Shown: in pieces, positions 1 through 64,000 of the stretch
Layout: each line of letters starts with the position of its first letter
Numbering within the stretch: position 1 is the first letter of the stretch
Source of the DNA: Ascaphus truei
Taxonomy: Eukaryota > Chordata > Amphibia > Anura > Ascaphidae
Assembly (NCBI GenBank): GCA_036426205.1
Contig: CM071570.1
Span: 53,651,087-53,715,086 of the forward strand
Length of the DNA stretch: 64,000 nucleotides
Reading direction: 5' to 3'
The notes under the pieces: model-generated
Databases searched by the model: none
The model's input: only the letters and a program-made list of their open reading frames with translations
Told to the model about the DNA's origin: nothing
Made by a program: the position numbers and the translations under genes

Positions 1-470
1 TGCATAGCTGTACAGTACTGTAACAGTGTCCACATTTCGGCATATACAGCGCTCTCCCCCCTCGCTCAGGATAATTAACTGCACTGCAGGGTTTCACTTC
101 TTATCTTCTCTAACAATGCAGTACATCTCTCCCACTCCATTCCTTTGAACGTGTGTCTGGTTTCAATCACATTCCTGCTTGAACGGCAGAATTTACTGGG
201 CATGGCGCCTGGTTAACTTCGCCACCACGGCTGCTTGCCTGGTGAGTGAGCCCAAAAAATTAAAAAAAATTTTTTTATTGTAATTTTTTTTCTCCACAAG
301 CCTGCAAAAAACAATCTTACTGTATTACAATATTCAATCTGTGCTGTAGCTTTTGACTGCGACCCTGTGCGTTTGACTGCACATGGTTGATTTGTGTGCT
401 TTTACGTACTGTATTTGGGGGTGTATTATATGATGAACTGCCTTTTGAAATTAAAGTATGTCTTTAGCTT
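1..470. repeat. Direct repeat A, copy 1
   Basis: This stretch recurs at about 3186-3640 with the same order of landmarks (CATATACAGC, GGATAATTAACTGC, ACTCCATTCCTTTGAACG, CGCCACCACGGCTGCTTGC, GATGAACTGCC). A shorter third piece, covering only the last ~100 bp, lies at 1428-1530. The copies differ mainly by one-base insertions and deletions. This is either old divergence or uncorrected long-read error. No coding potential is seen. Confidence 0.75.
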
Positions 471-539
471 TGAACTTCCATGCAGCTTACCGCTTAGCAC
501 CCTCCCCCACGAACGCTAGCTCAAGGATTTGAAATTCCA

Positions 540-1110
540 CTCAAGTGATTCATTTTCTTAATCTTGCATTTGTGTTTCTTAACCGTCCATACCGAGCTAC
601 AAAGCCTCACTGCGCCTGCGTGTAATCCTTTTTGAGATGGACTACTTAGGCTTAGCTGACTGCACATGCGTCCACCCCCAACCGCCCCTCTCCACAGAGT
701 CTTCATTTCTGAATCGTCCCATGTGTTCATCAATCCGTCCATAGTCCTAGCTACCAAGCCTCACTGAGGCCTGCGTGTAATTCTCTTGAATGGAGCTACG
801 TAGCTGCTTACTGCGCATGCATCACCCACACCCCCCCCACACCTCTCCACCAGTCTGTAATTTTCAAATCTTGCCATTGTATTCTTTAATCCGCCATAGC
901 CGAAGCCGAGCTACAAATCCTCACTGCGACTGCGTGTAATTCTCTTTGAGATGGGAGCCTCTTGCTGTTTACTGCGCTGCATCCCCAACCCCCCCTCCAC
1001 AGAGTGTTATTTTCTGAATCTTGCCCATTGTGTTCATACCGTCCATAGCCAGCTACAAACCCTCACTGCGCCTGCGTGTATTCTCTTTGAGACGGGAGAT
1101 TGAGGCTTTG
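540..1110. repeat. Tandem repeat of about 150 bp, first block
   Basis: Four units are seen, each with a segment of the type CCGTCCATAGCCGAGCTAC, then CCTCACTGCGCCTGCGTGTA, then TTTGAGATGG. They begin near 583, 735, 888 and 1038, so the period is about 150-153 bp. Between these landmarks is a C-rich stretch followed by CACAGAGT and TTTTCTGAATCTTG. A second block of two units lies at 1655-1960. The two blocks are separated by a SINE and a piece of repeat A. Confidence 0.7.
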
Positions 1111-1174
1111 TTTACGGCAACGTTTTGGAAAACCCTTCTCGAATTTGATTTGCACAGAGCATCACCTTGATATT

Positions 1175-1425
1175 ATAATAATATAATAGCATGTTTTGTA
1201 TAGCGCTGTGGTTATACGTAGCGCTTTACGAGACATTTGTAGGCACAGGTTTCCTGCCCCATGGAGCTCACAATCTATGTTTTTGGTGCCTGAGGCACAG
1301 GGAGATAAAGTGACTTGCCCAAGGTCACAAGGAGCTGACCCTGGAATTGAACCAGGCTCCCCTGCTTCAAACTCTCAGTGCCACTCTGCTTTTACTCACT
1401 GAGCCACTCCCTCTCATATTAGATA
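1175..1425 (-). mobile_element. tRNA-headed SINE with L2-type tail (MIR-like)
   Basis: On the minus strand the element begins near 1420 with a tRNA-like head. An A-box-like TGGCTCAGTGAGTAAAAGC is followed by a B-box-like GGTTCAATTCC. A conserved core follows, seen on the plus strand as AAGTGACTTGCCCAAGGTCAC. The 3' end, near 1200, resembles the L2 3' end (TATAGCGCTTTACG type). The head, core and L2-like tail order is that of MIR-type SINEs, which L2 machinery mobilises. It is unlikely to be a working tRNA gene, because the cloverleaf outside the two promoter boxes is not kept. It splits the 150-bp tandem repeat. Confidence 0.7.
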
Positions 1426-1654
1426 TTCACTCTGTGCATTTGCCTGCCCATGGTTGATTCGTTGCTTTTTATGTACTGTATTTGGGGGATTTTGATCAAA
1501 TTATTATGATGAACTGCCTTTTGAATTACTGTTGAAATTACTGTACTCTACTCTAACAATGTAATTTCTTTGAACTGCTGCACACTAACCTTCATCCCTC
1601 CCCTCCCCCATGCACCCACAACTCTTTTCGACAGACACCTCACCAGAGTCATTT

Positions 1655-1960
1655 CATTTTCTGAAGTTGGTCATTGTGTTTTAATCCGTCCGAGCCGAGC
1701 GTCAACTCGCCTCACTGCGCCTGCTTGTACTCTAATCCTCTTTGAGATGAGTGCTTGGTGCTTAACTGCACATGAGTCACGCAACCCCCCCCTTCCACAG
1801 AGTCGTTAATTTTCTGATTTGCCTTTGTTTCTTAATCCGTCCATAGCCGATCTACAAGCCTCACTGGCCCTGCGTGTAATCCTCTTCAAATGGGACTAGC
1901 TGATTACTGCACATACTCACCCCACCCCCCCCCCCCAACCCTTTGAGGCTTTTTTCGGTA
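1655..1960. repeat. Tandem repeat of about 150 bp, second block
   Basis: Two further units of the same repeat, with landmarks beginning near 1684 and 1834. The block ends in a C-run and the sequence TTTTCGGTAACGTCTTTGG, which is also seen at the end of the first block near 1115. Confidence 0.65.
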
Positions 1961-2095
1961 ACGTCTTTGGAAAATCCCTTCTCGATTTTGAAATGTAAAT
2001 GAATTTGCACAGCATTGTGGAATTGAGAGTTAAAAAACCATTACCTGACTCATGTTGTTTTGTCATTCATTCTTTTCATTGGTACTGTAGGGTGG

Positions 2096-3060
2096 GGGGG
2101 GTGTAGTGATTAGGAGAGAGTAAGTGTGGAGTTTATATAACTTTAATGTGTATTTTATTACGAGTTGAGAATATATTTTGTGTATATGTTTTTAAATATG
2201 CTTTGGTATTATTAAATTATTTTACTACGATGTGTAAATTAAATGTTTATCATGGTTTATATAAGTTTTATGTATTTCCTGTGTGCGGTCACATTTATGC
2301 AATTGGCCCGTGACTTTGGGGATGTTCTATCAATTTCCTATGGAGGAGGGGATTTTGATAGAGTAGTATGGGTATAAATAAGACACACCAGGACAGGTAT
2401 TCGCTACTCCTGACGATAGCCGTCTGCTAGAACGGCGGAAACGGTTGAGCGTGACCTTAATATCAAGAAGGAGAGAGTGCCTAGGTCACGTAGCTGTTTT
2501 CCTATCGGCGGGACACGGACCAGTGACGTTGACGGCCCCAAGACCGGAAGTGACGAGACGGCTCCAGCTGAAGTGTACCGGTGGTTTGTGCGCACAGAGA
2601 CGCGGAGTGTGGTGGTCTTGAGATCACAACGTCAATGCGTGTTTTCCATTGGGATCCTGTAAGCCTCCACTTTATCATTTTGGATAAACTGTGTTTTATT
2701 GGATACTGCAGTGTGCTTCTCTTTTCTTAAGATTATCTCCTCCGTATGTTCCTGCTGTGATACCCCATTAGGCATTGGCCTTAGTATGTGGTGCCCGGTT
2801 GGAGAGCCTTTTAACATTTATGCTACAGGTTGCACTATGTTTGTCTTTTTTTCTTTTTAAAGGTATCAACGCTCCCTGGTTTTCCTATCTATGTTTCGTG
2901 TGGACCTTGAACAGTCCGTCCAAGGGTTGAGTGTCTTTACTTTTTTGTGTTATTGTGTTTATTTTCACTATATCCACACATATTTTTTGAGGTGTTAATA
3001 TTATTACACTGTGTTTAGGTATTGAGCCCATCTAGTGTGTTTCATATACCTTCGCGGTCA
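2096..3060 (+). mobile_element. Penelope-type LTR (pLTR), left copy
   Basis: About 780 bp of this segment (2096-2880) is repeated at 5812-6604 in the same orientation. In order it carries an AT-rich start, a GGGTATAAATAAGACAC TATA-like stretch near 2371, a hammerhead-like core near 2410, a GC-rich body with GGAAGTGACGAGACGGC, and GGATACTGCAGTGTGC. The left copy runs further, to about 3060, ending in TACCTTCGCGGT. The reverse complement of that ending follows the right copy at 6606. PLEs characteristically carry such LTR-like repeats with hammerhead ribozymes. The internal PLE gene at 3976-5811 lies on the opposite strand, which suggests an inversion. Confidence 0.65.
2407..2450 (+). ncRNA. 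Hammerhead ribozyme motif, decayed or misread copy
   Basis: The core CTGACGA lies at 2410-2416. Stem II arms and a GGAAACG segment follow. Compared with the copy at 6111-6152 it has single-base insertions in the linker, before GAAA and in stem III (ACGGTT instead of ACGCGTT). As written it is unlikely to be active. Confidence 0.6.
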
Positions 3061-3089
3061 ACCTACGTCAGTACACAGCTGTGTGTGCG

Positions 3090-3640
3090 CCGCAGTTAAT
3101 TGTAAATTGCATATTAAAGTATACATGCATTTGCAGTGCTGTTCTGCAGTACAGTATGTCTCATTTGAAAATTGTTGAAATGCCATAGGCGTGTACCAGT
3201 ACTGTACCAGTGTCACATTTCGGCATATACAGCAGCTCTCCCCTCGCTCAGGATAATTAACTGCTGCAGGGATTTCACACTTCTTATCTTCTCTAACAAT
3301 GCAGTACATCTCTCCCACTCCATTCCTTTGAACGTGGTGTCTGGGTTCAATCACATTCCTGCTTGACAGCAGGAATTTACTGGGCATGCGCCTGGTAACT
3401 TCGCCACCACGGCTGCTTGCCTGAGTGAGTGACCCAAAAAATTAAAAAAAAAATTTTTTATTGTAATTTTTTTTCTCCACAAGCCTGCAAAAAACATCTT
3501 ACTGTATTACATATCAATCTGTGCTGTAGCTTTTGACTGCGACCCTGTGCGTTTGACTGCACATGGTTGATTGTGTGCTTTTTACGTACTGTATTTGGGG
3601 GTGGGTATTATATGATGAACTGCCCTTTTGAATTTTTTAT
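3090..3640. repeat. Direct repeat A, copy 2
   Basis: Second copy of the segment at 1-470. It follows the left pLTR and is followed by the 3' side of the PLE gene. After 3640 the two copies diverge: here the sequence changes to GTGACGGCGAAGGGCCAGG. The stretch 3640-3975 has no open frame and is probably the 3' flank or untranslated part of the PLE. Confidence 0.7.
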
Positions 3641-3975
3641 AACCCAGTGACGGCGAAGGGCCAGGAAGTGGCCGACGGCAAGGACTTACGCGCCACCGAC
3701 CCACGTTACTCTCCCCAACTCGTGTATTGAGCAGGCGATAGATGAATCTTAAAAAGACAAAGAAATTAGGTTAGAGTACAACATCAAATTCCAATGATCT
3801 TATGAAATGAGGCATAGTTATAAGGACATCTTGACTATTTTAGACATAGATCGGACCATAAGACTGAACACCAGTCAGTAAAAAATGCTCCCAAAAAATT
3901 ATATGAAAAAGGTGCAATCCCATCTAAATCATATAAAAATATAAAAATTACAGAAAAAGCAGAAAAAACACCAAA

Positions 3976-5811
3976 TTAAAGAAAAACACCAAGCTCAAAA
4001 TCCACATTCAGGCCTTGTGGCACTAAGGTTTTGAGAGAAAAGATCCAAAAACTCTCTCTCTTTTTCAGTGCAACATTTCTGTCCCCACCCCTCCAGTGGG
4101 GCAGAACATGCTCCAGCACTGTAAACCTTAGTCCTGAAGTGTCACCTTGGTGTGTAATAATAAAGTGATTAGATAAAAAGTGAGTAGTGACACCTCTACG
4201 CACATTACCAATGTGTTCCAGAATACGTGTTTTAACTGGCCTAGTGGTCTGGCCTACATATTGAAGCCCACATGGGCACTGTATTAGGTAAACCACGTAT
4301 TCTGATCTACAGGTAATGTGTTGTTTGATAAAAAACTTTTCATTAGTGATATTTGACTGGAATCCAAACTTATCATCCGATCTATATCTACATGCCAGGC
4401 ATGTGGTACACCCAAAAAAAAACTTTATTTGGGGTAACCACCTATTGTTCTCTTTACAGACTTTTTGTAGAGCACTAGGTGCCAGTGCGTTTTTTAATGA
4501 ATTAGCTTTTTTAAAAATGACTGTCGGTCTTTCAGGTACTATGTCACCTAGGATGGGGTCATTTTGGACAATATGCCAATGTTTGCGTATTATCTTAGTT
4601 ATTTTTTCGGATTGTCTATTGTAGTTTGTAAGAAAAGAAAAGTCAAAGTTCTTTTTAGTCTTAACTTTTTCTGTATTCTTTATAAGATCTTTCCTTTCTA
4701 GACATCCTACTTTTTCAACTGCATCCTGAATAACTTGTTCTTCATATTTCTTTTCCCTAAACCTTTCTTGCATAAATAAAGATTGTGTGTTGAAAACATC
4801 ATCATTCGAACAATTCCTCTTAACCCTACGTATTTGACCATATGGTACATTTTGTAGCCATTTCGGGTGATGGCAACTGGAAGGTGTGATAAAGTTGTTA
4901 ATATCGACGTCTTTGAAGAAGGTTTGAGTACTAATCTCTCCCTCTTCTATGAGCACAGTCAGGTCCAGGAAATTAACCCTTTCTCGACTGTACTCACAAT
5001 TGAATTTGAGGTTGAGTAGGTTGTCATTAAGATAGTATATAAATCTTTTGAGGCTTTCCTCATCCCCTCTCCAAATAAAGAATATATCGTCGATATATCT
5101 CCGCCACAGGCACAAATCCACACCCAGCTCTGCAATAGACCAAATATGGTCTTCCTCCCATGAACCCATGAGAAGATTAGCATAGCTGGGTGCAAATTTT
5201 GTGCCCATGGCGGTACCACACTTCTGAAGGTAGTATACTCCTTCAAACAGGAAATAGTTATGCTCTAGGATAAACCTTATCCCGTCTAGGATAAAGTTTG
5301 CTTGTTCAGAAGGCATATTTATATCCTTTGATAACGCTCTGTCTATGGCATCATGTCCATCTTTGTGACTAATACACGTATATAACGAAGTTATATCGCA
5401 TGTGGCAAGAAACCATCCTTCTTCCCATTTTTAGTTATTTATAACCTGCAGAATATCTGTAGTGTCTTTCAGATAAGACGGAAGTTCTTTCACATATTTC
5501 TGCAAATACGTGTCTATGTATGCCGACAAGTTTGACGTCAGGGAATCTATACCCGCTATTATGGGTCTTCCTGGGGGATTTACTAAACTCTTATGGAGTT
5601 TAGGGAGATAGTAAAAGATGGGTCTGATAGGATGTTCTTTATACAAAAACTTGTATTCGCTCTCATTTATGACTCCATCTTGTTTCCCCTTATCCAGCAA
5701 AATTTTTAGTTTGCATAGAAAGTCTGAGGTTGGATCCTTTTTTAAAGGTGTGTAAGTGTTGTTATCACCTAAAATCCGATGTGCCTCAGATATATAGTCT
5801 TCCCTGCTCAA
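3976..5811 (-). pseudogene. Penelope-like element reverse transcriptase with GIY-YIG endonuclease, one in-frame stop
   Basis: The product would copy element RNA into DNA at a nick made by its own endonuclease. One frame runs from 5811 to 3976, about 611 codons, broken only by a TAA at 5431-5433. Visible parts in order: YLPKLHKS and PPGRPIIAGIDSLTSNLSAY (N-terminal RT), CDITSLYT (RT core, just after the stop), GTAMGTKFAPSYANL, the catalytic YIDDIFFIW, FLDLTV, a CTTCLACR cysteine linker, and a C-terminal GIY-YIG domain around YVVYLIQCPCGLQYVGQTTRP ending in RESFWIFSLKTLVPQGLN. This domain order identifies a PLE of the endonuclease-bearing (Neptune/Poseidon/Penelope) group. The N-terminal part containing the NADKGG motif is missing. 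The frame abuts a pLTR at 5812 that points the other way, so the copy is 5'-truncated and rearranged. No excision-footprint heptamers lie in it, consistent with a young copy. Confidence 0.92.
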
Positions 5812-6604
5812 TACGATTAGGAGAGAGTGTGATAGTTTTTATATACTTTAATGTGTATTTTATTACGAGTTACAAATATTATTTTGTAATATGTTATTAA
5901 ATATGCTTTGGTATTATTAAATTATTTTACTACGATTGTATAATTAAATGTTTATCACTGTTTTATATAAGTTTATGTATTTCCCTGTGTGCGGTCACAT
6001 TTATGCAATTGGCCCGTGACTTTGGGGATGTTCTATCAATTATCCTATGGAGGAGGGGATTTTGATAGGAGTATGGGTATAAATAAGACACCCAGGACAG
6101 GTCATTGCTACTCCTGACGAAGCCGTCTGCTAGAACGGCGAAACGCGTTGAGCGTGACCTTATAATCAAGAAAGAGAAAGTGCCTGGGTACCCGTAGCTG
6201 TTTTCCTACCGGCGGCGCAACCGGAAGTGATGTGACGGCCCCAAGACCGGAAGTGATGAGACGGCTCCAGGCTAAAGTGTACCGTGGCGGTTTGCTGGCA
6301 CAGAGACGCTGTGATGTGGTCTTGAGATCACCACCGTCAATGCTGTTTTCCCATTGGGATCCTGTAAGCCTCCACTTTTATCATTTTGGATAAACTGTGT
6401 TTTATTGGATACTGCACGTGTGCTTCTCTTTTCTTAAGATTATCTCCTCCATATTGTTCCTGCTGTGATACCCCATTAGGCATTGGCCTTAGTATGTGGT
6501 GCCCGGTTGGGAGCTCCTTTTAACATATTATGCTACAGGTTGCACTATGTTTGTCTTTTTTTCTTTTTAAAGGTATCAACGCTCCCCTGGTTTTTCCTAT
6601 CTAT
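5812..6604 (+). mobile_element. Penelope-type LTR (pLTR), right copy
   Basis: Direct repeat of 2096-2880. It begins GATTAGGAGAGAGTGTGATAG, immediately next to the truncated 5' end of the PLE gene. It contains the TATA-like GGGTATAAATAAGACACCC near 6078 and the best-kept hammerhead of this family at 6111-6152. It stops at CCTATCTATG. The following AACCGCGAAGGTA is the reverse complement of the end of the left copy, so a further inverted piece begins there. Confidence 0.7.
6111..6152 (+). ncRNA. Hammerhead ribozyme, canonical core (PLE pLTR)
   Basis: Minimal type I hammerhead elements can be placed in order: short stem I strand CTC (6111-6113), core CTGACGA (6114-6120), stem II GCCGT/ACGGC closing an 8-base loop (6122-6139), GAA, self-complementary stem III ACGCGT (6143-6148), nucleotide 17 = U (6149), and GAG (6150-6152) pairing back to CTC. 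A stem III this short is expected to work mainly as a dimer, as known for PLE hammerheads. Confidence 0.75.
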
Positions 6605-6834
6605 GAACCGCGAAGGTATTAGACTTCCAAGACAACAGCTCGCAAACGCCCCCTGAGTTTTTACACGGCATTGCAGTATTGCAGACAGCGAGAATAAAAT
6701 GCTAATATCACGAGCGCGAAAATAACGCTGTTCACTCCGGGCGAAAACGACAAAAAAACGCACCTAACCGGGATAATCTGAGAGCCGCGGATCTAGCCGA
6801 CTTAGACTCAGATCGGCCGCCACAGTAGCTGTTG

Positions 6835-7130
6835 TATTAATGAATTGCTTTGATTGGTTACTGGTTTAATTAATTCATAGCTGTTGTATTAATAAATTGC
6901 TTTGGTGTTTTGGAATGTTTTATTATTGTGTGTTTTGTGCACTAATGTGTTGAGATTAGGTGCCCATTGTGTGCTATAGTGGCTTATCATGCCCATATTA
7001 TTACAGTACTGTATATGGGTATGATGTACCACTATACTACTCAATGGGTACAGGGTGGGTAGCGGGCCAGGGTGGGTTAACCCCTTAATTATTGTAGCGG
7101 TTATTAACTGCAAAGGTGATTAAGGGGTTA
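6835..7130. repeat. Inverted-repeat arm, partner at 9290-9545
   Basis: The segment GTGCCCATTG ... GGTATGATGTACC ... ACTCAATGGGTACAGG reappears reverse-complemented at 9290-9420. The flanking AT-rich part (about 6840-6960) matches 9420-9545. The left arm has TACAGTACTGTA at 7002-7013 where the right arm has only TATTA. The arms enclose about 2.2 kb holding a GC-rich minisatellite and a perfect palindromic MITE. Confidence 0.7.
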
Positions 7131-7399
7131 GGCGACATTAGATTGTATTTATTATGTATGTACAGTAAGCTTCTTGCAACGGAGGACAGAGGGACCTGCT
7201 GTATCCAGAGGAGGAAGCCCTTCATATCGCTGTGGTAAGTAGAACTGTATTTATTTACTTTATTTATGCTGGCTAATGTTGTGTTTAATAATGGGGAAAT
7301 AATCTATTATCCATAACTGGATAATAGTTATTTTGCCCATTACTTTACTGTATGTGTTTGGGTGGAGGGGGGGGGGAGATTGATTGAAATGTAGGCCAT

Positions 7400-7830
7400 G
7401 TTTATTTGTTAACATACAGGGTTGGTACCTTAGGTCTGCGGGACCTATGGAGACCATCTGAGGACCCCACGAATGCCACGGGTACCACCTGCGGACCCAC
7501 GGGGGACACCTGCGGGGAAGAACCGGGGGCCCCACAGCTGTGGGGGCTCCGCGGACCCGCAGGGACCACCCGAGGGCCCCAGACCCCCATGGGAACCACC
7601 CGAGGGCCTTAGACGCCTGTGGATTTGACCCGGGGACCCCCAGACACTCACGGGCCCACCCGTGGACCCCATTGTGGCACACGGTGACCCGCGGGGACCA
7701 CCTGGAGGCCCATGGAGCCTGGTGGGAACCACCCATAGACCCTAAGATCCTGGGGTACAGGGGCACTGTAGGGCCTGCGTACACCTATCGGGACCACCGG
7801 GGACTACCGTACGTCTGGGGTATGAATCCT
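7400..7830. repeat. GC-rich imperfect minisatellite
   Basis: Repeated words of the type GGGGACCACC, GGACCCAC and CCCATGG are spaced about 25-35 bp apart. The proline/glycine-rich frames on both strands (for example 7260-7784 minus and 7540-7839 plus) are by-products of this composition and not genes. Confidence 0.65.
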
Positions 7831-7925
7831 ATATGTTAAAAAATAAATAATGGTTTTACATTATGGGGGGGACAGCCCCCCACGTGTATTGATGTTTATT
7901 AAATATTTTTTAGTATACATTTCTT

Positions 7926-8197
7926 TCATAGTGTAGATGTGCAGGGGGTCTACAGAGCTGAACCGCATTGGTTTTATGTCCGGGGACCCCCTGCTTCCCA
8001 AGATACAGGCCCCGTTATGGGGTGCCGGTATGCCTCTGCATTTAAATGTCCCGCGTCACGTGACCGGGACATTTCAAAGCATAGGAGATACCGGTACCCC
8101 ATAAAGAGGCCTGTATCTCGGGAAGCAGGGGGTCCCCGGACCTCAAACCAATGCGGTTCAGTTCCGGAGACCCCCTGCACATCTACACTATGAATGA
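7926..8197. mobile_element. Palindromic MITE, about 270 bp
   Basis: The two halves are near-perfect reverse complements. CATAGTGTAGATGTGCAGGG at the left mirrors CCCTGCACATCTACACTATG at the right. The axis lies near 8062 at a GTCACGTGAC core. Both strands therefore give almost the same short open frame, which shows these frames are artefacts of symmetry. It belongs to a hairpin-type non-autonomous DNA transposon family. No transposase is present. Confidence 0.8.
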
Positions 8198-8229
8198 AAT
8201 GTATATTAAAAAACATAATTTTCAGGCGA

Positions 8230-9289
8230 GATTTTTGCTGGCAGAGGCGGCTCTCTCTTGAGCAGCTCTCCCTGCAGCAGAAATGTATCGCCGGGTCAGG
8301 CCTTTTCAGAGGCTCAATCCTATCTTTGGCAGCAAATCGCTCGTTTTGGGAATTTTGCTATGAACGGTAATGAAGGCTTGCTGAATACCGTGATAGCAAC
8401 GCTCAAAAAAACGGCGATTTAAATGCCCTGGAGATAATTTTTATCAACCTTTACTGAATGAGGCTTTAAGTCTTTTGGTTATGAGGGGTAGAATGGGATT
8501 CTATATTACTCTGCCCACTAGCCATATCCCTCACACACTGGAAACCTGACTTAGGGCCTCATTCAGAAAGCGTTGATAAGGCCCTTATCGAGCACTTATC
8601 GGCCAAAATGGCTACTCGTATTCAGTAAGCCTTGATAAGTGCTCGATAACGGCCTGAATCGCCGCAAAATCTTATGACCCAAAGAAAATCGCCGATTGAG
8701 CGGCGATCAGTCGCTTATCGACCATTTTCAGAAGGATCATAAACTTGCGAGATTCTAGTACCCGCGAGTCGCATATCGCTGCCTATCGCAGCCCTAAAAG
8801 GCGATCTTCTCCCCAAATCCAATTCCCCTCAAAATTTAGGTAAATTGGTGGGGAGATGCCTCGATGAGTTGCGATATGTCGGGACTTAGAAAAAATCAGG
8901 CCCTTTTCCAGCCTCGGATTGATGGCGGGGGTCTCCAGAGCTGATAGCCATTAATACCAGCACCGGAGGCCCCCGGCATGCATCCGATGAAGGAAAAATG
9001 CATTTACAGCAACTTCATTACCTTATCGGCTAACCGCTAAGGCAATGAAGGGGTTAAACACCCATGCCAGGCTTACTGTGGCTAGCGAGGGTGGGTGAAG
9101 GGGGAATTTGGCACTAAGTGGCTGTTTAGGCGTTGCGGGGGGGACTTAACCCCTTCATTACCTTAGCGGTTAATACCGCTAAGGTAATAAAGGGGTTAAC
9201 CCAACTGCTACCCACCTGCAAGGTCTAGACACCCATCCTTAGGGCTAATACCCCCTTCACCCACCCGTGAGGCCTAAGCACCCACCCCG
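8230..9289. repeat. Hairpin-rich intergenic stretch
   Basis: No coding frame. Several local hairpins are built from TTATCG/CGATAA words (8560-8760). A larger one at about 9150-9205 is formed by AACCCCTTCATTACCTTAGCGG and its complement, with related words at 9005-9055. GGCCTCATTCAG at 8557 and CTGAATGAGGC at 8454 are reverse complements and may be the ends of small MITEs. Confidence 0.5.
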
Positions 9290-9545
9290 GACTGACTATA
9301 CCCACCCTGTACCCATTGAGTAGTATAATGGTACATCATACCCATATAATAATAATATGGGCATGATAAGCCTCTATAGCACTCAATGGGCACCCTAATT
9401 ACAATACATTAATACACAAGACAAACAATAATAAAACATAACTAAACTCCAAAAAAACCACACTTCACTAAATAAAAACAGTAGCCAGCTAATCCAATGA
9501 ATACAAGCAATAACAACATCAACAATGAATTAATTAAACCATTAA
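9290..9545. repeat. Inverted-repeat arm, partner at 6835-7130
   Basis: Reverse-complement partner of 6835-7130. It lacks the TACAGTACTGTA present in the other arm and has a TATTA repeat in that place. Confidence 0.7.
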
Positions 9546-9559
9546 CCAATCAAAACAAT

Positions 9560-10835
9560 TAATTCCTAAAACAACTCCGAATTATTTTATAAAGTAACTA
9601 ATCAAACCAAATAATTACTAAACCAACTCAAAATTAATAGTAACAGTAACCAGTCAAACAAATTAATTACTACAACATTAATGAATTAATTTAAACATTA
9701 AAATACAATGAAATAAATTCAAACAATATCTGAAATAACCATGAAATGCATTAGCTAACATAATACAACATTAACTAAAAACGAATAACAATCACAAACA
9801 TTTGATTACCATTAAGCAGGAAAAAAAAAAACAATGACATCCACATAAGAAACTGTAATGGCTGTGCTTCATTTGCCTTTAAGATGACGTCACAAAGCCG
9901 GCGTCACATGGTATTTCAGCCAATCAGATCGTGGGAACCAATTCCACACTCTGATTGGCTGAAACACCATGTGACGCCGGCCATCTTGGATTTAGGGACA
10001 TCATCTTAAAGGCAAATGAAGCACAGCCATTCTGATTGGCTGGCATCATTCCCTTTAAGTGATGTCATTTAAAAAAAAAAATTATTGTCGGAACATGGTT
10101 TTAACAGCCAATCAGGTGTCTGTTAACCATTTTGAGGCTAAATATGATGTCCCAAGCCCTATTTAGCCCAAGAAGACGACGAGACAACATCGGTTGGGAT
10201 TTTCCATGGGGCTTTTTGGATTGACAGATGAAGATAGAAGATAAAGAAGATCAAGAAATGGTGACAAATGAAGATAGAAGAAGGTGATTAAAGAAAGAAA
10301 AAAGAAGATAACCTGATCCGGATCTTCATGGCGGATGGCATCGGATGCTGTTGGAGGCCTTAGAGGTACGTGAGCTTCCTGTTTCCCCGGGAGTCGGAGG
10401 GCCACCGCTTCTAATGGTAAGTAATATATTGAATGTTTGTAAATGTCTCTTTTTACGGGTTTTTTCATTGGATGTGTTTTTTTATTTGTTTGGGGGAGGC
10501 ACATTGACTGATAATATATTAATCTGTACCACTTTAGGGTACTGATTAATACATTATTATGACAATATGTGGGGGGCATTTCTGGCTTGGTATTGCTGTT
10601 GGGTTTTTTAATTACAGTTTCTTATGTGGATGTCATTGTTTGTTTTTTTCCTGCTTAATGGTAATCAAATATTTGCGATTGTTGTTTGTTTTTAGTTAAT
10701 GATGTATTATGTTAGCTAATGCGTTTAATGGTTATTTCAGATATTGTTTGAATTTATTTCTTTGTATTTTAATATTTAAATTAATTCATTAATGTTGTAG
10801 AAATTAATTAGTTTGATTGGTTAATGTAGCCACTG
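9560..10835. repeat. Long inverted repeat with inner palindrome
   Basis: The arm at about 9630-9860 (AT-rich, containing CTTAATGG/CCATTAAG words and ATGACATCCACATAAGAAAC) is reverse-complemented at about 10610-10830. Inside, 9856-10034 is a separate palindrome. AATGGCTGTGCTTCATTTGCC mirrors GGCAAATGAAGCACAGCCATT, with CAATCAGA/TCTGATTGG closer to the axis. This is a nested hairpin transposon structure with no transposase gene. Confidence 0.75.
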
Positions 10836-12685
10836 CAGATGGTAATACAGCAGGTACATTCTTTTGGTCTCAGGTCCCAGACCTTCTGGATGGTACCTAG
10901 GCCCGTTATCAGACTTGAGGTCTGGTGTATCTCTTCAGCCCCCTAAGGGACTGAGGGCACGTCTCACTCCCAAGAGGGAGAGACTCAGACTGACTATAAT
11001 TTGTCATGCTTCCTCCCTAGCACAGGGGGGGGGCACACCCTTGTCACTCAGGGAGACTGCCTGAGGATTATGCCTGACAATGCTTGTATGTACCAAGATT
11101 GATATGTCAGGCAGGGCAAACAGGTAGCCAAGACTGGCATGGCTACATATGTCTTCGAATTACTCCAATCCAGACCTTGAAATAGGTCTTCAACACAACT
11201 TAAGAAAGAGAGGAGAGGGAAATGCTACCATGAAATAAAGCTATATTAGGTAAATCATACCTAATATAGGTATGACCTAACTAATGTAGCATTAAGTCCC
11301 TGTGTTAAACGTAATGGACTTTTGTAGATATGCAATGTTACAGTATAATGATGCCTAATTTTAATGTCATTGTCACTAATGGCCACTATAGTTAAGGCTA
11401 TGCTCTTTAAGGAAGAAAACATGACTAAATGGTATGTTATTGTCCTTTGACGATACATTGTTAGTCTTAATGTTTCATTAAGTTAGGTTAATGTCACTGT
11501 CGGTGACTAAATAGAGCTTTGTGGATATGGCCTTGGTTCTCTTCCCACGGAATGTTTTATTATTGTCCTTACCCCCACATTGCAGCACAGTACAGAATAT
11601 GTTGGTGTCCCATAACTATAATACCTTAAAAAAAATGATTATTACAATATTTTAGTGATAGATTTTCATTCAAGTTTAATAAGTCTGATGCTCATTTTCA
11701 TATACAGTAGGAATATTGTGTAGTTGAACAATACCACTTTCAGGTCTGAAAAATATGAGAACTTGTCTGTATTTCAAATAACTCACAGAATATTCATAGT
11801 CTAAGTTCTGTGTTTGACATTTTAAATATTTAACAGCTGCATATTTTTTATTTAAGGTCTGTGTTAGTCTTAAATGCCAGCACACATCTATTCTGTAGTA
11901 CTGTATATTTAATGTGTACTAAAAGCCCGCACACAGCTTGAGAGACACGTGTTCTACAATTAATACAGCAACAATAATGCAAATAAATTCAGTGTAAAAT
12001 TTATATTTGTAAATTGGCAATGTTATTAAGTATTACAAACGATTTTAATTTAATAACATTCTCTTTTATTTAATACATTGTCATTTTGTTACCTTTTAAT
12101 CTTATTCTTTAGTATTAGTAAACATGATCAGGTTCTTCAATTTTTGTAAGGTTTTTTTTTTCCGAGGATTTTTGGATGTTTTTCCCCTTCGAAGTTCGGT
12201 CAAATACAGATGTAATGTTTTCAATAACGTGACAAAGTGCAAGATTCCAGCCGCAGCAGAACTTTGTTCACCGCAGCTTGGCCGCGAGCCGGTAACGGTC
12301 ATCCAGCAGAATTATTTGTGGAAATTATTTATGTAATTGCAATTCAGTATGTGTCTGGCAAATGGCCCACTGAATATCTTTGACCAAGACCGCGTTGGAC
12401 CTGACAAAAACTTCACACGTGTTTCTATACAATATATAATGTAACAATCTCACTAGCATACCAATTTCATTAGAAATGTCATATGAAACAGTATATGTGC
12501 TGTGTAACATTGACACATATCAAAGGAAGCTGCTTCTAGAGAGAGAGAGAACGTCAGACATCTGTACGAGCATGGCAGAGAGTGGCAAAGAAGAATTGGG
12601 TCTGGAGAAGCCCCCTATTCATATGTGGCTCTGATATACTTTGCCATTAAGGAAAGCTCGGAAATGAGGGTCACCCACACTAGCT
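10836..12685. other. Gene-free AT-rich sequence
   Basis: I see no coding frame with recognisable similarity, no long repeat and no RNA gene. A few TACAGTA/TACTGTA heptamers occur (near 11338, 11703 and 11899). Confidence 0.6.
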
Positions 12686-12689
12686 TCTA

Positions 12690-13250
12690 CCAGTATAAAA
12701 TTACCAAATAGATTGTGACCCCCATTTTAAATCTTTCAATTGGGTGATAAGGTCTCCAGAATCTAAAATAAACGATGGAAGATCCCTCACATACAGTAGG
12801 GCTGTAAATACCTGTCAATGTATTTAGATAAACCATCTCCCAAAGATCCAATAGACGCCACGATTGGTCTCCCTGGAGAGTCGACCAATGTCTTATGGAT
12901 CTTTGGGAGATGGTAAAAGGCAGGGATCACAGGGCACGGATTGATCAAAAATGTAATTTCTTTTGGGTCAAAACATTGGTGACTCTACCCAACTCGATCA
13001 AGTCTAGAAAAGCTCTACGAAAAGTATCTGTGGGGTCACCTGGTAGTCCAGAGTAGGTGGTAGCATCCCCAAGTTGGCGATAAGCCTCCTTGAGGTAGCA
13101 AGCTCTACTCTGGACCACCACCGCTCCCCCCTTGTCTGCATTTTGTATGACTACATGTGGGTTATTTTGTAATGTTTTAATCGCTTGTCTCTCACTCACA
13201 CTGAGATTGTCCCCATGTGGATAGTTGAATGAAAACCCCTCCGCCAATAG
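12690..13250 (-). pseudogene. Penelope-like element reverse transcriptase fragment, frameshifted
   Basis: The minus strand encodes the N-terminal part of a PLE reverse transcriptase. The frame 13247-12945 contains SERQAIKTLQNNPHVVIQNADKGGAVVV, where NADKGG is the PLE signature. After a one-base frameshift near 12949 it continues with a FYHLPKIHKTLVDSPGRPIV motif and a YIDRYLQP motif. These match YLPKLHKS and YIDTYLQK in the copy at 3976-5811. At 12792-12798 a TACAGTA on the plus strand breaks the frame. Without its 5 extra bases the frame reads on into a PYVRDLPSF motif. Beyond about 12700 the similarity ends. The copy is inactive and lacks the catalytic YIDD and GIY-YIG parts. Confidence 0.88.
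12792..12798. other. TACAGTA heptamer in PLE coding DNA, putative transposon excision footprint
   Basis: A 5-bp excess at a TA dinucleotide shifts the PLE frame. Deleting it in thought rejoins YLQP to YVRDLPS, which matches YLQKYVKELPS of the other PLE in this window. TACWGTA is the typical repair product after excision of Tc1/mariner elements whose ends begin CAG. Confidence 0.75.
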
Positions 13251-13525
13251 TCGTAAATCTCTGATAACTCAATTTTCAAAAGTATGTAGAAAATGGCTCT
13301 TGGCATATTGGGGATAATTGAGCAATATGTGTCATTCCTATTATCGATGACTATAAAAGAACACAATATTTTTTTCTGGACTGTTAGAGCACCCATTATC
13401 TTCATATATTACATTGCATTTACAGTAGATTAAAGGCACACTAGCACCACCTATCATTTCTGCAGAGTACTACAGCAGCCACAAAACAATTTTGCTGCCA
13501 CGGGGCAGTCGTGGGATTTCAACAA
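13251..13525. other. Gene-free sequence upstream of the PLE fragment
   Basis: I see no further PLE similarity and no other feature here. One TACAGTA lies near 13421. Confidence 0.5.
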
Positions 13526-13527
13526 AA

Positions 13528-14102
13528 GGCTAAGGCCCTGCTCCCTCAGTCAGCGCGCCCGCACTGCAGACAGGCGGCGCGCTGAGAGGCAATTGACCGC
13601 TACCTGCGGTCTGTAGGGAGCGGGAGATACAAATTTTCTGCCTCTCTAGCTGGGAACATCACCGCTCCCTCCTCCCGAGCCGGCCAAAAGTTAAAAAAAA
13701 AAATAAAAAAAACACAAACAGCTTCCCTCCTGCAGCTCCTTCCCTGCTCCCCTTCCCTGCTCCCCTCCACTCACACACACACAGGCACTCACACACACAG
13801 GCAAATACACACGGGGGGGGGTTAATCGGAATTGGGATCGGAGGGGGATCAGTGCAGGGGGAAAGCGGAACCGGGGGGGGGGGGTACCGGAGCAGAGGGG
13901 GAACTCGGATTGGCTCCCTTGCGTGTCACGTGACGCGACACTCGCCAAAACCACAAGCTCCTTGTAGCTCTGGCTGGCTGACGCGTCACAGCACGCAGTC
14001 AGCCACGCCGGTAGGAGCCAGCGGGGACATCAAGAACAGAGGCAAGCAGCTGGTGGTCTACGGCCGCGCGCGCCGCCGGCCGCAGCGGGACCAAAGCCTA
14101 AG
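13528..14102. mobile_element. CpG-rich MITE-like element
   Basis: A GC-rich island in AT-rich DNA, bounded by CTAAGGCCCTG (13530) and GGACCAAAGCCTAAG (ending 14102). Related sequence in the opposite orientation occurs at 28710-29424, sharing TGACGCGTCAC, GCAGTCAGCC and GGAGCCAGCGGGG-like words. No coding similarity. The island is better explained by a young CpG-rich transposon than by a promoter. Confidence 0.6.
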
Positions 14103-15362
14103 AATAAATGCCGGTGATTTACACTTGCTTTTGCATGGCACCAAAAACAGTAAGTCTGGTTTTATCTGTACATACGGCCAGTCCCACCATAACTAACATC
14201 TGACACAGGGAAAGCAATGCGAGTGTCTGATATTATTGAACAATGTGAAAATAAAGATTGGGGAAATTACTAACAGAGCCTATCACAAAGTCTTTATATC
14301 GCATACTCTGCATGTTTACGTTTCCAAATCCAGTGTTCAGCACTGGAAGACACATTAGAGCCCATTTAAGTAAATAGACAAGAATGTGTCTTCCAGTACT
14401 GGAAGGTGTCTTATAGAAAAGGACCGCTTACTATATGGCGTAAAAAGTTTTTCATTTCTATCTCCTGTGTAAATTCCATTAAACCAGGCTGTGGAGTATC
14501 ATGTAGATAATCTGTGAGACCTCCCTTTGAGTAGCAAAGAGAACAGTCTTGTAAGTATGGGCAGGGTCGCAGGTGCCAACCTTATTCAGAAGTTCAAGTC
14601 GAACTGTGAAACACATTTTCGAAGGTCTTCAAAATTCGAACCAAGACCATAGAAATAATTATTTGAGGTTTTTTTTATTTGTGAACAAAAACTGGCAAAA
14701 TTTTAGAAAAAAAGTTTGAATTTTTAAAATGTTACCAAAATGCAAAACAAATCCTGCTTATATAATTTTTTAGAAATGCAAAACCAAAAGGAAAAGAGTT
14801 CCTGCTAAAACTAAACGAAACTGGGTACTGTATACAAAAAAAATTCAGTGTCAGGCCATGCACAAAACATTACTTTTCACCTGAAGGAAAATCATGAAAA
14901 TTCAAAGGAAATTAATTTGACTAATATATAATTAGTTTCCGTTTTAGTCTCAAATCACCAGGCAGTTTGTATTTAATTGCCCTTCTCCAGAAGTCTTAAA
15001 TTACTTCAAATCTTACCATTTAAAAGCAGGTACTTAATTGCTATACAATTCTATAAATGATAGGCTGTTTGTCTGAAATTCATATCACTTGCAGTCATTT
15101 GCCTTACATTCTGCATATGCACAGGCAGTACTAGTTTACTTATAATGTACAGTATTTTATCAGCAGTTACGCTGAAACATAATTCTCAGAATAACACAAT
15201 GGACACTACTATAGCTCCAGTATAACTGAAAAAATGGTTCAAGCTGTAGACAGTACATAAATAGATGTAATGCTGCACACCATGCAAAAATCAAATTATA
15301 CTTGCAGTTACCGGTGATCCTGGTTCAGGGAATACCTGTCTAAAAAATCCTGGAACAGAATA
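14103..15362. other. Gene-free AT-rich sequence
   Basis: No coding similarity or long repeat recognised. The CACTGGAAGACAC and GTGTCTTCCAGT words around 14340-14400 are inverted relative to each other, forming a loose hairpin. Confidence 0.5.
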
Positions 15363-15487
15363 AAAATGGATGATCCAGGGCACCGCGGATTTTCACAATA
15401 GAATTTATTTAATTAGAACAGCACTGCTGTACTAATTGAATAAATTCAATTGTGAAAATCTGCAGTGCCCTGGATCATCCATTTTAA
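15363..15487. repeat. Inverted repeat / small hairpin element
   Basis: AATGGATGATCCAGGGCACCG at the left mirrors the segment ending near 15484 (GCAGTGCCCTGGATCATCC). The arms are about 55 bp and nearly perfect, with a short AT-rich loop containing AGAACAGCACTGCTGT. No coding content. Confidence 0.7.
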
Positions 15488-17230
15488 TTCAAGCTGTAGA
15501 CAGCACATTAAAATAAATACACATTAGCTGACTAATGTTATATACATTGTTGTTGTATCAGCCTGACCGGCTTCAGATTGGACATTTTTTTGTGTTCACA
15601 TATACTGACACATGATGGTCTTCCTCCTCGACGCTAGGTTCTTACATTCACATTTTAGTGGAGATAAGTAGTAGGCCTAGAGATGTGTGGTACATTTGTA
15701 CTTAAGCATGTTTATAGAAAATGTTTAACATTAAAGACGGATTAAAAATTTGTGAGGATATGGGCAAAAACCTCCAATAGCTAATTTTGTTTATTTGGAA
15801 AGAATTTATAAACTTTAACAAAAATGTGTTTTTTTGGTGACATTTAGGGAAAATGTGTGTTTTGGATATAATTGTATAAAAATATTGAGAACTGCACATG
15901 TATTGACCCTGCAATTTTTTAATCAAATGTTTAGAACTTCATAAATTGGTTAAAAAATTGTAGGGAAATTTGTCATGAAAGCTTGTCTGAGAAAAGATAC
16001 AGTAACTTTGCATCAATGACAAGGTTACAGTGTTGGAACAGGAGGATTTTTCTGCTGTCTGTCTTTCTAATGAGAAATACAGTAGCATCCTTTAATACCA
16101 CAGTTCAAAAGTTGTGATGTCATTTTTTTACATTATATTGTTTATGTTGGATAGGGCAAAATCTAAATTTATACAATTAAAAAAAAAACTTAATTCTTCA
16201 ATGATTAATATTTTTTAAGTACATAGGACTGGTAAACTGGAGTTCCTAGGACTGAGAAGACATTTTGAAAGGATTGTGCAGTACTCAAAAGGTTGAAAAA
16301 CACTGTATCAGACCTCAGAGAAGGAAAAAACAATTAAACTTCCAGCATGAGGAACAGCTGGCCATATACCTGTTAATGATATTTACTGTATCACATCAAA
16401 TGCCTGAGTCTGTGTGATGCCTTCCAAGAAACCCAAAGGCATGGTAATTACAGTCTGGAAGAACATGTGAGGCATTGTGGATATTCTGTGGAAACCCTTC
16501 AGTAACTTGAAGACTGGAGGATTTCAATGGAATAACCTGTCACTCTGAAGATCCCATTATACTGTAGTATAAAGCCCACTAGAAACAAAGGCAATGGAGA
16601 AGGGCAATAGGGAACCTACTGCAGCAATGTGAAGTGACTCTCTTTAGGTAGCAAAGGGATGGACAGGGTGTCTGTAGATTACTGTGTATCACCTTAAAAA
16701 TATGTGACATTTGTTGTTGTTTTTAAACTTCTTTAAGGAAAGTAAGTATAAAAATATGCTATTCTATAAACATCCAGTGAAACAAGAAGTAATGCAAAGC
16801 TGTGCAAACTTGTCACATGTTGCACTCATTTAGTCATATACAGTTAATAAACATCTAAGGGGCAGATCCACAAATCTCTTTTAAATCAGGAAAAATAATG
16901 TGACTTTACCTAAATAGGTAATGGGTGTTATTTACCCTGAGTGTAACAAATATCCACAAAGCTTATTATGTGCAAAAAGCACCGCCATTAGTTACAGTAT
17001 CCCATTGGAAAAAGCCATGTTGAGTTGGCACTGCCTTGTGTTATCTTATCCTGACTCGCAGCGTACCATGGAGATCTCTACAATGTACTGTACTATTAAA
17101 TAATAATAGGACATTCAATCTGCAAGTCCATAAAAACGAAGTTTTAAAGACATACAGTAACATTTTTAATGGGGTACAACCAAGATCTGCAAATATAACA
17201 TTTTAAATGGTTGTAACTGTTAAAAAGCAT
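15488..17230. other. Gene-free AT-rich sequence
   Basis: No convincing coding frame or RNA gene. TACAGTA/TACTGTA heptamers occur near 15969, 16078, 16385, 16560, 16994 and 17086. The segment around 16858 (GGGGCAGATCCACAAA) resembles one at 56078 (GGGGTAGATCCACAGAA) and may be the end of a dispersed MITE. Confidence 0.5.
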
Positions 17231-17231
17231 G

Positions 17232-17483
17232 TATACAACAGACAAAACACAGAACCCCAGTAAGCTCTTTTTGGGAACCCCTGAGCCCCCACAAATATAT
17301 ATATGTATATAAGTATTTTACTGTGTATTTCTGTGATGTTGGATGTAGCATTGGGCTTCCCTGTCGTCTGTTGTATACATATGCCACGCTCAATAGCACT
17401 CCATTTTGACACATATACATATATATATTTTGTGGGGGCTCAGGGGTTCCCAAAAAGAGCTTACTGGGGTTCTGTGTTTTGTT
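17232..17483. mobile_element. Hairpin repeat with ~65-bp inverted ends, copy 1
   Basis: AACACAGAACCCCAGTAAGC... at the left is reverse-complemented at the right (GGGGGCTCAGGGGTTCCC ... CTGTGTTTT). The centre contains TTTTACTGTGTATTTCTGTG and GTATACATATGCCACGCTC. The open frames on both strands are mirror artefacts. A related half-copy follows at 17768-17957. Confidence 0.7.
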
Positions 17484-17767
17484 AACCCATTCTCAGCTGT
17501 TCCAGCTGGTGGAGGTTAGTGGCTGCTCCTTCCCAGGTTTTAAGCCCGCCCCTCCCCACTTCCCTAGTTTGCAAGTGCCTCATTCTGCTGGATATAGACC
17601 CACTGTGGTCTTTCTCCCTCCTAATAGAGGTAAATGAGAATTTTAATCCTAATAGAGGTAAATTAGTAGTTTATCTGGTAGTGTTAGGCCTTGCGAACAG
17701 GTGTCTGCCTTGACGTGGCTCGCAAGCTTACAATGCTTTGGCCAAAGGGTTAAACTAAATGACCCTA

Positions 17768-17957
17768 TTTCAAGAGAATATATAAGTATTTTACTGTGTA
17801 TTTCTGTCATGTTGGATGTAGCATTGGGCTTCCCTGTAGTCTGTTGTATACATATGCCACGCTCAATAGCACTCCATTTTGACACATATACATATATATA
17901 TTTTGTGGGGGCTCAGGGGTTCCCAAAAAGAGCTTACTGGGGTTCTGTGTTTTCTTT
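17768..17957. repeat. Hairpin repeat, copy 2 (right half only)
   Basis: Near-identical to 17308-17483, starting at TATAAGTATTTTACTGTGTA and ending at GGTTCTGTGTTTTC. The left inverted arm is absent. The two copies are about 290 bp apart. Confidence 0.75.
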
Positions 17958-19610
17958 AAATACCTTGCCTGCTCCCTACGTCAAGTGTTTTTGGTGCCGA
18001 AATAAACCTAAGGCAAGATAATACAAGCCAGATAGAAAACTACTGGTGCCTTGGTGGAACAAACCACATGACCAGGGAGTATAGCAGAGCACAGAAACAT
18101 GTAAACAGATGAAAAATACATAACATTTAGAAAAAAGGAATAAAAAAGGAATAAAAAAGGAAACTACTTTATTTTATTTATGATTGAATAGTAGCGTTTG
18201 GAGCTTAGTAATCCCCTTAATGGCTAATATTATGGTTCACAGCTGTCTGTAGGAAGCAGAAGAGGATGGAATTACAGTATGCTTCAATTATACTGCATCA
18301 TTACGAAAACAATTACAGTACACCTTAAAAATATATATTTTTGATAGTAATGCATGCTCATATTAGTAAACACATGCTCGTGTGTTAGATATTCATGTGT
18401 ACTTTGTGAACTGCAATCGCTGTATTGAAAATGACAACTGAAATGTCATACTGTACATAAGCATTTAAAGCTCACTCTAGAAAATGCCATTTTAGCATAT
18501 GTAATTTGGTGAGCCTCAGAAAACTGTGACACGGATTTTAAACAGCATTTTTGCAATATATGACTGAATTTATTTTATGAAAAGAGGTCTGAATATCTTG
18601 GGTAGAAATATGTATCTTCATTATGCTGCACAAAGCCAGTGTGCATAATTGTGATGTGTCCTGAGATTCTTTTCTTTGAGCTTATCTCTGAGGCGGAATT
18701 TCATGTTCCCCATGAATACATTTGAAAGCTCTTTTTGCTATTTGTATCAGCTCAGAAAATGAAAAGTGCTATACTAGGTATCGTCTGCCAGAACCTTCTG
18801 AACAATATACGTAGATGGAAAGTGAAGTCACACTCACAGAGCCAAAGCAGTCATCTAATACAATCATTTTTTATTTGAGGACAGGCAAAATCCTGCCTCG
18901 ATTTGCAAGAGTAAAAGAAAAAAAAAGTAAAATCTCAAACGTCTTAATTGCATTATTAAAGAATGTACTTTTACCTAGAGAAACGTGCCATGTGACAATA
19001 TTACAATCTAAAACATACAGTATGTATTCTTAAGAACAGGTTTACTAAACAGTGCTAAGATTTATTAGCAAACTACACTGAGCTTGACATTTACTATATG
19101 GTGCTAAATATTGGCACTCAGTGTCAAACATACAAAGTAATTTACTAAAATATGCGGTCCTGCCCTCCCCCCAAAGATAAGCATACAGTAGACCAAGATA
19201 CCAAACATGGTACCACTAACCTACCAAAAATGTATAATTAAATATACAGAATCTTAGCAATCTCAAACCCCAGTCCCACAGTATTAAATATTTATATATT
19301 TAATTGTGCCAACTAGAGAGGTACTGGGAAAGTGACCTCAAATATACAAGTTATTTGTAAGTTATGAAGTTATTTAGTTAATTTCTATATTTTATTCTCT
19401 TCTCAAAAGTATGGGTCATTTACAGTACCTCAATCTTTTGGCCAAAACATGTTAAGCCTGCGACAATGTCAAGGTCACCCTTTCATGACCCATACTTATG
19501 AGAAAAAAACATGTAGAAATTAATCAAATAGTTTGTCATGTTGGATGTGCATTGGGGCTTCTTTGTTTATTATTTCTAGCCTACTACAGATGTAGCCAGA
19601 CTTACCGTCC
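17958..19610. other. Gene-free AT-rich sequence
   Basis: No coding similarity. TACAGTA/TACTGTA heptamers lie near 18265, 18315, 18450, 19014, 19185 and 19429. GTCATGTTGGATGTGCATTGGGGCTT near 19536 is a short relic of the hairpin repeat at 17.3-17.9 kb. Confidence 0.5.
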
Positions 19611-19879
19611 CTAGAACCACTGGAAGAAAAGCCAAATGTGCGGCTCTGGGGCTAGTAAAAGTGCGATTCCCTGTAGGGGGTCCGTTGTGTCAAATGAGTC
19701 TCCCAAAAGAGAGTTTCTTGATGCTGAGAAAGCCGCGGATCCGTGAGAACACCGAGCCTGGCTGCATCTATACTTCACTGACTGCGGACATACATGGAGC
19801 AGTCCCAGCGAGTAAAGTACAGTATGTATTATATGTATGTAACCCTGTTTCCCCCCCCCAACCCCCAATCTCTAAGGGA

Positions 19880-20885
19880 GTGTGAGGGATACATGGGGGC
19901 TGGTTACAGGTGTAGTGGTGCGTACCTGTGAGGAACAGGAGGGCCTGAGCTTCCCGCGATGTTGTGGGGGAGCCAGGACCGGGCTTCTGGGGTGGTAAGC
20001 CTCCATATTATCTCAGTGGTGCAGCGCCTCCATCTTCTATACTTCCAGGGTAATGGGATAGGACTGGTATAGAAGAACCCCTTGGGTCCCAGGGTTATAC
20101 TCTCCAAATCACACACATTCTTTACGGGTGCAGAACAGTCTTTTTATTTGACAGGGCAACGATATCCCAACGATAAGGCTTCCAGCAGCCACAAAACAAT
20201 CGCCAGAGCCAAGTACAACCTGCTTAACTCCCCACGACCTCCTCCTCTCCTTCCCTCCAAGTCACTCGGCCGACAGGATGGTCTGAGCTAGGGCGGCAAT
20301 ACCCCGTGGCCCACCCCCGAGGTTATTCTCGGGGTGGGTCTGGATTTCGATTCCCATCACCCCTGGCAGTGGGGTGAGGGCATTGGTCCACCAGTCTATG
20401 GTTCTATCAGCTCTACTTACAGACGCTGATCGGTTTGGTTCATCTCGCTCTCAACCGGCATGCTGCGTCGGGGAGCCCGTAGCCTCCCGATACTCCTCGG
20501 ACCGTTCCGCAGGATTCGTGGCTTACGGCCTAATACTCAGCAGCTTTAGACCTTGGTCTCTCTGCTCGCTCGAACTCTTCCTTAGCAGACCCTCAATCAG
20601 AATGAACATGGCACACAACAATCGCGAAGAACAACCTCTACTCGCCGGAGTGGGCTGCTAAATATAGAGCTAGCCCCTCCCCTCCTGGTGTCAGCAGAAC
20701 CTCCCTCTTGCTCACGCCTGCAGCAGAGTCCAGGCCGGCATCTACCATTCAGGTTAGGGCTATGACGGGGGGAAAACCCATAATGATTACTGGCGCCTGA
20801 CAGTAGCCTGACACTGGCGCCTTAACAGGACTTACCACAGTAGAAGGAAGATAGGTATAGCCTGAGCTGTTTACAGGGGGCTACA
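19880..20885 (-). mobile_element. Possible solo LTR
   Basis: A GC-richer block begins TGTGAGGG (19880) and ends GGGGGCTACA (about 20885). On the minus strand it would start TGTAGCCCCC, similar to the TGTAGCC start of other LTRs in this window (25076, 52336 and 59661). It has no coding similarity, and a target-site duplication is not clear. A GC-rich MITE is the alternative. Confidence 0.35.
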
Positions 20886-20929
20886 TGTATGTATATTTTT
20901 ATATACACTAACAATGTATGTACAGTATA

Positions 20930-22390
20930 GCTTTATTTGTATAGCATTATTAATGTACATGGCTCTTTACAGCAGTAAAAAAACAGGACGTACAGTAATA
21001 ACAGGGACATAATAGGAATACGCGCTTTATACATAAAAGTAGATAAAAGGAAAAGGAGTCCCTGTCCCACAGAGCTTACAATCTGAGAGTTTGCAATCTA
21101 ACAATACACAGGATGCAGCACTTTACAAAAGAGACAATTCAATACAAGTAATTAGATTGCAACAAACATAAAATCAGATAATAGAAAATGAAATACCTGC
21201 CCCAGAGAGCTTACAATATAAGTGATATATTAAGAGACATAAAGAGAAACCAGGTCAATGAGTAAGTTTAATAGATGAGAGTGCTTGACCACAATGGTTG
21301 GTAAGTGGGACTCTGGGTTTGGGGTAGAAGCCATGAGTACAGGCTATTGAAATGCTTCATTTATAACAAGGTGTGTTTTTAGGGTTGACTTAAAGGTGGG
21401 TAAAGAAGGTGCTTGGCATATACCAAGTGTAATACAGTTCTACAGGTGGGAGGGAATAGGTTTAAGGCAAGAGAAAGCAGTGGAGGAGGAAAGGAGTGGA
21501 AATTATACAGTTATCAGCAGAGCACGGGAGACGATCAGGGGCATTGCGAGAAATCAAAGTTGATATTTAAGGAAGAGCAGAAGAGTGGAGAGCTTTGAAG
21601 GTTGGAAAGAGAACTTTGAAGGTGATTCAGAACTTGATTGGACCCAGGAGCGAGATTCAAAGAGGAAATTGGCAATCTCCTGAAAGAAAGTGGAATGATT
21701 CAAGCAGCAGAATTTTGGATAGATTGCAAAGGTGAAAGTTGTGAGGCAGGGATGAGGATAAAAGCATGCACTAGAGCTTTAGCAGTAGATTGACGGAGGG
21801 AAGGGTGGCAATGTTACGTACAGTACGAAGAAGAGACAAGTTTAAGCTAAGGCATAAATGGGAATGGAGAAGTCCAATGTCACACCTAGTCAATGTGCTT
21901 TGGCAACATGTTAGTTCATGCTTCAATAAACTGTAATCGTAAATGGGGATATTGGGACAGGTTTTAGAGGAAATATGAGGAGCTCAGTTTTAGACATACT
22001 GTATTACAGTAAATTGGAGGATATATCCAATAGGTAGTTACAGACTTGGGACTGAATTTTAGGGGTTGATAGATATATTTGTGAGTCATCTGGTTTTAGG
22101 TGATAGATAAATGAGTTGACGTTGTTAGAAAAAGATAGTGTTTAAAGAGAGAAAGGCAGAACTCCCAGAACAGAGCCCTGAGATACAGACATATTAACAG
22201 AGGAGGAAGACCTGTTAGCAAAAAACAGCAAAGGAGCATTGGGAGAGGTAAACAGCTTTGTTATGGATACCTGTGAGGATTCGTAGTACCTACAGGGATG
22301 GTTCCTAACCTCCCCAGGTGCACCAACATGGCCACCAATGCAGGAATACCCAGACAAGGTAAGAGGTCCCACAAAATCCCTAGACAACCC
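20930..22390 (-). mobile_element. L2-clade LINE, 3' part, decayed
   Basis: On the minus strand the copy ends near 20935 with the typical L2 3' terminus (GCTTTATTTGTATAGC on the plus strand). Its reverse-transcriptase remnant near 22200 keeps a QGSVLG motif (frame 22387-22142). Phrases on the plus strand such as AGAGCTTACAATCT, GCAGTAGATTGACGG and AGTTGTGAGGCAGGGATGAGG match the better-kept L2 copy at 29945-31209. Frames are broken throughout, and several TACWGTA heptamers interrupt it (20924, 20992, 21815, 22000). Confidence 0.75.
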
Positions 22391-23854
22391 TGGTCAATTA
22401 GTTTATGTAGGCTCTCTTAGATTGCTATTACATAGCCTATAGATTGTTATTACATGCATTCAAGAGGTTAATTGAGATATGATTTATGTTTCTTTGCAAA
22501 TTGCCCAACTGACCACAGAATTTCACATGTCTATGAATTAAAGTGCACCTTCATTTTACGTAGTCAATAAACTTCTTGCTACAGAATTACTAGCCCCTGT
22601 GGTAATTGGCAAGCATGACAAAGAGTACACCTGTGGTATCTTTATATGGTCATTTCACAAAAGATGTTTTCAGCATTGTTTCCTTATGAGCAGTGTCGGA
22701 ATATATTCCAGCTGTCACTTGGTACAGCTATATGTGCCTAATATGAATTGTGATTGAACTTACACTTGTCGGATTGGTTGTATAGCATGAAACAGATATT
22801 GTATTGCTGGAATGTCAATTTGGAATTTTAAACTTTAAGGACATGAGACTTTTAACAATGTTCTATTTTTAGCTTACAAATTATGCTGTAAATTTAGCTT
22901 AAAGGCATTTTAGATAGATACATCCCAGTAAACCTGAAAAAATTGATGTAAGCAGATGGCAAATATAGATCTATAATATATTTTTATTTAATTAGATGGC
23001 TCAGTTGAGTTAGGTGCACATATTATGAAAATCTATCACTTTTTTTTTAATGGGCAGTGAAAGAAAAATTGCAGCACAATATTCTAAGAAATTTGTACAG
23101 TACTTTCTCTGAGTTTAAAATGTAATATATTATCAGGGTTATTTCACTTATTTTAATATATTTAAGAATCAGCATGCTGTAAATAAGATAATCTAGGTAA
23201 AACATGTAAAAGTCTTAATTATGACATGAGCCGTATAATTGCCTCTATAATCATTATTTAAAAATCAACTGCAATTATATTAACAAATAGCCTTTTAAAT
23301 GTACTGTAATTCTAATAGTTTAAATTTAAGTGAGTCATTTGTATTGCTAATTTACTGTATTTTGTATATCAACCAGTGCATTGGTTTATAAAAGTTACAT
23401 TATTAAAGTCCATTGCCCACCTTTGATTTTTCACTTATAAGGGGTTAAACATTAAACTGTTAATAATTCCCAATTGTCACAAGCGCAGTTTAATGAATAA
23501 TCCCCACAGGCCTTTATTCTGTAAACTGCAATAGCGCCTATTGAAGTCAATAGTGCTTTCTGTGTGATAGCGTTGCAGTTAACACAGTAAGGGCCATAGG
23601 GGCTTACTCTATGTCAGCTAAAGCAGCCGATTAGCTGACACAGGCCTGGTCAGATTGACTGATAGAGAAAAAGCCCCATGGGGTACTATGGACCTAGAGA
23701 AGGCCATTAAATACTTAATGCTACTTTAATTTGAGTTAACGTATCATTAAGTGCTAACCGGGATCTTCAAAGCTCATGAATGAGGCGTTAAGTGCTATGG
23801 TAAAGTAACAATGACCTACTGTTAACTTTAACGGACATTTGTGCTAATAGTATG
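22391..23854. other. Gene-free AT-rich sequence
   Basis: No coding similarity found. Between 23490 and 23780 small hairpins are formed by words such as AACTGCAATAGC/GCGTTGCAGTT and TCAGCTAA/TTAGCTGACA. Confidence 0.5.
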
Positions 23855-25076
23855 TGTAACGGTCATATCACCCCACCCAATCGTATATACCGCGTGAGTG
23901 CGGGGGAGTAGTTCCTCGCAGGACAATACACAATGACCACACAGACAGCTCTATATAACTATTGACTTTACTACATGCCACAACGTATTTCATCACATCT
24001 CAACACAACCTCCAGGCGCCACAGCGGACGCTAACCACTCTAGGCGTCACGGCGGACGCTACCACCTCTAGGCGTCACGGCGGACGCAACCACCTCTAGG
24101 CGTCACGGCGGACGCTACCACCTCTAGGCGTCACGGCGGACGCTAACCTCCCACAGAGTGCCCCCACCCTGTGTCCAGTAACCCCCACCCAAATGTCTCG
24201 TACTCCCAAAGTCAAATACCAATGTCTGTATATATGTGTGACTTCGCAGCCACTATGTCTGGTGATTAGGCCTTGTTGGTGCACGTGAATGGTAGGTTAC
24301 CTGCCCGGGGCTCCAGCCACGGGTACCGCGATATCACTGGAGATCCGCCCGATCCGACGTTGTCCTCCACACCGCGTTGGGTGAATTCCAGCACGGATAA
24401 TATCACCTTAGTCCCAGGGTCGTTGGTGGTGTTCTGAGCCCAGAACCCACCTCGCAGGGCCGCACGGCTTCAGCACTGTGTCCCTGACTAAGCAACCAAT
24501 TAAAGGGGCAGTGTCCCTATCTAGGGCCTGTCCCTAAGCTCCACAAACTACTAGGTGGCTCAGGACCTAACTGGGACCTTGGGGGCTGCTGGCCTAATGC
24601 AGAGGGTCACTGACCCCTGCATCCACCTCTTACCCCTAGCTGGTCCGGATCCTGAATGACTGCGTGGCTGCAAAACCCCGCGAAATGTATCTATCTTCCT
24701 GCAGGGCCATACTTCAGCCCTATTGGCTCCCTGGAGTCATGTGTCTCTGCCCCTATGCACCCTGGGGGCTGGCAGACTCATCTCGCGCATGCGCGAGCTA
24801 TCTGGGGCCTTCCCGCGCTGTCTGTATCACTGCGCATGCGCAACAGACCTAAGCATGGCGGCGCCCTGCTCCTTCAGCCGCCGGGCCGGTGGCAACGCGA
24901 TCGCGGCCTTAGCGACGGCCCGATCGCGTCCCCGGCAACCGGCCCGCTCGCCGCTCGCGTCCCTAGCTACCAGGGATTCTCTCTCCTCGCGCGCCGGCCC
25001 CCCCCTCACTCCCTCGCACACAGCATCTGGCAAAAGGGAGGAGGGGGTCAGCCATGACAGGGGGGACCTGGCTACA
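23855..25076 (-). mobile_element. Ty3/gypsy LTR (3' LTR of the adjacent element)
   Basis: On the minus strand it begins TGTAGCC at 25076, directly after a purine tract (complement of TCCTCCCCCT, 25077-25086) that serves as the plus-strand primer in LTR elements. It ends near 23855 at ...TTACA. The length is about 1.22 kb. It lies downstream of the integrase gene (25193-26790), as expected for a 3' LTR. It contains a 28-bp tandem repeat and a CpG-rich region around 24840-25000. No 5' LTR is present. Confidence 0.8.
24012..24152. repeat. 28-bp tandem repeat, five copies, inside the LTR
   Basis: Unit CTCTAGGCGTCACGGCGGAC plus GCTACCAC. The AGGCG word starts at 24014, 24042, 24070, 24098 and 24126, exactly 28 bp apart. 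The first copy is the most diverged. Confidence 0.9.
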
Positions 25077-25192
25077 TCCTCCCCCTGGTGAAACCTCCAA
25101 CGTCCTCGCTTGGACCACATAACTTCCCACCAATGTACAAAAATTATATAATAAAAATGCAGTAAAATATATAACTTAGCACAGGTATAACT

Positions 25193-26790
25193 CTAAACGA
25201 GGTTGCATAACTCGGTGAGCATCACAATCACAGACTGTATCTTACTCCGAGAACACTGCTTAGCCTCATAATGGGGTGCCCCCATTTGATCGTAGGTGAC
25301 CCGAGTTGGAGGGTACCGGATTCGTTGGCTCCGACGGAGTTGCTCTTCTGCGACTCCCTCAGGGGAGTAGTACACATAGTCCTGAGGCTCGGCCTCATCC
25401 CTTGAGGGGAGAATTGTCTCTGTACAGTCTCTGTTAGGCACAAAGCTTGGGCTCTGTGGATCCAAAGGCTGGCCTGTTGGTGCCACCTTAGTAGGCGTTG
25501 GCCTACGGGGCCCTTTACCCGTAGCTCCTTCGGGAGATGCCCCTTCTGTGGAATGGTCCCTTTGAGAGGGTCCCTCCATAGGGTCTTCATAAGCTTCAGA
25601 GTGGGTCTCGTTAGTTACAGTCTCTTGACCCACCTCTGATAGATCGAACTCACCGTTGAGCGGTGTGGCCTGTAGTTCCTCTTCTTCGTCTCCCACTTGG
25701 GGGATGGGAAGAAGGTGGTTACGATGCCAAACCTTTACCCTGCCATCGGTGTCTCTGATGCGATAAACCGGGAGGCCGGGCATCTGTGACTCCACCTCAT
25801 ATACGCGTCTCTCCACCGGTCCGCCAGTTTATGTTTTCCGGGGATTCCCAAATTACGAAGTAATACAGCATCCCCAGGACGTAACTCTTGATACTTGACT
25901 TTATTGTCATATCGTCTCTTGTTACCAGCATTCAGTTTGGCTGTAGACTTCTCAGCCTGTTCGTAAGCTTGTTGCAGACTGTCCTTTAGCCTTTGCACGT
26001 ACTTGAAATGAGTGGTATTGGGTATCCCATCCATTGATACTCGAAGACGCACATCTACTGGGAGTCTTGCCTCCCGCCCAAACATGAGGAAGTACGGGGA
26101 GAACCCAGTGGACTCATGGCGAGTACAGTTGTACGCGTGTACCAACGTTTCTACGTGACGACTCCATTCTGTTTTCTGCGTTCCCTTCAGAGTTCCAAGC
26201 ATGTCCAACAGGGTCCTGTTGAATCATTCAGGCAAAGCATCTCCTTCGGGGTGGTACGGAGTCGTCCGGGATTTGGCGATGTTCAGCATTTTAAGTAATT
26301 CTCGGATCAGAGTACTCTCAAAATCTCGCCCTTGGTCGGAGTGAAGTCAGTTTGGAAGACCGTAATGAACGAAGAACTTTTCCCATAGAACTTTCGCGAC
26401 CGTGATAGCCTTCTGGTCTTTTGTGGGGAAGGCCTGTGCATAGCGGGTGTAATGGTCCGTGATGACCAGCACATTACCGATTCCTCGACTATCAGGTTCG
26501 ATACACAGGAAGTCCATACACACCAGGTCCATTGGACCAGAATTCTTAAGATGGGCCATGGGAGCTGCTCGGGTAGGCAACGTCTTGCGTTGAACGCACC
26601 GGGAACAACGGCGGCAGTGTTGTTCCACCGCTTCCCGCATCTTGGGCCAGAAAAAACGGTCTCGGACTAGCCCAAAAGTCTTCTCTACACCGAGATGCCC
26701 GTGTTCATCATGTAGAGACTTCAACACCATATATCTAAAGTTTTGGGGTAGAACTAGTTGTCGCTTATCAGTGTGGTTATGATATGACAT
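25193..26790 (-). pseudogene. Ty3/gypsy integrase, C-terminal pol fragment with stops and a frameshift
   Basis: Integrase joins the element DNA to the genome. The frame 26790-26347 shows the zinc-binding segment (LHDEHGHLG ... HCRRCSRC) and the start of the catalytic core (MDLVCMDFLCIE, LVITDHYTRY). The same frame continues past two in-frame TGA codons (26347-26349, and another near 26227). Both sit where arginine is usual, consistent with CGA to TGA decay. The frame 26208-25735 holds the core end (HESTGFSPYFLMFGREARLP) and RPGDAVLLRNLG. After a frameshift, 25816-25193 carries the chromatin-facing tail (GLPVYRIRDTDGRVKVWHRNHLLPI). Reverse transcriptase and protease are absent and similarity stops near 26800, so the copy is 5'-truncated. 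The LTR follows at 25076. Confidence 0.9.
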
Positions 26791-26799
26791 TACCTAATT

Positions 26800-27376
26800 G
26801 GATTATGTCACGCTAGTAGGGACATTTTCACGGCTTTCTGTGGATCTACACCATAGTCAGGGACAAGGCTCTTTATAGCAGGGTAAATACAGCTTTAGGA
26901 GTCCCTGTGGGGAATATGTTTTTGCAATTTTTCACATTGTTTTATTTTAGGGCCGTTCGATGCATTGTGATCATTTGAGTCGCAATGGAATATGTTTTGT
27001 TTTTTTGTATATTTTTGCATTATTTGTAAGTATCACATGCCTTATATAAATCTATTAAGGAAAGAAGACATGCTAAACTAATCATATTAAAAATGATTGC
27101 TTTAACTAAATTTAACAGTTTGGTCCTCTGTACATCTATGCATTTTTTCTGTTCTGATAAAAGGTTCAACATCTATGTTCTGACAGCACAACCTAGAAGC
27201 CTTTACATGTTAGGCCTATTTTTGTGCATTTTTTTATCAGTTTTTGAAATCTCATTTATTTTCTTTTGTCGCATTGAATTGCTTAAAATACCTACTTTAA
27301 GTGGTCAAATCATAGCACACCTTATACAGTGTGTACTTCATAAACTCCCTTGCATTTCTTTTAGTCTTTCTTTGTG

Positions 27377-27436
<60 letters not shown>

Positions 27437-27911
27437 TTAAGTCCATTGCAGGCTCCAAGTGAATTATTATCAGATATAGTCCACTGATCCCATAGCACGT
27501 CGGACCAGGAAATAAAGGTATAATACAGTGCGTGCTTCTGTATTTATAGATCCAGCGTGCCTCTCCCTGAAGCAATAATCTGTCACGATAACAACCTCTC
27601 TTTAGGCACAAAGTCAATAGGCATACATTTAAAATGTCAGGGTTTGATTATTTAGCTTTGCCTAAATATCAGCCAACAGGTTGTATTTCAGCTCCTTACG
27701 TGGGAGGTTGCTGAGCAGCGCTTATTTGATAGCTGATCTGTGCTGGGAAATGCATTCCTTCAGCATTCTCTTACTTTTCCCAATGTATAAAAGGTTTCAA
27801 GGACACTTAGAAACATAGAATTTGTTAACAGATAAGAACCATTTGGATCACCTAGTCTGCCCATTTTTCTATCTGCTGTAAAACCTCAAACTCTATTTAA
27901 TTCCTGTCTTT
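26800..27911. other. AT-rich sequence with (TA)n microsatellite
   Basis: No gene seen. A perfect TA run of about 26 units lies at 27381-27432. From about 27810 a dispersed repeat is recognised (AAACATAGAATTTG ... CTAGTCTGCCCATTTTTC) that continues across the insertion at 27926-28458. Confidence 0.6.
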
Positions 27912-27925
27912 CTTTCTTAATAAGG

Positions 27926-28458
27926 TAGAGAGAAAAAGAAAGTGACGCGGCGGTCACAGCTCCTCCAATCAGCCAAACGCATTAGAAAAAATAAAAAACT
28001 TTATTGAATGAACAACGTGAACATCAGCAAGAAGACACTCTGACGCGTTTCGTCCGGGTTTGGACTTTATCAAAGAGTGAGTTCCCTAATCATAAGATCT
28101 CTCTTATATAGACGGTAACACAACCTGATTGGCCACAAGATCACAGGGGCAGAATACTCTCCTTCTCACCTGCGGACTAATGGCTATAGATATTATATCA
28201 CGCTCCGTCATCAGATATACATAAGAGGTGCCTCATGCAAAATATAAAACACAGTGAATATAAAAAGAAACAATATGAAAGAACTGACTAAAAACAGGGA
28301 TTAAAAACAACGATGCTAATAGATCACAAATTTGGGAAAAAATGTATAATAAAGATGAAATTGATGGAGGAGTTAAAGGTGTATGACCCTTATTAGAACA
28401 CTTATTACAGAACACTTATTAAAAAACTCATATAAATGCAATTACATAACTAGAAACT
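27926..28458 (-). mobile_element. Ribozyme-bearing short element (533 bp) with 14-bp target-site duplication
   Basis: The flanks CTTTCTTAATAAGG at 27912-27925 and 28459-28472 are identical 14-mers. The interrupted host repeat reads continuously across the gap. On the minus strand the order is an AT-rich upstream region (28450-28080), a hammerhead fold (28079-28036), then a short body with AATAAAG and a GC-rich end. There is no coding frame. The long duplication suggests target-primed insertion, as for PLE and LINE elements. I infer a non-autonomous PLE-type element, because the ribozyme is arranged as in PLE LTRs. Confidence 0.7.
28036..28079 (-). ncRNA. Hammerhead ribozyme, U3-A8 variant
   Basis: Reading the minus strand: stem I CACTCT, core TTGATAA, a single A, stem II GTCC/GGAC around AAACCC, GAA, self-complementary ACGCGT, nucleotide 17 = C, then AGAGTG, perfectly complementary to CACTCT over 6 bp. 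Compared with the consensus CTGANGA, positions 3 and 8 are both changed (C to U, G to A), which keeps the core base pair. Activity is uncertain. Confidence 0.7.
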
Positions 28459-28472
28459 CTTTCTTAATAAGG

Positions 28473-28708
28473 ATAGCCTTATGTCCATCCCAAGCAGGTT
28501 TCAACTCACTTATTGTATTGGCATCCACCCCTTGATCATACGAACCACGTGTATTCTTCCTAAAGTCGGTCGGTGCTGTGTTTTAATCCTTTTGCCACTG
28601 ATTGTGATGAAAAGAAGAACCAGTCAATATGAATTTACAGTTTACATTTGGGATGTTAATTGGCTTTGGAGAATCCATATCAGTTTGACCAACAAGTTGT
28701 TAAGATCT
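28473..28708. other. Continuation of a dispersed repeat, no gene
   Basis: The repeat interrupted at 27912 resumes here (ATAGCCTTATGTCCATCCC ... AGGTTTCAACTCACTTATTG). No open frame of note. Confidence 0.5.
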
Positions 28709-28709
28709 C

Positions 28710-29424
28710 TTAGGCTTTGGTCCTGCTGCGTCCGGCGGCGCGTGTGGCCGCGGGCCACCAGCTCCTTTCCTCCAGTCTGGAGATCCCCGCTGGCTCCTTC
28801 CGACGTGGCTGACTGCGTGCTGTGATGCGTAAACCAGCCGATGCTGCAAGCTTCTGGTGATCAGAAGCGCTGACGCGTCACGTGGTGCAGCAGTCAGCCA
28901 ATGAGGGAAGGGAGGCGGCTACCCTGTGTGTGCAGCCGTGCATAGTGCCCCCCCCCCTCCTCTGGTGCCCGTTTCGCAGGCTGCCCCTGCTCCGAGAGGG
29001 GGGAGAGGAAGGGGGGTTCCGGGAGGGGGGGAGAGGGACTGAGAGGGCGAGAGGGACTGACAGGTTGGGGGGGGGGAACAGCACGAGAGCCCTCCACTCA
29101 AACCACACACCCCCACTCAAACCACGCCCCCCGCTCAAACCATGCCCCCGCCCCCTGTCCCTACAGACCGCAGGGAGCGGTCAATTGCAGGGGCTGAGTG
29201 GCTGCTGTGGAGCTGAGGGGCTGTTGTGGAGCTGAGGGGCTGAGGGGCTGCAGCGCTGTGCTGTGGGATGGTCCCGCCCCCTCACATCATGGCCACGCCC
29301 CCAACAATTTTGGCCACGCCCCCACCCCCGCGCCAGAAAAAAATCACTGCAGATCGCAGTGCAGTGAATTGCACGCGCCACCGGCAAGCAAGGCGGCCAT
29401 GCAGGCGTGTGCAGCGTAGCCTTA
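28710..29424. mobile_element. CpG-rich MITE-like element, inverted copy of 13528-14102
   Basis: Bounded by TTAGGCTTTGGTCC (28710) and GCGTAGCCTTAG (ending 29424). It shares GGCTGACTGCGTGCTGTGATGC and TGACGCGTCACGTG words with 13.9-14.0 kb in reverse orientation. The middle (28950-29340) is a GC-rich imperfect minisatellite (GAGGGGCTG and CCACGCCCCC words). The proline-rich frames here are composition artefacts. Confidence 0.6.
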
Positions 29425-29944
29425 GCTATATAGCAACATGGAGGTGGTGCATACAGTTGTTTACCCAGAACCGGATCTGCAGATATGTCAGTGTCTCAGT
29501 ATAGACTGTTTAATAAATCTGGACACCGTAGTATAAGTGCGAGTGAAGCTCAAACATTTTTTTAACAGAACCCGATGCTGTAGCCATAGGACATCTTGAT
29601 TGCAGATGTCCCTTCATCTTTATTATACTGTAACATTAAGTCTGAAGTGCTTGCAGGTCTCGATTAGAGCATTGTGCACATCTGCATGATCACTTATAAT
29701 ACACACTACTCTTACCATCTGGGAGTATGGCAGTCCTTTCTTTAATGACTTTCAATGAAAGCTGAAAGCCTACAGTAAATAAGTGTATTTTTAGCTGTTG
29801 GTTCATGAAATCTAATGGTACAGACTATTTGATTGAGCAAAACAACAAAACAAGTCAGTGGATCGGAGGTGCCTCACCGTAAAAGAAAAATGTTGTCTCC
29901 GTATCTAAAATAAAGTTTGATACTGTCTGAATAACCATTGTCAT
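29425..29944. other. Gene-free sequence
   Basis: No feature recognised apart from TACTGTA near 29625 and TACAGTA near 29771. Confidence 0.5.
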
Positions 29945-31209
29945 GTAAACTATAGCTTTATTTATATAGCGCCCACAGTGTACTCAGCACTTCACAGAGA
30001 CAATGCTGTACAGGGAATTGTAATAATACAATAAGCACAGCAAAGTTAGACAATAGGAAAGGAAATCCCTGCCCCAAAGAGCTTACAATCTAAGTTGTAG
30101 TTGGGAAACCTACAGAGACAGCAGGTGACACAGTAAGCGCAGTAGATGGCAGGCTATTGGGATGCTTCATTTAAGAGGTGGGTTTTCAGGTTTGTTTTGA
30201 AGGTGGGGAGAGAAGGTGGTTGGTGTACACTGAGTGAGAGGGAGTTTCACAGCTAATGAGCAGTGAGGTGAAGGGTTTATGGTAAGAAAAAGTTGTAGGG
30301 GTGGAAAGGAGATAGTTATGGATAGAGTGCAGCAGATGAGCAGGAGCATAGCGAGATATGTAGGAAGGAGCAGATCAGTGTAACACCTAGAAGATAAGGA
30401 GGATAACTTTGTAGGTGATTCAAATGTGATGGGAAGGAGAGGGATTTAAAGAGGAGATGAGCACATATTGTTTTGGGAGAAAGTGAAATTATTCTAGCAA
30501 CCGAATTTTGGATTGATTGGAGGTGAGAAAGTTGTGAGGCAGGGAGACCTGTTAGCAGTATGTTAAAGTAATCCAGACGGAAGAGGACGAGGGCATGTAT
30601 TAAAGTTTTAGCAGTAGATTGACAGATGAAAGGGTTGATGAGGTCAACAAGTGATAGTGTGTAGAGATAGAAATGGAGAGGTCCCAGAACAGAGTCTTGA
30701 GGTACACCAACAGACAGATTGACGTTAGACAAAGACATGCTAGCAACAGAGACAGAAAATGTGCAATGAGAGAGATAAAATGAGAACCAGGATAGGGCTA
30801 TGTTGTGGATACCCAGAGAGTTTAGAATATGCAGAAAAGAGAATGACAGTATCAAAAGAAGCAAAGAGATCAAGTAGTATTAGTAGGGAAAAGTGACCTT
30901 GGATTTAGTTTCATGTAGATCATTGGCTACTTTAGTGAGCACAGTCTTTGTTGAGTGAGCTGTTCAAAAGCCAGATTGTAAAGGGTCCAGGAGGGCATAG
31001 GAATTAAGAAAGTTGATCATACGGGAGAACACAAGGTTTTCTAACAATTTGGAGGCAAATGGCAGGAGGGATACAGGGTGGTGCAGTAGTTAATAAAGCA
31101 CATTGGGTCTAGGTTTTTTTTTATTTTTTAGAATAGCTGTGATCACTTATGCTTAAAGGAAGAGGGGAAAGTGCCAAAGGTCATGGAAGAATTGAAGATG
31201 TCGTGAGAG
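29945..31209 (-). pseudogene. L2-clade LINE reverse transcriptase and 3' end (part 1 of a split copy)
   Basis: The L2 enzyme would copy its own RNA at a nicked target. The minus strand from 31209 shows DIFNSSMTFGTFPSSFK. The frame 30873-30316 then gives NSLGIHNIALSWFSFYLS and GVPQDSVLGPLHFYLYTLSL, followed directly by ALVLFRLDYFNILLTGLPASQLSHLQSIQNSVARIISL. The segment that should hold the catalytic ADDT box is missing, so the copy is dead. The 3' terminus at about 29950 (GCTTTATTTATATAGCGCC on the plus strand) is the classic L2 end. Upstream coding sequence continues at 35261-35690, on the other side of a 4-kb insertion. Confidence 0.85.
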
Positions 31210-31559
31210 TGGGGACTTAGGCTGAGTTTATAGTAGCGTAGTGCTTGCTGATGCGCGCTTAGGCGCGCTGAGCATATATACAGAGACCCATTATATGTTA
31301 TGGTGCCATTCTGAGTGAACGCTTCCACTTGCCTGCTCACGCTTGCTGAACCTCACTCAGCTTCCAGCTACAGGCAAATCTGTGTTTCTGTGCTTGCAGG
31401 AGAGGAGGTGCAGTCACGTGACCGCACAGCTTCCAATCATAGCGCAGCACAGAAATTATCTTACATGCGAGAGATCGGCCATTGTTCCCTCCGCTCCCCG
31501 TTCCCTCCACGTCGCACTAATTAAAAAAATTAAAAAAACAAACAAAGGCCGCCGCGTAC

Positions 31560-32265
31560 CCGATCGGGAGGAGGGGGGAGGAGGGAGGTGCCCCCCTTCT
31601 GCCCCGGTTCCCGTGGCAGCCTGCCTGCTCTGGGCGGGTGATGGAGGTTGCGGACACCGGGGGGGGAGGGGGTTCCGGCCGTCAGGGGGGTGCTTGCAGC
31701 CACCGGGGGGGGGGGGGGTGGCGGCGCCCGGGGGGGGGTCCTGGAGCATTGGTGAGAGCGGGCTCATTGTCCCCCTTCAGCCCTGATCCCCATGGCTGCT
31801 TGCCCGGGGCGGATGATAGAGGGGGGTTGCGGCCGCCAGGGGGGGTCCCAGAGCAGTGGTGGGAGCGTGATCGTTGTCCCCCTTCAGCCCCGATCCCTGT
31901 GGCTGCCTGCCCAGGGTGGGTGATGGAGAGGGTGGGGGTTGTGGCCACCGGAGGGGGTCCCAGAGCAGTGGTGCGAGCGGGATCATTATCCCCCTTCAGC
32001 TGCAATCCCCGTGGCTGCCTGCCCGGGGCGGGTGATGGAGGGGGGGTTGCGGCCGCCGGGGGGGGTCCCGGAGCAGGGGGGGGGGCGGGGGCGTGGTCCT
32101 CCTTCGGCCCCGATCCCTAGGGCTGCCTGCCCGGGGGGGGTGATGGAGGGGGGGTGTGCGGCCGCCGGGGGGGTGTCCCAGAGCAGTGGTGGGAGCGGGG
32201 TAATGTCCGGTCGGCCCCTGGGGTGGATGATGGAGGCGAGGAGCCGGCCGCTCTTCTCTCTTCCC
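31560..32265. repeat. G-rich minisatellite, period about 110 bp
   Basis: Units contain GGCTGCCTGCCCGGGGCGGG, TGATGGAGGGGGG, TTGCGGCCGCCGGGGGG, GTCCCGGAGCAGTGG and CCTTCAGCCCCGATCCC. The word TGCCTGCC recurs near 31904, 32014 and 32122 (spacing about 110), with less regular copies near 31620 and 31796. Runs of 5-10 G make the plus strand a strong G-quadruplex candidate. Long glycine/proline frames on both strands are by-products. Confidence 0.8.
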
Positions 32266-32273
32266 CCCCCCCC

Positions 32274-32275
<2 letters not shown>

Positions 32276-32319
<44 letters not shown>
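32276..32319. repeat. (TG)n microsatellite
   Basis: Perfect TG run of about 22 units between the G-rich and TG-rich minisatellites. Confidence 0.95.
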
Positions 32320-32320
<1 letters not shown>

Positions 32321-32417
32321 TGTTGTGTGGTGTTTGGTGCAGTGTATGCAGTGAGTGTGTGCAGTGTATGCAGTGAGTGTGTGCAGTGTGCTGTGTGCTG
32401 GTGCAGTGTGTGCAGTG
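32320..32417. repeat. TG-rich minisatellite, left part
   Basis: Words GTGCAGTGTATGCAGTGAGT and GTGCTGTGTGCTG. The array is split at 32417 by the palindromic element and resumes at 34344. Confidence 0.85.
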
Positions 32418-32601
32418 AATACAAAAAAGAATGGGGGAGCACAGTTATAGGAAACGGGCAGTGTATTTGGACTAGTATTCGTTACAGATAGAGCGGTTTA
32501 CACCGCTATAAAGGTTTGTTGGTTCATGGGGCGGATACCAAACTCAATATGTATACATACAATGGTTGTATGTGTGTGGTGGAAAGGTAAAAGAATATAC
32601 A

Positions 32602-33006
32602 ACTTACACGGCCCTGTGTAAGTTCGGTTGCATCAGGGTTTCTTTGGGTTTCCCGTCACCTTGGAATGATGTGATCTCCTAGGGTTTGTATTTCTTCTTC
32701 TTGTGTATCCAGCTTTCCTCGTTCATTCGATGTGCCCCTCCAGGGGGATTTCCTCTCTACAACAAAAAGAGGTTAAGGTTAACTTACATATATAAAGAGG
32801 CGACAATATGGAGAAGGATGGTGTATTGGTAGACCATATAAATATAATGGTACGATCATGCACTCACACGGGCTAATGTGAGCCTTCTCTTATCTTGGTA
32901 TCTTGTTGTTACCCCTGTAGGATGACTTCAATAGGTTCTAGGTAGTGATCAAGGGGGAACAAATAAAAAATATATAAATATAATACTCACACGGGCCAGT
33001 GTGAGT
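32602..33006. repeat. Three short hairpins with GC-rich loops, left arm
   Basis: ACTTACAC/GTGTAAGT (32602-32623, loop GGCCCT), CTCACA/TGTGAG (32863-32882) and ACTCACAC/GTGTGAGT (32985-33006, loop GGGCCA). Each is mirrored in the right arm (near 33972, 33712 and 33589). Related hairpins occur in the second family member at about 37221, 38351, 38490 and 38730. Confidence 0.7.
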
Positions 33007-33243
33007 ACACACTCTAGTGGTTTCTTGACACTTTTGTTCCTGTTTCTTTAGCACCCCTAAGGCTGAAGATGGGGTGGACACAGATGAAATTACACATGTG
33101 TCTGCAGAATAAACTTTATTTAAATAAAACATTATTAAAACAAGAAAAAGAAATCAAAGGCTTCTAAAATGAACAAAAAGCTAGGGAGTAGTAAGGTGTA
33201 TAGGGGTAGGGAGTCTTCCTCAGGCTCAGGAAGGCTCAGGAAG

Positions 33244-33283
33244 GAGCCTGAGGAAGTCCAGTTCTGGACGAAACGCGTTGCTC
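33244..33283 (+). ncRNA. Hammerhead ribozyme, canonical core
   Basis: All parts of a minimal type I fold are present. Stem I is GAGC (33244-33247) with GCTC (33280-33283). The core is CTGAGGA (33248-33254). Stem II is GTCCAG-TT-CTGGAC (33256-33269), followed by GAA. Stem III is self-complementary ACGCGT (33273-33278), and nucleotide 17 is U (33279). All conserved core bases fit the hammerhead consensus. It lies at the axis of the 32418-34343 palindrome. Confidence 0.85.
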
Positions 33284-34343
33284 TTCAGTTGGGACATTTC
33301 TAAGCATATTTTAGAGGAGTCAGAGGTGCAGTCGTAGCTCCCCATCGGATAACGCGGAAGGGGAGAGACTCCCTACCCCTATACACCTTACTACTCCCCT
33401 AGCTTTTTATTCATTTTAGAAGCCTTTGATTTCTTTTTTCTTGTTTTTATATCATGTTTTTATTTAAATAAAGTTTTATTCTGCAGACCATAGTGTAATT
33501 TCATCTGTGTCCACCCCATCTTCAGCCTTAGGGGTGCATAAAGAACAGGAACAAAAGTGTCAAGAAACCACTAGGAGTGTGTACTCACACTGGCCCGTGT
33601 GAGTATTATGTTATATATTTTTTATTGTTCCCCCCTTGATCACTACCTATAACCTATTGAAAGTCATCCCTAAGGGGTAACAACAAGATACCAAGATAAG
33701 AGAAGGCTCACATTAGCCCGTGTGAGTGCATGATCGTACCATTATATTTTAATGGTCTACCAATACACCATCCTTCTCCATATTGTCGCCTCTTTATATA
33801 TGTAAGTTAACCTTAACCTCTTTTTGTTTGTATGAGAGGAAATCCCCCTGGAGGGGCACATCGAATGAACGAGGAAAGCTGGATATACACCAAGAAGAAG
33901 AAATACAAACCCTAGGAGATCACATCATTCCAAGGTGACGGGAAACCCAAAGAAACCCTGATGCAACCGAACTTACACAGGGCCGTGTAAGTTGTATATT
34001 CTTTTACCTTTCCACCCACACATACACACCATTGTATGTATACATATTGAGTTTGGTATCCGCCCCATGAACCAACAAACCTTTATAGCGGTGTAAACTG
34101 CTCTATCTGTTAACGAATACTAGTCCAAATACACTGCCCGTTTCCTATAACTGTGCTCCCCCATTCTTTTTTGTATTCGTTGCCAACAAGGGTCCTGGAT
34201 AGATCCTGCTGGGGTTTCGAGTCACAGAAGGACATCAAACGAATACCATTATCAGGCAGTATCACCCCCCCCCCCTTCTTTTTACATCTCTATATTTGCA
34301 TCAAGCCACAGAGAGATAGCGCCCGGGTACCTTTTCCAGCACT

Positions 34344-34858
34344 GTGTGCAGTGTATGCAGTGAGTGTGTGTAGTGAGTGTGTGTAGTGTGTGTGCAGTGT
34401 GCTGTGTGCTGGTGCAGTGTATGCAGAGTGTGCAGTGTGCTGTGTGTGCGCACAGTGTATGCAGTGAGAGTGTGCTGTGTGTGCACTGTATGCAGTGAGT
34501 GTATGCAGTGAGTGTGCACAGTGTATGCAGTGAGTGTGTGCAGTGTGCTGGTGCTGTGTGTGCTGTGAGTGTGTGTAGTGAATGAGTGTAGTGAGTGTGT
34601 GTAGTGAGTGTGTTCAGTGTGCTGTGTGCTGGTGCAGTGTATGCAGTGAGTGTGTGCAGTGTGCTGTGTGTGTGTGCATTGTGCTGTGTGTGCAGTGTAT
34701 GAAGTGAGTGTGTGCAGTGTATGCAGTGAGTGTGCGCAGTGTATGCAGTGCTTGTGCGCAGTGTGCTGTGAGAGTGCTGCGTGTTGGTGCTGTGTGTGCT
34801 GTGAGTGTGTGTAGTGAGTGTGTGCAGTGTGCTGTGTGTGTGCAGTGGATGCAGTGTA
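34344..34858. repeat. TG-rich minisatellite, right part
   Basis: About 50 imperfect units of roughly 10 bp (GTGTGCAGTG, TATGCAGTGA, GTGTGTAGTGA). The histidine/threonine-rich frame on the minus strand (34861-34301) reflects only the repeat. The following 34860-35090 is AT-rich with TATATA runs. Confidence 0.85.
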
Positions 34859-35260
34859 CAATTTTTTTTTTTAATTATTATTTTATTTAATTAGGGGTCC
34901 ATATACTGTATATATAAATATCCATTATATCCATGGATATAGGGGATATATATTAAATGAGATATATATTTTTTATATATATGATATATATATATATTGG
35001 ATATATCTATATATCTATATATATCCTATATATATACACATACATACATATCATACATACTGTACATATCCATCACACAGATCCCTGTCCCGCCTCCCGA
35101 CCCGCCTCCGCCCACAAGCCCCGCCTACCAGAGCACACGCTCTGTCTGATGGGCAAGAACATTAAAAGCAGCCGCTTGGTAAAGCGAGAGGTGAGCATCA
35201 GCAAGCATCAGCGCTGGAGAACACAGCCACTCTCCACTATAAACTCCGCCTAAGACAGAA

Positions 35261-35690
35261 GTGAGAGATATTATAAGGTGTGAGGGGATGGGATCCAGAG
35301 GGCATGTGGAAGAGAGAGAAGAGAAGACCAGCTTAGAACATTCCAACTCTGTAACCAGAGAAAAGGAGTCAAGAGTGGAGGAAGGAGGTTTAGGTAGAAG
35401 CAGGGAGGAGGGGGAAGAAGCTGAAGGAATTTCCTTGTGGATAGCTTCCCCCTTGCCATTAAAGTGGTCAGTAAAGGCTTGAGGAGAAGTGAAGGAAGGA
35501 TAGGAAGTGGGAGGGGGAGGATGGAGTCAAATACAGAGAATTGACAGCGTGGATTGGATTTGTAAGTGTTGATGAGTGAAGAAAAGTAGTGTTGTTTGGC
35601 CTTAAGAGAGAGAAAAGTCAAAACAGGAGAGAAGAAATGTATAGTGCAGAAAATCAGAGTGTGAGATTTCCTCCATAGGCGTTCCAAGGG
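35261..35690 (-). pseudogene. L2-clade LINE coding fragment (part 2, upstream of 31209)
   Basis: The minus-strand frames 35687-35271 and 35346-35125 hold the region before and at the start of the L2 reverse transcriptase: a WRKSH...FSSLINTYKSNP segment, then TCPLDPIPSHLI, a hallmark of L2 and related LINEs. The two frames differ by a frameshift near 35330. Coding sequence resumes at 31209 beyond the TIR insertion. Older than the elements nested in it. Confidence 0.82.
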
Positions 35691-36036
35691 ACGAGTGCAA
35701 GTGCGAAGGGAGTGTGTTTGTGAATTTAGCTAAGGCCGTGGGTTAGAAGAACAGGTGTGAAACTCGATAATTTATTGAGAACATCTGTTGTATCTGCAAT
35801 GAAACTGGGTATTTGGGTGACAAATGGTAGCAGAACAAATCGACATATTGGCATAATGGTTGACCTAGGTAACTCTTGCTGAAATTATGAGCTGATCAGG
35901 AGAATTAACCGCAGATTTATTGGTCCTTATGATAGCCAGAACTCTGGGTTTTTCCTGTCCAAGAAATGCTGCAGTCTCCTAATTACTCCAATTATTGGAT
36001 AAACTAACATGCTTAAATGCTATCAATTTGTTGTTT
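35691..36036. other. Gene-free sequence
   Basis: No coding similarity or repeat recognised with confidence. It may include more decayed LINE sequence. Confidence 0.4.
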
Positions 36037-36039
36037 CAG

Positions 36040-36363
36040 GCTGGTTCTATAGTGCGGACACGTGCTACGCATGCGCGCGCACGGCAGTTATAGATGGCTG
36101 AGGTTAGTCAGCCCTTCTATACAAGGGCCGCGCGTGCGCTTGGCAGGGAGCGGGGAGCCGACAGACAGCGGGGAAGACGGGGAAAATCATCTTTTCGCAC
36201 CGCTGCCAGCGCTGAATGTATGTATATGTGTGTGTATATATGTATACATGTGTATGTATGTATATGTGTGTGTCTGTATGTGTGTATGTATTTGTGTGTC
36301 TGCACAAATTTAATAAATATTTTATTTTTACCAATGTGTTTTTTTTAAAATAAATAATAAATT

Positions 36364-36394
<31 letters not shown>

Positions 36395-36574
36395 AATCAT
36401 ACCAACACAGCCCCACAACTCTTAACATACATAATACGCCGACACACAACACACATAGACACACAAACACACAGTACCTTCACAGCTCACAGCATACATA
36501 CAAAAAGCATGTGGCACGTGCACGCGCCTACGAACAGGCACGCGTGCACGGCCGCACACACTATATAACAGCCC
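36040..36574. mobile_element. MITE-like element with ends GGCTGTTATATAGTG-type and internal microsatellites
   Basis: GGCTGGTTCTATAGTGCGG at the left end and CACTATATAACAGCCC at the right end are inverted. Near the ends lie CpG-rich stretches (GCATGCGCGCGCACGG). The middle has a TATG/TGTA-type simple repeat (36217-36300) and a CA run (36369-36394). No coding similarity. Confidence 0.6.
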
Positions 36575-36729
36575 TAAAGCAGCAATACTACACCCCTCCC
36601 CCTTTTTTCCCCATGTAAAGCATGTGACAATGTATAATTCTACATCCTTACCTAAATTGGCAATCATTTGGTTCTCCTTTTTAAATCTGTCACGATCCTG
36701 ATTATGTGCATAACGAAATGGCCACCTTC

Positions 36730-37109
36730 AAACTTCGTGGTACAGTCTGTGAAATGCTGCAGCTGATATATAACATTATATTACTAGAAAAGACTAGGAT
36801 ATCATCCAGGTATGCCACTACGAATTAATCCAGTAACTCCTGCAGAACGTCATTAATTAGATGCTATAAGGTAGCGGTGGCATCCTGCTGCCCTTGAAAG
36901 GTGATGAAAAGCATCACCATGTATTTTTAGTGTCCATTGAAGCTTCGGAAAGCCATCTTCCACTCGTCACCTGATTGGATGCAGTTGTAAGTTCCCATGA
37001 GATCTAACTTGAAGATTCTAGCTGACCGGATTCTTTCCAGTAATTTAAGAATAAGAGGTAAGAGATACCTGTTCTTCCCTGTGATCTTATTCAGTTCCCG
37101 ATAGGCAAT
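36730..37109 (-). pseudogene. Ty3/gypsy reverse transcriptase, part 2 (YLDD region)
   Basis: On the minus strand the frame 37223-36927 shows [33 protein letters not shown] and SGDEWKMAF, the N-terminal RT block of Ty3/gypsy elements. Further on (36801-36812) is the catalytic YLDD within a FVVAYLDDILVFS context. Stops and frameshifts lie between them. The frame is cut at 37109/37110 exactly within the (I-A-Y-R) segment by a large insertion, and the preceding coding part continues at 47733. Similarity fades near 36730. Dead copy. Confidence 0.88.
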
Positions 37110-37966
37110 AGAGAGAAGAAAATGGGGGAGCACTGGTGGAGTGAAAAATGAAATTATGATGCAATGATATGCGTGTGTGAAACTCTTAACAGTGGGTGGT
37201 TGGGGTCTACAAAACATCAACACTCACACGGCCTTGTGCAAATGCTTGCGCATCAAGGTATCTTTTGCGTCCTCGCTTCTGCTTTTCTGTTCTCGTCGGG
37301 ATAATTTTTTTCTTGATGTGATTCCTCTCGTCTGTCCTGTATAGGACATTTATTGTGTTCCTTTGGTTTATTTTACAGACTTGGATCACCCACGATCACT
37401 AAAGAGCCCAGAAATATATGTTTTCGCACCTTTGGACCGTGTGATAAAACATTATTAATATATATTTTTACACTCTTTTATTTTCATTAAAAACATATTT
37501 TATATGTAAATAATTGGCAACACATTAACCTCCACCAATATCAGGGATGAGGCTCACATAAGTTTTCACATAAATTGATCATTACACACTTCCATTTTAT
37601 ACAAAGCCTAGATAGAGCTTGAGCCTTATAAAACATATTTTATGTTTCAAACACATTTTAGATTTTGACATTTATGATTTTATCAAGATGACACAAATAG
37701 TGTAACCATTAAGAGTGTGGTAAAACTCAGACATAATCATCAGTTTTAAAAATAGGAGCATCCATCCCTGAAATGATGTATCAAAACCTCAGGGTTTTTG
37801 TAAAAGCTATATTAGGCGATTGCAATTAGCAACCATACACATAGCTCAGAGAAGACTGAGACTCAGAACAGCTGTTTATAGGAGGAAGATTGAAGGGGAT
37901 TGAGTTGTCGGGCAGGGCCGCAGTATAATAAAGGGGAACGGCGAGCTTTAACCCATCACAACTACG

Positions 37967-38003
37967 GAGCCTGAGGAAGCCGTTTTGGCGAAACGCGTTG
38001 CTC
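37967..38003 (+). ncRNA. Hammerhead ribozyme, canonical core
   Basis: Stem I GAGC (37967-37970) with GCTC (38000-38003). Core CTGAGGA (37971-37977). Short stem II GCC/GGC with loop GTTTT. GAA. Stem III ACGCGT (37993-37998). Nucleotide 17 = U. Located at the axis of its palindrome, as in the 33.2-kb copy, and sharing stem I but not stem II with it. Confidence 0.82.
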
Positions 38004-38999
38004 AAAATCCCCCATCCCTTTTGAACTGTTCGGCCACCGTAGGGAGCGGGACACGGGAACACAGAGCTCCTCCCGGACGCGGAGGGAGTGCTTTACTGCA
38101 GTCCAACGATCCCCTCGTTTAACATCCCCTAAAGACTGGCCATTTTACCCTGACACGCAGCTCACGGCTGAGTGAGCGTGAGTTTGTTCTATTTATTATT
38201 TATTTGTTCAATAAAGAGTCATTTGGCTCACAATCTTGGCGGTTATACTTCCACATTGCACTAGAGAGAGAAAATAACATCGAGGCTGGTACAAGGCTGG
38301 ATCCAGGGACGTCGGTCAGAACAAACAAGAAACTTGTCTCCCAGTGTGTACTCACACCTTGGCCGTGTGATTAATATTTTTTTATATTTTTGCTCATTTC
38401 CCTATCCCCCACCACCTGCCACAGAGTTCAGCTGGCACTTTGAAATTGAGATACCCTGCTGGAGGTCAAGATACCGTCCCCCCAGAGTGCACACACACAT
38501 GCCCGTGTGAGTGTATAATTAATCCTGTATATAGTTTTCCACCCACCTGCTTTATTCTGTTTGTTACCAATTTACATTCTGACGACACACCCATGTATTT
38601 CTTCCGAGGGACACTACATGTGAGACTAAGGAGAGAGACAGACAGACAGAGGAATCACATCAAAAAATTATCCCACGAGAACAGAAAAGCAGAAGCGAGG
38701 AACGCAAAATTACCTTGATGCGCAGCATTTGCACAAGGCCGTGTGAGTGTTGATGTTTTTGTAGACCCACACCACCCACTGTTAAAGAGTTTCACACACG
38801 CATATCATATTCATCATTGCATCATATTCCATTTTTTCACTCCACCAGTGCTCCCCCATTTTCTTCTCTCTTTTGTACATTTGAAGGATCCTGGGTAGAT
38901 CCTACGTGGGGTCTTCAGAGACACAGGAGGAAAAGAACTATAGGGAAAACCTTTTCTACCATCAGGGTTTTGTATTTCATTACCAAATAACAGTTTTCA

Positions 39000-41900
39000 T
39001 TACCACAACAGCACACCCCTATTCTCGCTTTTCGCGACCGTTTCCGACCACTGTTTTTTCCACGATGTAGCAGCCCTCCTCCGCCGGGCGCGAGGCCCGC
39101 GAAACCACATACATAAAGCACCACCGTGGAGCTCGAAAAACACTTAAGCAGAAACAGGAAGTCCGACCAGCCGAAACCCAAACAAAGGCAAAAATGCAAA
39201 ATGGCATGACCTGCAAGGTGGAAAAACCAAATCAAAAACAAAGAAGAAAGTAAACGAAAAGCGAATAGGGCCACAGAACGGACAAGGATCGGCCCCATTT
39301 TCTGTCTAAAAATCACCGCCCCCTATACCCCACCCCGCAAACCCCAACCACACCCCACGGGCCAAATCACCCAAGCATACCCCCGCACAACCCCGCCCAG
39401 ACCATAACACACCCATACTGCACTAGTGTACTTTTATTCGCTCGTAAGGGTCAACCCCGGGCGAAAAGCCCAAGAGGAACTGCTCAGAACCCAAGAAACG
39501 CCCCTACGACGCCTCTCACCCCAATCCTTGAAGTATGTCACCCCCTCAGAGGCTCCCTTTTATAACGCTACACACGATGGAGACTTCAATACGATAGCCC
39601 GGACGAAATTAGAATGTCCATTTAATGTATTTTTGAAACAAAGGACTCCTGTAGGGGAAGGATATAGAGATTAACGGGATGCCCAAAAAACACAGAGAAG
39701 AACAAGATGCCAAAGACATTAATACCTGAAGAAATTTTTTTTGATAAATTAGAAAACAAACTTCTCAAGAAGGAGACTAGCAATAAAAACTAAATTGATA
39801 TTGCGCCTATCTAAGGAATACCTAAAAGTCATAGAATGCCACAGATGTTTCAAGACAACCACATAAACCCTTCCTTTTGACTTAGCACGGCAGATTGAAA
39901 TCTTCCAGTTCTGTGGAGACCCCATCGCCTCCCCCCCGACCTACCCCAGGATGTTCAAAGATCACTAATGGAACACCTGATAACAACAACAACAACACTC
40001 CCTAGTCACAAATAGAACTAAGAGGTCCACAATACCTATCAACAAGTTAGAGTCCCTTATGGAACAATCCAACATTTTTGATAAAAACACAAACAATCAG
40101 AAGAGTTAGATCGCTGAATGTTAACCCGGGAATCTAGAGGATCAGTAAGAAATTAATCAAACTCCATAGGGGATAGAGAGGACTACGAGGAAGGCCTCAA
40201 TAAGCAGGTGGGCATACCAAAACACGCTTGCAAACTAAAAACCTCAAGGGGACAAGAGGCAGAGAAAGATAGTTCACAACCCACACGATCCACAACAACA
40301 CCGAAGAGGTTTATAGAAAGCACCCCCTCCCAATGATAGACAATGCAAACAAGAAAAATCTAAGAGAGAGCCCTCCACGTCCGCCCCATCCCCTCCCCTC
40401 GTCCCCCAGAAGGGAAATAGAATCATACGATAACAATAGAGGTCCTAGAGAGCACATACCTAACGAAAGATATCACACACCACCCACAACTATCACAAAC
40501 CATTACCACCCTATAATACCATATCACCCAGAGAGGAGAATAGGGGCCCCATGATCACTATGATAGATCGAGTATAAGCCCACAGAAGTGGAACGTATAG
40601 ACCCGGAAACTATCAGAGATTGGGAGAGACCCGAGATCGCGTGAGAACATTCGGCCCGAATAAGAAAGGGAATTACTGGGAAACAAGAGGAGAGAGAACC
40701 AATATCAATAGAAGAGAGGAAAGAGAGAATCACCATGCGTAGTGTAGAAGAGAACCCGACGCAGAGGGATAGGGATGGAAGAGGGCGAAGACCAGAGCCC
40801 AGTGGTTAGCGCATCGCACACTCCATTAAAAGCCCATTTTGGGACACGGCCCAAAGCAAAACCCAACTCGGTGACTTTTTTAGAGCAGAGTCCCCCGCAT
40901 ACGTCCCTTACGGCCACACAGAACCTATTATCTAACCACTAATAGAGAAAATAAACTGAAGGACAACAACACAAAAAAGATAAAGAGAGGGGAAAAATAT
41001 GAAGAAGGAGCCCCCAAAGAGAGCCAAACAAATAAGGGCCGTATTTACCTATTAAGCAGCGCGACCGCCTCACTAGTAACCCTCCAGCACCTTGGACGAT
41101 TAACTTCAGAGAGAGGCTTAAAATATTCTCGCATCCTCGAGTCAACAAGTTCCTAGCGGTTATAACAATGTTCCTTGATGACGAGATAATTTTTTAAAGG
41201 AACTTACAGGAAAAGCATTTATCTTTTAAAAACCAAGATGCGCAGGCTCCGGGAAACATTGGAGGGAGCCAAGTCATCAGCAACAATAGCCCAACGTAGG
41301 AGCACCACCCTATGAGAACCAATTTCTGCACTCAGCGGCTTGGAGAGATAAGCAATTTTATTCCCCACCACGTAACGTTGTAACACCCCACCCACAGTAG
41401 CAGGTCCTAACACGACACAGCTATTCGTTAGACGATCTGGCAGACAGATTGCAAGGCACCGCCAAAACCAAGAAGAGCTAATCTCATAGAGACAGAAAAG
41501 AGGTCCCTGAAATCCAGTTAAGGAAGAAATTCCAAAGATCCATCACCATCAAACCACGGACAGGGTGGGTGGCGTGGTGGTTGATTGTGCTACGGAGTAT
41601 TTCTAAAACAATCAGAACCGGATATACTAGGGACGAAGGCGGCACCTATCAAAACATTGACGGTGATCCAACAAACTAAGATAAGAAAACGTTTAATGAC
41701 CATAACTGGAGAGGGGGAGGTCGCTGGGTATTGAGAAACGCAGAAGGATGAATGAGCTACTTACAAACGGGATAATGCCCAATTCTGCCTGTTGTATCAG
41801 TTTTTACCAAAAATAATACAACCCTGGAGACTCCCCCGGGAGAACCCCGAAAAAAAACGGTTATTACGAGATCAGGTTCGTTCACTACACCTCTCCCAAA

Positions 41901-43725
41901 ATTTATATTTACCAGGATAGACCTGATACTTTATCTCCAAAGTACTGCATCGCAGGCTAGGTCTCATCTAAAAGACACCCACACAGGTTTTGAACTTTTA
42001 AACTAGCATCCTCAGTGGCAGGAAAATGTATTATTTTGTCACGTAGCGATGTGAAATCGCTCTATACCTGTCCAGATCAATTTACACTACTACACGAGAA
42101 GGGGGAGCTATAGAGCGCGGTTTTAACACAAAGGACACTAAAATAACACATGAGGACAACGTAAATTCATTTGAGACAGCATTAGTGTTTACTTTTGCCC
42201 ACCAATTCTATCTGGTTCAACGGCCGACACAACATCTTTCTGTTTCTTCCCCAATTGCTTGCGCCACGCTCATGCTCGATGGGAACAAGGTTCGCATCGC
42301 CCAGTTTTTTGGCAAACAATCTTCATGGCGGATTGGGAGGACGTCCCATCAGGGTCCGAGCCATCCGTTATGCGCGAGCCTGGGTCCCCTGGCATCGCGC
42401 ATAAACATTGAGATGTGTCATGACCTCATCGAGGAGGGACAGAACCAAGCTGATCATTTTAACAGCACTACATCACACTAACCGTGAACCTGAGTTCACT
42501 ACAGAACTAGTAAAAACTCTCTTCACTTTTTAGTTAGATCTCGGACGATCTTTGTGGAAAACAACATATTAAAACAAAAAAACAAATTTGTTTAACCACT
42601 TATCAACCCACCGATGCGCAACACATTACCCTTTTAATAAAACAAACTAGCTTCCTCACCCAAAATGCTTAGAAATATCCCTACGGACCACTACGCAGTA
42701 ATCAAAACACCTGCACGATACAGAACTTACCAGACACAGGCAGATTCTGAAAGACCAAATTCTACAAGGCTCATAATCCAACAATTTAACACACGCTTTC
42801 CAACATCTGACGTGACAGTAATTCCGAGGGACACAAAACTTTTTTTAAAAAATCCAGAGGAAAGAGAGCACCTGAGACTAGCGTTTCCCACATAATCAGA
42901 TCGTATCACCTGTAAACGATTTTCGAGCATCTAGAGAAAGTGAAAATCCCTTAAGCCAAACAGACAATGGTTTATCAACTGATAATTGCATTCTTTATCG
43001 CGGGATATGACCACTCAGCTGACATAGTGCAACTGAACCCATTCTAAGGATCACTTTCCATCTACAACAAACCGAGGGTTCTTGTTAGAAGTGGCCAACA
43101 ACATTGACGGCACCAATATGGCACCTAGTGGTATTCAGGAGGAACCCAATATTAGCAACCCGAAAATTGTTCTACCTCCCACCACGTTGGCAATTTTCAA
43201 TCGGCTTTAGTTGCAAGGCCTGAAAAACAGTGCATTTACCACGACTAAAAAACATTTTAACTTTTCTACAACACTTCTAACCCCCAAAAGAAAACAAATT
43301 TAATATCAAACAACCCTCATTATTGTCGGACGATAACTGTGGTATACACATAAAACCTGCTTGCTGTCCCATAGTGGTTTCCATACACTGTGGCGCGGGC
43401 CCTTCGTAGGTGCCCTGTGAGAGTCCGCGTTTTGGAACATTGGGCAGATATACGAGGCAGTCATGACCCATAGTTTGTCCATACATTGTCACACCTGGTA
43501 CATGGGGGAACCCCCGATGTACTCTCAATTCAAAGGAATGAGAAAAGTAGAGCACCTTGGAGGGGCGCGGAAAGAACCGCTCAACAACTGTGCCCACGTG
43601 AACACATGATGTGGATCTACCGACTGCCACAGCCATTGGCCCCCAAACGGCCCTCACAATAGACATCAGACCATAGAGCCTGGGTTTTTTGTGACTATTC
43701 CATCCTTCTCCCCATTTCACACCAC

Positions 43726-43761
<36 letters not shown>

Positions 43762-45387
43762 CTTTTTTTTAGCCCTAAGCTTCACCACGCCGGGAAGTCC
43801 ACAACACCCACCTTTCTTCCTACGCCCCCCTATTCCCACTCCTTCCCCCAACCCCCAAGCAATGCCTCTTCTTATTCATACTTCCACGTCCGTATTCACG
43901 TCCGTCCCTTCCCCCCCCTCCCCCCCCCCGCTCCGATCCATTCCCCCCCACCCTTCCCCCCCCCCTCCCCCCCGTTCCCAGTCCCCGTCCCTTCCCCCTC
44001 CCTCCCCTCCCCCCCCTGCCCATCTTTCTTTTATTCACACACAGTTCCCGTTCCCTTCGCCCCCTCCCAATCCCCCCCCCCGCCCCCTAAAAAAAATCAA
44101 AGCAAAACAAAAACCCAATCACACACCTAAAACACCCCCATGATGAGGGCCAGGTGGACCCCCAACACACCGGGAGCAGTCCCCCCCCCCCACTCCGTCC
44201 CTCCCTCCCGCCCGTTCACCCCCCCCTATTCACGTAAATTCACTTTCCGTACAGTCCTTCCCCCCCCCTCCGTCCCTTCCCCCCACGTCCGTCCCTTCCC
44301 CCCCCCGACCTCCCCCCCCCACCAAACTCCAAAACCACAGGCACTAACGCACCCAACGCGGACAAAGCAGAAAATGTTTCGAACTACGCAAAACTGCGCC
44401 GAGCAACTACACAGCCCGGTGACAGAGCTGCTAACGAATCAAAGAACGAAATCGCAACAGCTCACAGAAAAAACAATGATCCGCCGAGCCGGGGAGGATG
44501 AAGAGACACACCACGAACACACACCAACTCCAAGAAATGAAAGTTAGTTCAACACAAACTCAAGGGATGAAAAGGGGTAAAGCGGGGCACTCCGAGTGTA
44601 AAAGGATCTGCCCCACGAAACAAAACTGCAAAAAAGAAGGGAAAAAGGCGCCGTGAAAAAGGGAATTTAAACCAAAAACTAAAGACAAATGGAAGGGACA
44701 TAACAGAGGAGTCAAAATACCAAAACCCAGCAAAAAGGCAAGAGCGACCGGGAGAAAACACAAAACGAATCGATTAGGAGCACAACAAAAGGATCGGGGG
44801 CGAGTGAGGATATCCAAAACGGTAGAAGGAGGCACAAGAATAACAGGACGGGACGCAGAACGTGAAACGGGGCCCCCCTCCTCAGCCGCTCTTCCTTCGT
44901 TCCCAGGTTTACCTTTCCCCTGGAAGCCATCCCCCGTCGACCTCCTGCACCAGGGCAGTCGATTCCTTCAAGATAAAGCCTTCCGAGTCACCGCGCCGTT
45001 CCGCCGAGCCCACTCCCTCCGCGCCGCTGTGACGCAGAGAAAACACCTCCGCCCCCCACCTCCCTCTCCCCTACTCGGCTTGGTCACCCCAAGACCCGTC
45101 CACGCGCGGGCACCACGCAATAAAAGAAATGTCGCGAAAGCTAGGGGTATATTCGAGCCTAAAAAAGCTTACTACCGCACAAACAATAACATCAAAGCCC
45201 CGCCCCCCGAACGATCGCCGCAACACACACACCAAACCCTCAATCACGCCCATTCTTCACGGGTCTCTCCCTTACCGCTCTTCCCCCACCACCGTCCCTC
45301 CTCACTTATTTTCGTCTGACAACAATAGCATTAAACTTTCTAATTACTTTTAATTACCACTTTTCATCTTACGACAACATCCCATGG
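39000..45387. other. Anomalous low-quality-looking sequence, no genes assigned
   Basis: Composition changes abruptly. The stretch is A/C-rich with many C runs (43900-44330 is almost pure CCCTTCC-type sequence), one 33-base T run at 43728-43760 and scattered short frames without similarity. None of the TACWGTA heptamers common elsewhere is found. I recognise no protein family in any frame. It may be uncorrected long-read sequence or a badly read unknown element. Confidence 0.55.
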
Positions 45388-47732
45388 CCCAGTATCAAGC
45401 GCACATTTTTTGTGTTCCTTGGTTATATTTTTAACAGAACTTGGATCACCCACGTACTAAGACAGCCCCCAAGAACAATATGTTTTCCGCACCTTTGGAG
45501 CGTGTGGATAAAACATTTATTTCATACTTATTTTTTTTTCATCAACTCTTTTATTTATCTTCATACCATATTTTTTAGATATTACTTGGCAACACATTAT
45601 ACCTCCCACCACCCCCTTCAGGTATTACGCTCACCAATAGTTTCACTTAAATTGTCATTACACACATCAAAACACTTCCATTTTAATACATCCTAGATAC
45701 TTGAGCCCTTTATAACAAACCTATTCGTTAATCTGGTTTCACAACCAACCCATTTAGATGTTTAGACATTTATGATTTATATCAGATCAACCAACAATAG
45801 TCTCGTACCCTTAAAGATGTGTGGTAAAACATCAGACATATCATCAGTTTTTAAAAAATAGGAGCATCCATCCCCTCGAAATGACAATGTATCAAAACCT
45901 CAGGGTGTTTTAAAACTACCTGCGGCGATTGGACAATTAGCGAAATCCATACCACACACCCCACATAGGCTCAGAAAGAAGAGCGAGACTAGATACTCCG
46001 AACAGCTGTTTATAGGAGGAAGATTGAATGGGACTGGATTGTCGGGGTCGGGCGGCCGCATTAGATAAGGACGGCACCGCGAGCTTACACCCATCACAGA
46101 AAAAGCTAAAAAAACTACGGAGCCTGAGGAAGAGAAGCAGTCATGCGTTGAAGGTTCTGTTGAAGTGCCGTCGGCCGTTTTTTTTTGTTTGTTGTGTTTG
46201 TTTTTGTTTTTTTGGTTGGTGGTTTGTTGGCGAAACGCGTTGCTCCAAATTCCCGCCATCCCTTTTGAACTGTGTGCTGCCACCAGTAGGGAGCGGACAA
46301 CTGGAACACCAGAGCCCTCCTCTCTCGGACGGCGATCGGAGTCTTTCCCCTTTACTTACTGGCAGTCCACGTACCCCGTGAGTAACATCACCCCCCCTAA
46401 AGCCTGGCCCATTTTACTTACAAAAACCCTGACAACCATAGACCCAGCAAAATCAACCCCCACACAAAAACCAAATCATCAACAACCGGAACACTGGGAA
46501 CCAATGCATCTCACTATCTGAATTGAGCGGTGAGTTTTTCTATTTTATTATTTATTTGTTCATCACGAGCATTTGCCTCAACATCCATTGGGCGGTTATA
46601 CTTCCACATTGCCTAGAACGATATGAACTATAAAACATCAGGAGTCTGGTACAGTTAAGGCTGTCTCCATGGACGTCGTCCAGAACAAACAGAAACCTTG
46701 TCTCCCAAGTGTGTACTGTGTACTAACTCACCTGGCCGTAGTGTAAAATAGTTTTGTTTTTATATTTTTTTTTTTATTTTTGCTCATTTCCCTATCCCCC
46801 ACCACCTCTGCCAGGCCACCTGAGTGTCAAGCCTGCACTGATTGAAATTGGATACCATATACCCTGCTGGAGCTCAAGATACCGTCCCCCCCGATGCACA
46901 CCACACATGCCACGTAGTGAGTGTTATATTAATTCCTGTAATATAGTTTTTCCCCTTCCACCCACCTGCTATAATTCTAGTTTGTGATACAATTCTACAA
47001 TTCTGCTGCACCCCAGGCACATCCCCATTTATTTACACGACGAACTACCAGGCCAAACGAAGGGCAAAGCCGAAATAGGCGATGAGTGGCGGAGAGGAAA
47101 AAACACTAAACGAGACAGAAACGATCCCACGCGAAAGATGAAAAGAGGCAAAGGCAGAACGAAATAACAGAAGCACAATATTCTTCTTCCTTTTCCTTCC
47201 GAGGGGACAACTCATTTAGCTAGGGAAGAACCGGACGAAGACGAGAGAATCCTCAATAAAAAAATTAATCATCCCCGACGAAGAACAGAAAGAAATCCAA
47301 GCCTAGGAGGACGCAAAGATACCTTAATGAATTCCGCAAGGCCCCATTTGCACAAGGCCGTGTGAGTGTTGTATGGTTTTTTGTAGACCCAACCACCACC
47401 ACACTGTTGAGGTGTTTCATCATCTTTCACACGACACACGCATATCATATTGCACCACAATCATAATTTTCGAATTTGTTTCCATCACATCTTATTCACA
47501 CACTCCACACAGTGCTCTCCCCATTCTTCTTCTCGATCTTTTGTACATTTGAATGATCCTGGTAGATCCTACGTTGGGTCTTCAGAGACACAGGAGGAAA
47601 AGAACTAATAGGGAAAAACCTTGTCCTATACCATCAAGTTTTTGTATTCAATTCCCCCTATTCGCTTTCGAAACGGTTCCAGGTCTAAAGCCAACGCCCC
47701 GGGGGGCCGCATTTCTGTTCTAAAAAATCACG
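45388..47732 (+). repeat. Noisy second copy of 37340-39318
   Basis: Landmarks appear in the same order as in the clean copy, with frequent inserted bases: ACTTGGATCACCCACG, GCACCTTTGG, GGAGCATCCATCCC, GAACAGCTGTTTATAGGAGG, CTACGGAGCCTGAGGA, CGAAACGCGTTGCTC, GCACAAGGCCGTGTGAGTGT, then CACAGGAGGAAAAGAACTA. About 100 extra bases separate the two halves of the hammerhead (46120-46130 and 46231-46245). The copy ends at the target-site duplication. Confidence 0.8.
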
Positions 47733-47745
47733 CCCGATAGGCAAT

Positions 47746-47970
47746 GCAAGGGCATAGGGAGCCATCCTTCTTTCCTATGAAGAAGAGAGCTGCACCTGCC
47801 AGGAAAGTAGAGGGTCAGATACACCCCTTAGAAAGATTCTCCTGGAGATAGTTATTAAATACCTTTTAATTCTGGTTCTGAGAGGAAATAGGTTCTCCCA
47901 AAAGGAATGGCAGCACCTGGTCATAGTTCAATGGGGTAATCTTAAAAACGATGTGGGGGAAGCATATGTG
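47746..47970 (-). pseudogene. Ty3/gypsy pol, region between protease and reverse transcriptase (part 1)
   Basis: The minus strand shows LPPHR, PFGRTYFLSEPELK, NNYLQENLSKG, PSTFPAGA and FFIGKKDGSLCPCIAYR, the segment that leads into the RT of Ty3/gypsy elements. It connects directly to the RT block at 37109 once the 37110-47732 insertion is ignored, and to the protease end at 48557 once 47989-48538 is ignored. Several frameshifts are present. Confidence 0.85.
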
Positions 47971-47988
47971 CATTTTTCTTTTCACACA

Positions 47989-48538
47989 AGAAAACACGAA
48001 ATGCCCGCTCAGCCTACTGAAAGGAACCAAAAACCTTCTAGAGTGGTGCTGTCAGGGTATGAACATATGTATACACGAGAGAGAACCCTATTATGACGCA
48101 CACTAACTCTACTAATAGAAAAATAAATACATTTTATTGGAACATAAACTAAAACACAGATAAAATTGCGCTTAACCAGCGAACGACTCGACTGTTGTAG
48201 TACCTAATAGTATTATATCTTGGCCCTAATTAGTGAATGCTGCATGCAGGTAAGGTACCTTATACAACGCTATATTAGCATGGCGAGTTTCAGGTTCTCG
48301 CCACGAGTTTGGCGAGTTTTACAGCTCTGAAAAATTTTCAGAGCACTTTTAAAAATCGCGCCATTTTCTCCCGAGTTTAATGATTTCTGGCTAGTTTTTT
48401 CACCAGAAGATGGCGCTATTTCCTTATCTATGCTCTCTGCATGAGCCCCTTAGTTTATGTTCCAATAAAATGTATTTATTTTTCTATTAGTAGAGTTAGT
48501 GTGCGTCATAATAGGGTTCTCTCTCTCTCTCGTGTATA
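47989..48538 (-). mobile_element. Palindrome-plus-tail element (550 bp), 18-bp target-site duplication
   Basis: CATTTTTCTTTTCACACA occurs at 47971-47988 and 48539-48556, and both copies encode the same few gypsy residues. Arms: ATGTATACACGAGAGAGAAC ... ACATAAACTAA (48067-48152) and its reverse complement (48451-48540). A tail of about 80 bp (47989-48066) is on the left only, so the element points to the minus strand. The centre holds GGCGAG repeats and a TTTCAGAGC hairpin. I find no hammerhead core in it. Confidence 0.72.
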
Positions 48539-48556
48539 CATTTTTCTTTTCACACA

Positions 48557-48757
48557 CACATCCAAGGACTCCGAGTATTGGATAGGTAGAAGATTTTCCT
48601 GAGAGGAAGAAATCTTATGTATTCCCACGCACTCTGGTGCAGGAAGTTTAGGTAGCCAGGAGAGTTGGTAGTGCTCCGAGGAAAAGGTGAATACTCTGGT
48701 CTTCCAGTGAATTAGTAGACTATAGATTGTGAGCCATGGAATTCCCAGAATCACCAA
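48557..48757 (-). pseudogene. Ty3/gypsy aspartic protease C-terminal remnant
   Basis: The minus-strand frame starts MVILGIPWLTIYSLLIHW, the flap-distal LGxPWL motif of gypsy retropepsins, then runs through VFTFSSEHYQLSWLPKLP into the linker to RT. The catalytic aspartate region upstream of 48757 is not recognisable. It belongs to the same element copy as 47746-47970 and 36730-37109. Confidence 0.8.
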
Positions 48758-48759
48758 AA

Positions 48760-50375
48760 ACTGGGGTGAAGGGCTATGAGAAGCAGACTATTGGTTCTTT
48801 TCTCCTTTCACTTTCCTACAGTATGTTCCCTTAATAGATATGCACGCCGATTGTGAGATTGATATCATGATTGGTACAGTACATGTATTCACATTAAGAA
48901 AAATATGTTCATTAGCTGCTGTACAAAAAGTAAATTTACATCAATAGCTACCACAAAAGAAACTATAGAACACAGATATACATCTGGACAAGCTTTTTAC
49001 ACTGCTGTTTTAATGGAAATGGAAATCTGCTTATACTGTATTGTATTGAAGCTGTAGTTTTTCTGCATTTCTTGCAAATATTTAACAGTAAAGTATTATT
49101 TAGTCCGTATTTTGGAAAATGTCCTTGGTGCCACTGCCACCAGCAGTCACTTGATCATGGTGATCGCGACACGGAGGATAAACGCTGCGGGGGGGTCATA
49201 TTCAGAAGCACGGACTCGTCACAGCGTGATCGCAGCAGACACTGTCTCCGGCACTGATGACTTTTGCTTCTTTGACCGTGGCGCTGGTCTTGAGCCTCGC
49301 TACATCTGTAGTTACAGCATGTTCAAGGGAAGACACAACTATTAACAATGGTACTGTACATCTATATGTGAGTGTTGTTATATTACATTAACAAATAAAG
49401 CTGTAAAAAGACATAATTAACAGCAAAACATCTAAAAAAAAAAAAGGCAAAGTAATCATATTTTGGTGTAATATTGTCTCAAATAACATTATATACTGTA
49501 CATTTGAGGAAGTTTTGTGCGTACCATACAGTACTTTGGCAACGTTAACGCATCATGCAGTATACAATCAGGAAAAAATTAATAATAGTTTAAATGTAAA
49601 CTACTGTATTCCAGTGAATGAGACCCTATTTGAATTAAATAAAAGCAGAGCTTTTTCTGAACATTGCATGGTTGGCAGCAAGGCATGATTAAACAAATAA
49701 CGGGAAAATAAACTGTATTAAATTAAATTGGATGTCGTACCAAGAAATCTCCGTTTTGATTTCACAATGACATCTCTTTCATAACAGCCGCCCCCATCTT
49801 TTCAAAGATTATATTTTTATGTGCTGCATCAGGAGTGAAGTTCAAACTTATTGCATTCTTTTAGTTAACAAAGTCTTGTTTACCCGATAGATATTACAAA
49901 ATGCAAAGTTGCTGTCAACAACTGCCAAGAGCAGAAGCATTTGCAACTTTTTTTTATAACTTGTGAGCCATCACTACTTTCGTACCTGAATACAAATGAG
50001 TATTTTTCTTATAAATATTAGCTTAAAATATTTAAGGTGACAAATTTCAACAAGATTATATGGCACTGCAATTTGTTTAGACTCCTTTATAGATTGCAGT
50101 GAATACACCAATTCAATGTAAAGTGTTTGAAATAAGAAGTAACTACTATTCTTAAAGCTTTTAACGTACAATCTTCTCCAACTCAAGAATACAAGAAAAT
50201 AAACAGTATAATATGTTACCGACTTCAATCGTTTTAAACAGTTACGGAATCAGTGAGATATTTCAAGTGAAAAACCCATCAGAATGTTTCCTACAAAGTG
50301 ACATCTTCAAAAATGTATAATGTTGTGAATATAAACTGAAAACATATACTGTATATGAATTAACGGGAAGGAAAA
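48760..50375. other. Gene-free AT-rich sequence
   Basis: No coding similarity. A short GC-richer patch (49110-49320) has no recognised homology. TACAGTA/TACTGTA are frequent here (48822, 48884, 49035, 49352, 49494, 49528, 49605 and 50348). Confidence 0.5.
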
Positions 50376-50530
50376 AAAGAGGGATTTCAGAATGAGAAGA
50401 GCAGAGACAGATTTAGGAGAGAATTAACTGATTCTAGTAGAACTGTTTAGGATAGATCATAGGAGAGGAAGGGGAGAGGCAAGAAAGCCAGATGGCAGAA
50501 GGTTACAATAGTCAGGACCAGGCCTGTCAA
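50376..50530 (-). mobile_element. L2-like LINE fragment
   Basis: On the plus strand, phrases such as AGAAGGTTACAATAGTCAGGA correspond to the L2 3' coding part (compare AGTTAAAGTAATCCAGACGG-like sequence at 30560). It is short and decayed. Confidence 0.45.
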
Positions 50531-50534
50531 ACAG

Positions 50535-51484
50535 GCCAGGAGTTTTTTTGGTTAGGAGGGAGGTTGTTTGGCCCGAAAGGAGATTGTCTGACCAGGAGGG
50601 AGGTTGTTTGGACAAGATGGGAGGTTGTTTGGATGGGAAGATGATGAAGAATAGAGAGAGAGAGGGGGGAATGGGTGAAGAATGGGTGAAGAGAGGGAGA
50701 GAGGAGATTGATGAGAGAGGGGATGGGAGAAGAGAGCAAGGGTATGGGGGGAGAGAGAGGGGATGGGGAAGACAGAGATTGAAAAAGGGGATGGGGAGAG
50801 GGAGGGGATTGGGAAGAGAGAATGGGGGGAAAGAGGGTATGGGGAAGATAGAGAGATAAGGTATGGGAGAAGAGAGCAAGGGTATGGGGGAAAGAGAGTG
50901 GATGGAGAAAACAGAGATTGAAAAAGGGGATGGGGAGAGGATTGGGAAGAGAGAGAGAGAATGGGGGGAAAGAGGGGATGGGAAGATAGATAGAGAGAGA
51001 GGGAGGGGATGGGTGGGAGGGGATGGGGAAGAGAGAGAGGGTGGGACAAGAGAGAGAGAGGGAAACTTGGGCTAGAGCGAAAGGGGTAGGAGTTAGATAG
51101 AGAGGATGGGGGATAGGGGAGAGAGGGGGTGAAGGAAAGTTAGAGGATGGGGGAGAGAGAAGGTGTGTAGACAAATGAGATGGGGAGAGAGAGGGGATGG
51201 GGGAGAGACAAGGTATGGGGAGGGAGAGGATAAGGAGAGTAAATGGGGATATAGAGGATGGGGAAAGAGGCTTGGGGGAGAGAGAGGGGATGTGGAAAGA
51301 GGGAGGGGATGGTGGAGAGAGAGAGGGGGTGGGGAGAGAGTGGATGTGGGAAAGAGGGATAGGAATGGAGGGGATAGGGAAAGAGGAGATAGAGAGAGGG
51401 GATTGGGAGAGAGAGTGTGGTGGAAGAGAGAGGAGATGTAGAGGAACAGAGGGAGATGAGGGATGAAATAAGAGAGAGGGTATG

Positions 51485-51547
<63 letters not shown>

Positions 51548-51815
51548 GAGGAAGAGTGGAGGAGGAATGAGGGAAGAGAAAGGAGGGGGGTGAAAAAAGA
51601 CAGGAGGCAGGGTGGGAAAGAGAGAGGGATTGGGAAGGGATAAGGGGGGATGGCGGTAGAGAGGAGACAGAATAGGAAAAGAGTGAGGGGAATGGAGAAA
51701 GAGAGGGGGTTGGGTAAGAGATAGAGGGGAATGGGGAAAAAGAGGGGGGAATGGGGAAGAGAGAAAAGGATATGGGGCCGAGAGAGAGGATTGGAGGAGA
51801 GAGAGATACCAGTGA
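50535..51815. repeat. Purine-rich minisatellite with (GA)n run
   Basis: About 1.3 kb of almost pure purine on the plus strand, built from GGGGATGGGGAAGAGAGAGA-type words of variable length. A perfect GA run lies at 51491-51542. Mirror-symmetric purine tracts of this sort can form triplexes (H-DNA). Long Pro/Ser/Leu frames on the minus strand and Gly/Glu/Arg frames on the plus strand are artefacts. Confidence 0.85.
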
Positions 51816-52335
51816 TGTTTTATATATTTTTAAGTATACGTATACATTCTAGTTACTGTGCGAGTCTGTTAGGATGTAGGTTACATTTATTTTTTTCCTT
51901 CCCCTCTGATGTGGCACGAGTCTGGCAGTTGGATTTAAGAATCGGCCCCCAAACTAATTCTGAGTTTGATGATAGTTGGGTGCAGGGTGGCTAAGGGTGC
52001 TCAAGTACCAGACCAGTATATATAAAAATATGAATCAATATACACAGTATTCAAAGGAAAGTGGGTGATTAGGTCATCTGACCATAATGAGTGAGTCAAA
52101 TTTACAAGTCAGTAATCTTAAGAATTAAAAGTAGTTGGACAGGTATTCCCTGAAAGCAAGGGTGGGCGAAAATGCTTCACACCACCCCAATCCTCATTGG
52201 GAGTGTCTTTTGAATCTTCAATAAGATGAAAAATAGTACTCACAGTCTCTTCCTCTAAATTCCTTGTCAATCATCCACTTTCTGAAAATGTATGGAGGCG
52301 TGACACCTGTTGGTAGTAATATCCAAGTATAGTTG

Positions 52336-53809
52336 TGTAGCCTAGGCTCCGGCCGCTACCTCTTTCCTTGGGCCCTAATAGTATAAGTCCTGCTAGGGTC
52401 AGGCACTGGAAGGGTGTGAGGAATCAGGGATCGCGGCGCCCGCGCCCTGGTTCCTCTGCTGATAGATTCCCTCCAGCTGCCGTGGCGCGCACCCCTCGCC
52501 AGCGCTACTCACCTCCGTCGCTTCTGGGGGCTCCCCGTCGTCCTCGGCGTCCCCGGTTTCCTGCAGTACCTCACGCAGCCGCCATGTTGCTCGGGCGCGC
52601 GCCTGAACAGCGCGCGCCGGGCGAAGTTAATTTATTCACTGCTCTGGCAGTGAAGACCCGCCTCCAACACAGTAATATGATCTCCTGTCAAGACAAGAGT
52701 CCTCACCTGTCTGCCAATCAAGGGAACCTATCCAGGATGGCTCCACGCAGTCCTCCAGGTCTGCCTTCACTTCTGATTGGTCAGCCACACTTTATAATGC
52801 CAGTCCTTCCTATCATTCATTGCTCGACATAGTTTTCACTTGGATTACTACTCTGGCGTTTTCTCTCTCATTCACTCAGGTTACGACTTGGCTTGGCGGA
52901 CGTCTCTCTCTGGCTCTAGACCCCTGCTTGGACAAACGACCTTCCCGTATTCTCCAATCCCAGACCTTGGTTAACGGCAACGATACGGCATTTCTACACC
53001 GGTACCGGCAAGTATTGCTAGCGAAATACACCTGGCCTGGCAACGCCAATATCACCACACTCCGGACACGCTCCCTTTGCTGCGGGTGCGTGCTTCTATA
53101 CGTTCCTCACCTCAGTGAAAGGAACGGGTCTGGTCTGCGGGCAGCACCGGCGTAACAAAGGGTTAATTCCATCTGTAGGCCTAGTGTGCTATTGCAGTCT
53201 TGGATGCAGTAAGTGTATCCAAGGACAGGCCTAGCAACAACCAGAGAGTGTCAGCCTGGGGGAGGTACTGGCTGGGTCACATGTTCAGATGTGACACCTG
53301 TCAGTATCAGACCTGCCCTGTTATGGGGCAGGGTTACAAGCCCAACCCCAGGGTATATAACCTGGCTCTCTCCTAAAAGTGGGTGTGTCTCTTTCCTCCC
53401 CCTGTGGAGTGAGCAACAGCTACCCTGTGTTCCATAAGTGGATATAGGAGGAGCACCAGAAGGGAATTAGATGGGCCTCAAGCCTTAAAGTAACCTTCCA
53501 GGGGAAGCAAAAAAGGAATGCACTGCTGTAACAACTAACCAATGCAATAAATACCATGGAACCATATGCAAGTGTGATTAACTGTCTTGGGATATGGAGA
53601 GGTGTCAGCGTGGACCATCCTACTACCACAAGATCCTCGCTGACTGGAGGCGCTGTCAACGAATAAGGTACCCTGTAAACCTGTCCTGACTTTCCCCACA
53701 TCACCGTGGAGCACTCAGCCCTCCTGTTACCTCACAGGTATGCACAGCATCGCATGAAAAACACTAGTAGCAGTCCAGATCACATTTGGGTGGGGGTAAA
53801 GGTGTTACA
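52336..53809 (+). mobile_element. Solo LTR (TGTAGCC...TTACA), interrupted by a second LTR
   Basis: Starts TGTAGCCTAGGCTCC and ends GGTGTTACA. Without the inner LTR it is about 726 bp. Flanks GTTG and GATG are a near-match 4-bp duplication, and removing it rejoins the palindrome arm on either side. Internal words GGTATATAACCTGGC (TATA-like, 53353) and CTCAGCCCTCCTGTTACC (near 53716) are shared with the LTR at 59661-63276 (CTCAGCCCTCCTGTTACC near 63190), so both belong to one family. Confidence 0.7.
52415..53157 (+). mobile_element. Solo LTR, 743 bp, with 5-bp target-site duplication AAGGG
   Basis: TGTGAGGAATCAGGG ... CACCGGCGTAACA, flanked by AAGGG at 52410-52414 and 53158-53162. Very CpG-rich at 52430-52620. 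The short frame 52368-52832 spans its boundary and is not a gene. The sequence style fits Ty3/gypsy LTRs. No internal region is present, so it is a recombination product. Confidence 0.8.
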
Positions 53810-53907
53810 GATGTAACAGAGAAGCAGCGTACAGCCAAAAGGGGAGTCAGGGTCCAGATTGATAGAAAAATCATTTATTGAGAAGACATACTGAAGGAGG
53901 TAACAAC

Positions 53908-53985
53908 CCTCTTACGCGTTTCCTACACCTGGTACTTTATTTACAGCTTGATAAAGTACCAGGTGTACGGAATGCGTAGGAGGGT
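53908..53985. ncRNA. Two facing, decayed hammerhead-like modules
   Basis: The minus-strand copy reads ...GTACCAGGTGTAGGAAACGCG then TAAGAGGG. The plus-strand copy reads CTTGATAAAGTACC then GGTGTACGGAATGCGTAGG. Stem II-like GTAC/GTAC, the GAAACGCGT segment and the TTGATAA (U3-A8 type) core can be recognised, but neither copy is complete. Confidence 0.5.
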
Positions 53986-54065
53986 TGTTACCTCCTTCAG
54001 TATGTCTGACTCCCCTTTTGGCTGTGCACTGCTTCTCTGTTACAACTATACTCTGAGTTTGATGA

Positions 54066-54470
54066 ACCTGGTTAAGGAAGTAAATTAACCTTGACGGAGG
54101 AGAGGGAAGGTGCTTGGCCGATACTGAGAGGAAGGCCATTCCAGAGGTGAGGAGCAGTAAGTGAGAAATGTTTTAGGAGAGAGAGGGCTTTAGATACAAA
54201 AAGGATTAGACAGAAGAAGACATCCTTGAGCAGAATGCAAGAATCAAGCAAGGATATAGTGAGACGTTAGGACTGTGATATGAAGAGAGGCAGAGGAGTG
54301 TATCAGACTGAACTGTTTCTATCAGCAGTGTTCCACATAGATTGTAGGGGGAAAAGGTGATAGGCAGGAAGGCTAGACAGTAAAAGGTTACCCTTACTGA
54401 GATGGGAGAAAATGAGAGCATGGGTATTAGCAGTGGAGTGACAAAGTAAAAATACTGTTTGGCAATATAG
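54066..54470 (-). mobile_element. L2-like LINE fragment
   Basis: Plus-strand phrases GGTGCTTGGCCGATACTGAG, GAGCAGTAAGTGAGAAATG and GAGATGGGAGAAAATGAGAGC parallel the L2 3' region at 20.9-22 kb and 30-31 kb. Heavily mutated. Confidence 0.5.
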
Positions 54471-55138
54471 CCCTCCCCCCACCCCCCCCAAGAAATAGAG
54501 ACCCAGATAAGGGCATCTACATCGTGCAGGGGTAAGGAATAACACAGCCCTCAATCGCTTACCTTCAGCGCTGCTGAGACATGGATCCAGGTGGAGATGT
54601 GAAGATTCGGCTGCGCTGCTCATCTAAAAGGTGAGTATCTGTATTTTCTCCCTGCAGATGGCCCATTCAAGTGAAGGGTTAATGCTGCATCGTCCCATTC
54701 AAAAGCATAGACCCCCACAGCGTTAATCATTCCTGGCCGCAAAACTTGCCGTCCTTGTGGCCATGGAGGGGTCTCAATTGGGTCCTGGTTTTTCACATTT
54801 TTTTCCACAGCCACAAAGACAGTAAGTATTGCTACATCTGTAGGTAATTGATTGGTATGAGATTAGAGGGGCACCATGTGGCGGGTGAGTAGAAAGTGGG
54901 AGGCGACGGTGGCAGTAGGTAGAAATTAGACAAGATCCAGGATTGAGAGATATAGTATATTCCCAGAATCAAGAAGGAAAAGCATAGAAAGAACAGAACG
55001 GATTGGTAAGTGTGCGGTTTAGTAAAGGGTGTATTACTAATTGATAAAAGAGTGCAAGTAGCAAATATATCAGTTATTCATGACCAAAATGTTCTATAGA
55101 AATTAACAAAAGTATTAAACGCTGCATTCATTATGCTA
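54471..55138. other. Gene-free sequence
   Basis: No gene or clear repeat recognised. CCCATTCAA words near 54664 and 54697 are shared with the hairpin element at 56.7 kb (ATTCAAACGCAGGGACCCC). Confidence 0.4.
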
Positions 55139-55140
55139 TA

Positions 55141-55471
55141 CAGGCATACCCCGCATTAACGTACGCAATGGGACCAGAGCATGTATGTAAAGTGAAAATG
55201 TACTTAAAGTGAAGCACTCCCTTTTTCCCACTTTTGATGCACGTACTGTACTGCAATTGTCATATACGTGCATAACTGATGTGAATAACGCATTTGTAAC
55301 AGGCTCTATAGTCTCCCCACTTGCGCACAGCTTCGGTACATGTAGGGAGCTGGTATTGCTGTTCAGGACGTACTGACAGGCGCATGCGTGAGCTGCCGTT
55401 TGCCTATTGAGCGAAATGTACTTACTCGCGAGTGTACTTAAAGTGAGTGTCCTTAAAGCGGGGTATGCCTG
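55141..55471. mobile_element. Tc1/mariner (pogo/Tigger-like) MITE, 331 bp, TA duplication
   Basis: Terminal inverted repeats CAGGCATACCCCGC (55141) and GCGGGGTATGCCTG (ending 55471), flanked by TA at 55139-55140 and 55472-55473. CAGGCATACC ends resemble Tigger-type elements. The inside has inverted words TGTACTTAAAGTGA (55198) and GTACTTAAAGTGAG (55434). There is no transposase, so it would need one supplied in trans. Confidence 0.85.
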
Positions 55472-55473
55472 TA

Positions 55474-56615
55474 GTCATTGGTTGTCCGTTGGATCAATAT
55501 TACAGTACAGGCCTTTTTTATTCCTTTGTGTAACGCTACATTGTTTTTGTTACCTTGTTTTCTTTTGTAATAATTAAAATAATAAATGTATGTATAGCAA
55601 TAAGTAGTTGACAAAGACCCACCAACTATGTATTTTTATACTGTACAAAAATGTAACTAAAAATAAAATACATCTTTCTATTTGGGAGGGAGGCATGGGA
55701 TGATTTTATGTAAAGTCAATAGAGCTAGGATTTGGAGACATTATTTAATTCTCTAGCTGAACAAATAATAGCTTAATATAGTTTCTACAATGAAAACCAT
55801 TTTATATGTCTGTAAAATTGATTTCCACTGCTTATAACATTTTATGGTTATATTGTGACATTAATAAAGGATCACTGCTGCCTAATAAAAATGAATATGT
55901 TACATTATCTAAAAAGGGGAATTGAGAGCTGCATATCAATACTGAAAACTTGGGAGAGAAAGCAATACAATTTGCACTGAACTTAATGAACATTGAGAAG
56001 CAAACAGTATAACTTTAACAGCATACAGTAAGTGATATTAAATGAGGTTTATTCACAAAAGTGTGATAACGTTTAAAGGGGTAGATCCACAGAAGTGTCT
56101 TACATTTCTAGAGTTACTTTATCGCCATTTTATATATCGATATCCGTAACGTGCATCCCAAAGGCGCTCACCCGCAAAAATAATGAAACAATAAATTTTA
56201 ACAGATGTTAAGGGGGGATGGGGGTGAATGCAAAGAAGCAAAGTCTCACATTTTTCCAATGCACAAAGGTATCACCTTTGCAGTCTGTCACAGGGAGTTC
56301 ACCATACGGCCCACGTGTCTAAGTAGATGAGTCAGATGCTGAACTTCAACCATCTACAAAAGAAGGCATGGAATATTTTTTTTAAATCAATTAAACTAAA
56401 ATTCCATATTGTACTGCATACAGCTCTAATTATCTTAAGGAGGAACATTCATCCATTTTTTGAGAGAACATGCTCCCTAGAAACAAAGATGGATGAAGTC
56501 ACAACATTCCAAATTGCCACTGAAACGGAAATACAGGTAAAACTGCTGAAACCAATAATATCATCCAGGAAGAGGCTGGCAATCGCTTGCACAGAAATAC
56601 AGCTGCAACTGCCGG
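55474..56615. other. Gene-free AT-rich sequence
   Basis: No coding similarity. The frame at 56327-56635 (102 codons) resembles no family I know. GGGGTAGATCCACAGAA near 56078 resembles 16858. Confidence 0.45.
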
Positions 56616-56618
56616 TTG

Positions 56619-56881
56619 TAGACTGCTTGCCTTGAGAATTCTGCACTTAAACCCAGCCCACGCTGCGAGATTCCTGCAGCCAGAATAATGGCCCATCGGA
56701 TTAACACAGTGAGGTCCCTACATTCCAATGGGACTCACGCTGTGTTAATCATACTGGTCTGCGAGTCCCATTCAAACGCAGGGACCCCGCTGTGTTAATC
56801 CGATGGGCCATTACAGCTTGCTGTGGACCATCTCACGAGTTACTGCGAGATGGTCACAGATTTTCCTTGGCAAGCAGTCTA
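56619..56881. mobile_element. Hairpin MITE
   Basis: Outer TAGACTGCTTGCC and GGCAAGCAGTCTA are inverted. Inner TAATGGCCCATCGGATTAAC and its complement (ending 56813) form the main hairpin. The centre contains ATTCCAATGGGACTC/GAGTCCCATTCAA. No coding frame. Confidence 0.75.
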
Positions 56882-58310
56882 AATCCATCAGTTGCATCTG
56901 TAGCTTCTGACTTCTAAATGTTCCTAAATTTGTGTGTGCGATTCTACAAATCCCATTGGAAAGCAAGGACTTTAAATTGCTTGACCTCCTGTACTACTAC
57001 TTCCAGTGAAAAGTAGTACTATATGTCATCCTTACCCCAGAGAGGTGAATAGCTTAAAGCTGCAATTCAACCAATGTCCTACATGTGTGTTTATTTTAAT
57101 AAATCAGTTCTGTATTATGAGAAAATACTTTTTTAAAGACATATTTAATGTATTCTAATGTAACAAGCATTTTTGTTTCTATAGCAACCATTTACAAAGT
57201 CACATCCCCTTCCTCTTATGAGACAGGCTTTGGTACACCCCGTTTGCATTCTCCCTAGCAGTGAACCAATTGTATCTAGTGCCTGCCTGGTCACATGATC
57301 TTCCACACGGAACTTTTCATCTTGGGTAATCTTCTGCAGCCCTAACAGTGATACCTAAAGAACCCCCGAGCAGAATCTTCAGCGATTGATTACAGGAGAA
57401 CGGATCGATCGGCACTTAGCTAATCACTTGTCAGTGTGCAGATTGTATTGATACATATTGAATAGCATTTTTTTTAAATGACAGCTTGAACTACAGCTTA
57501 AAAGCCACAGACAAATTGAGATTGACATCACACAAGGAGTCTTCAACCTGATCCAAGACCTGGCAAGCTTTAATTTATACAAAAATGTATGGCAACTCTC
57601 TAATCTCGAGCCCCAAGGTGATGAGCTACTGGATTTACTAAAAGTGGAAACTTTATTAAGCTGTATCCTTTCCACTGTCAAATCAGCAAGGTTTTACCAG
57701 TCCCCATACTGGAATGCATATTAGACCTGACTAGAAAATCCTGTCCCTCACTCCCCCTCCCATCCACTCTGTCACCCCCACACTCCCCTCCCTTCCACCC
57801 TTCCCCCCACCGCTCACCCTCCCTTCCATCCTGTCTCCCCCATGCTCCCCCTGCCATCAACCCTGTCACCCTCATGCTCCCCCTACCCCTCCCAAATATC
57901 ACCCCCATGCTCACCCTCCCCTGTGACATCATCCCCCCTTCCCTATTTCACCCCCCTCCCTTTGTCACTCCCTCCCCTCCCCCGTGTTGCCCCCTCCCAC
58001 TTGTACTTTGTGTCAGGTTATACTCAGTCAGTGTATAGCGCCACCTGGTGTTATAACCTGACTATACTATACATGTAATATAGTCAGACTGTATTGATAC
58101 AAGGCTTAAAACAACCACAATATATAAGTCAACACTCCTCCCAATATAAAATAAGTGTCCATGACTAATTAAGTCAGAAAATATACTGATTTTACTGATA
58201 TTTGAATTAGTGGAAAAATAATAATAATAGTTTATACAATTTGTGATAAAAAAAAATATGATTTAAAAATAAATAAAATCAATACAAATGTAAATGTGTG
58301 TAAAATATAA
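56882..58310. other. Gene-free sequence with pyrimidine-rich patch
   Basis: 57740-58005 is C/T-rich (CTCCCCCTCCC type). At 58015-58075 GTCAGGTTATACTCAGTC and TATAACCTGACTATACT form an imperfect hairpin. No gene recognised. Confidence 0.5.
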
Positions 58311-58319
58311 TACACCGAT

Positions 58320-58860
58320 ACTGCTGCTCAAACCCTTCAATGTAGGGGAGCGCAGTGCCAGACTAAAAAGAAGAAGAGATAAAAACATAAAATAGTGTAA
58401 TACCTTACATTCTACTACTCTCATTTTCCTTATTAATCAAAGTCTGTGAAGAAAAAATGGAGAGATGCGGTGGACTACCAATAATTAAAAGCATATGGGG
58501 AAACTTCCAATAAAAATATATATTATTTGGTCATGTACAAACATGAGAGGTAAAAAAAAGAACCACCAACACGTTTCGCGCTAAAGCGCTTTTCAAGGTG
58601 TAGTTTTAAGCCAAAAATCAGAGCATATTTGGAGTAAGTATCCGGGACTCTCGCCATGCGCGGTAGCACCCCACGTGACGAAAACCGTCATCGCGCATGG
58701 CACGTTGCTCAACGAACGAACATAACTTTATAAAATCATAACAAACACTGGCAAGAACAAATAAAGAGTATAGAAAGACACAATGTTGCAACACTTCAAT
58801 AACAATATTTAAAAAAATCACTCTGCATATATGAATGTAAACTGGCATAAGTATGTCAAG
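58320..58860 (-). mobile_element. Ribozyme-bearing element, boundaries unclear
   Basis: The surroundings of the hammerhead at 58564-58600 resemble those at 27926-28458 and 60000-60130 in layout: an A-rich body on the left, the ribozyme, then an AT-rich upstream part. I could not find a target-site duplication, so the ends are guesses. The region up to 59640 is AT-rich and gene-free. Confidence 0.45.
58564..58600 (-). ncRNA. Hammerhead ribozyme, U3-A8 variant
   Basis: Minus strand: stem I CACC, core TTGAAAA, stem II GCGC-TTTA-GCGC, GAA, stem III ACGTGT (self-complementary with G-U pairs), nucleotide 17 = U, then GGTG pairing with CACC. Core positions 3 and 8 are U and A. Confidence 0.68.
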
Positions 58861-60070
58861 AGAATATATTAATAAATAGTCTCATTTAAATATTAGTGAC
58901 TAACAGATCTAACACGCGGGCTTCTTTATGTCTAAGGGAATTTATAACAGATTATATTATCTAAATAAGTAGGACAAGAGCTCCTCTTCCTTTTATTAAA
59001 TTATGCTTAAATTATTTCATTAAGGGAAATAACCAGAATGGACTAAAACAAGAACAACTAGGAATAAATCACATCCATGAAGATGGACATACTGTACATG
59101 CAATAAGTAAATACAAGAGTATATATCATATGAAACCAGTGATACGATAATGAATCCCGAGGAGATTACATATAAAAATACATATATAAAAATATACATA
59201 TAAGTACATATGAGTCCCACTGGGTGAATATTTATTGTAAACGTCTCTATTAGACCATATCTAAATATGTCCTTCAAGACCTTCTAAATATTCCATATGT
59301 GATATAATCCCAAACAGAGAAGCCCTGAGGGAAAATAGGATACATACTGTATAAATTGCAATGAACATTACTTAATTCTAAACACAATCATATCTAAACA
59401 ATTCAATGGGAGAATCCATGAACAAGGCGATACACTCCAAATTACAAAAAGTTTATAGTATCACCCAATAGGACTCATATAATACATTCACTAAACAAAT
59501 AACATACCTCCAACTGCCTTTCTACTGAAAGAAAGCTATTCTGCAAGAAGTTATGATAATCATAATAGTAACAATGCAAAGTTGATAAAATAACAATATC
59601 ATAATAGTTGCACAGAAAATGTTTAATTCTTTATATAATGTTATGAAGTTTCTATAGACATGTAGCCAGGTCACCTGATGGCTACTATTCTGCCCTTGTA
59701 CTGGCAGTAAGCCCTGGTACAATCAGGTTGCCAGTAGTTAATATGGGGTTTCCACCCTCTGAGGTACTGCACTTGAGTGACAGCGGGAGGCGGTGACATC
59801 AGACCTGGGCATGACCAATCATGAGCCAGACCTGGTGCCCTCCTCCTGGCTGTATTTAAGGGCGGGGCCGCCCCAAATTTGGGAGTGCCTCTACCTACTT
59901 GAGAGGGGCAGGTTACACAGCCAAGAACAAGAAAGCCTCTCTATAGGAAAGAGGATCAGCGGGCACTTCAGGCAAAAAATGAAGGATGGACTGTGCTAAA
60001 CAATAATGCTTTTATTTAATCCATGAGCAAAAAATATAGGATAAAAAGAGGGGAGAGGATCCCCTGTGCG

Positions 60071-60110
60071 CTCTAACGCATTTCACCCTGAATAGGGCTT
60101 TGTCAAAGAG
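60071..60110 (-). ncRNA. Hammerhead ribozyme, U3-A8 variant (left arm)
   Basis: Minus strand: CTCT, core TTGACAA, A, stem II GCCC/GGGT around TATTCA, GAA, stem III ATGCGT (self-pairing with G-U), nucleotide 17 = U, AGAG. It is the mirror of the copy in the right arm and keeps a 4-bp stem II. Confidence 0.68.
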
Positions 60111-60263
60111 TGGTAACACTTACAAACAAATACCTTAAGTAGAGACCCGAAACCGGAAGTGACATCACATCCATCTCCGTAGAGTACAACCCTCTCAAAA
60201 GGGATAGGGGCTGTTCGCATAGTCATGAGGTGATGCACGCCAGGAATCGGGTCTCTAACTCTA

Positions 60264-60812
60264 TGTCACGAGAGACTCCTGTGGCGGGTAGGATCTCGGT
60301 GGCCGGAACAGCACAAGCGTAGTAGGGGTCACAAGCAGAGATCAGAGGCAGGCGGCAGATAGCGAAGTAAGGTAACAAGCAGGGGTCCAATGCAGGCGGC
60401 AGGTAGCGAAGTCAGGTAACAAGCAGAGGTCCGAGGCAGGCGGCAGGTAGCGAAGTCAGGTAACAAGCAGAGGTCGGCAACGAGGAGACTGGAACAGGAC
60501 AGGGGAGCATGGACTGAGAATGGGAACAAACAGGGACAAGTCAGATTATCAGCAAGGGCTTTTACTGTGAACAGACTTCTATAATACAGGTACAGGTACA
60601 GAAAACAGATCAGGATCAGAGGCATGTGCAATAGGAGTCTGACTTCAAGCAAAGGCAATTGAACCAACCAGGAAGCAGAAGCTATAAAGGACAGAGACAG
60701 GAGCAACAAGAAGACAGACAGACAGAGGAGCCCAGAGGAAACAGAAGACAGCAGCACACCCAGTGGACAAAGAAGAACTATGGCTAGGCAGGAGGTCTAG
60801 GAGACCCTGACA
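60264..60812. mobile_element. Solo LTR, 549 bp, with 5-bp duplication CTCTA
   Basis: TGTCACGAGAG ... GAGACCCTGACA, flanked by CTCTA at 60259-60263 and 60813-60817. Removing it restores the left arm of the surrounding palindrome to match the right arm at 62115. It contains about three copies of a ~45-bp repeat (GCAGGCGGCAGGTAGCGAAG, 60345-60475). No internal region. Confidence 0.85.
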
Positions 60813-62264
60813 CTCTACACACATGCGTGGTGAGATCCTGCATCGGGTGAACACACAGCGCCAAAGATACAAATACATGAATGAATTAAAAACATGTAAA
60901 CAGAACTAGATACATGTAATAACAGTTGGGGGAGAGAAATCAATCATAGACTGATATCTATTGTGTACATATCTACTACCAACGATTATATATACTGAAA
61001 AAGTGTATAAAGAACCTAGATTAAACACTATTAAAATCAAGTAAATGCAAGGGAAATCTATATGAACAATAAATGAAAAAATAAAAGAAAATACTAATCT
61101 ATACAATGTGAACTACACTATATATGTGAATACATGTTATAACTAAAGAAATGAAAAAATATATTTGACAATACAAAATTATGAAAAATGTGTACAAATA
61201 CATAACCATTGCACATAAAGAAGAAAGATTCATACAAATAATCATAAAGGAATTCATAGGAAAATCCATAAAGAAATTCATTGAAGATGGATATATATAC
61301 TGGAATAGAACTCCAATATATATACTGTATAAAATGATACATAATTACACTTAATGAATGTGTTTTATATAATGATGATGATTTTAGGGATTATACATTA
61401 TACCAGACCATCATGTCTGTTAACTGACTTATAACAATAACATCAGAAAAAAGAGAATTAAATTAATCACTGATTGGTAAACACTTCGCACATCAAACAT
61501 GTCCAAATATACATTATCCTAACAATCTGCCATATAGATAACTTTTCAAATTATTGGATACATTTAGAGATAATGAGCAATACTAGGTTGGTAAAAGTAC
61601 TTTATGTGTATATAACATCATAATTATGTATAGTGTACTTATTAATGTTAAATAATATGAAGGTCTTTATTAATAAGAACCTAAACATGGTCAAATATAT
61701 CTCCAATTTAAAAATAATCAAATAAATAATTGAAAATAAATCCATCTAATTAATGTATAGAAGGCCAGATAGTTTATTGGATAATGTAATTGGACATTAG
61801 TGTGCCAAGTGAATCTCCATCAATAGGACCCAAAAATGGCACACAAAAATATGAGCAAAAAGGATTACGACCAAAAGGACAAAAACAACAACAGAAGTCA
61901 AGTATAGTCAAATAGAGTAGCCTATTATGTCTAAAATGGGATGTGTGAAGAAAAAGGAGATCACAAAAAAATATTATTATCATTATAAAAAATTATTATC
62001 AAATTGTTATTACATGTATGTAGTTCTGTTTAAATGTTTTTAATTCATTCATGTATTTGTATCTTTGGCGCTGTGTGTTCACCCGATGCGGGTTCTCACC
62101 GCGCATGTGGGTAGAGTTAGAGACCCGATTCCTGGCGTGCATCACCTCATGACTATGCGAACCGCCCCTATCCCTTTTGAGAGGGTTGTACTCTATGGAG
62201 ATGGATGTGATGTCACTTCCGGTTTCGGGTGTCTACTTAAGGTATGTGTTTGTAAGTATTACCA

Positions 62265-62303
62265 CTCTTTGACAAAGCCTATTCAGGGTGAAATGCGTTA
62301 GAG
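62265..62303 (+). ncRNA. Hammerhead ribozyme, U3-A8 variant (right arm)
   Basis: CTCT (62265-62268), core TTGACAA (62269-62275), stem II weakened by loss of one C compared with the left arm, GAA, ATGCGT (62293-62298), U, AGAG (62300-62303) pairing with CTCT. Confidence 0.65.
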
Positions 62304-63425
62304 CGCATAGGGGATCCTCTCCCCTCTTTTTATCCTATATTTTTTGCTCATGGATTAAATAAAAGCATTATTGTTTAGCACAGTCCAGCCTTCATTTTTT
62401 GCCTGCAGTGCCCGCTGATCCTCTTTCCTGTAGAGAGGCTTTCTTGTTCAATCACACCTACAGCCTGGAGCACGCCAATCTGGATGATTACGTCATGGAG
62501 TAAGTGACTTTTATTTCAACCTCCCAGGGGATTTAGCCATTTATGCAGGGTTTATACTTATAGGGGTCCGTTTCTGGTTGAACCACCAGCTCCGGTAAAC
62601 CCTGTCCCCATTGCTAGGCTTATCCCTTAATTACGGTTCAAGACAGGTTGTTTATATGGTATATTATTACCCAGTTAACTCCTTTGTATCCGGAGCTGTT
62701 TTGCATCTACTACATGAACTTTATATTCTTGGATTCACACTCTGCAGCACATGTTTGTTTGGGGGGGGCTCATCCTCCCCAATTGTTCTCTATTACACAG
62801 CCAACAGCCTGACTATTGGGCCTACTCTGCTCCTCTTCCCTCCAGGGGATAGTGAGTGTGTACCATATATATGCCTCTGCTAGAGGGGCAGGGAAGAGCT
62901 GGGACTGCTGCGGGTGCCCTTGGCCTGTAGTGAAGGTCCAGGGACCATCCTTCAGTGATAGCTGAGAGACTGCATCGGGCAGAACTCTGCCTTTTTACTG
63001 TGCTGTACAGTGAAGACAATAAACCATTCCTGTTGTTATACCTCCTGCCTGGTGTGTGACCTTACTGAGGGGAGAGGTAATCGTTCTACCGTGAGAGATC
63101 ACCTTCAGTTCCCTTGAGCCTACGGCAGATGGAGGCGCTGCACTGCTAAAGAAGCCTAGTCCTGTGTCTCCACTACCATCGACGGACTACTCAGCCCTCC
63201 TGTTACCAGCAGGTATCATGCACCACATACGTAGTAATGGCCAAATCTCCCACCGGGTGGGGGAAACACCATTACAGACATTTTGTAGAAGTCTCTATAG
63301 AAAGTTACTTTGGTCACAATCCATGTTCAAGCCTAAAAGGATCCGGGTACGCAACATGTAGATCCAATGTATCTCCCGACGATTCAGTTGATTAATCCTA
63401 TCCCCTCCTCTGATGGAAGCAGGAA

Positions 63426-63432
63426 TACTGTA
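63426..63432. other. TACTGTA heptamer in PLE coding DNA, putative excision footprint
   Basis: Its 5-bp excess shifts the frame between GIEH and the downstream GGDR...LNRRE block. Without it these motifs lie in one frame, as in the intact PLE relative. Confidence 0.75.
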
Positions 63433-63568
63433 TGTTCTATGCCACTGAAGGAGAACATACTAGTGTCACGTAGATTGCAGGAAGAGAAGTGTTTGGAAAC
63501 CGGGTGATTTAAGTCCCCTATTTTGATTAATTGTAAAAGCTCTATAGTTCTCTTTTTCAGTGGCCTGA

Positions 63569-63575
63569 TACTGTA
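63569..63575. other. TACTGTA heptamer in PLE coding DNA, putative excision footprint
   Basis: Its 5-bp excess shifts the frame between QYVG and the TIRPLKKR segment. Without it the two join in the order seen in the 3976-5811 copy (QYVGQTTRPVKTR). Confidence 0.75.
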
Positions 63576-63760
63576 GTTCATCCAACATATTGCTTACCAC
63601 AGCCAAATGCCAATAAATAAATGACAAATTGCGTGTCACAATTAACAAAGGACTTAACCGTATCATTTTTTTTGTGTGTCTATAGAAGCAAAATGGGATG
63701 AAGATTTCATATGAGGGCACACTTTAGAATGGTGACACTGAAATGAACCCATCAGAGGAT

Positions 63761-64000
63761 TTGATACTGAATCCTCCTTGGAATTAAATAAGCTAGGGAA
63801 CAAAAATGTTTGCTATTGTTTTCGTCCACCTTGAGACGAAATTGGAGCCTGAGTCAATAAAGGTTCGTAAAACAGGATCAAGATATAATACATTCCACTC
63901 ACAATTGATTTAATCTGTTCTGCCTGGATACTAAATTGTGTAATAAAGAGTGAGACCACTCTCTTAATCTGTTATTTCTTGCTCTATTAAGTAGAGTAGC
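63761..64000. other. Unassigned end of window
   Basis: Probably more decayed PLE sequence upstream of the endonuclease, but I cannot recognise motifs in it. Confidence 0.3.

Follow-up and report, generated by a model that had tools for sequence, protein, structure and literature searches.

The question raised by this stretch of the Ascaphus truei genome, a window of 64,000 nucleotides (64 kb), is why one seven-letter word, TACWGTA (TACAGTA or, on the other strand, TACTGTA), recurs so often within it, and whether these recurrences are the scars of departed transposons. An earlier note had counted about 65 by eye, where base composition would give roughly a dozen; the exact count is 65 (30 TACAGTA and 35 TACTGTA), and Markov models of order 1, 2 and 3 predict 8.8, 11.6 and 14.6, respectively. 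At order 3 the word ranks second of 7442 words (strand pairs counted together), and the other members of the top six are all two-base repeats. Sets of 100 simulated sequences averaged 10.9, 14.6 and 19.8 occurrences at orders 2, 3 and 4, with maxima of 18, 27 and 32. An order-5 model leaves little excess (65 against 50.0, rank 85), because it includes the hexamers of TACWGTA itself. Within the window, the excess persists against both controls that the note had proposed, the third-order model and permuted words, the latter showing no excess there (TACSGTA 1, TAGWCTA 2). In the spectrum of TA-NNN-TA words, CAG/CTG is the sole outlier (65 against 11.6), the next being AGG (16 against 8.0).

Extended to the whole genome, as the note had also proposed, the count is 1,883,685 TACWGTA in 2,824,020,385 bases (2.82 Gb), against 585,816 for the reversed word, 176,023 for TAGWCTA and 144,874 for TACSGTA; the footprint word takes only A or T at its centre. 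The stacked double word occurs 85,997 times, against 1,500 for its reversed control.

Wherever paralogues or a reading frame allow a test, TACWGTA is in many cases an insertion of CWGTA into TA, and the sequence comparisons indicate that most of the excess is very probably the excision footprint of TA-targeting transposons with CAG...CTG tips, of Tc1 type or perhaps of pogo type. Such an element would lie between two copies of TA, and its transposase would, we infer, cut three nucleotides inside each element end, leaving CAG overhangs that could pair save at the centre, an A:A or T:T mismatch that repair would fix as A or T. The scar would then read TACWGTA and not TACSGTA, and with two TAs in it, it could become a target once more and give the stacked form TACWGTACWGTA. 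Scars would be expected to pile up in neutral DNA and to be purged from working exons, and those inside other repeats would be copied along with them.

Across its copies, one repeat present in the window displays a single site in three states, TA, TACAGTA and TACAGTACTGTA:

7002..7013, plus strand: putative stacked double scar, TACAGTACTGTA, recognized by comparison with other copies of the repeat.
6827..9576, unstranded: inverted-repeat element whose left arm holds the 7002 site, from self-alignment (arms I21-I23).

This element has 45 genome matches. Among 19 other distinct copies of the site (the overlapping loci L035 and L043 taken once), 3 have TA, 14 have TACAGTA and 2 have one base changed. 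The double word is found in none of the 19, nor in the right arm of the same element, and its second 5 bp are private to the window copy. The inserted CWGTA is an exact insertion in a single copy, and is not copied from neighbouring sequence.

A broken reading frame offers another test:

63298..63635, minus strand: relic of a Penelope-like gene (GIY-YIG part) with two frame-breaking words, found by tblastn with the Penelope-like (PLE) ORF of the window.
3976..5430, minus strand: that open Penelope-like ORF, 484 aa and free of the word, the standard for comparison with the relic (ORF list, tblastn).
63426..63432, minus strand: putative scar in the relic; the frame continues if it is read as TA (match score, frame joining).
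63569..63575, minus strand: putative scar in the relic; the frame continues if it is read as TA (match score, frame joining).

With plain TA at both places, the three frames of the relic become one. Reading the word as TA raises the match score from 38 to 68 at 63426 and from 65 to 89 at 63569; other 5-bp deletions nearby reach 69 and 87, respectively, and frame score alone does not fix the insertion more closely than some codons. Seven words lie near Penelope-like relics: four score better as TA (63426, 63569, L009:4044 and L009:4282), two, L009:4035 and L016:938, belong to Penelope-like genes as native codons for Leu-Gln-Tyr, and L014:4198 is uninformative in the frame test. In protein comparisons the nearest matches were to Ascaphus truei, where the best PLE match has 51% identity.

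The note had set a private 5-bp insertion against an ancestral repeat consensus, and both the broken frame and the paralogous sites show TA becoming TACWGTA. Within the family of the 7002 repeat, 16 of 72 distinct 5-bp insertions are of this kind; when the window is taken together with 20 random loci, 7 of 29 distinct contexts with a 5-bp insertion are. In the family, insertions of 4 bp (79) are no rarer than those of 5 bp (72), and length 5 forms no peak. At the loci of this family, another copy has the empty TA for 69 of 137 words, the figure for other TA-NNN-TA words being 31 of 467. Strict flank matching, across 41 sequences that include few window paralogues, found an empty allele for 40 of 85 words at the 7002-family loci (decoys 30 of 352), 14 of 90 at loci with the large Tc1-type element described below (decoys 6 of 112), 2 of 67 in 17 random loci (decoys 3 of 663) and none of the 49 usable words in the window (decoys 3 of 275). 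Four of the 65 window words are individually resolved as insertions (7002, 7007, 63426 and 63569); the others have no paralogue among the sequences compared or are shared between copies. The reading of the words as scars stands as insertion at TA where a test is possible; many words, however, are inherited with repeats and some are native codons.

It is very improbable that the word is simply ancestral sequence of abundant repeats, in CAGTA.../...TACTG tips or as an internal motif, and that repeat copying alone makes up the count. Copying does contribute: of 200 words sampled from 20 random stretches, 120 fall in just three loci, which harbour copies of a single element, the large Tc1-type one; aligned paralogue pairs from the window and the 20 random loci share the word in 158 rows, with 82 substituted and 57 gapped, rows that are not independent; and CAGTA tips do occur on one survivor, in L027. 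The window itself holds an instance:

1..3650, unstranded: 11 words in repeated DNA (self-alignment and count).

Here words are common to repeat copies (16/3200, 318/3500 and 407/1474/3587), and pieces at 1462-2030 are similar to the large Tc1-type element. However, flank comparison shows that most window words have flanks unlike each other, the remaining 17 random loci hold 80 words against 28.0 expected, and empty-TA alleles exist at the same sites. Flanks, self-alignment and paralogues led us to reject a purely repeat-borne origin as the full explanation, and to retain it for a share of the words. Still harder to credit is the idea that mutation or selection has favoured the word as a functional motif or one prone to slippage. 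The word is rich in A and T, comes close to a palindrome and gathers in the non-coding parts of the large element, but CWGTA is no copy of its neighbours, is inserted exactly in single copies and also within a dead reading frame, and the permuted words lack an excess; the permuted controls and the series TA, TACAGTA, TACAGTACTGTA led us to set both the motif and the slippage readings aside.

For excision footprints, surviving TA-CAG...CTG-TA elements are possible donors. Tip pairs of this form number 19, against 1-9 for nine control tips, and about 12 once pairs formed by the words themselves are removed. Survivors in the window include:

55139..55473, unstranded: 335-bp element with TA-CAGGCATACCCCGC tips and copies in L009 and L016 (tip search).
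8004..8115, unstranded: 112-bp element with TA-CAGGCC... tips (tip search).

The word at 55244, inside the 335-bp element, is common to the L009 copy and hence not private. A complete Tc1-type element of 8.9 kb has TA-CAG...CTG-TA ends and carries transposase and forkhead genes. This large element, in L018, encodes in exon pieces a DDE_3 transposase (PF13358, 64.3 bits against a cut-off of 28.6) with Tc1-like relatives, and has inverted tips between TA duplications, TACAGTTGCGGCAGCTTTTATTCT and AGAATAAAGTTGGTCGCCACTGTA, in which 18 of 24 letters match. The large forkhead-carrying element holds about 5 words per kb, with none in its exons.

The flanks of the word favour AYR-TA-YRT, a symmetric, A-T-rich target preference. 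AYR stands on both sides in 35 of 108 cases in the window and in 37 of 160 in the 17 random loci; the figure for comparison is 251 of 2354. The target consensus of Sleeping Beauty is AYATATRT. We consider it unlikely, though well worth weighing, that the scars are genuine but come mainly from pogo/Tigger-type rather than Tc1-type elements. Several CAG-tipped survivors, for example CAGGCATACCCCG..., have tips that presumably resemble those of Tigger, and the excerpted account of Passer, of the pogo superfamily, gives a TA target and footprints of 0-4 bp (PMC9976928). However, the Passer target consensus in that account, AAGTACTT, fits poorly, the flanks here favouring a pyrimidine at -2, and the only transposase identified in our analysis is of Tc1 type.

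Among known systems, the consensus footprints of Sleeping Beauty, in the excerpted text of PMC4378557, are TACAGTA and TACTGTA, TA plus 5 bp and the same two words as here; its target is likewise symmetric and A-T-rich, being described as AT-rich and palindromic in the excerpt of PMC7913693. Sleeping Beauty is, however, a laboratory tool, with approximately 100-200 candidate scars per tumour in the excerpted literature, whereas here about 1.9 million words, often stacked, lie in one genome. The zebrafish Tc1/mariner element ZB also moves by cut-and-paste at TA, with footprints of 0-3 bp similar to those of Sleeping Beauty and Frog Prince, but these were assayed on plasmids, and the excerpted text describes no genome-wide deposit (PMC7913693).

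The note had proposed a past, very productive burst of cut-and-paste activity. Excision scars are supported; a single burst is not. Repeated activity is suggested by the stacking of scars and by scars that one copy alone carries. Cut-and-paste activity is usually inferred from the elements that remain, so that jumps leaving no element are invisible. If a scar that hardly varies can be tallied across the genome and dated through paralogues, sequence alone would suffice to measure how excisions compare in number with surviving insertions, how germline repair usually ends and how old inserted DNA is in relative terms. Such scars would, in addition, make up a frequent class of 5-bp insertion in the genome, each a potential frameshift. 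We give about even weight to a wider reading, in which the genome would be a record of cut-and-paste traffic, with excision scars of the order of a million far outnumbering surviving elements and often stacked by serial hits on one TA. Its densest archive would be the large forkhead-carrying Tc1 element, with transposons passing repeatedly in and out of elements that encode the enzyme, and scar density could provide a clock by which to date insertions. Transition neighbours of the word are slightly raised (206 against 182.8; 82 against 70.9), and we therefore claim no age for the scars.

Within the window, the words are unevenly spread:

36100..48800, unstranded: word-free stretch, 0 words at 753 TA sites (count).
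18273..19427, unstranded: cluster of 6 words in AT-rich DNA with non-repeated flanks (window count and flanks).
48817..50353, unstranded: cluster of 8 words with non-repeated flanks (window count and flanks).

This distribution matches the earlier description. The word is absent from the PLE gene (3976-5811, 0 at 151 TA) and from 36.1-48.8 kb, possibly younger, undated DNA, and it is dense in the two patches that had been singled out, 18.2-19.5 kb and 48.8-50.4 kb, which contain the clusters of 6 and 8 words.

The earlier note had counted by eye about 65 occurrences of the word TACWGTA (TACAGTA or TACTGTA) in the window, and 65 proved to be the exact figure, against 14.6 expected under a third-order Markov model and a maximum of 27 among 100 simulations of that order. 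The permuted controls showed no such excess in the window (TACSGTA, one occurrence; TAGWCTA, two), and CAG/CTG was the sole outstanding class among all TA-NNN-TA words. The segments that the note had named were also correct, for example 36.1-48.8 kb, with 0 words at 753 TA sites. This 12.7-kb stretch (window 36100-48800) is possibly a younger insertion, and its parts near 38 kb and at 46.4-46.8 kb are mutual repeats.

Throughout the genome searched (2,824,020,385 bases in 19,235 contigs, the window being C4:53,651,087-53,715,086), TACWGTA occurs 1,883,685 times and the word read backwards 585,816 times, with 144,874 occurrences of TACSGTA and 176,023 of TAGWCTA. Because words inside repeats were copied along with them, this count does not equal the number of excision events. 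A Sleeping Beauty study mentions such words in mouse at ‘over 300,000 locations’ (PMC4378557). In the titles and abstract openings of open-licence papers, we found no description of Tc1-type scars deposited across the genome of any vertebrate.

Twenty 10-kb stretches on six contigs, at positions chosen by hand rather than randomly drawn, contained 200 words, with 45.7 expected at order 3. The spread was uneven: loci L013, L018 and L026, which share a large Tc1-type element, held 37, 45 and 38 words, so that loci carrying copies of a single element account for over half of the sample's words. Outside these three loci a clear excess persists, in a small sample (80 words in the remaining 17 stretches, 170 kb, against 28.0 expected).

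Tc1-type and CAG-tipped features in the window and sampled loci
C2:75,001,646 to ~75,010,524 (L018:1646-10000 plus L029:1-1024): large 8.9-kb Tc1-type element; partial copies in L013 and L026
L018:5996-6687 and L013:549-856: tandem 162-bp units, two TACTGTA each, within a putative transposase intron of the large element
Window 55,139-55,473: candidate CAG-tipped element; relatives in L009 and L016
Window 8004-8115: candidate CAG-tipped element from the tip-pair search
L016:6643 and L029 from ~3030: second Tc1-type family; tips TA followed by CAGTTGTGTGxAAAAGAAAGTACACCC

On the Tc1 pathway, transposase cuts would leave CAG overhangs, the joining of which would give C:G pairs with a single A:A or T:T mismatch, and mismatch repair would then yield TACAGTA or TACTGTA. 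Such a mechanism would account for the lack of TACSGTA, for the exact length of 5 bp and for the two TAs that permit stacking, in which a second word overlaps the first. The stacked word TACWGTACWGTA occurs 85,997 times genome-wide (reversed control, 1,500), against some 17,000-35,000 expected from independent hits by arithmetic from the TA density of the window; hot sites or repeat copying would be needed to explain the surplus.

The repeat at window 6880-7090 had at least 45 matches genome-wide (40 of 1820 first-look candidates scored), and 20 matching loci, one of them the window itself (L030), were fetched for comparison. At the 7002 site, compared in 21 rows of which two duplicate a copy (L035 and L043 overlap), 3 of the 19 other distinct copies carry plain TA (L042, L045 and L049), 14 carry TACAGTA and two a word with one base changed; TACAGTACTGTA stands in the window copy only. 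Judged from these aligned copies, the site shows a series from TA to +5 to +10 bp. Locus L036 has a word where plain TA stands in 19 of 20 sequences. The earlier note had proposed the word as a private 5-bp insertion at TA in repeat copies: exact TA-to-TACWGTA insertions were indeed found, but many words are shared between copies. An empty TA in another copy was present for 69 of 137 words in the loci of this family (15 clusters, some being both halves of one stacked pair); for other TA-NNN-TA words the figure was 31 of 467. Of the family's 72 distinct 5-bp insertion contexts, 16 were exactly TA to TACWGTA, and some are a single site seen once per arm or again in loci that overlap; 4-bp insertions (79) were as frequent, with no peak at length 5. 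In the window and the 20 sampled loci, 5-bp insertions (29) exceeded those of 4 bp (15) and 6 bp (8), and seven of the 29 distinct 5-bp insertions were TA to TACWGTA. Aligned paralogue pairs had the word the same in 158 rows, substituted in 82 and gapped in 57, the rows not being independent. Strict flank matching gave an empty allele for 0 of 49 window words.

Reading frames offer a further comparison. A Penelope-like relic at window 63,298-63,635 contains two words, and replacing both by TA turns three frames into one that agrees with the intact Penelope-like ORF at 3976-5430 and retains one internal stop codon. Since 5-bp deletions placed nearby score about as high, it is the form of the word that points to the exact place of the putative insertions. 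Among seven words near such relics in the window and sampled loci, four score better as TA, one is uninformative and two (L009:4035 and L016:938) are native Leu-Gln-Tyr codons of Penelope-like GIY-YIG genes; words of the last kind are false positives that need masking in any genome-wide scar count.

Outward on both sides, the preferred bases next to the words are R at -1, then Y at -2 and A at -3. AYR was found at 35 of 108 flanks in the window (words beyond 3650) and 37 of 160 in 17 sampled loci, with 251 of 2354 for other TA-NNN-TA words. This bias resembles the target preference of Sleeping Beauty, AYATATRT. The pogo-type transposon Passer is described as preferring AAGTACTT (PMC9976928).

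Inverted pairs with CAG...CTG tips abutting TA numbered 19 in 264 kb, against 1-9 for nine control tips; removing seven formed by the words themselves left 12, some of which may be chance. That scars outnumber surviving elements, as the note had suggested, holds in our sample, with ~98 excess words (order 2; 230 kb outside the three large-element loci and window 1-3650) against these 12 candidates in 264 kb, but the element search was crude.

The large element lies between TAs, with CAGTTGCGG at one tip and GCCACTG at the other, and has internal inverted repeats. A Tc1-type transposase (DDE_3, E 1.4e-17), split over several putative exons, and a forkhead protein (E 3.4e-15) are encoded within it. 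The transposase half used as query shares 64% identity with a protein of Xenopus laevis and 85% with an Ascaphus truei protein, the latter across 67% of its length. A third ORF had no Pfam match; its four database relatives, among the best 7988 candidates by shared words, are all from A. truei. These protein matches make a frog close to Ascaphus the likely host. In L018:1646-10000, the 45 words occupy 0 of 97 coding and 45 of 539 non-coding TA sites, a chance of ~0.0006 by arithmetic if independent, and of less true strength because at least eight words sit in the tandem 162-bp units. Copies of the element differ by exact TA-to-TACWGTA insertions (for example, L018:1909 and L018:2706 versus L026; L018:8206 versus L013; L013:4570 versus L026), so that scars likely kept forming while it spread.

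Elsewhere in the window, a long and almost perfect inverted repeat made up of several pieces (32407-34188; most arms 87-100% complementary) is flanked by TGTGTGCAGTG-type tandem repeats, and a further long inverted repeat lies at 59925-62449 (arms 94-98% complementary).
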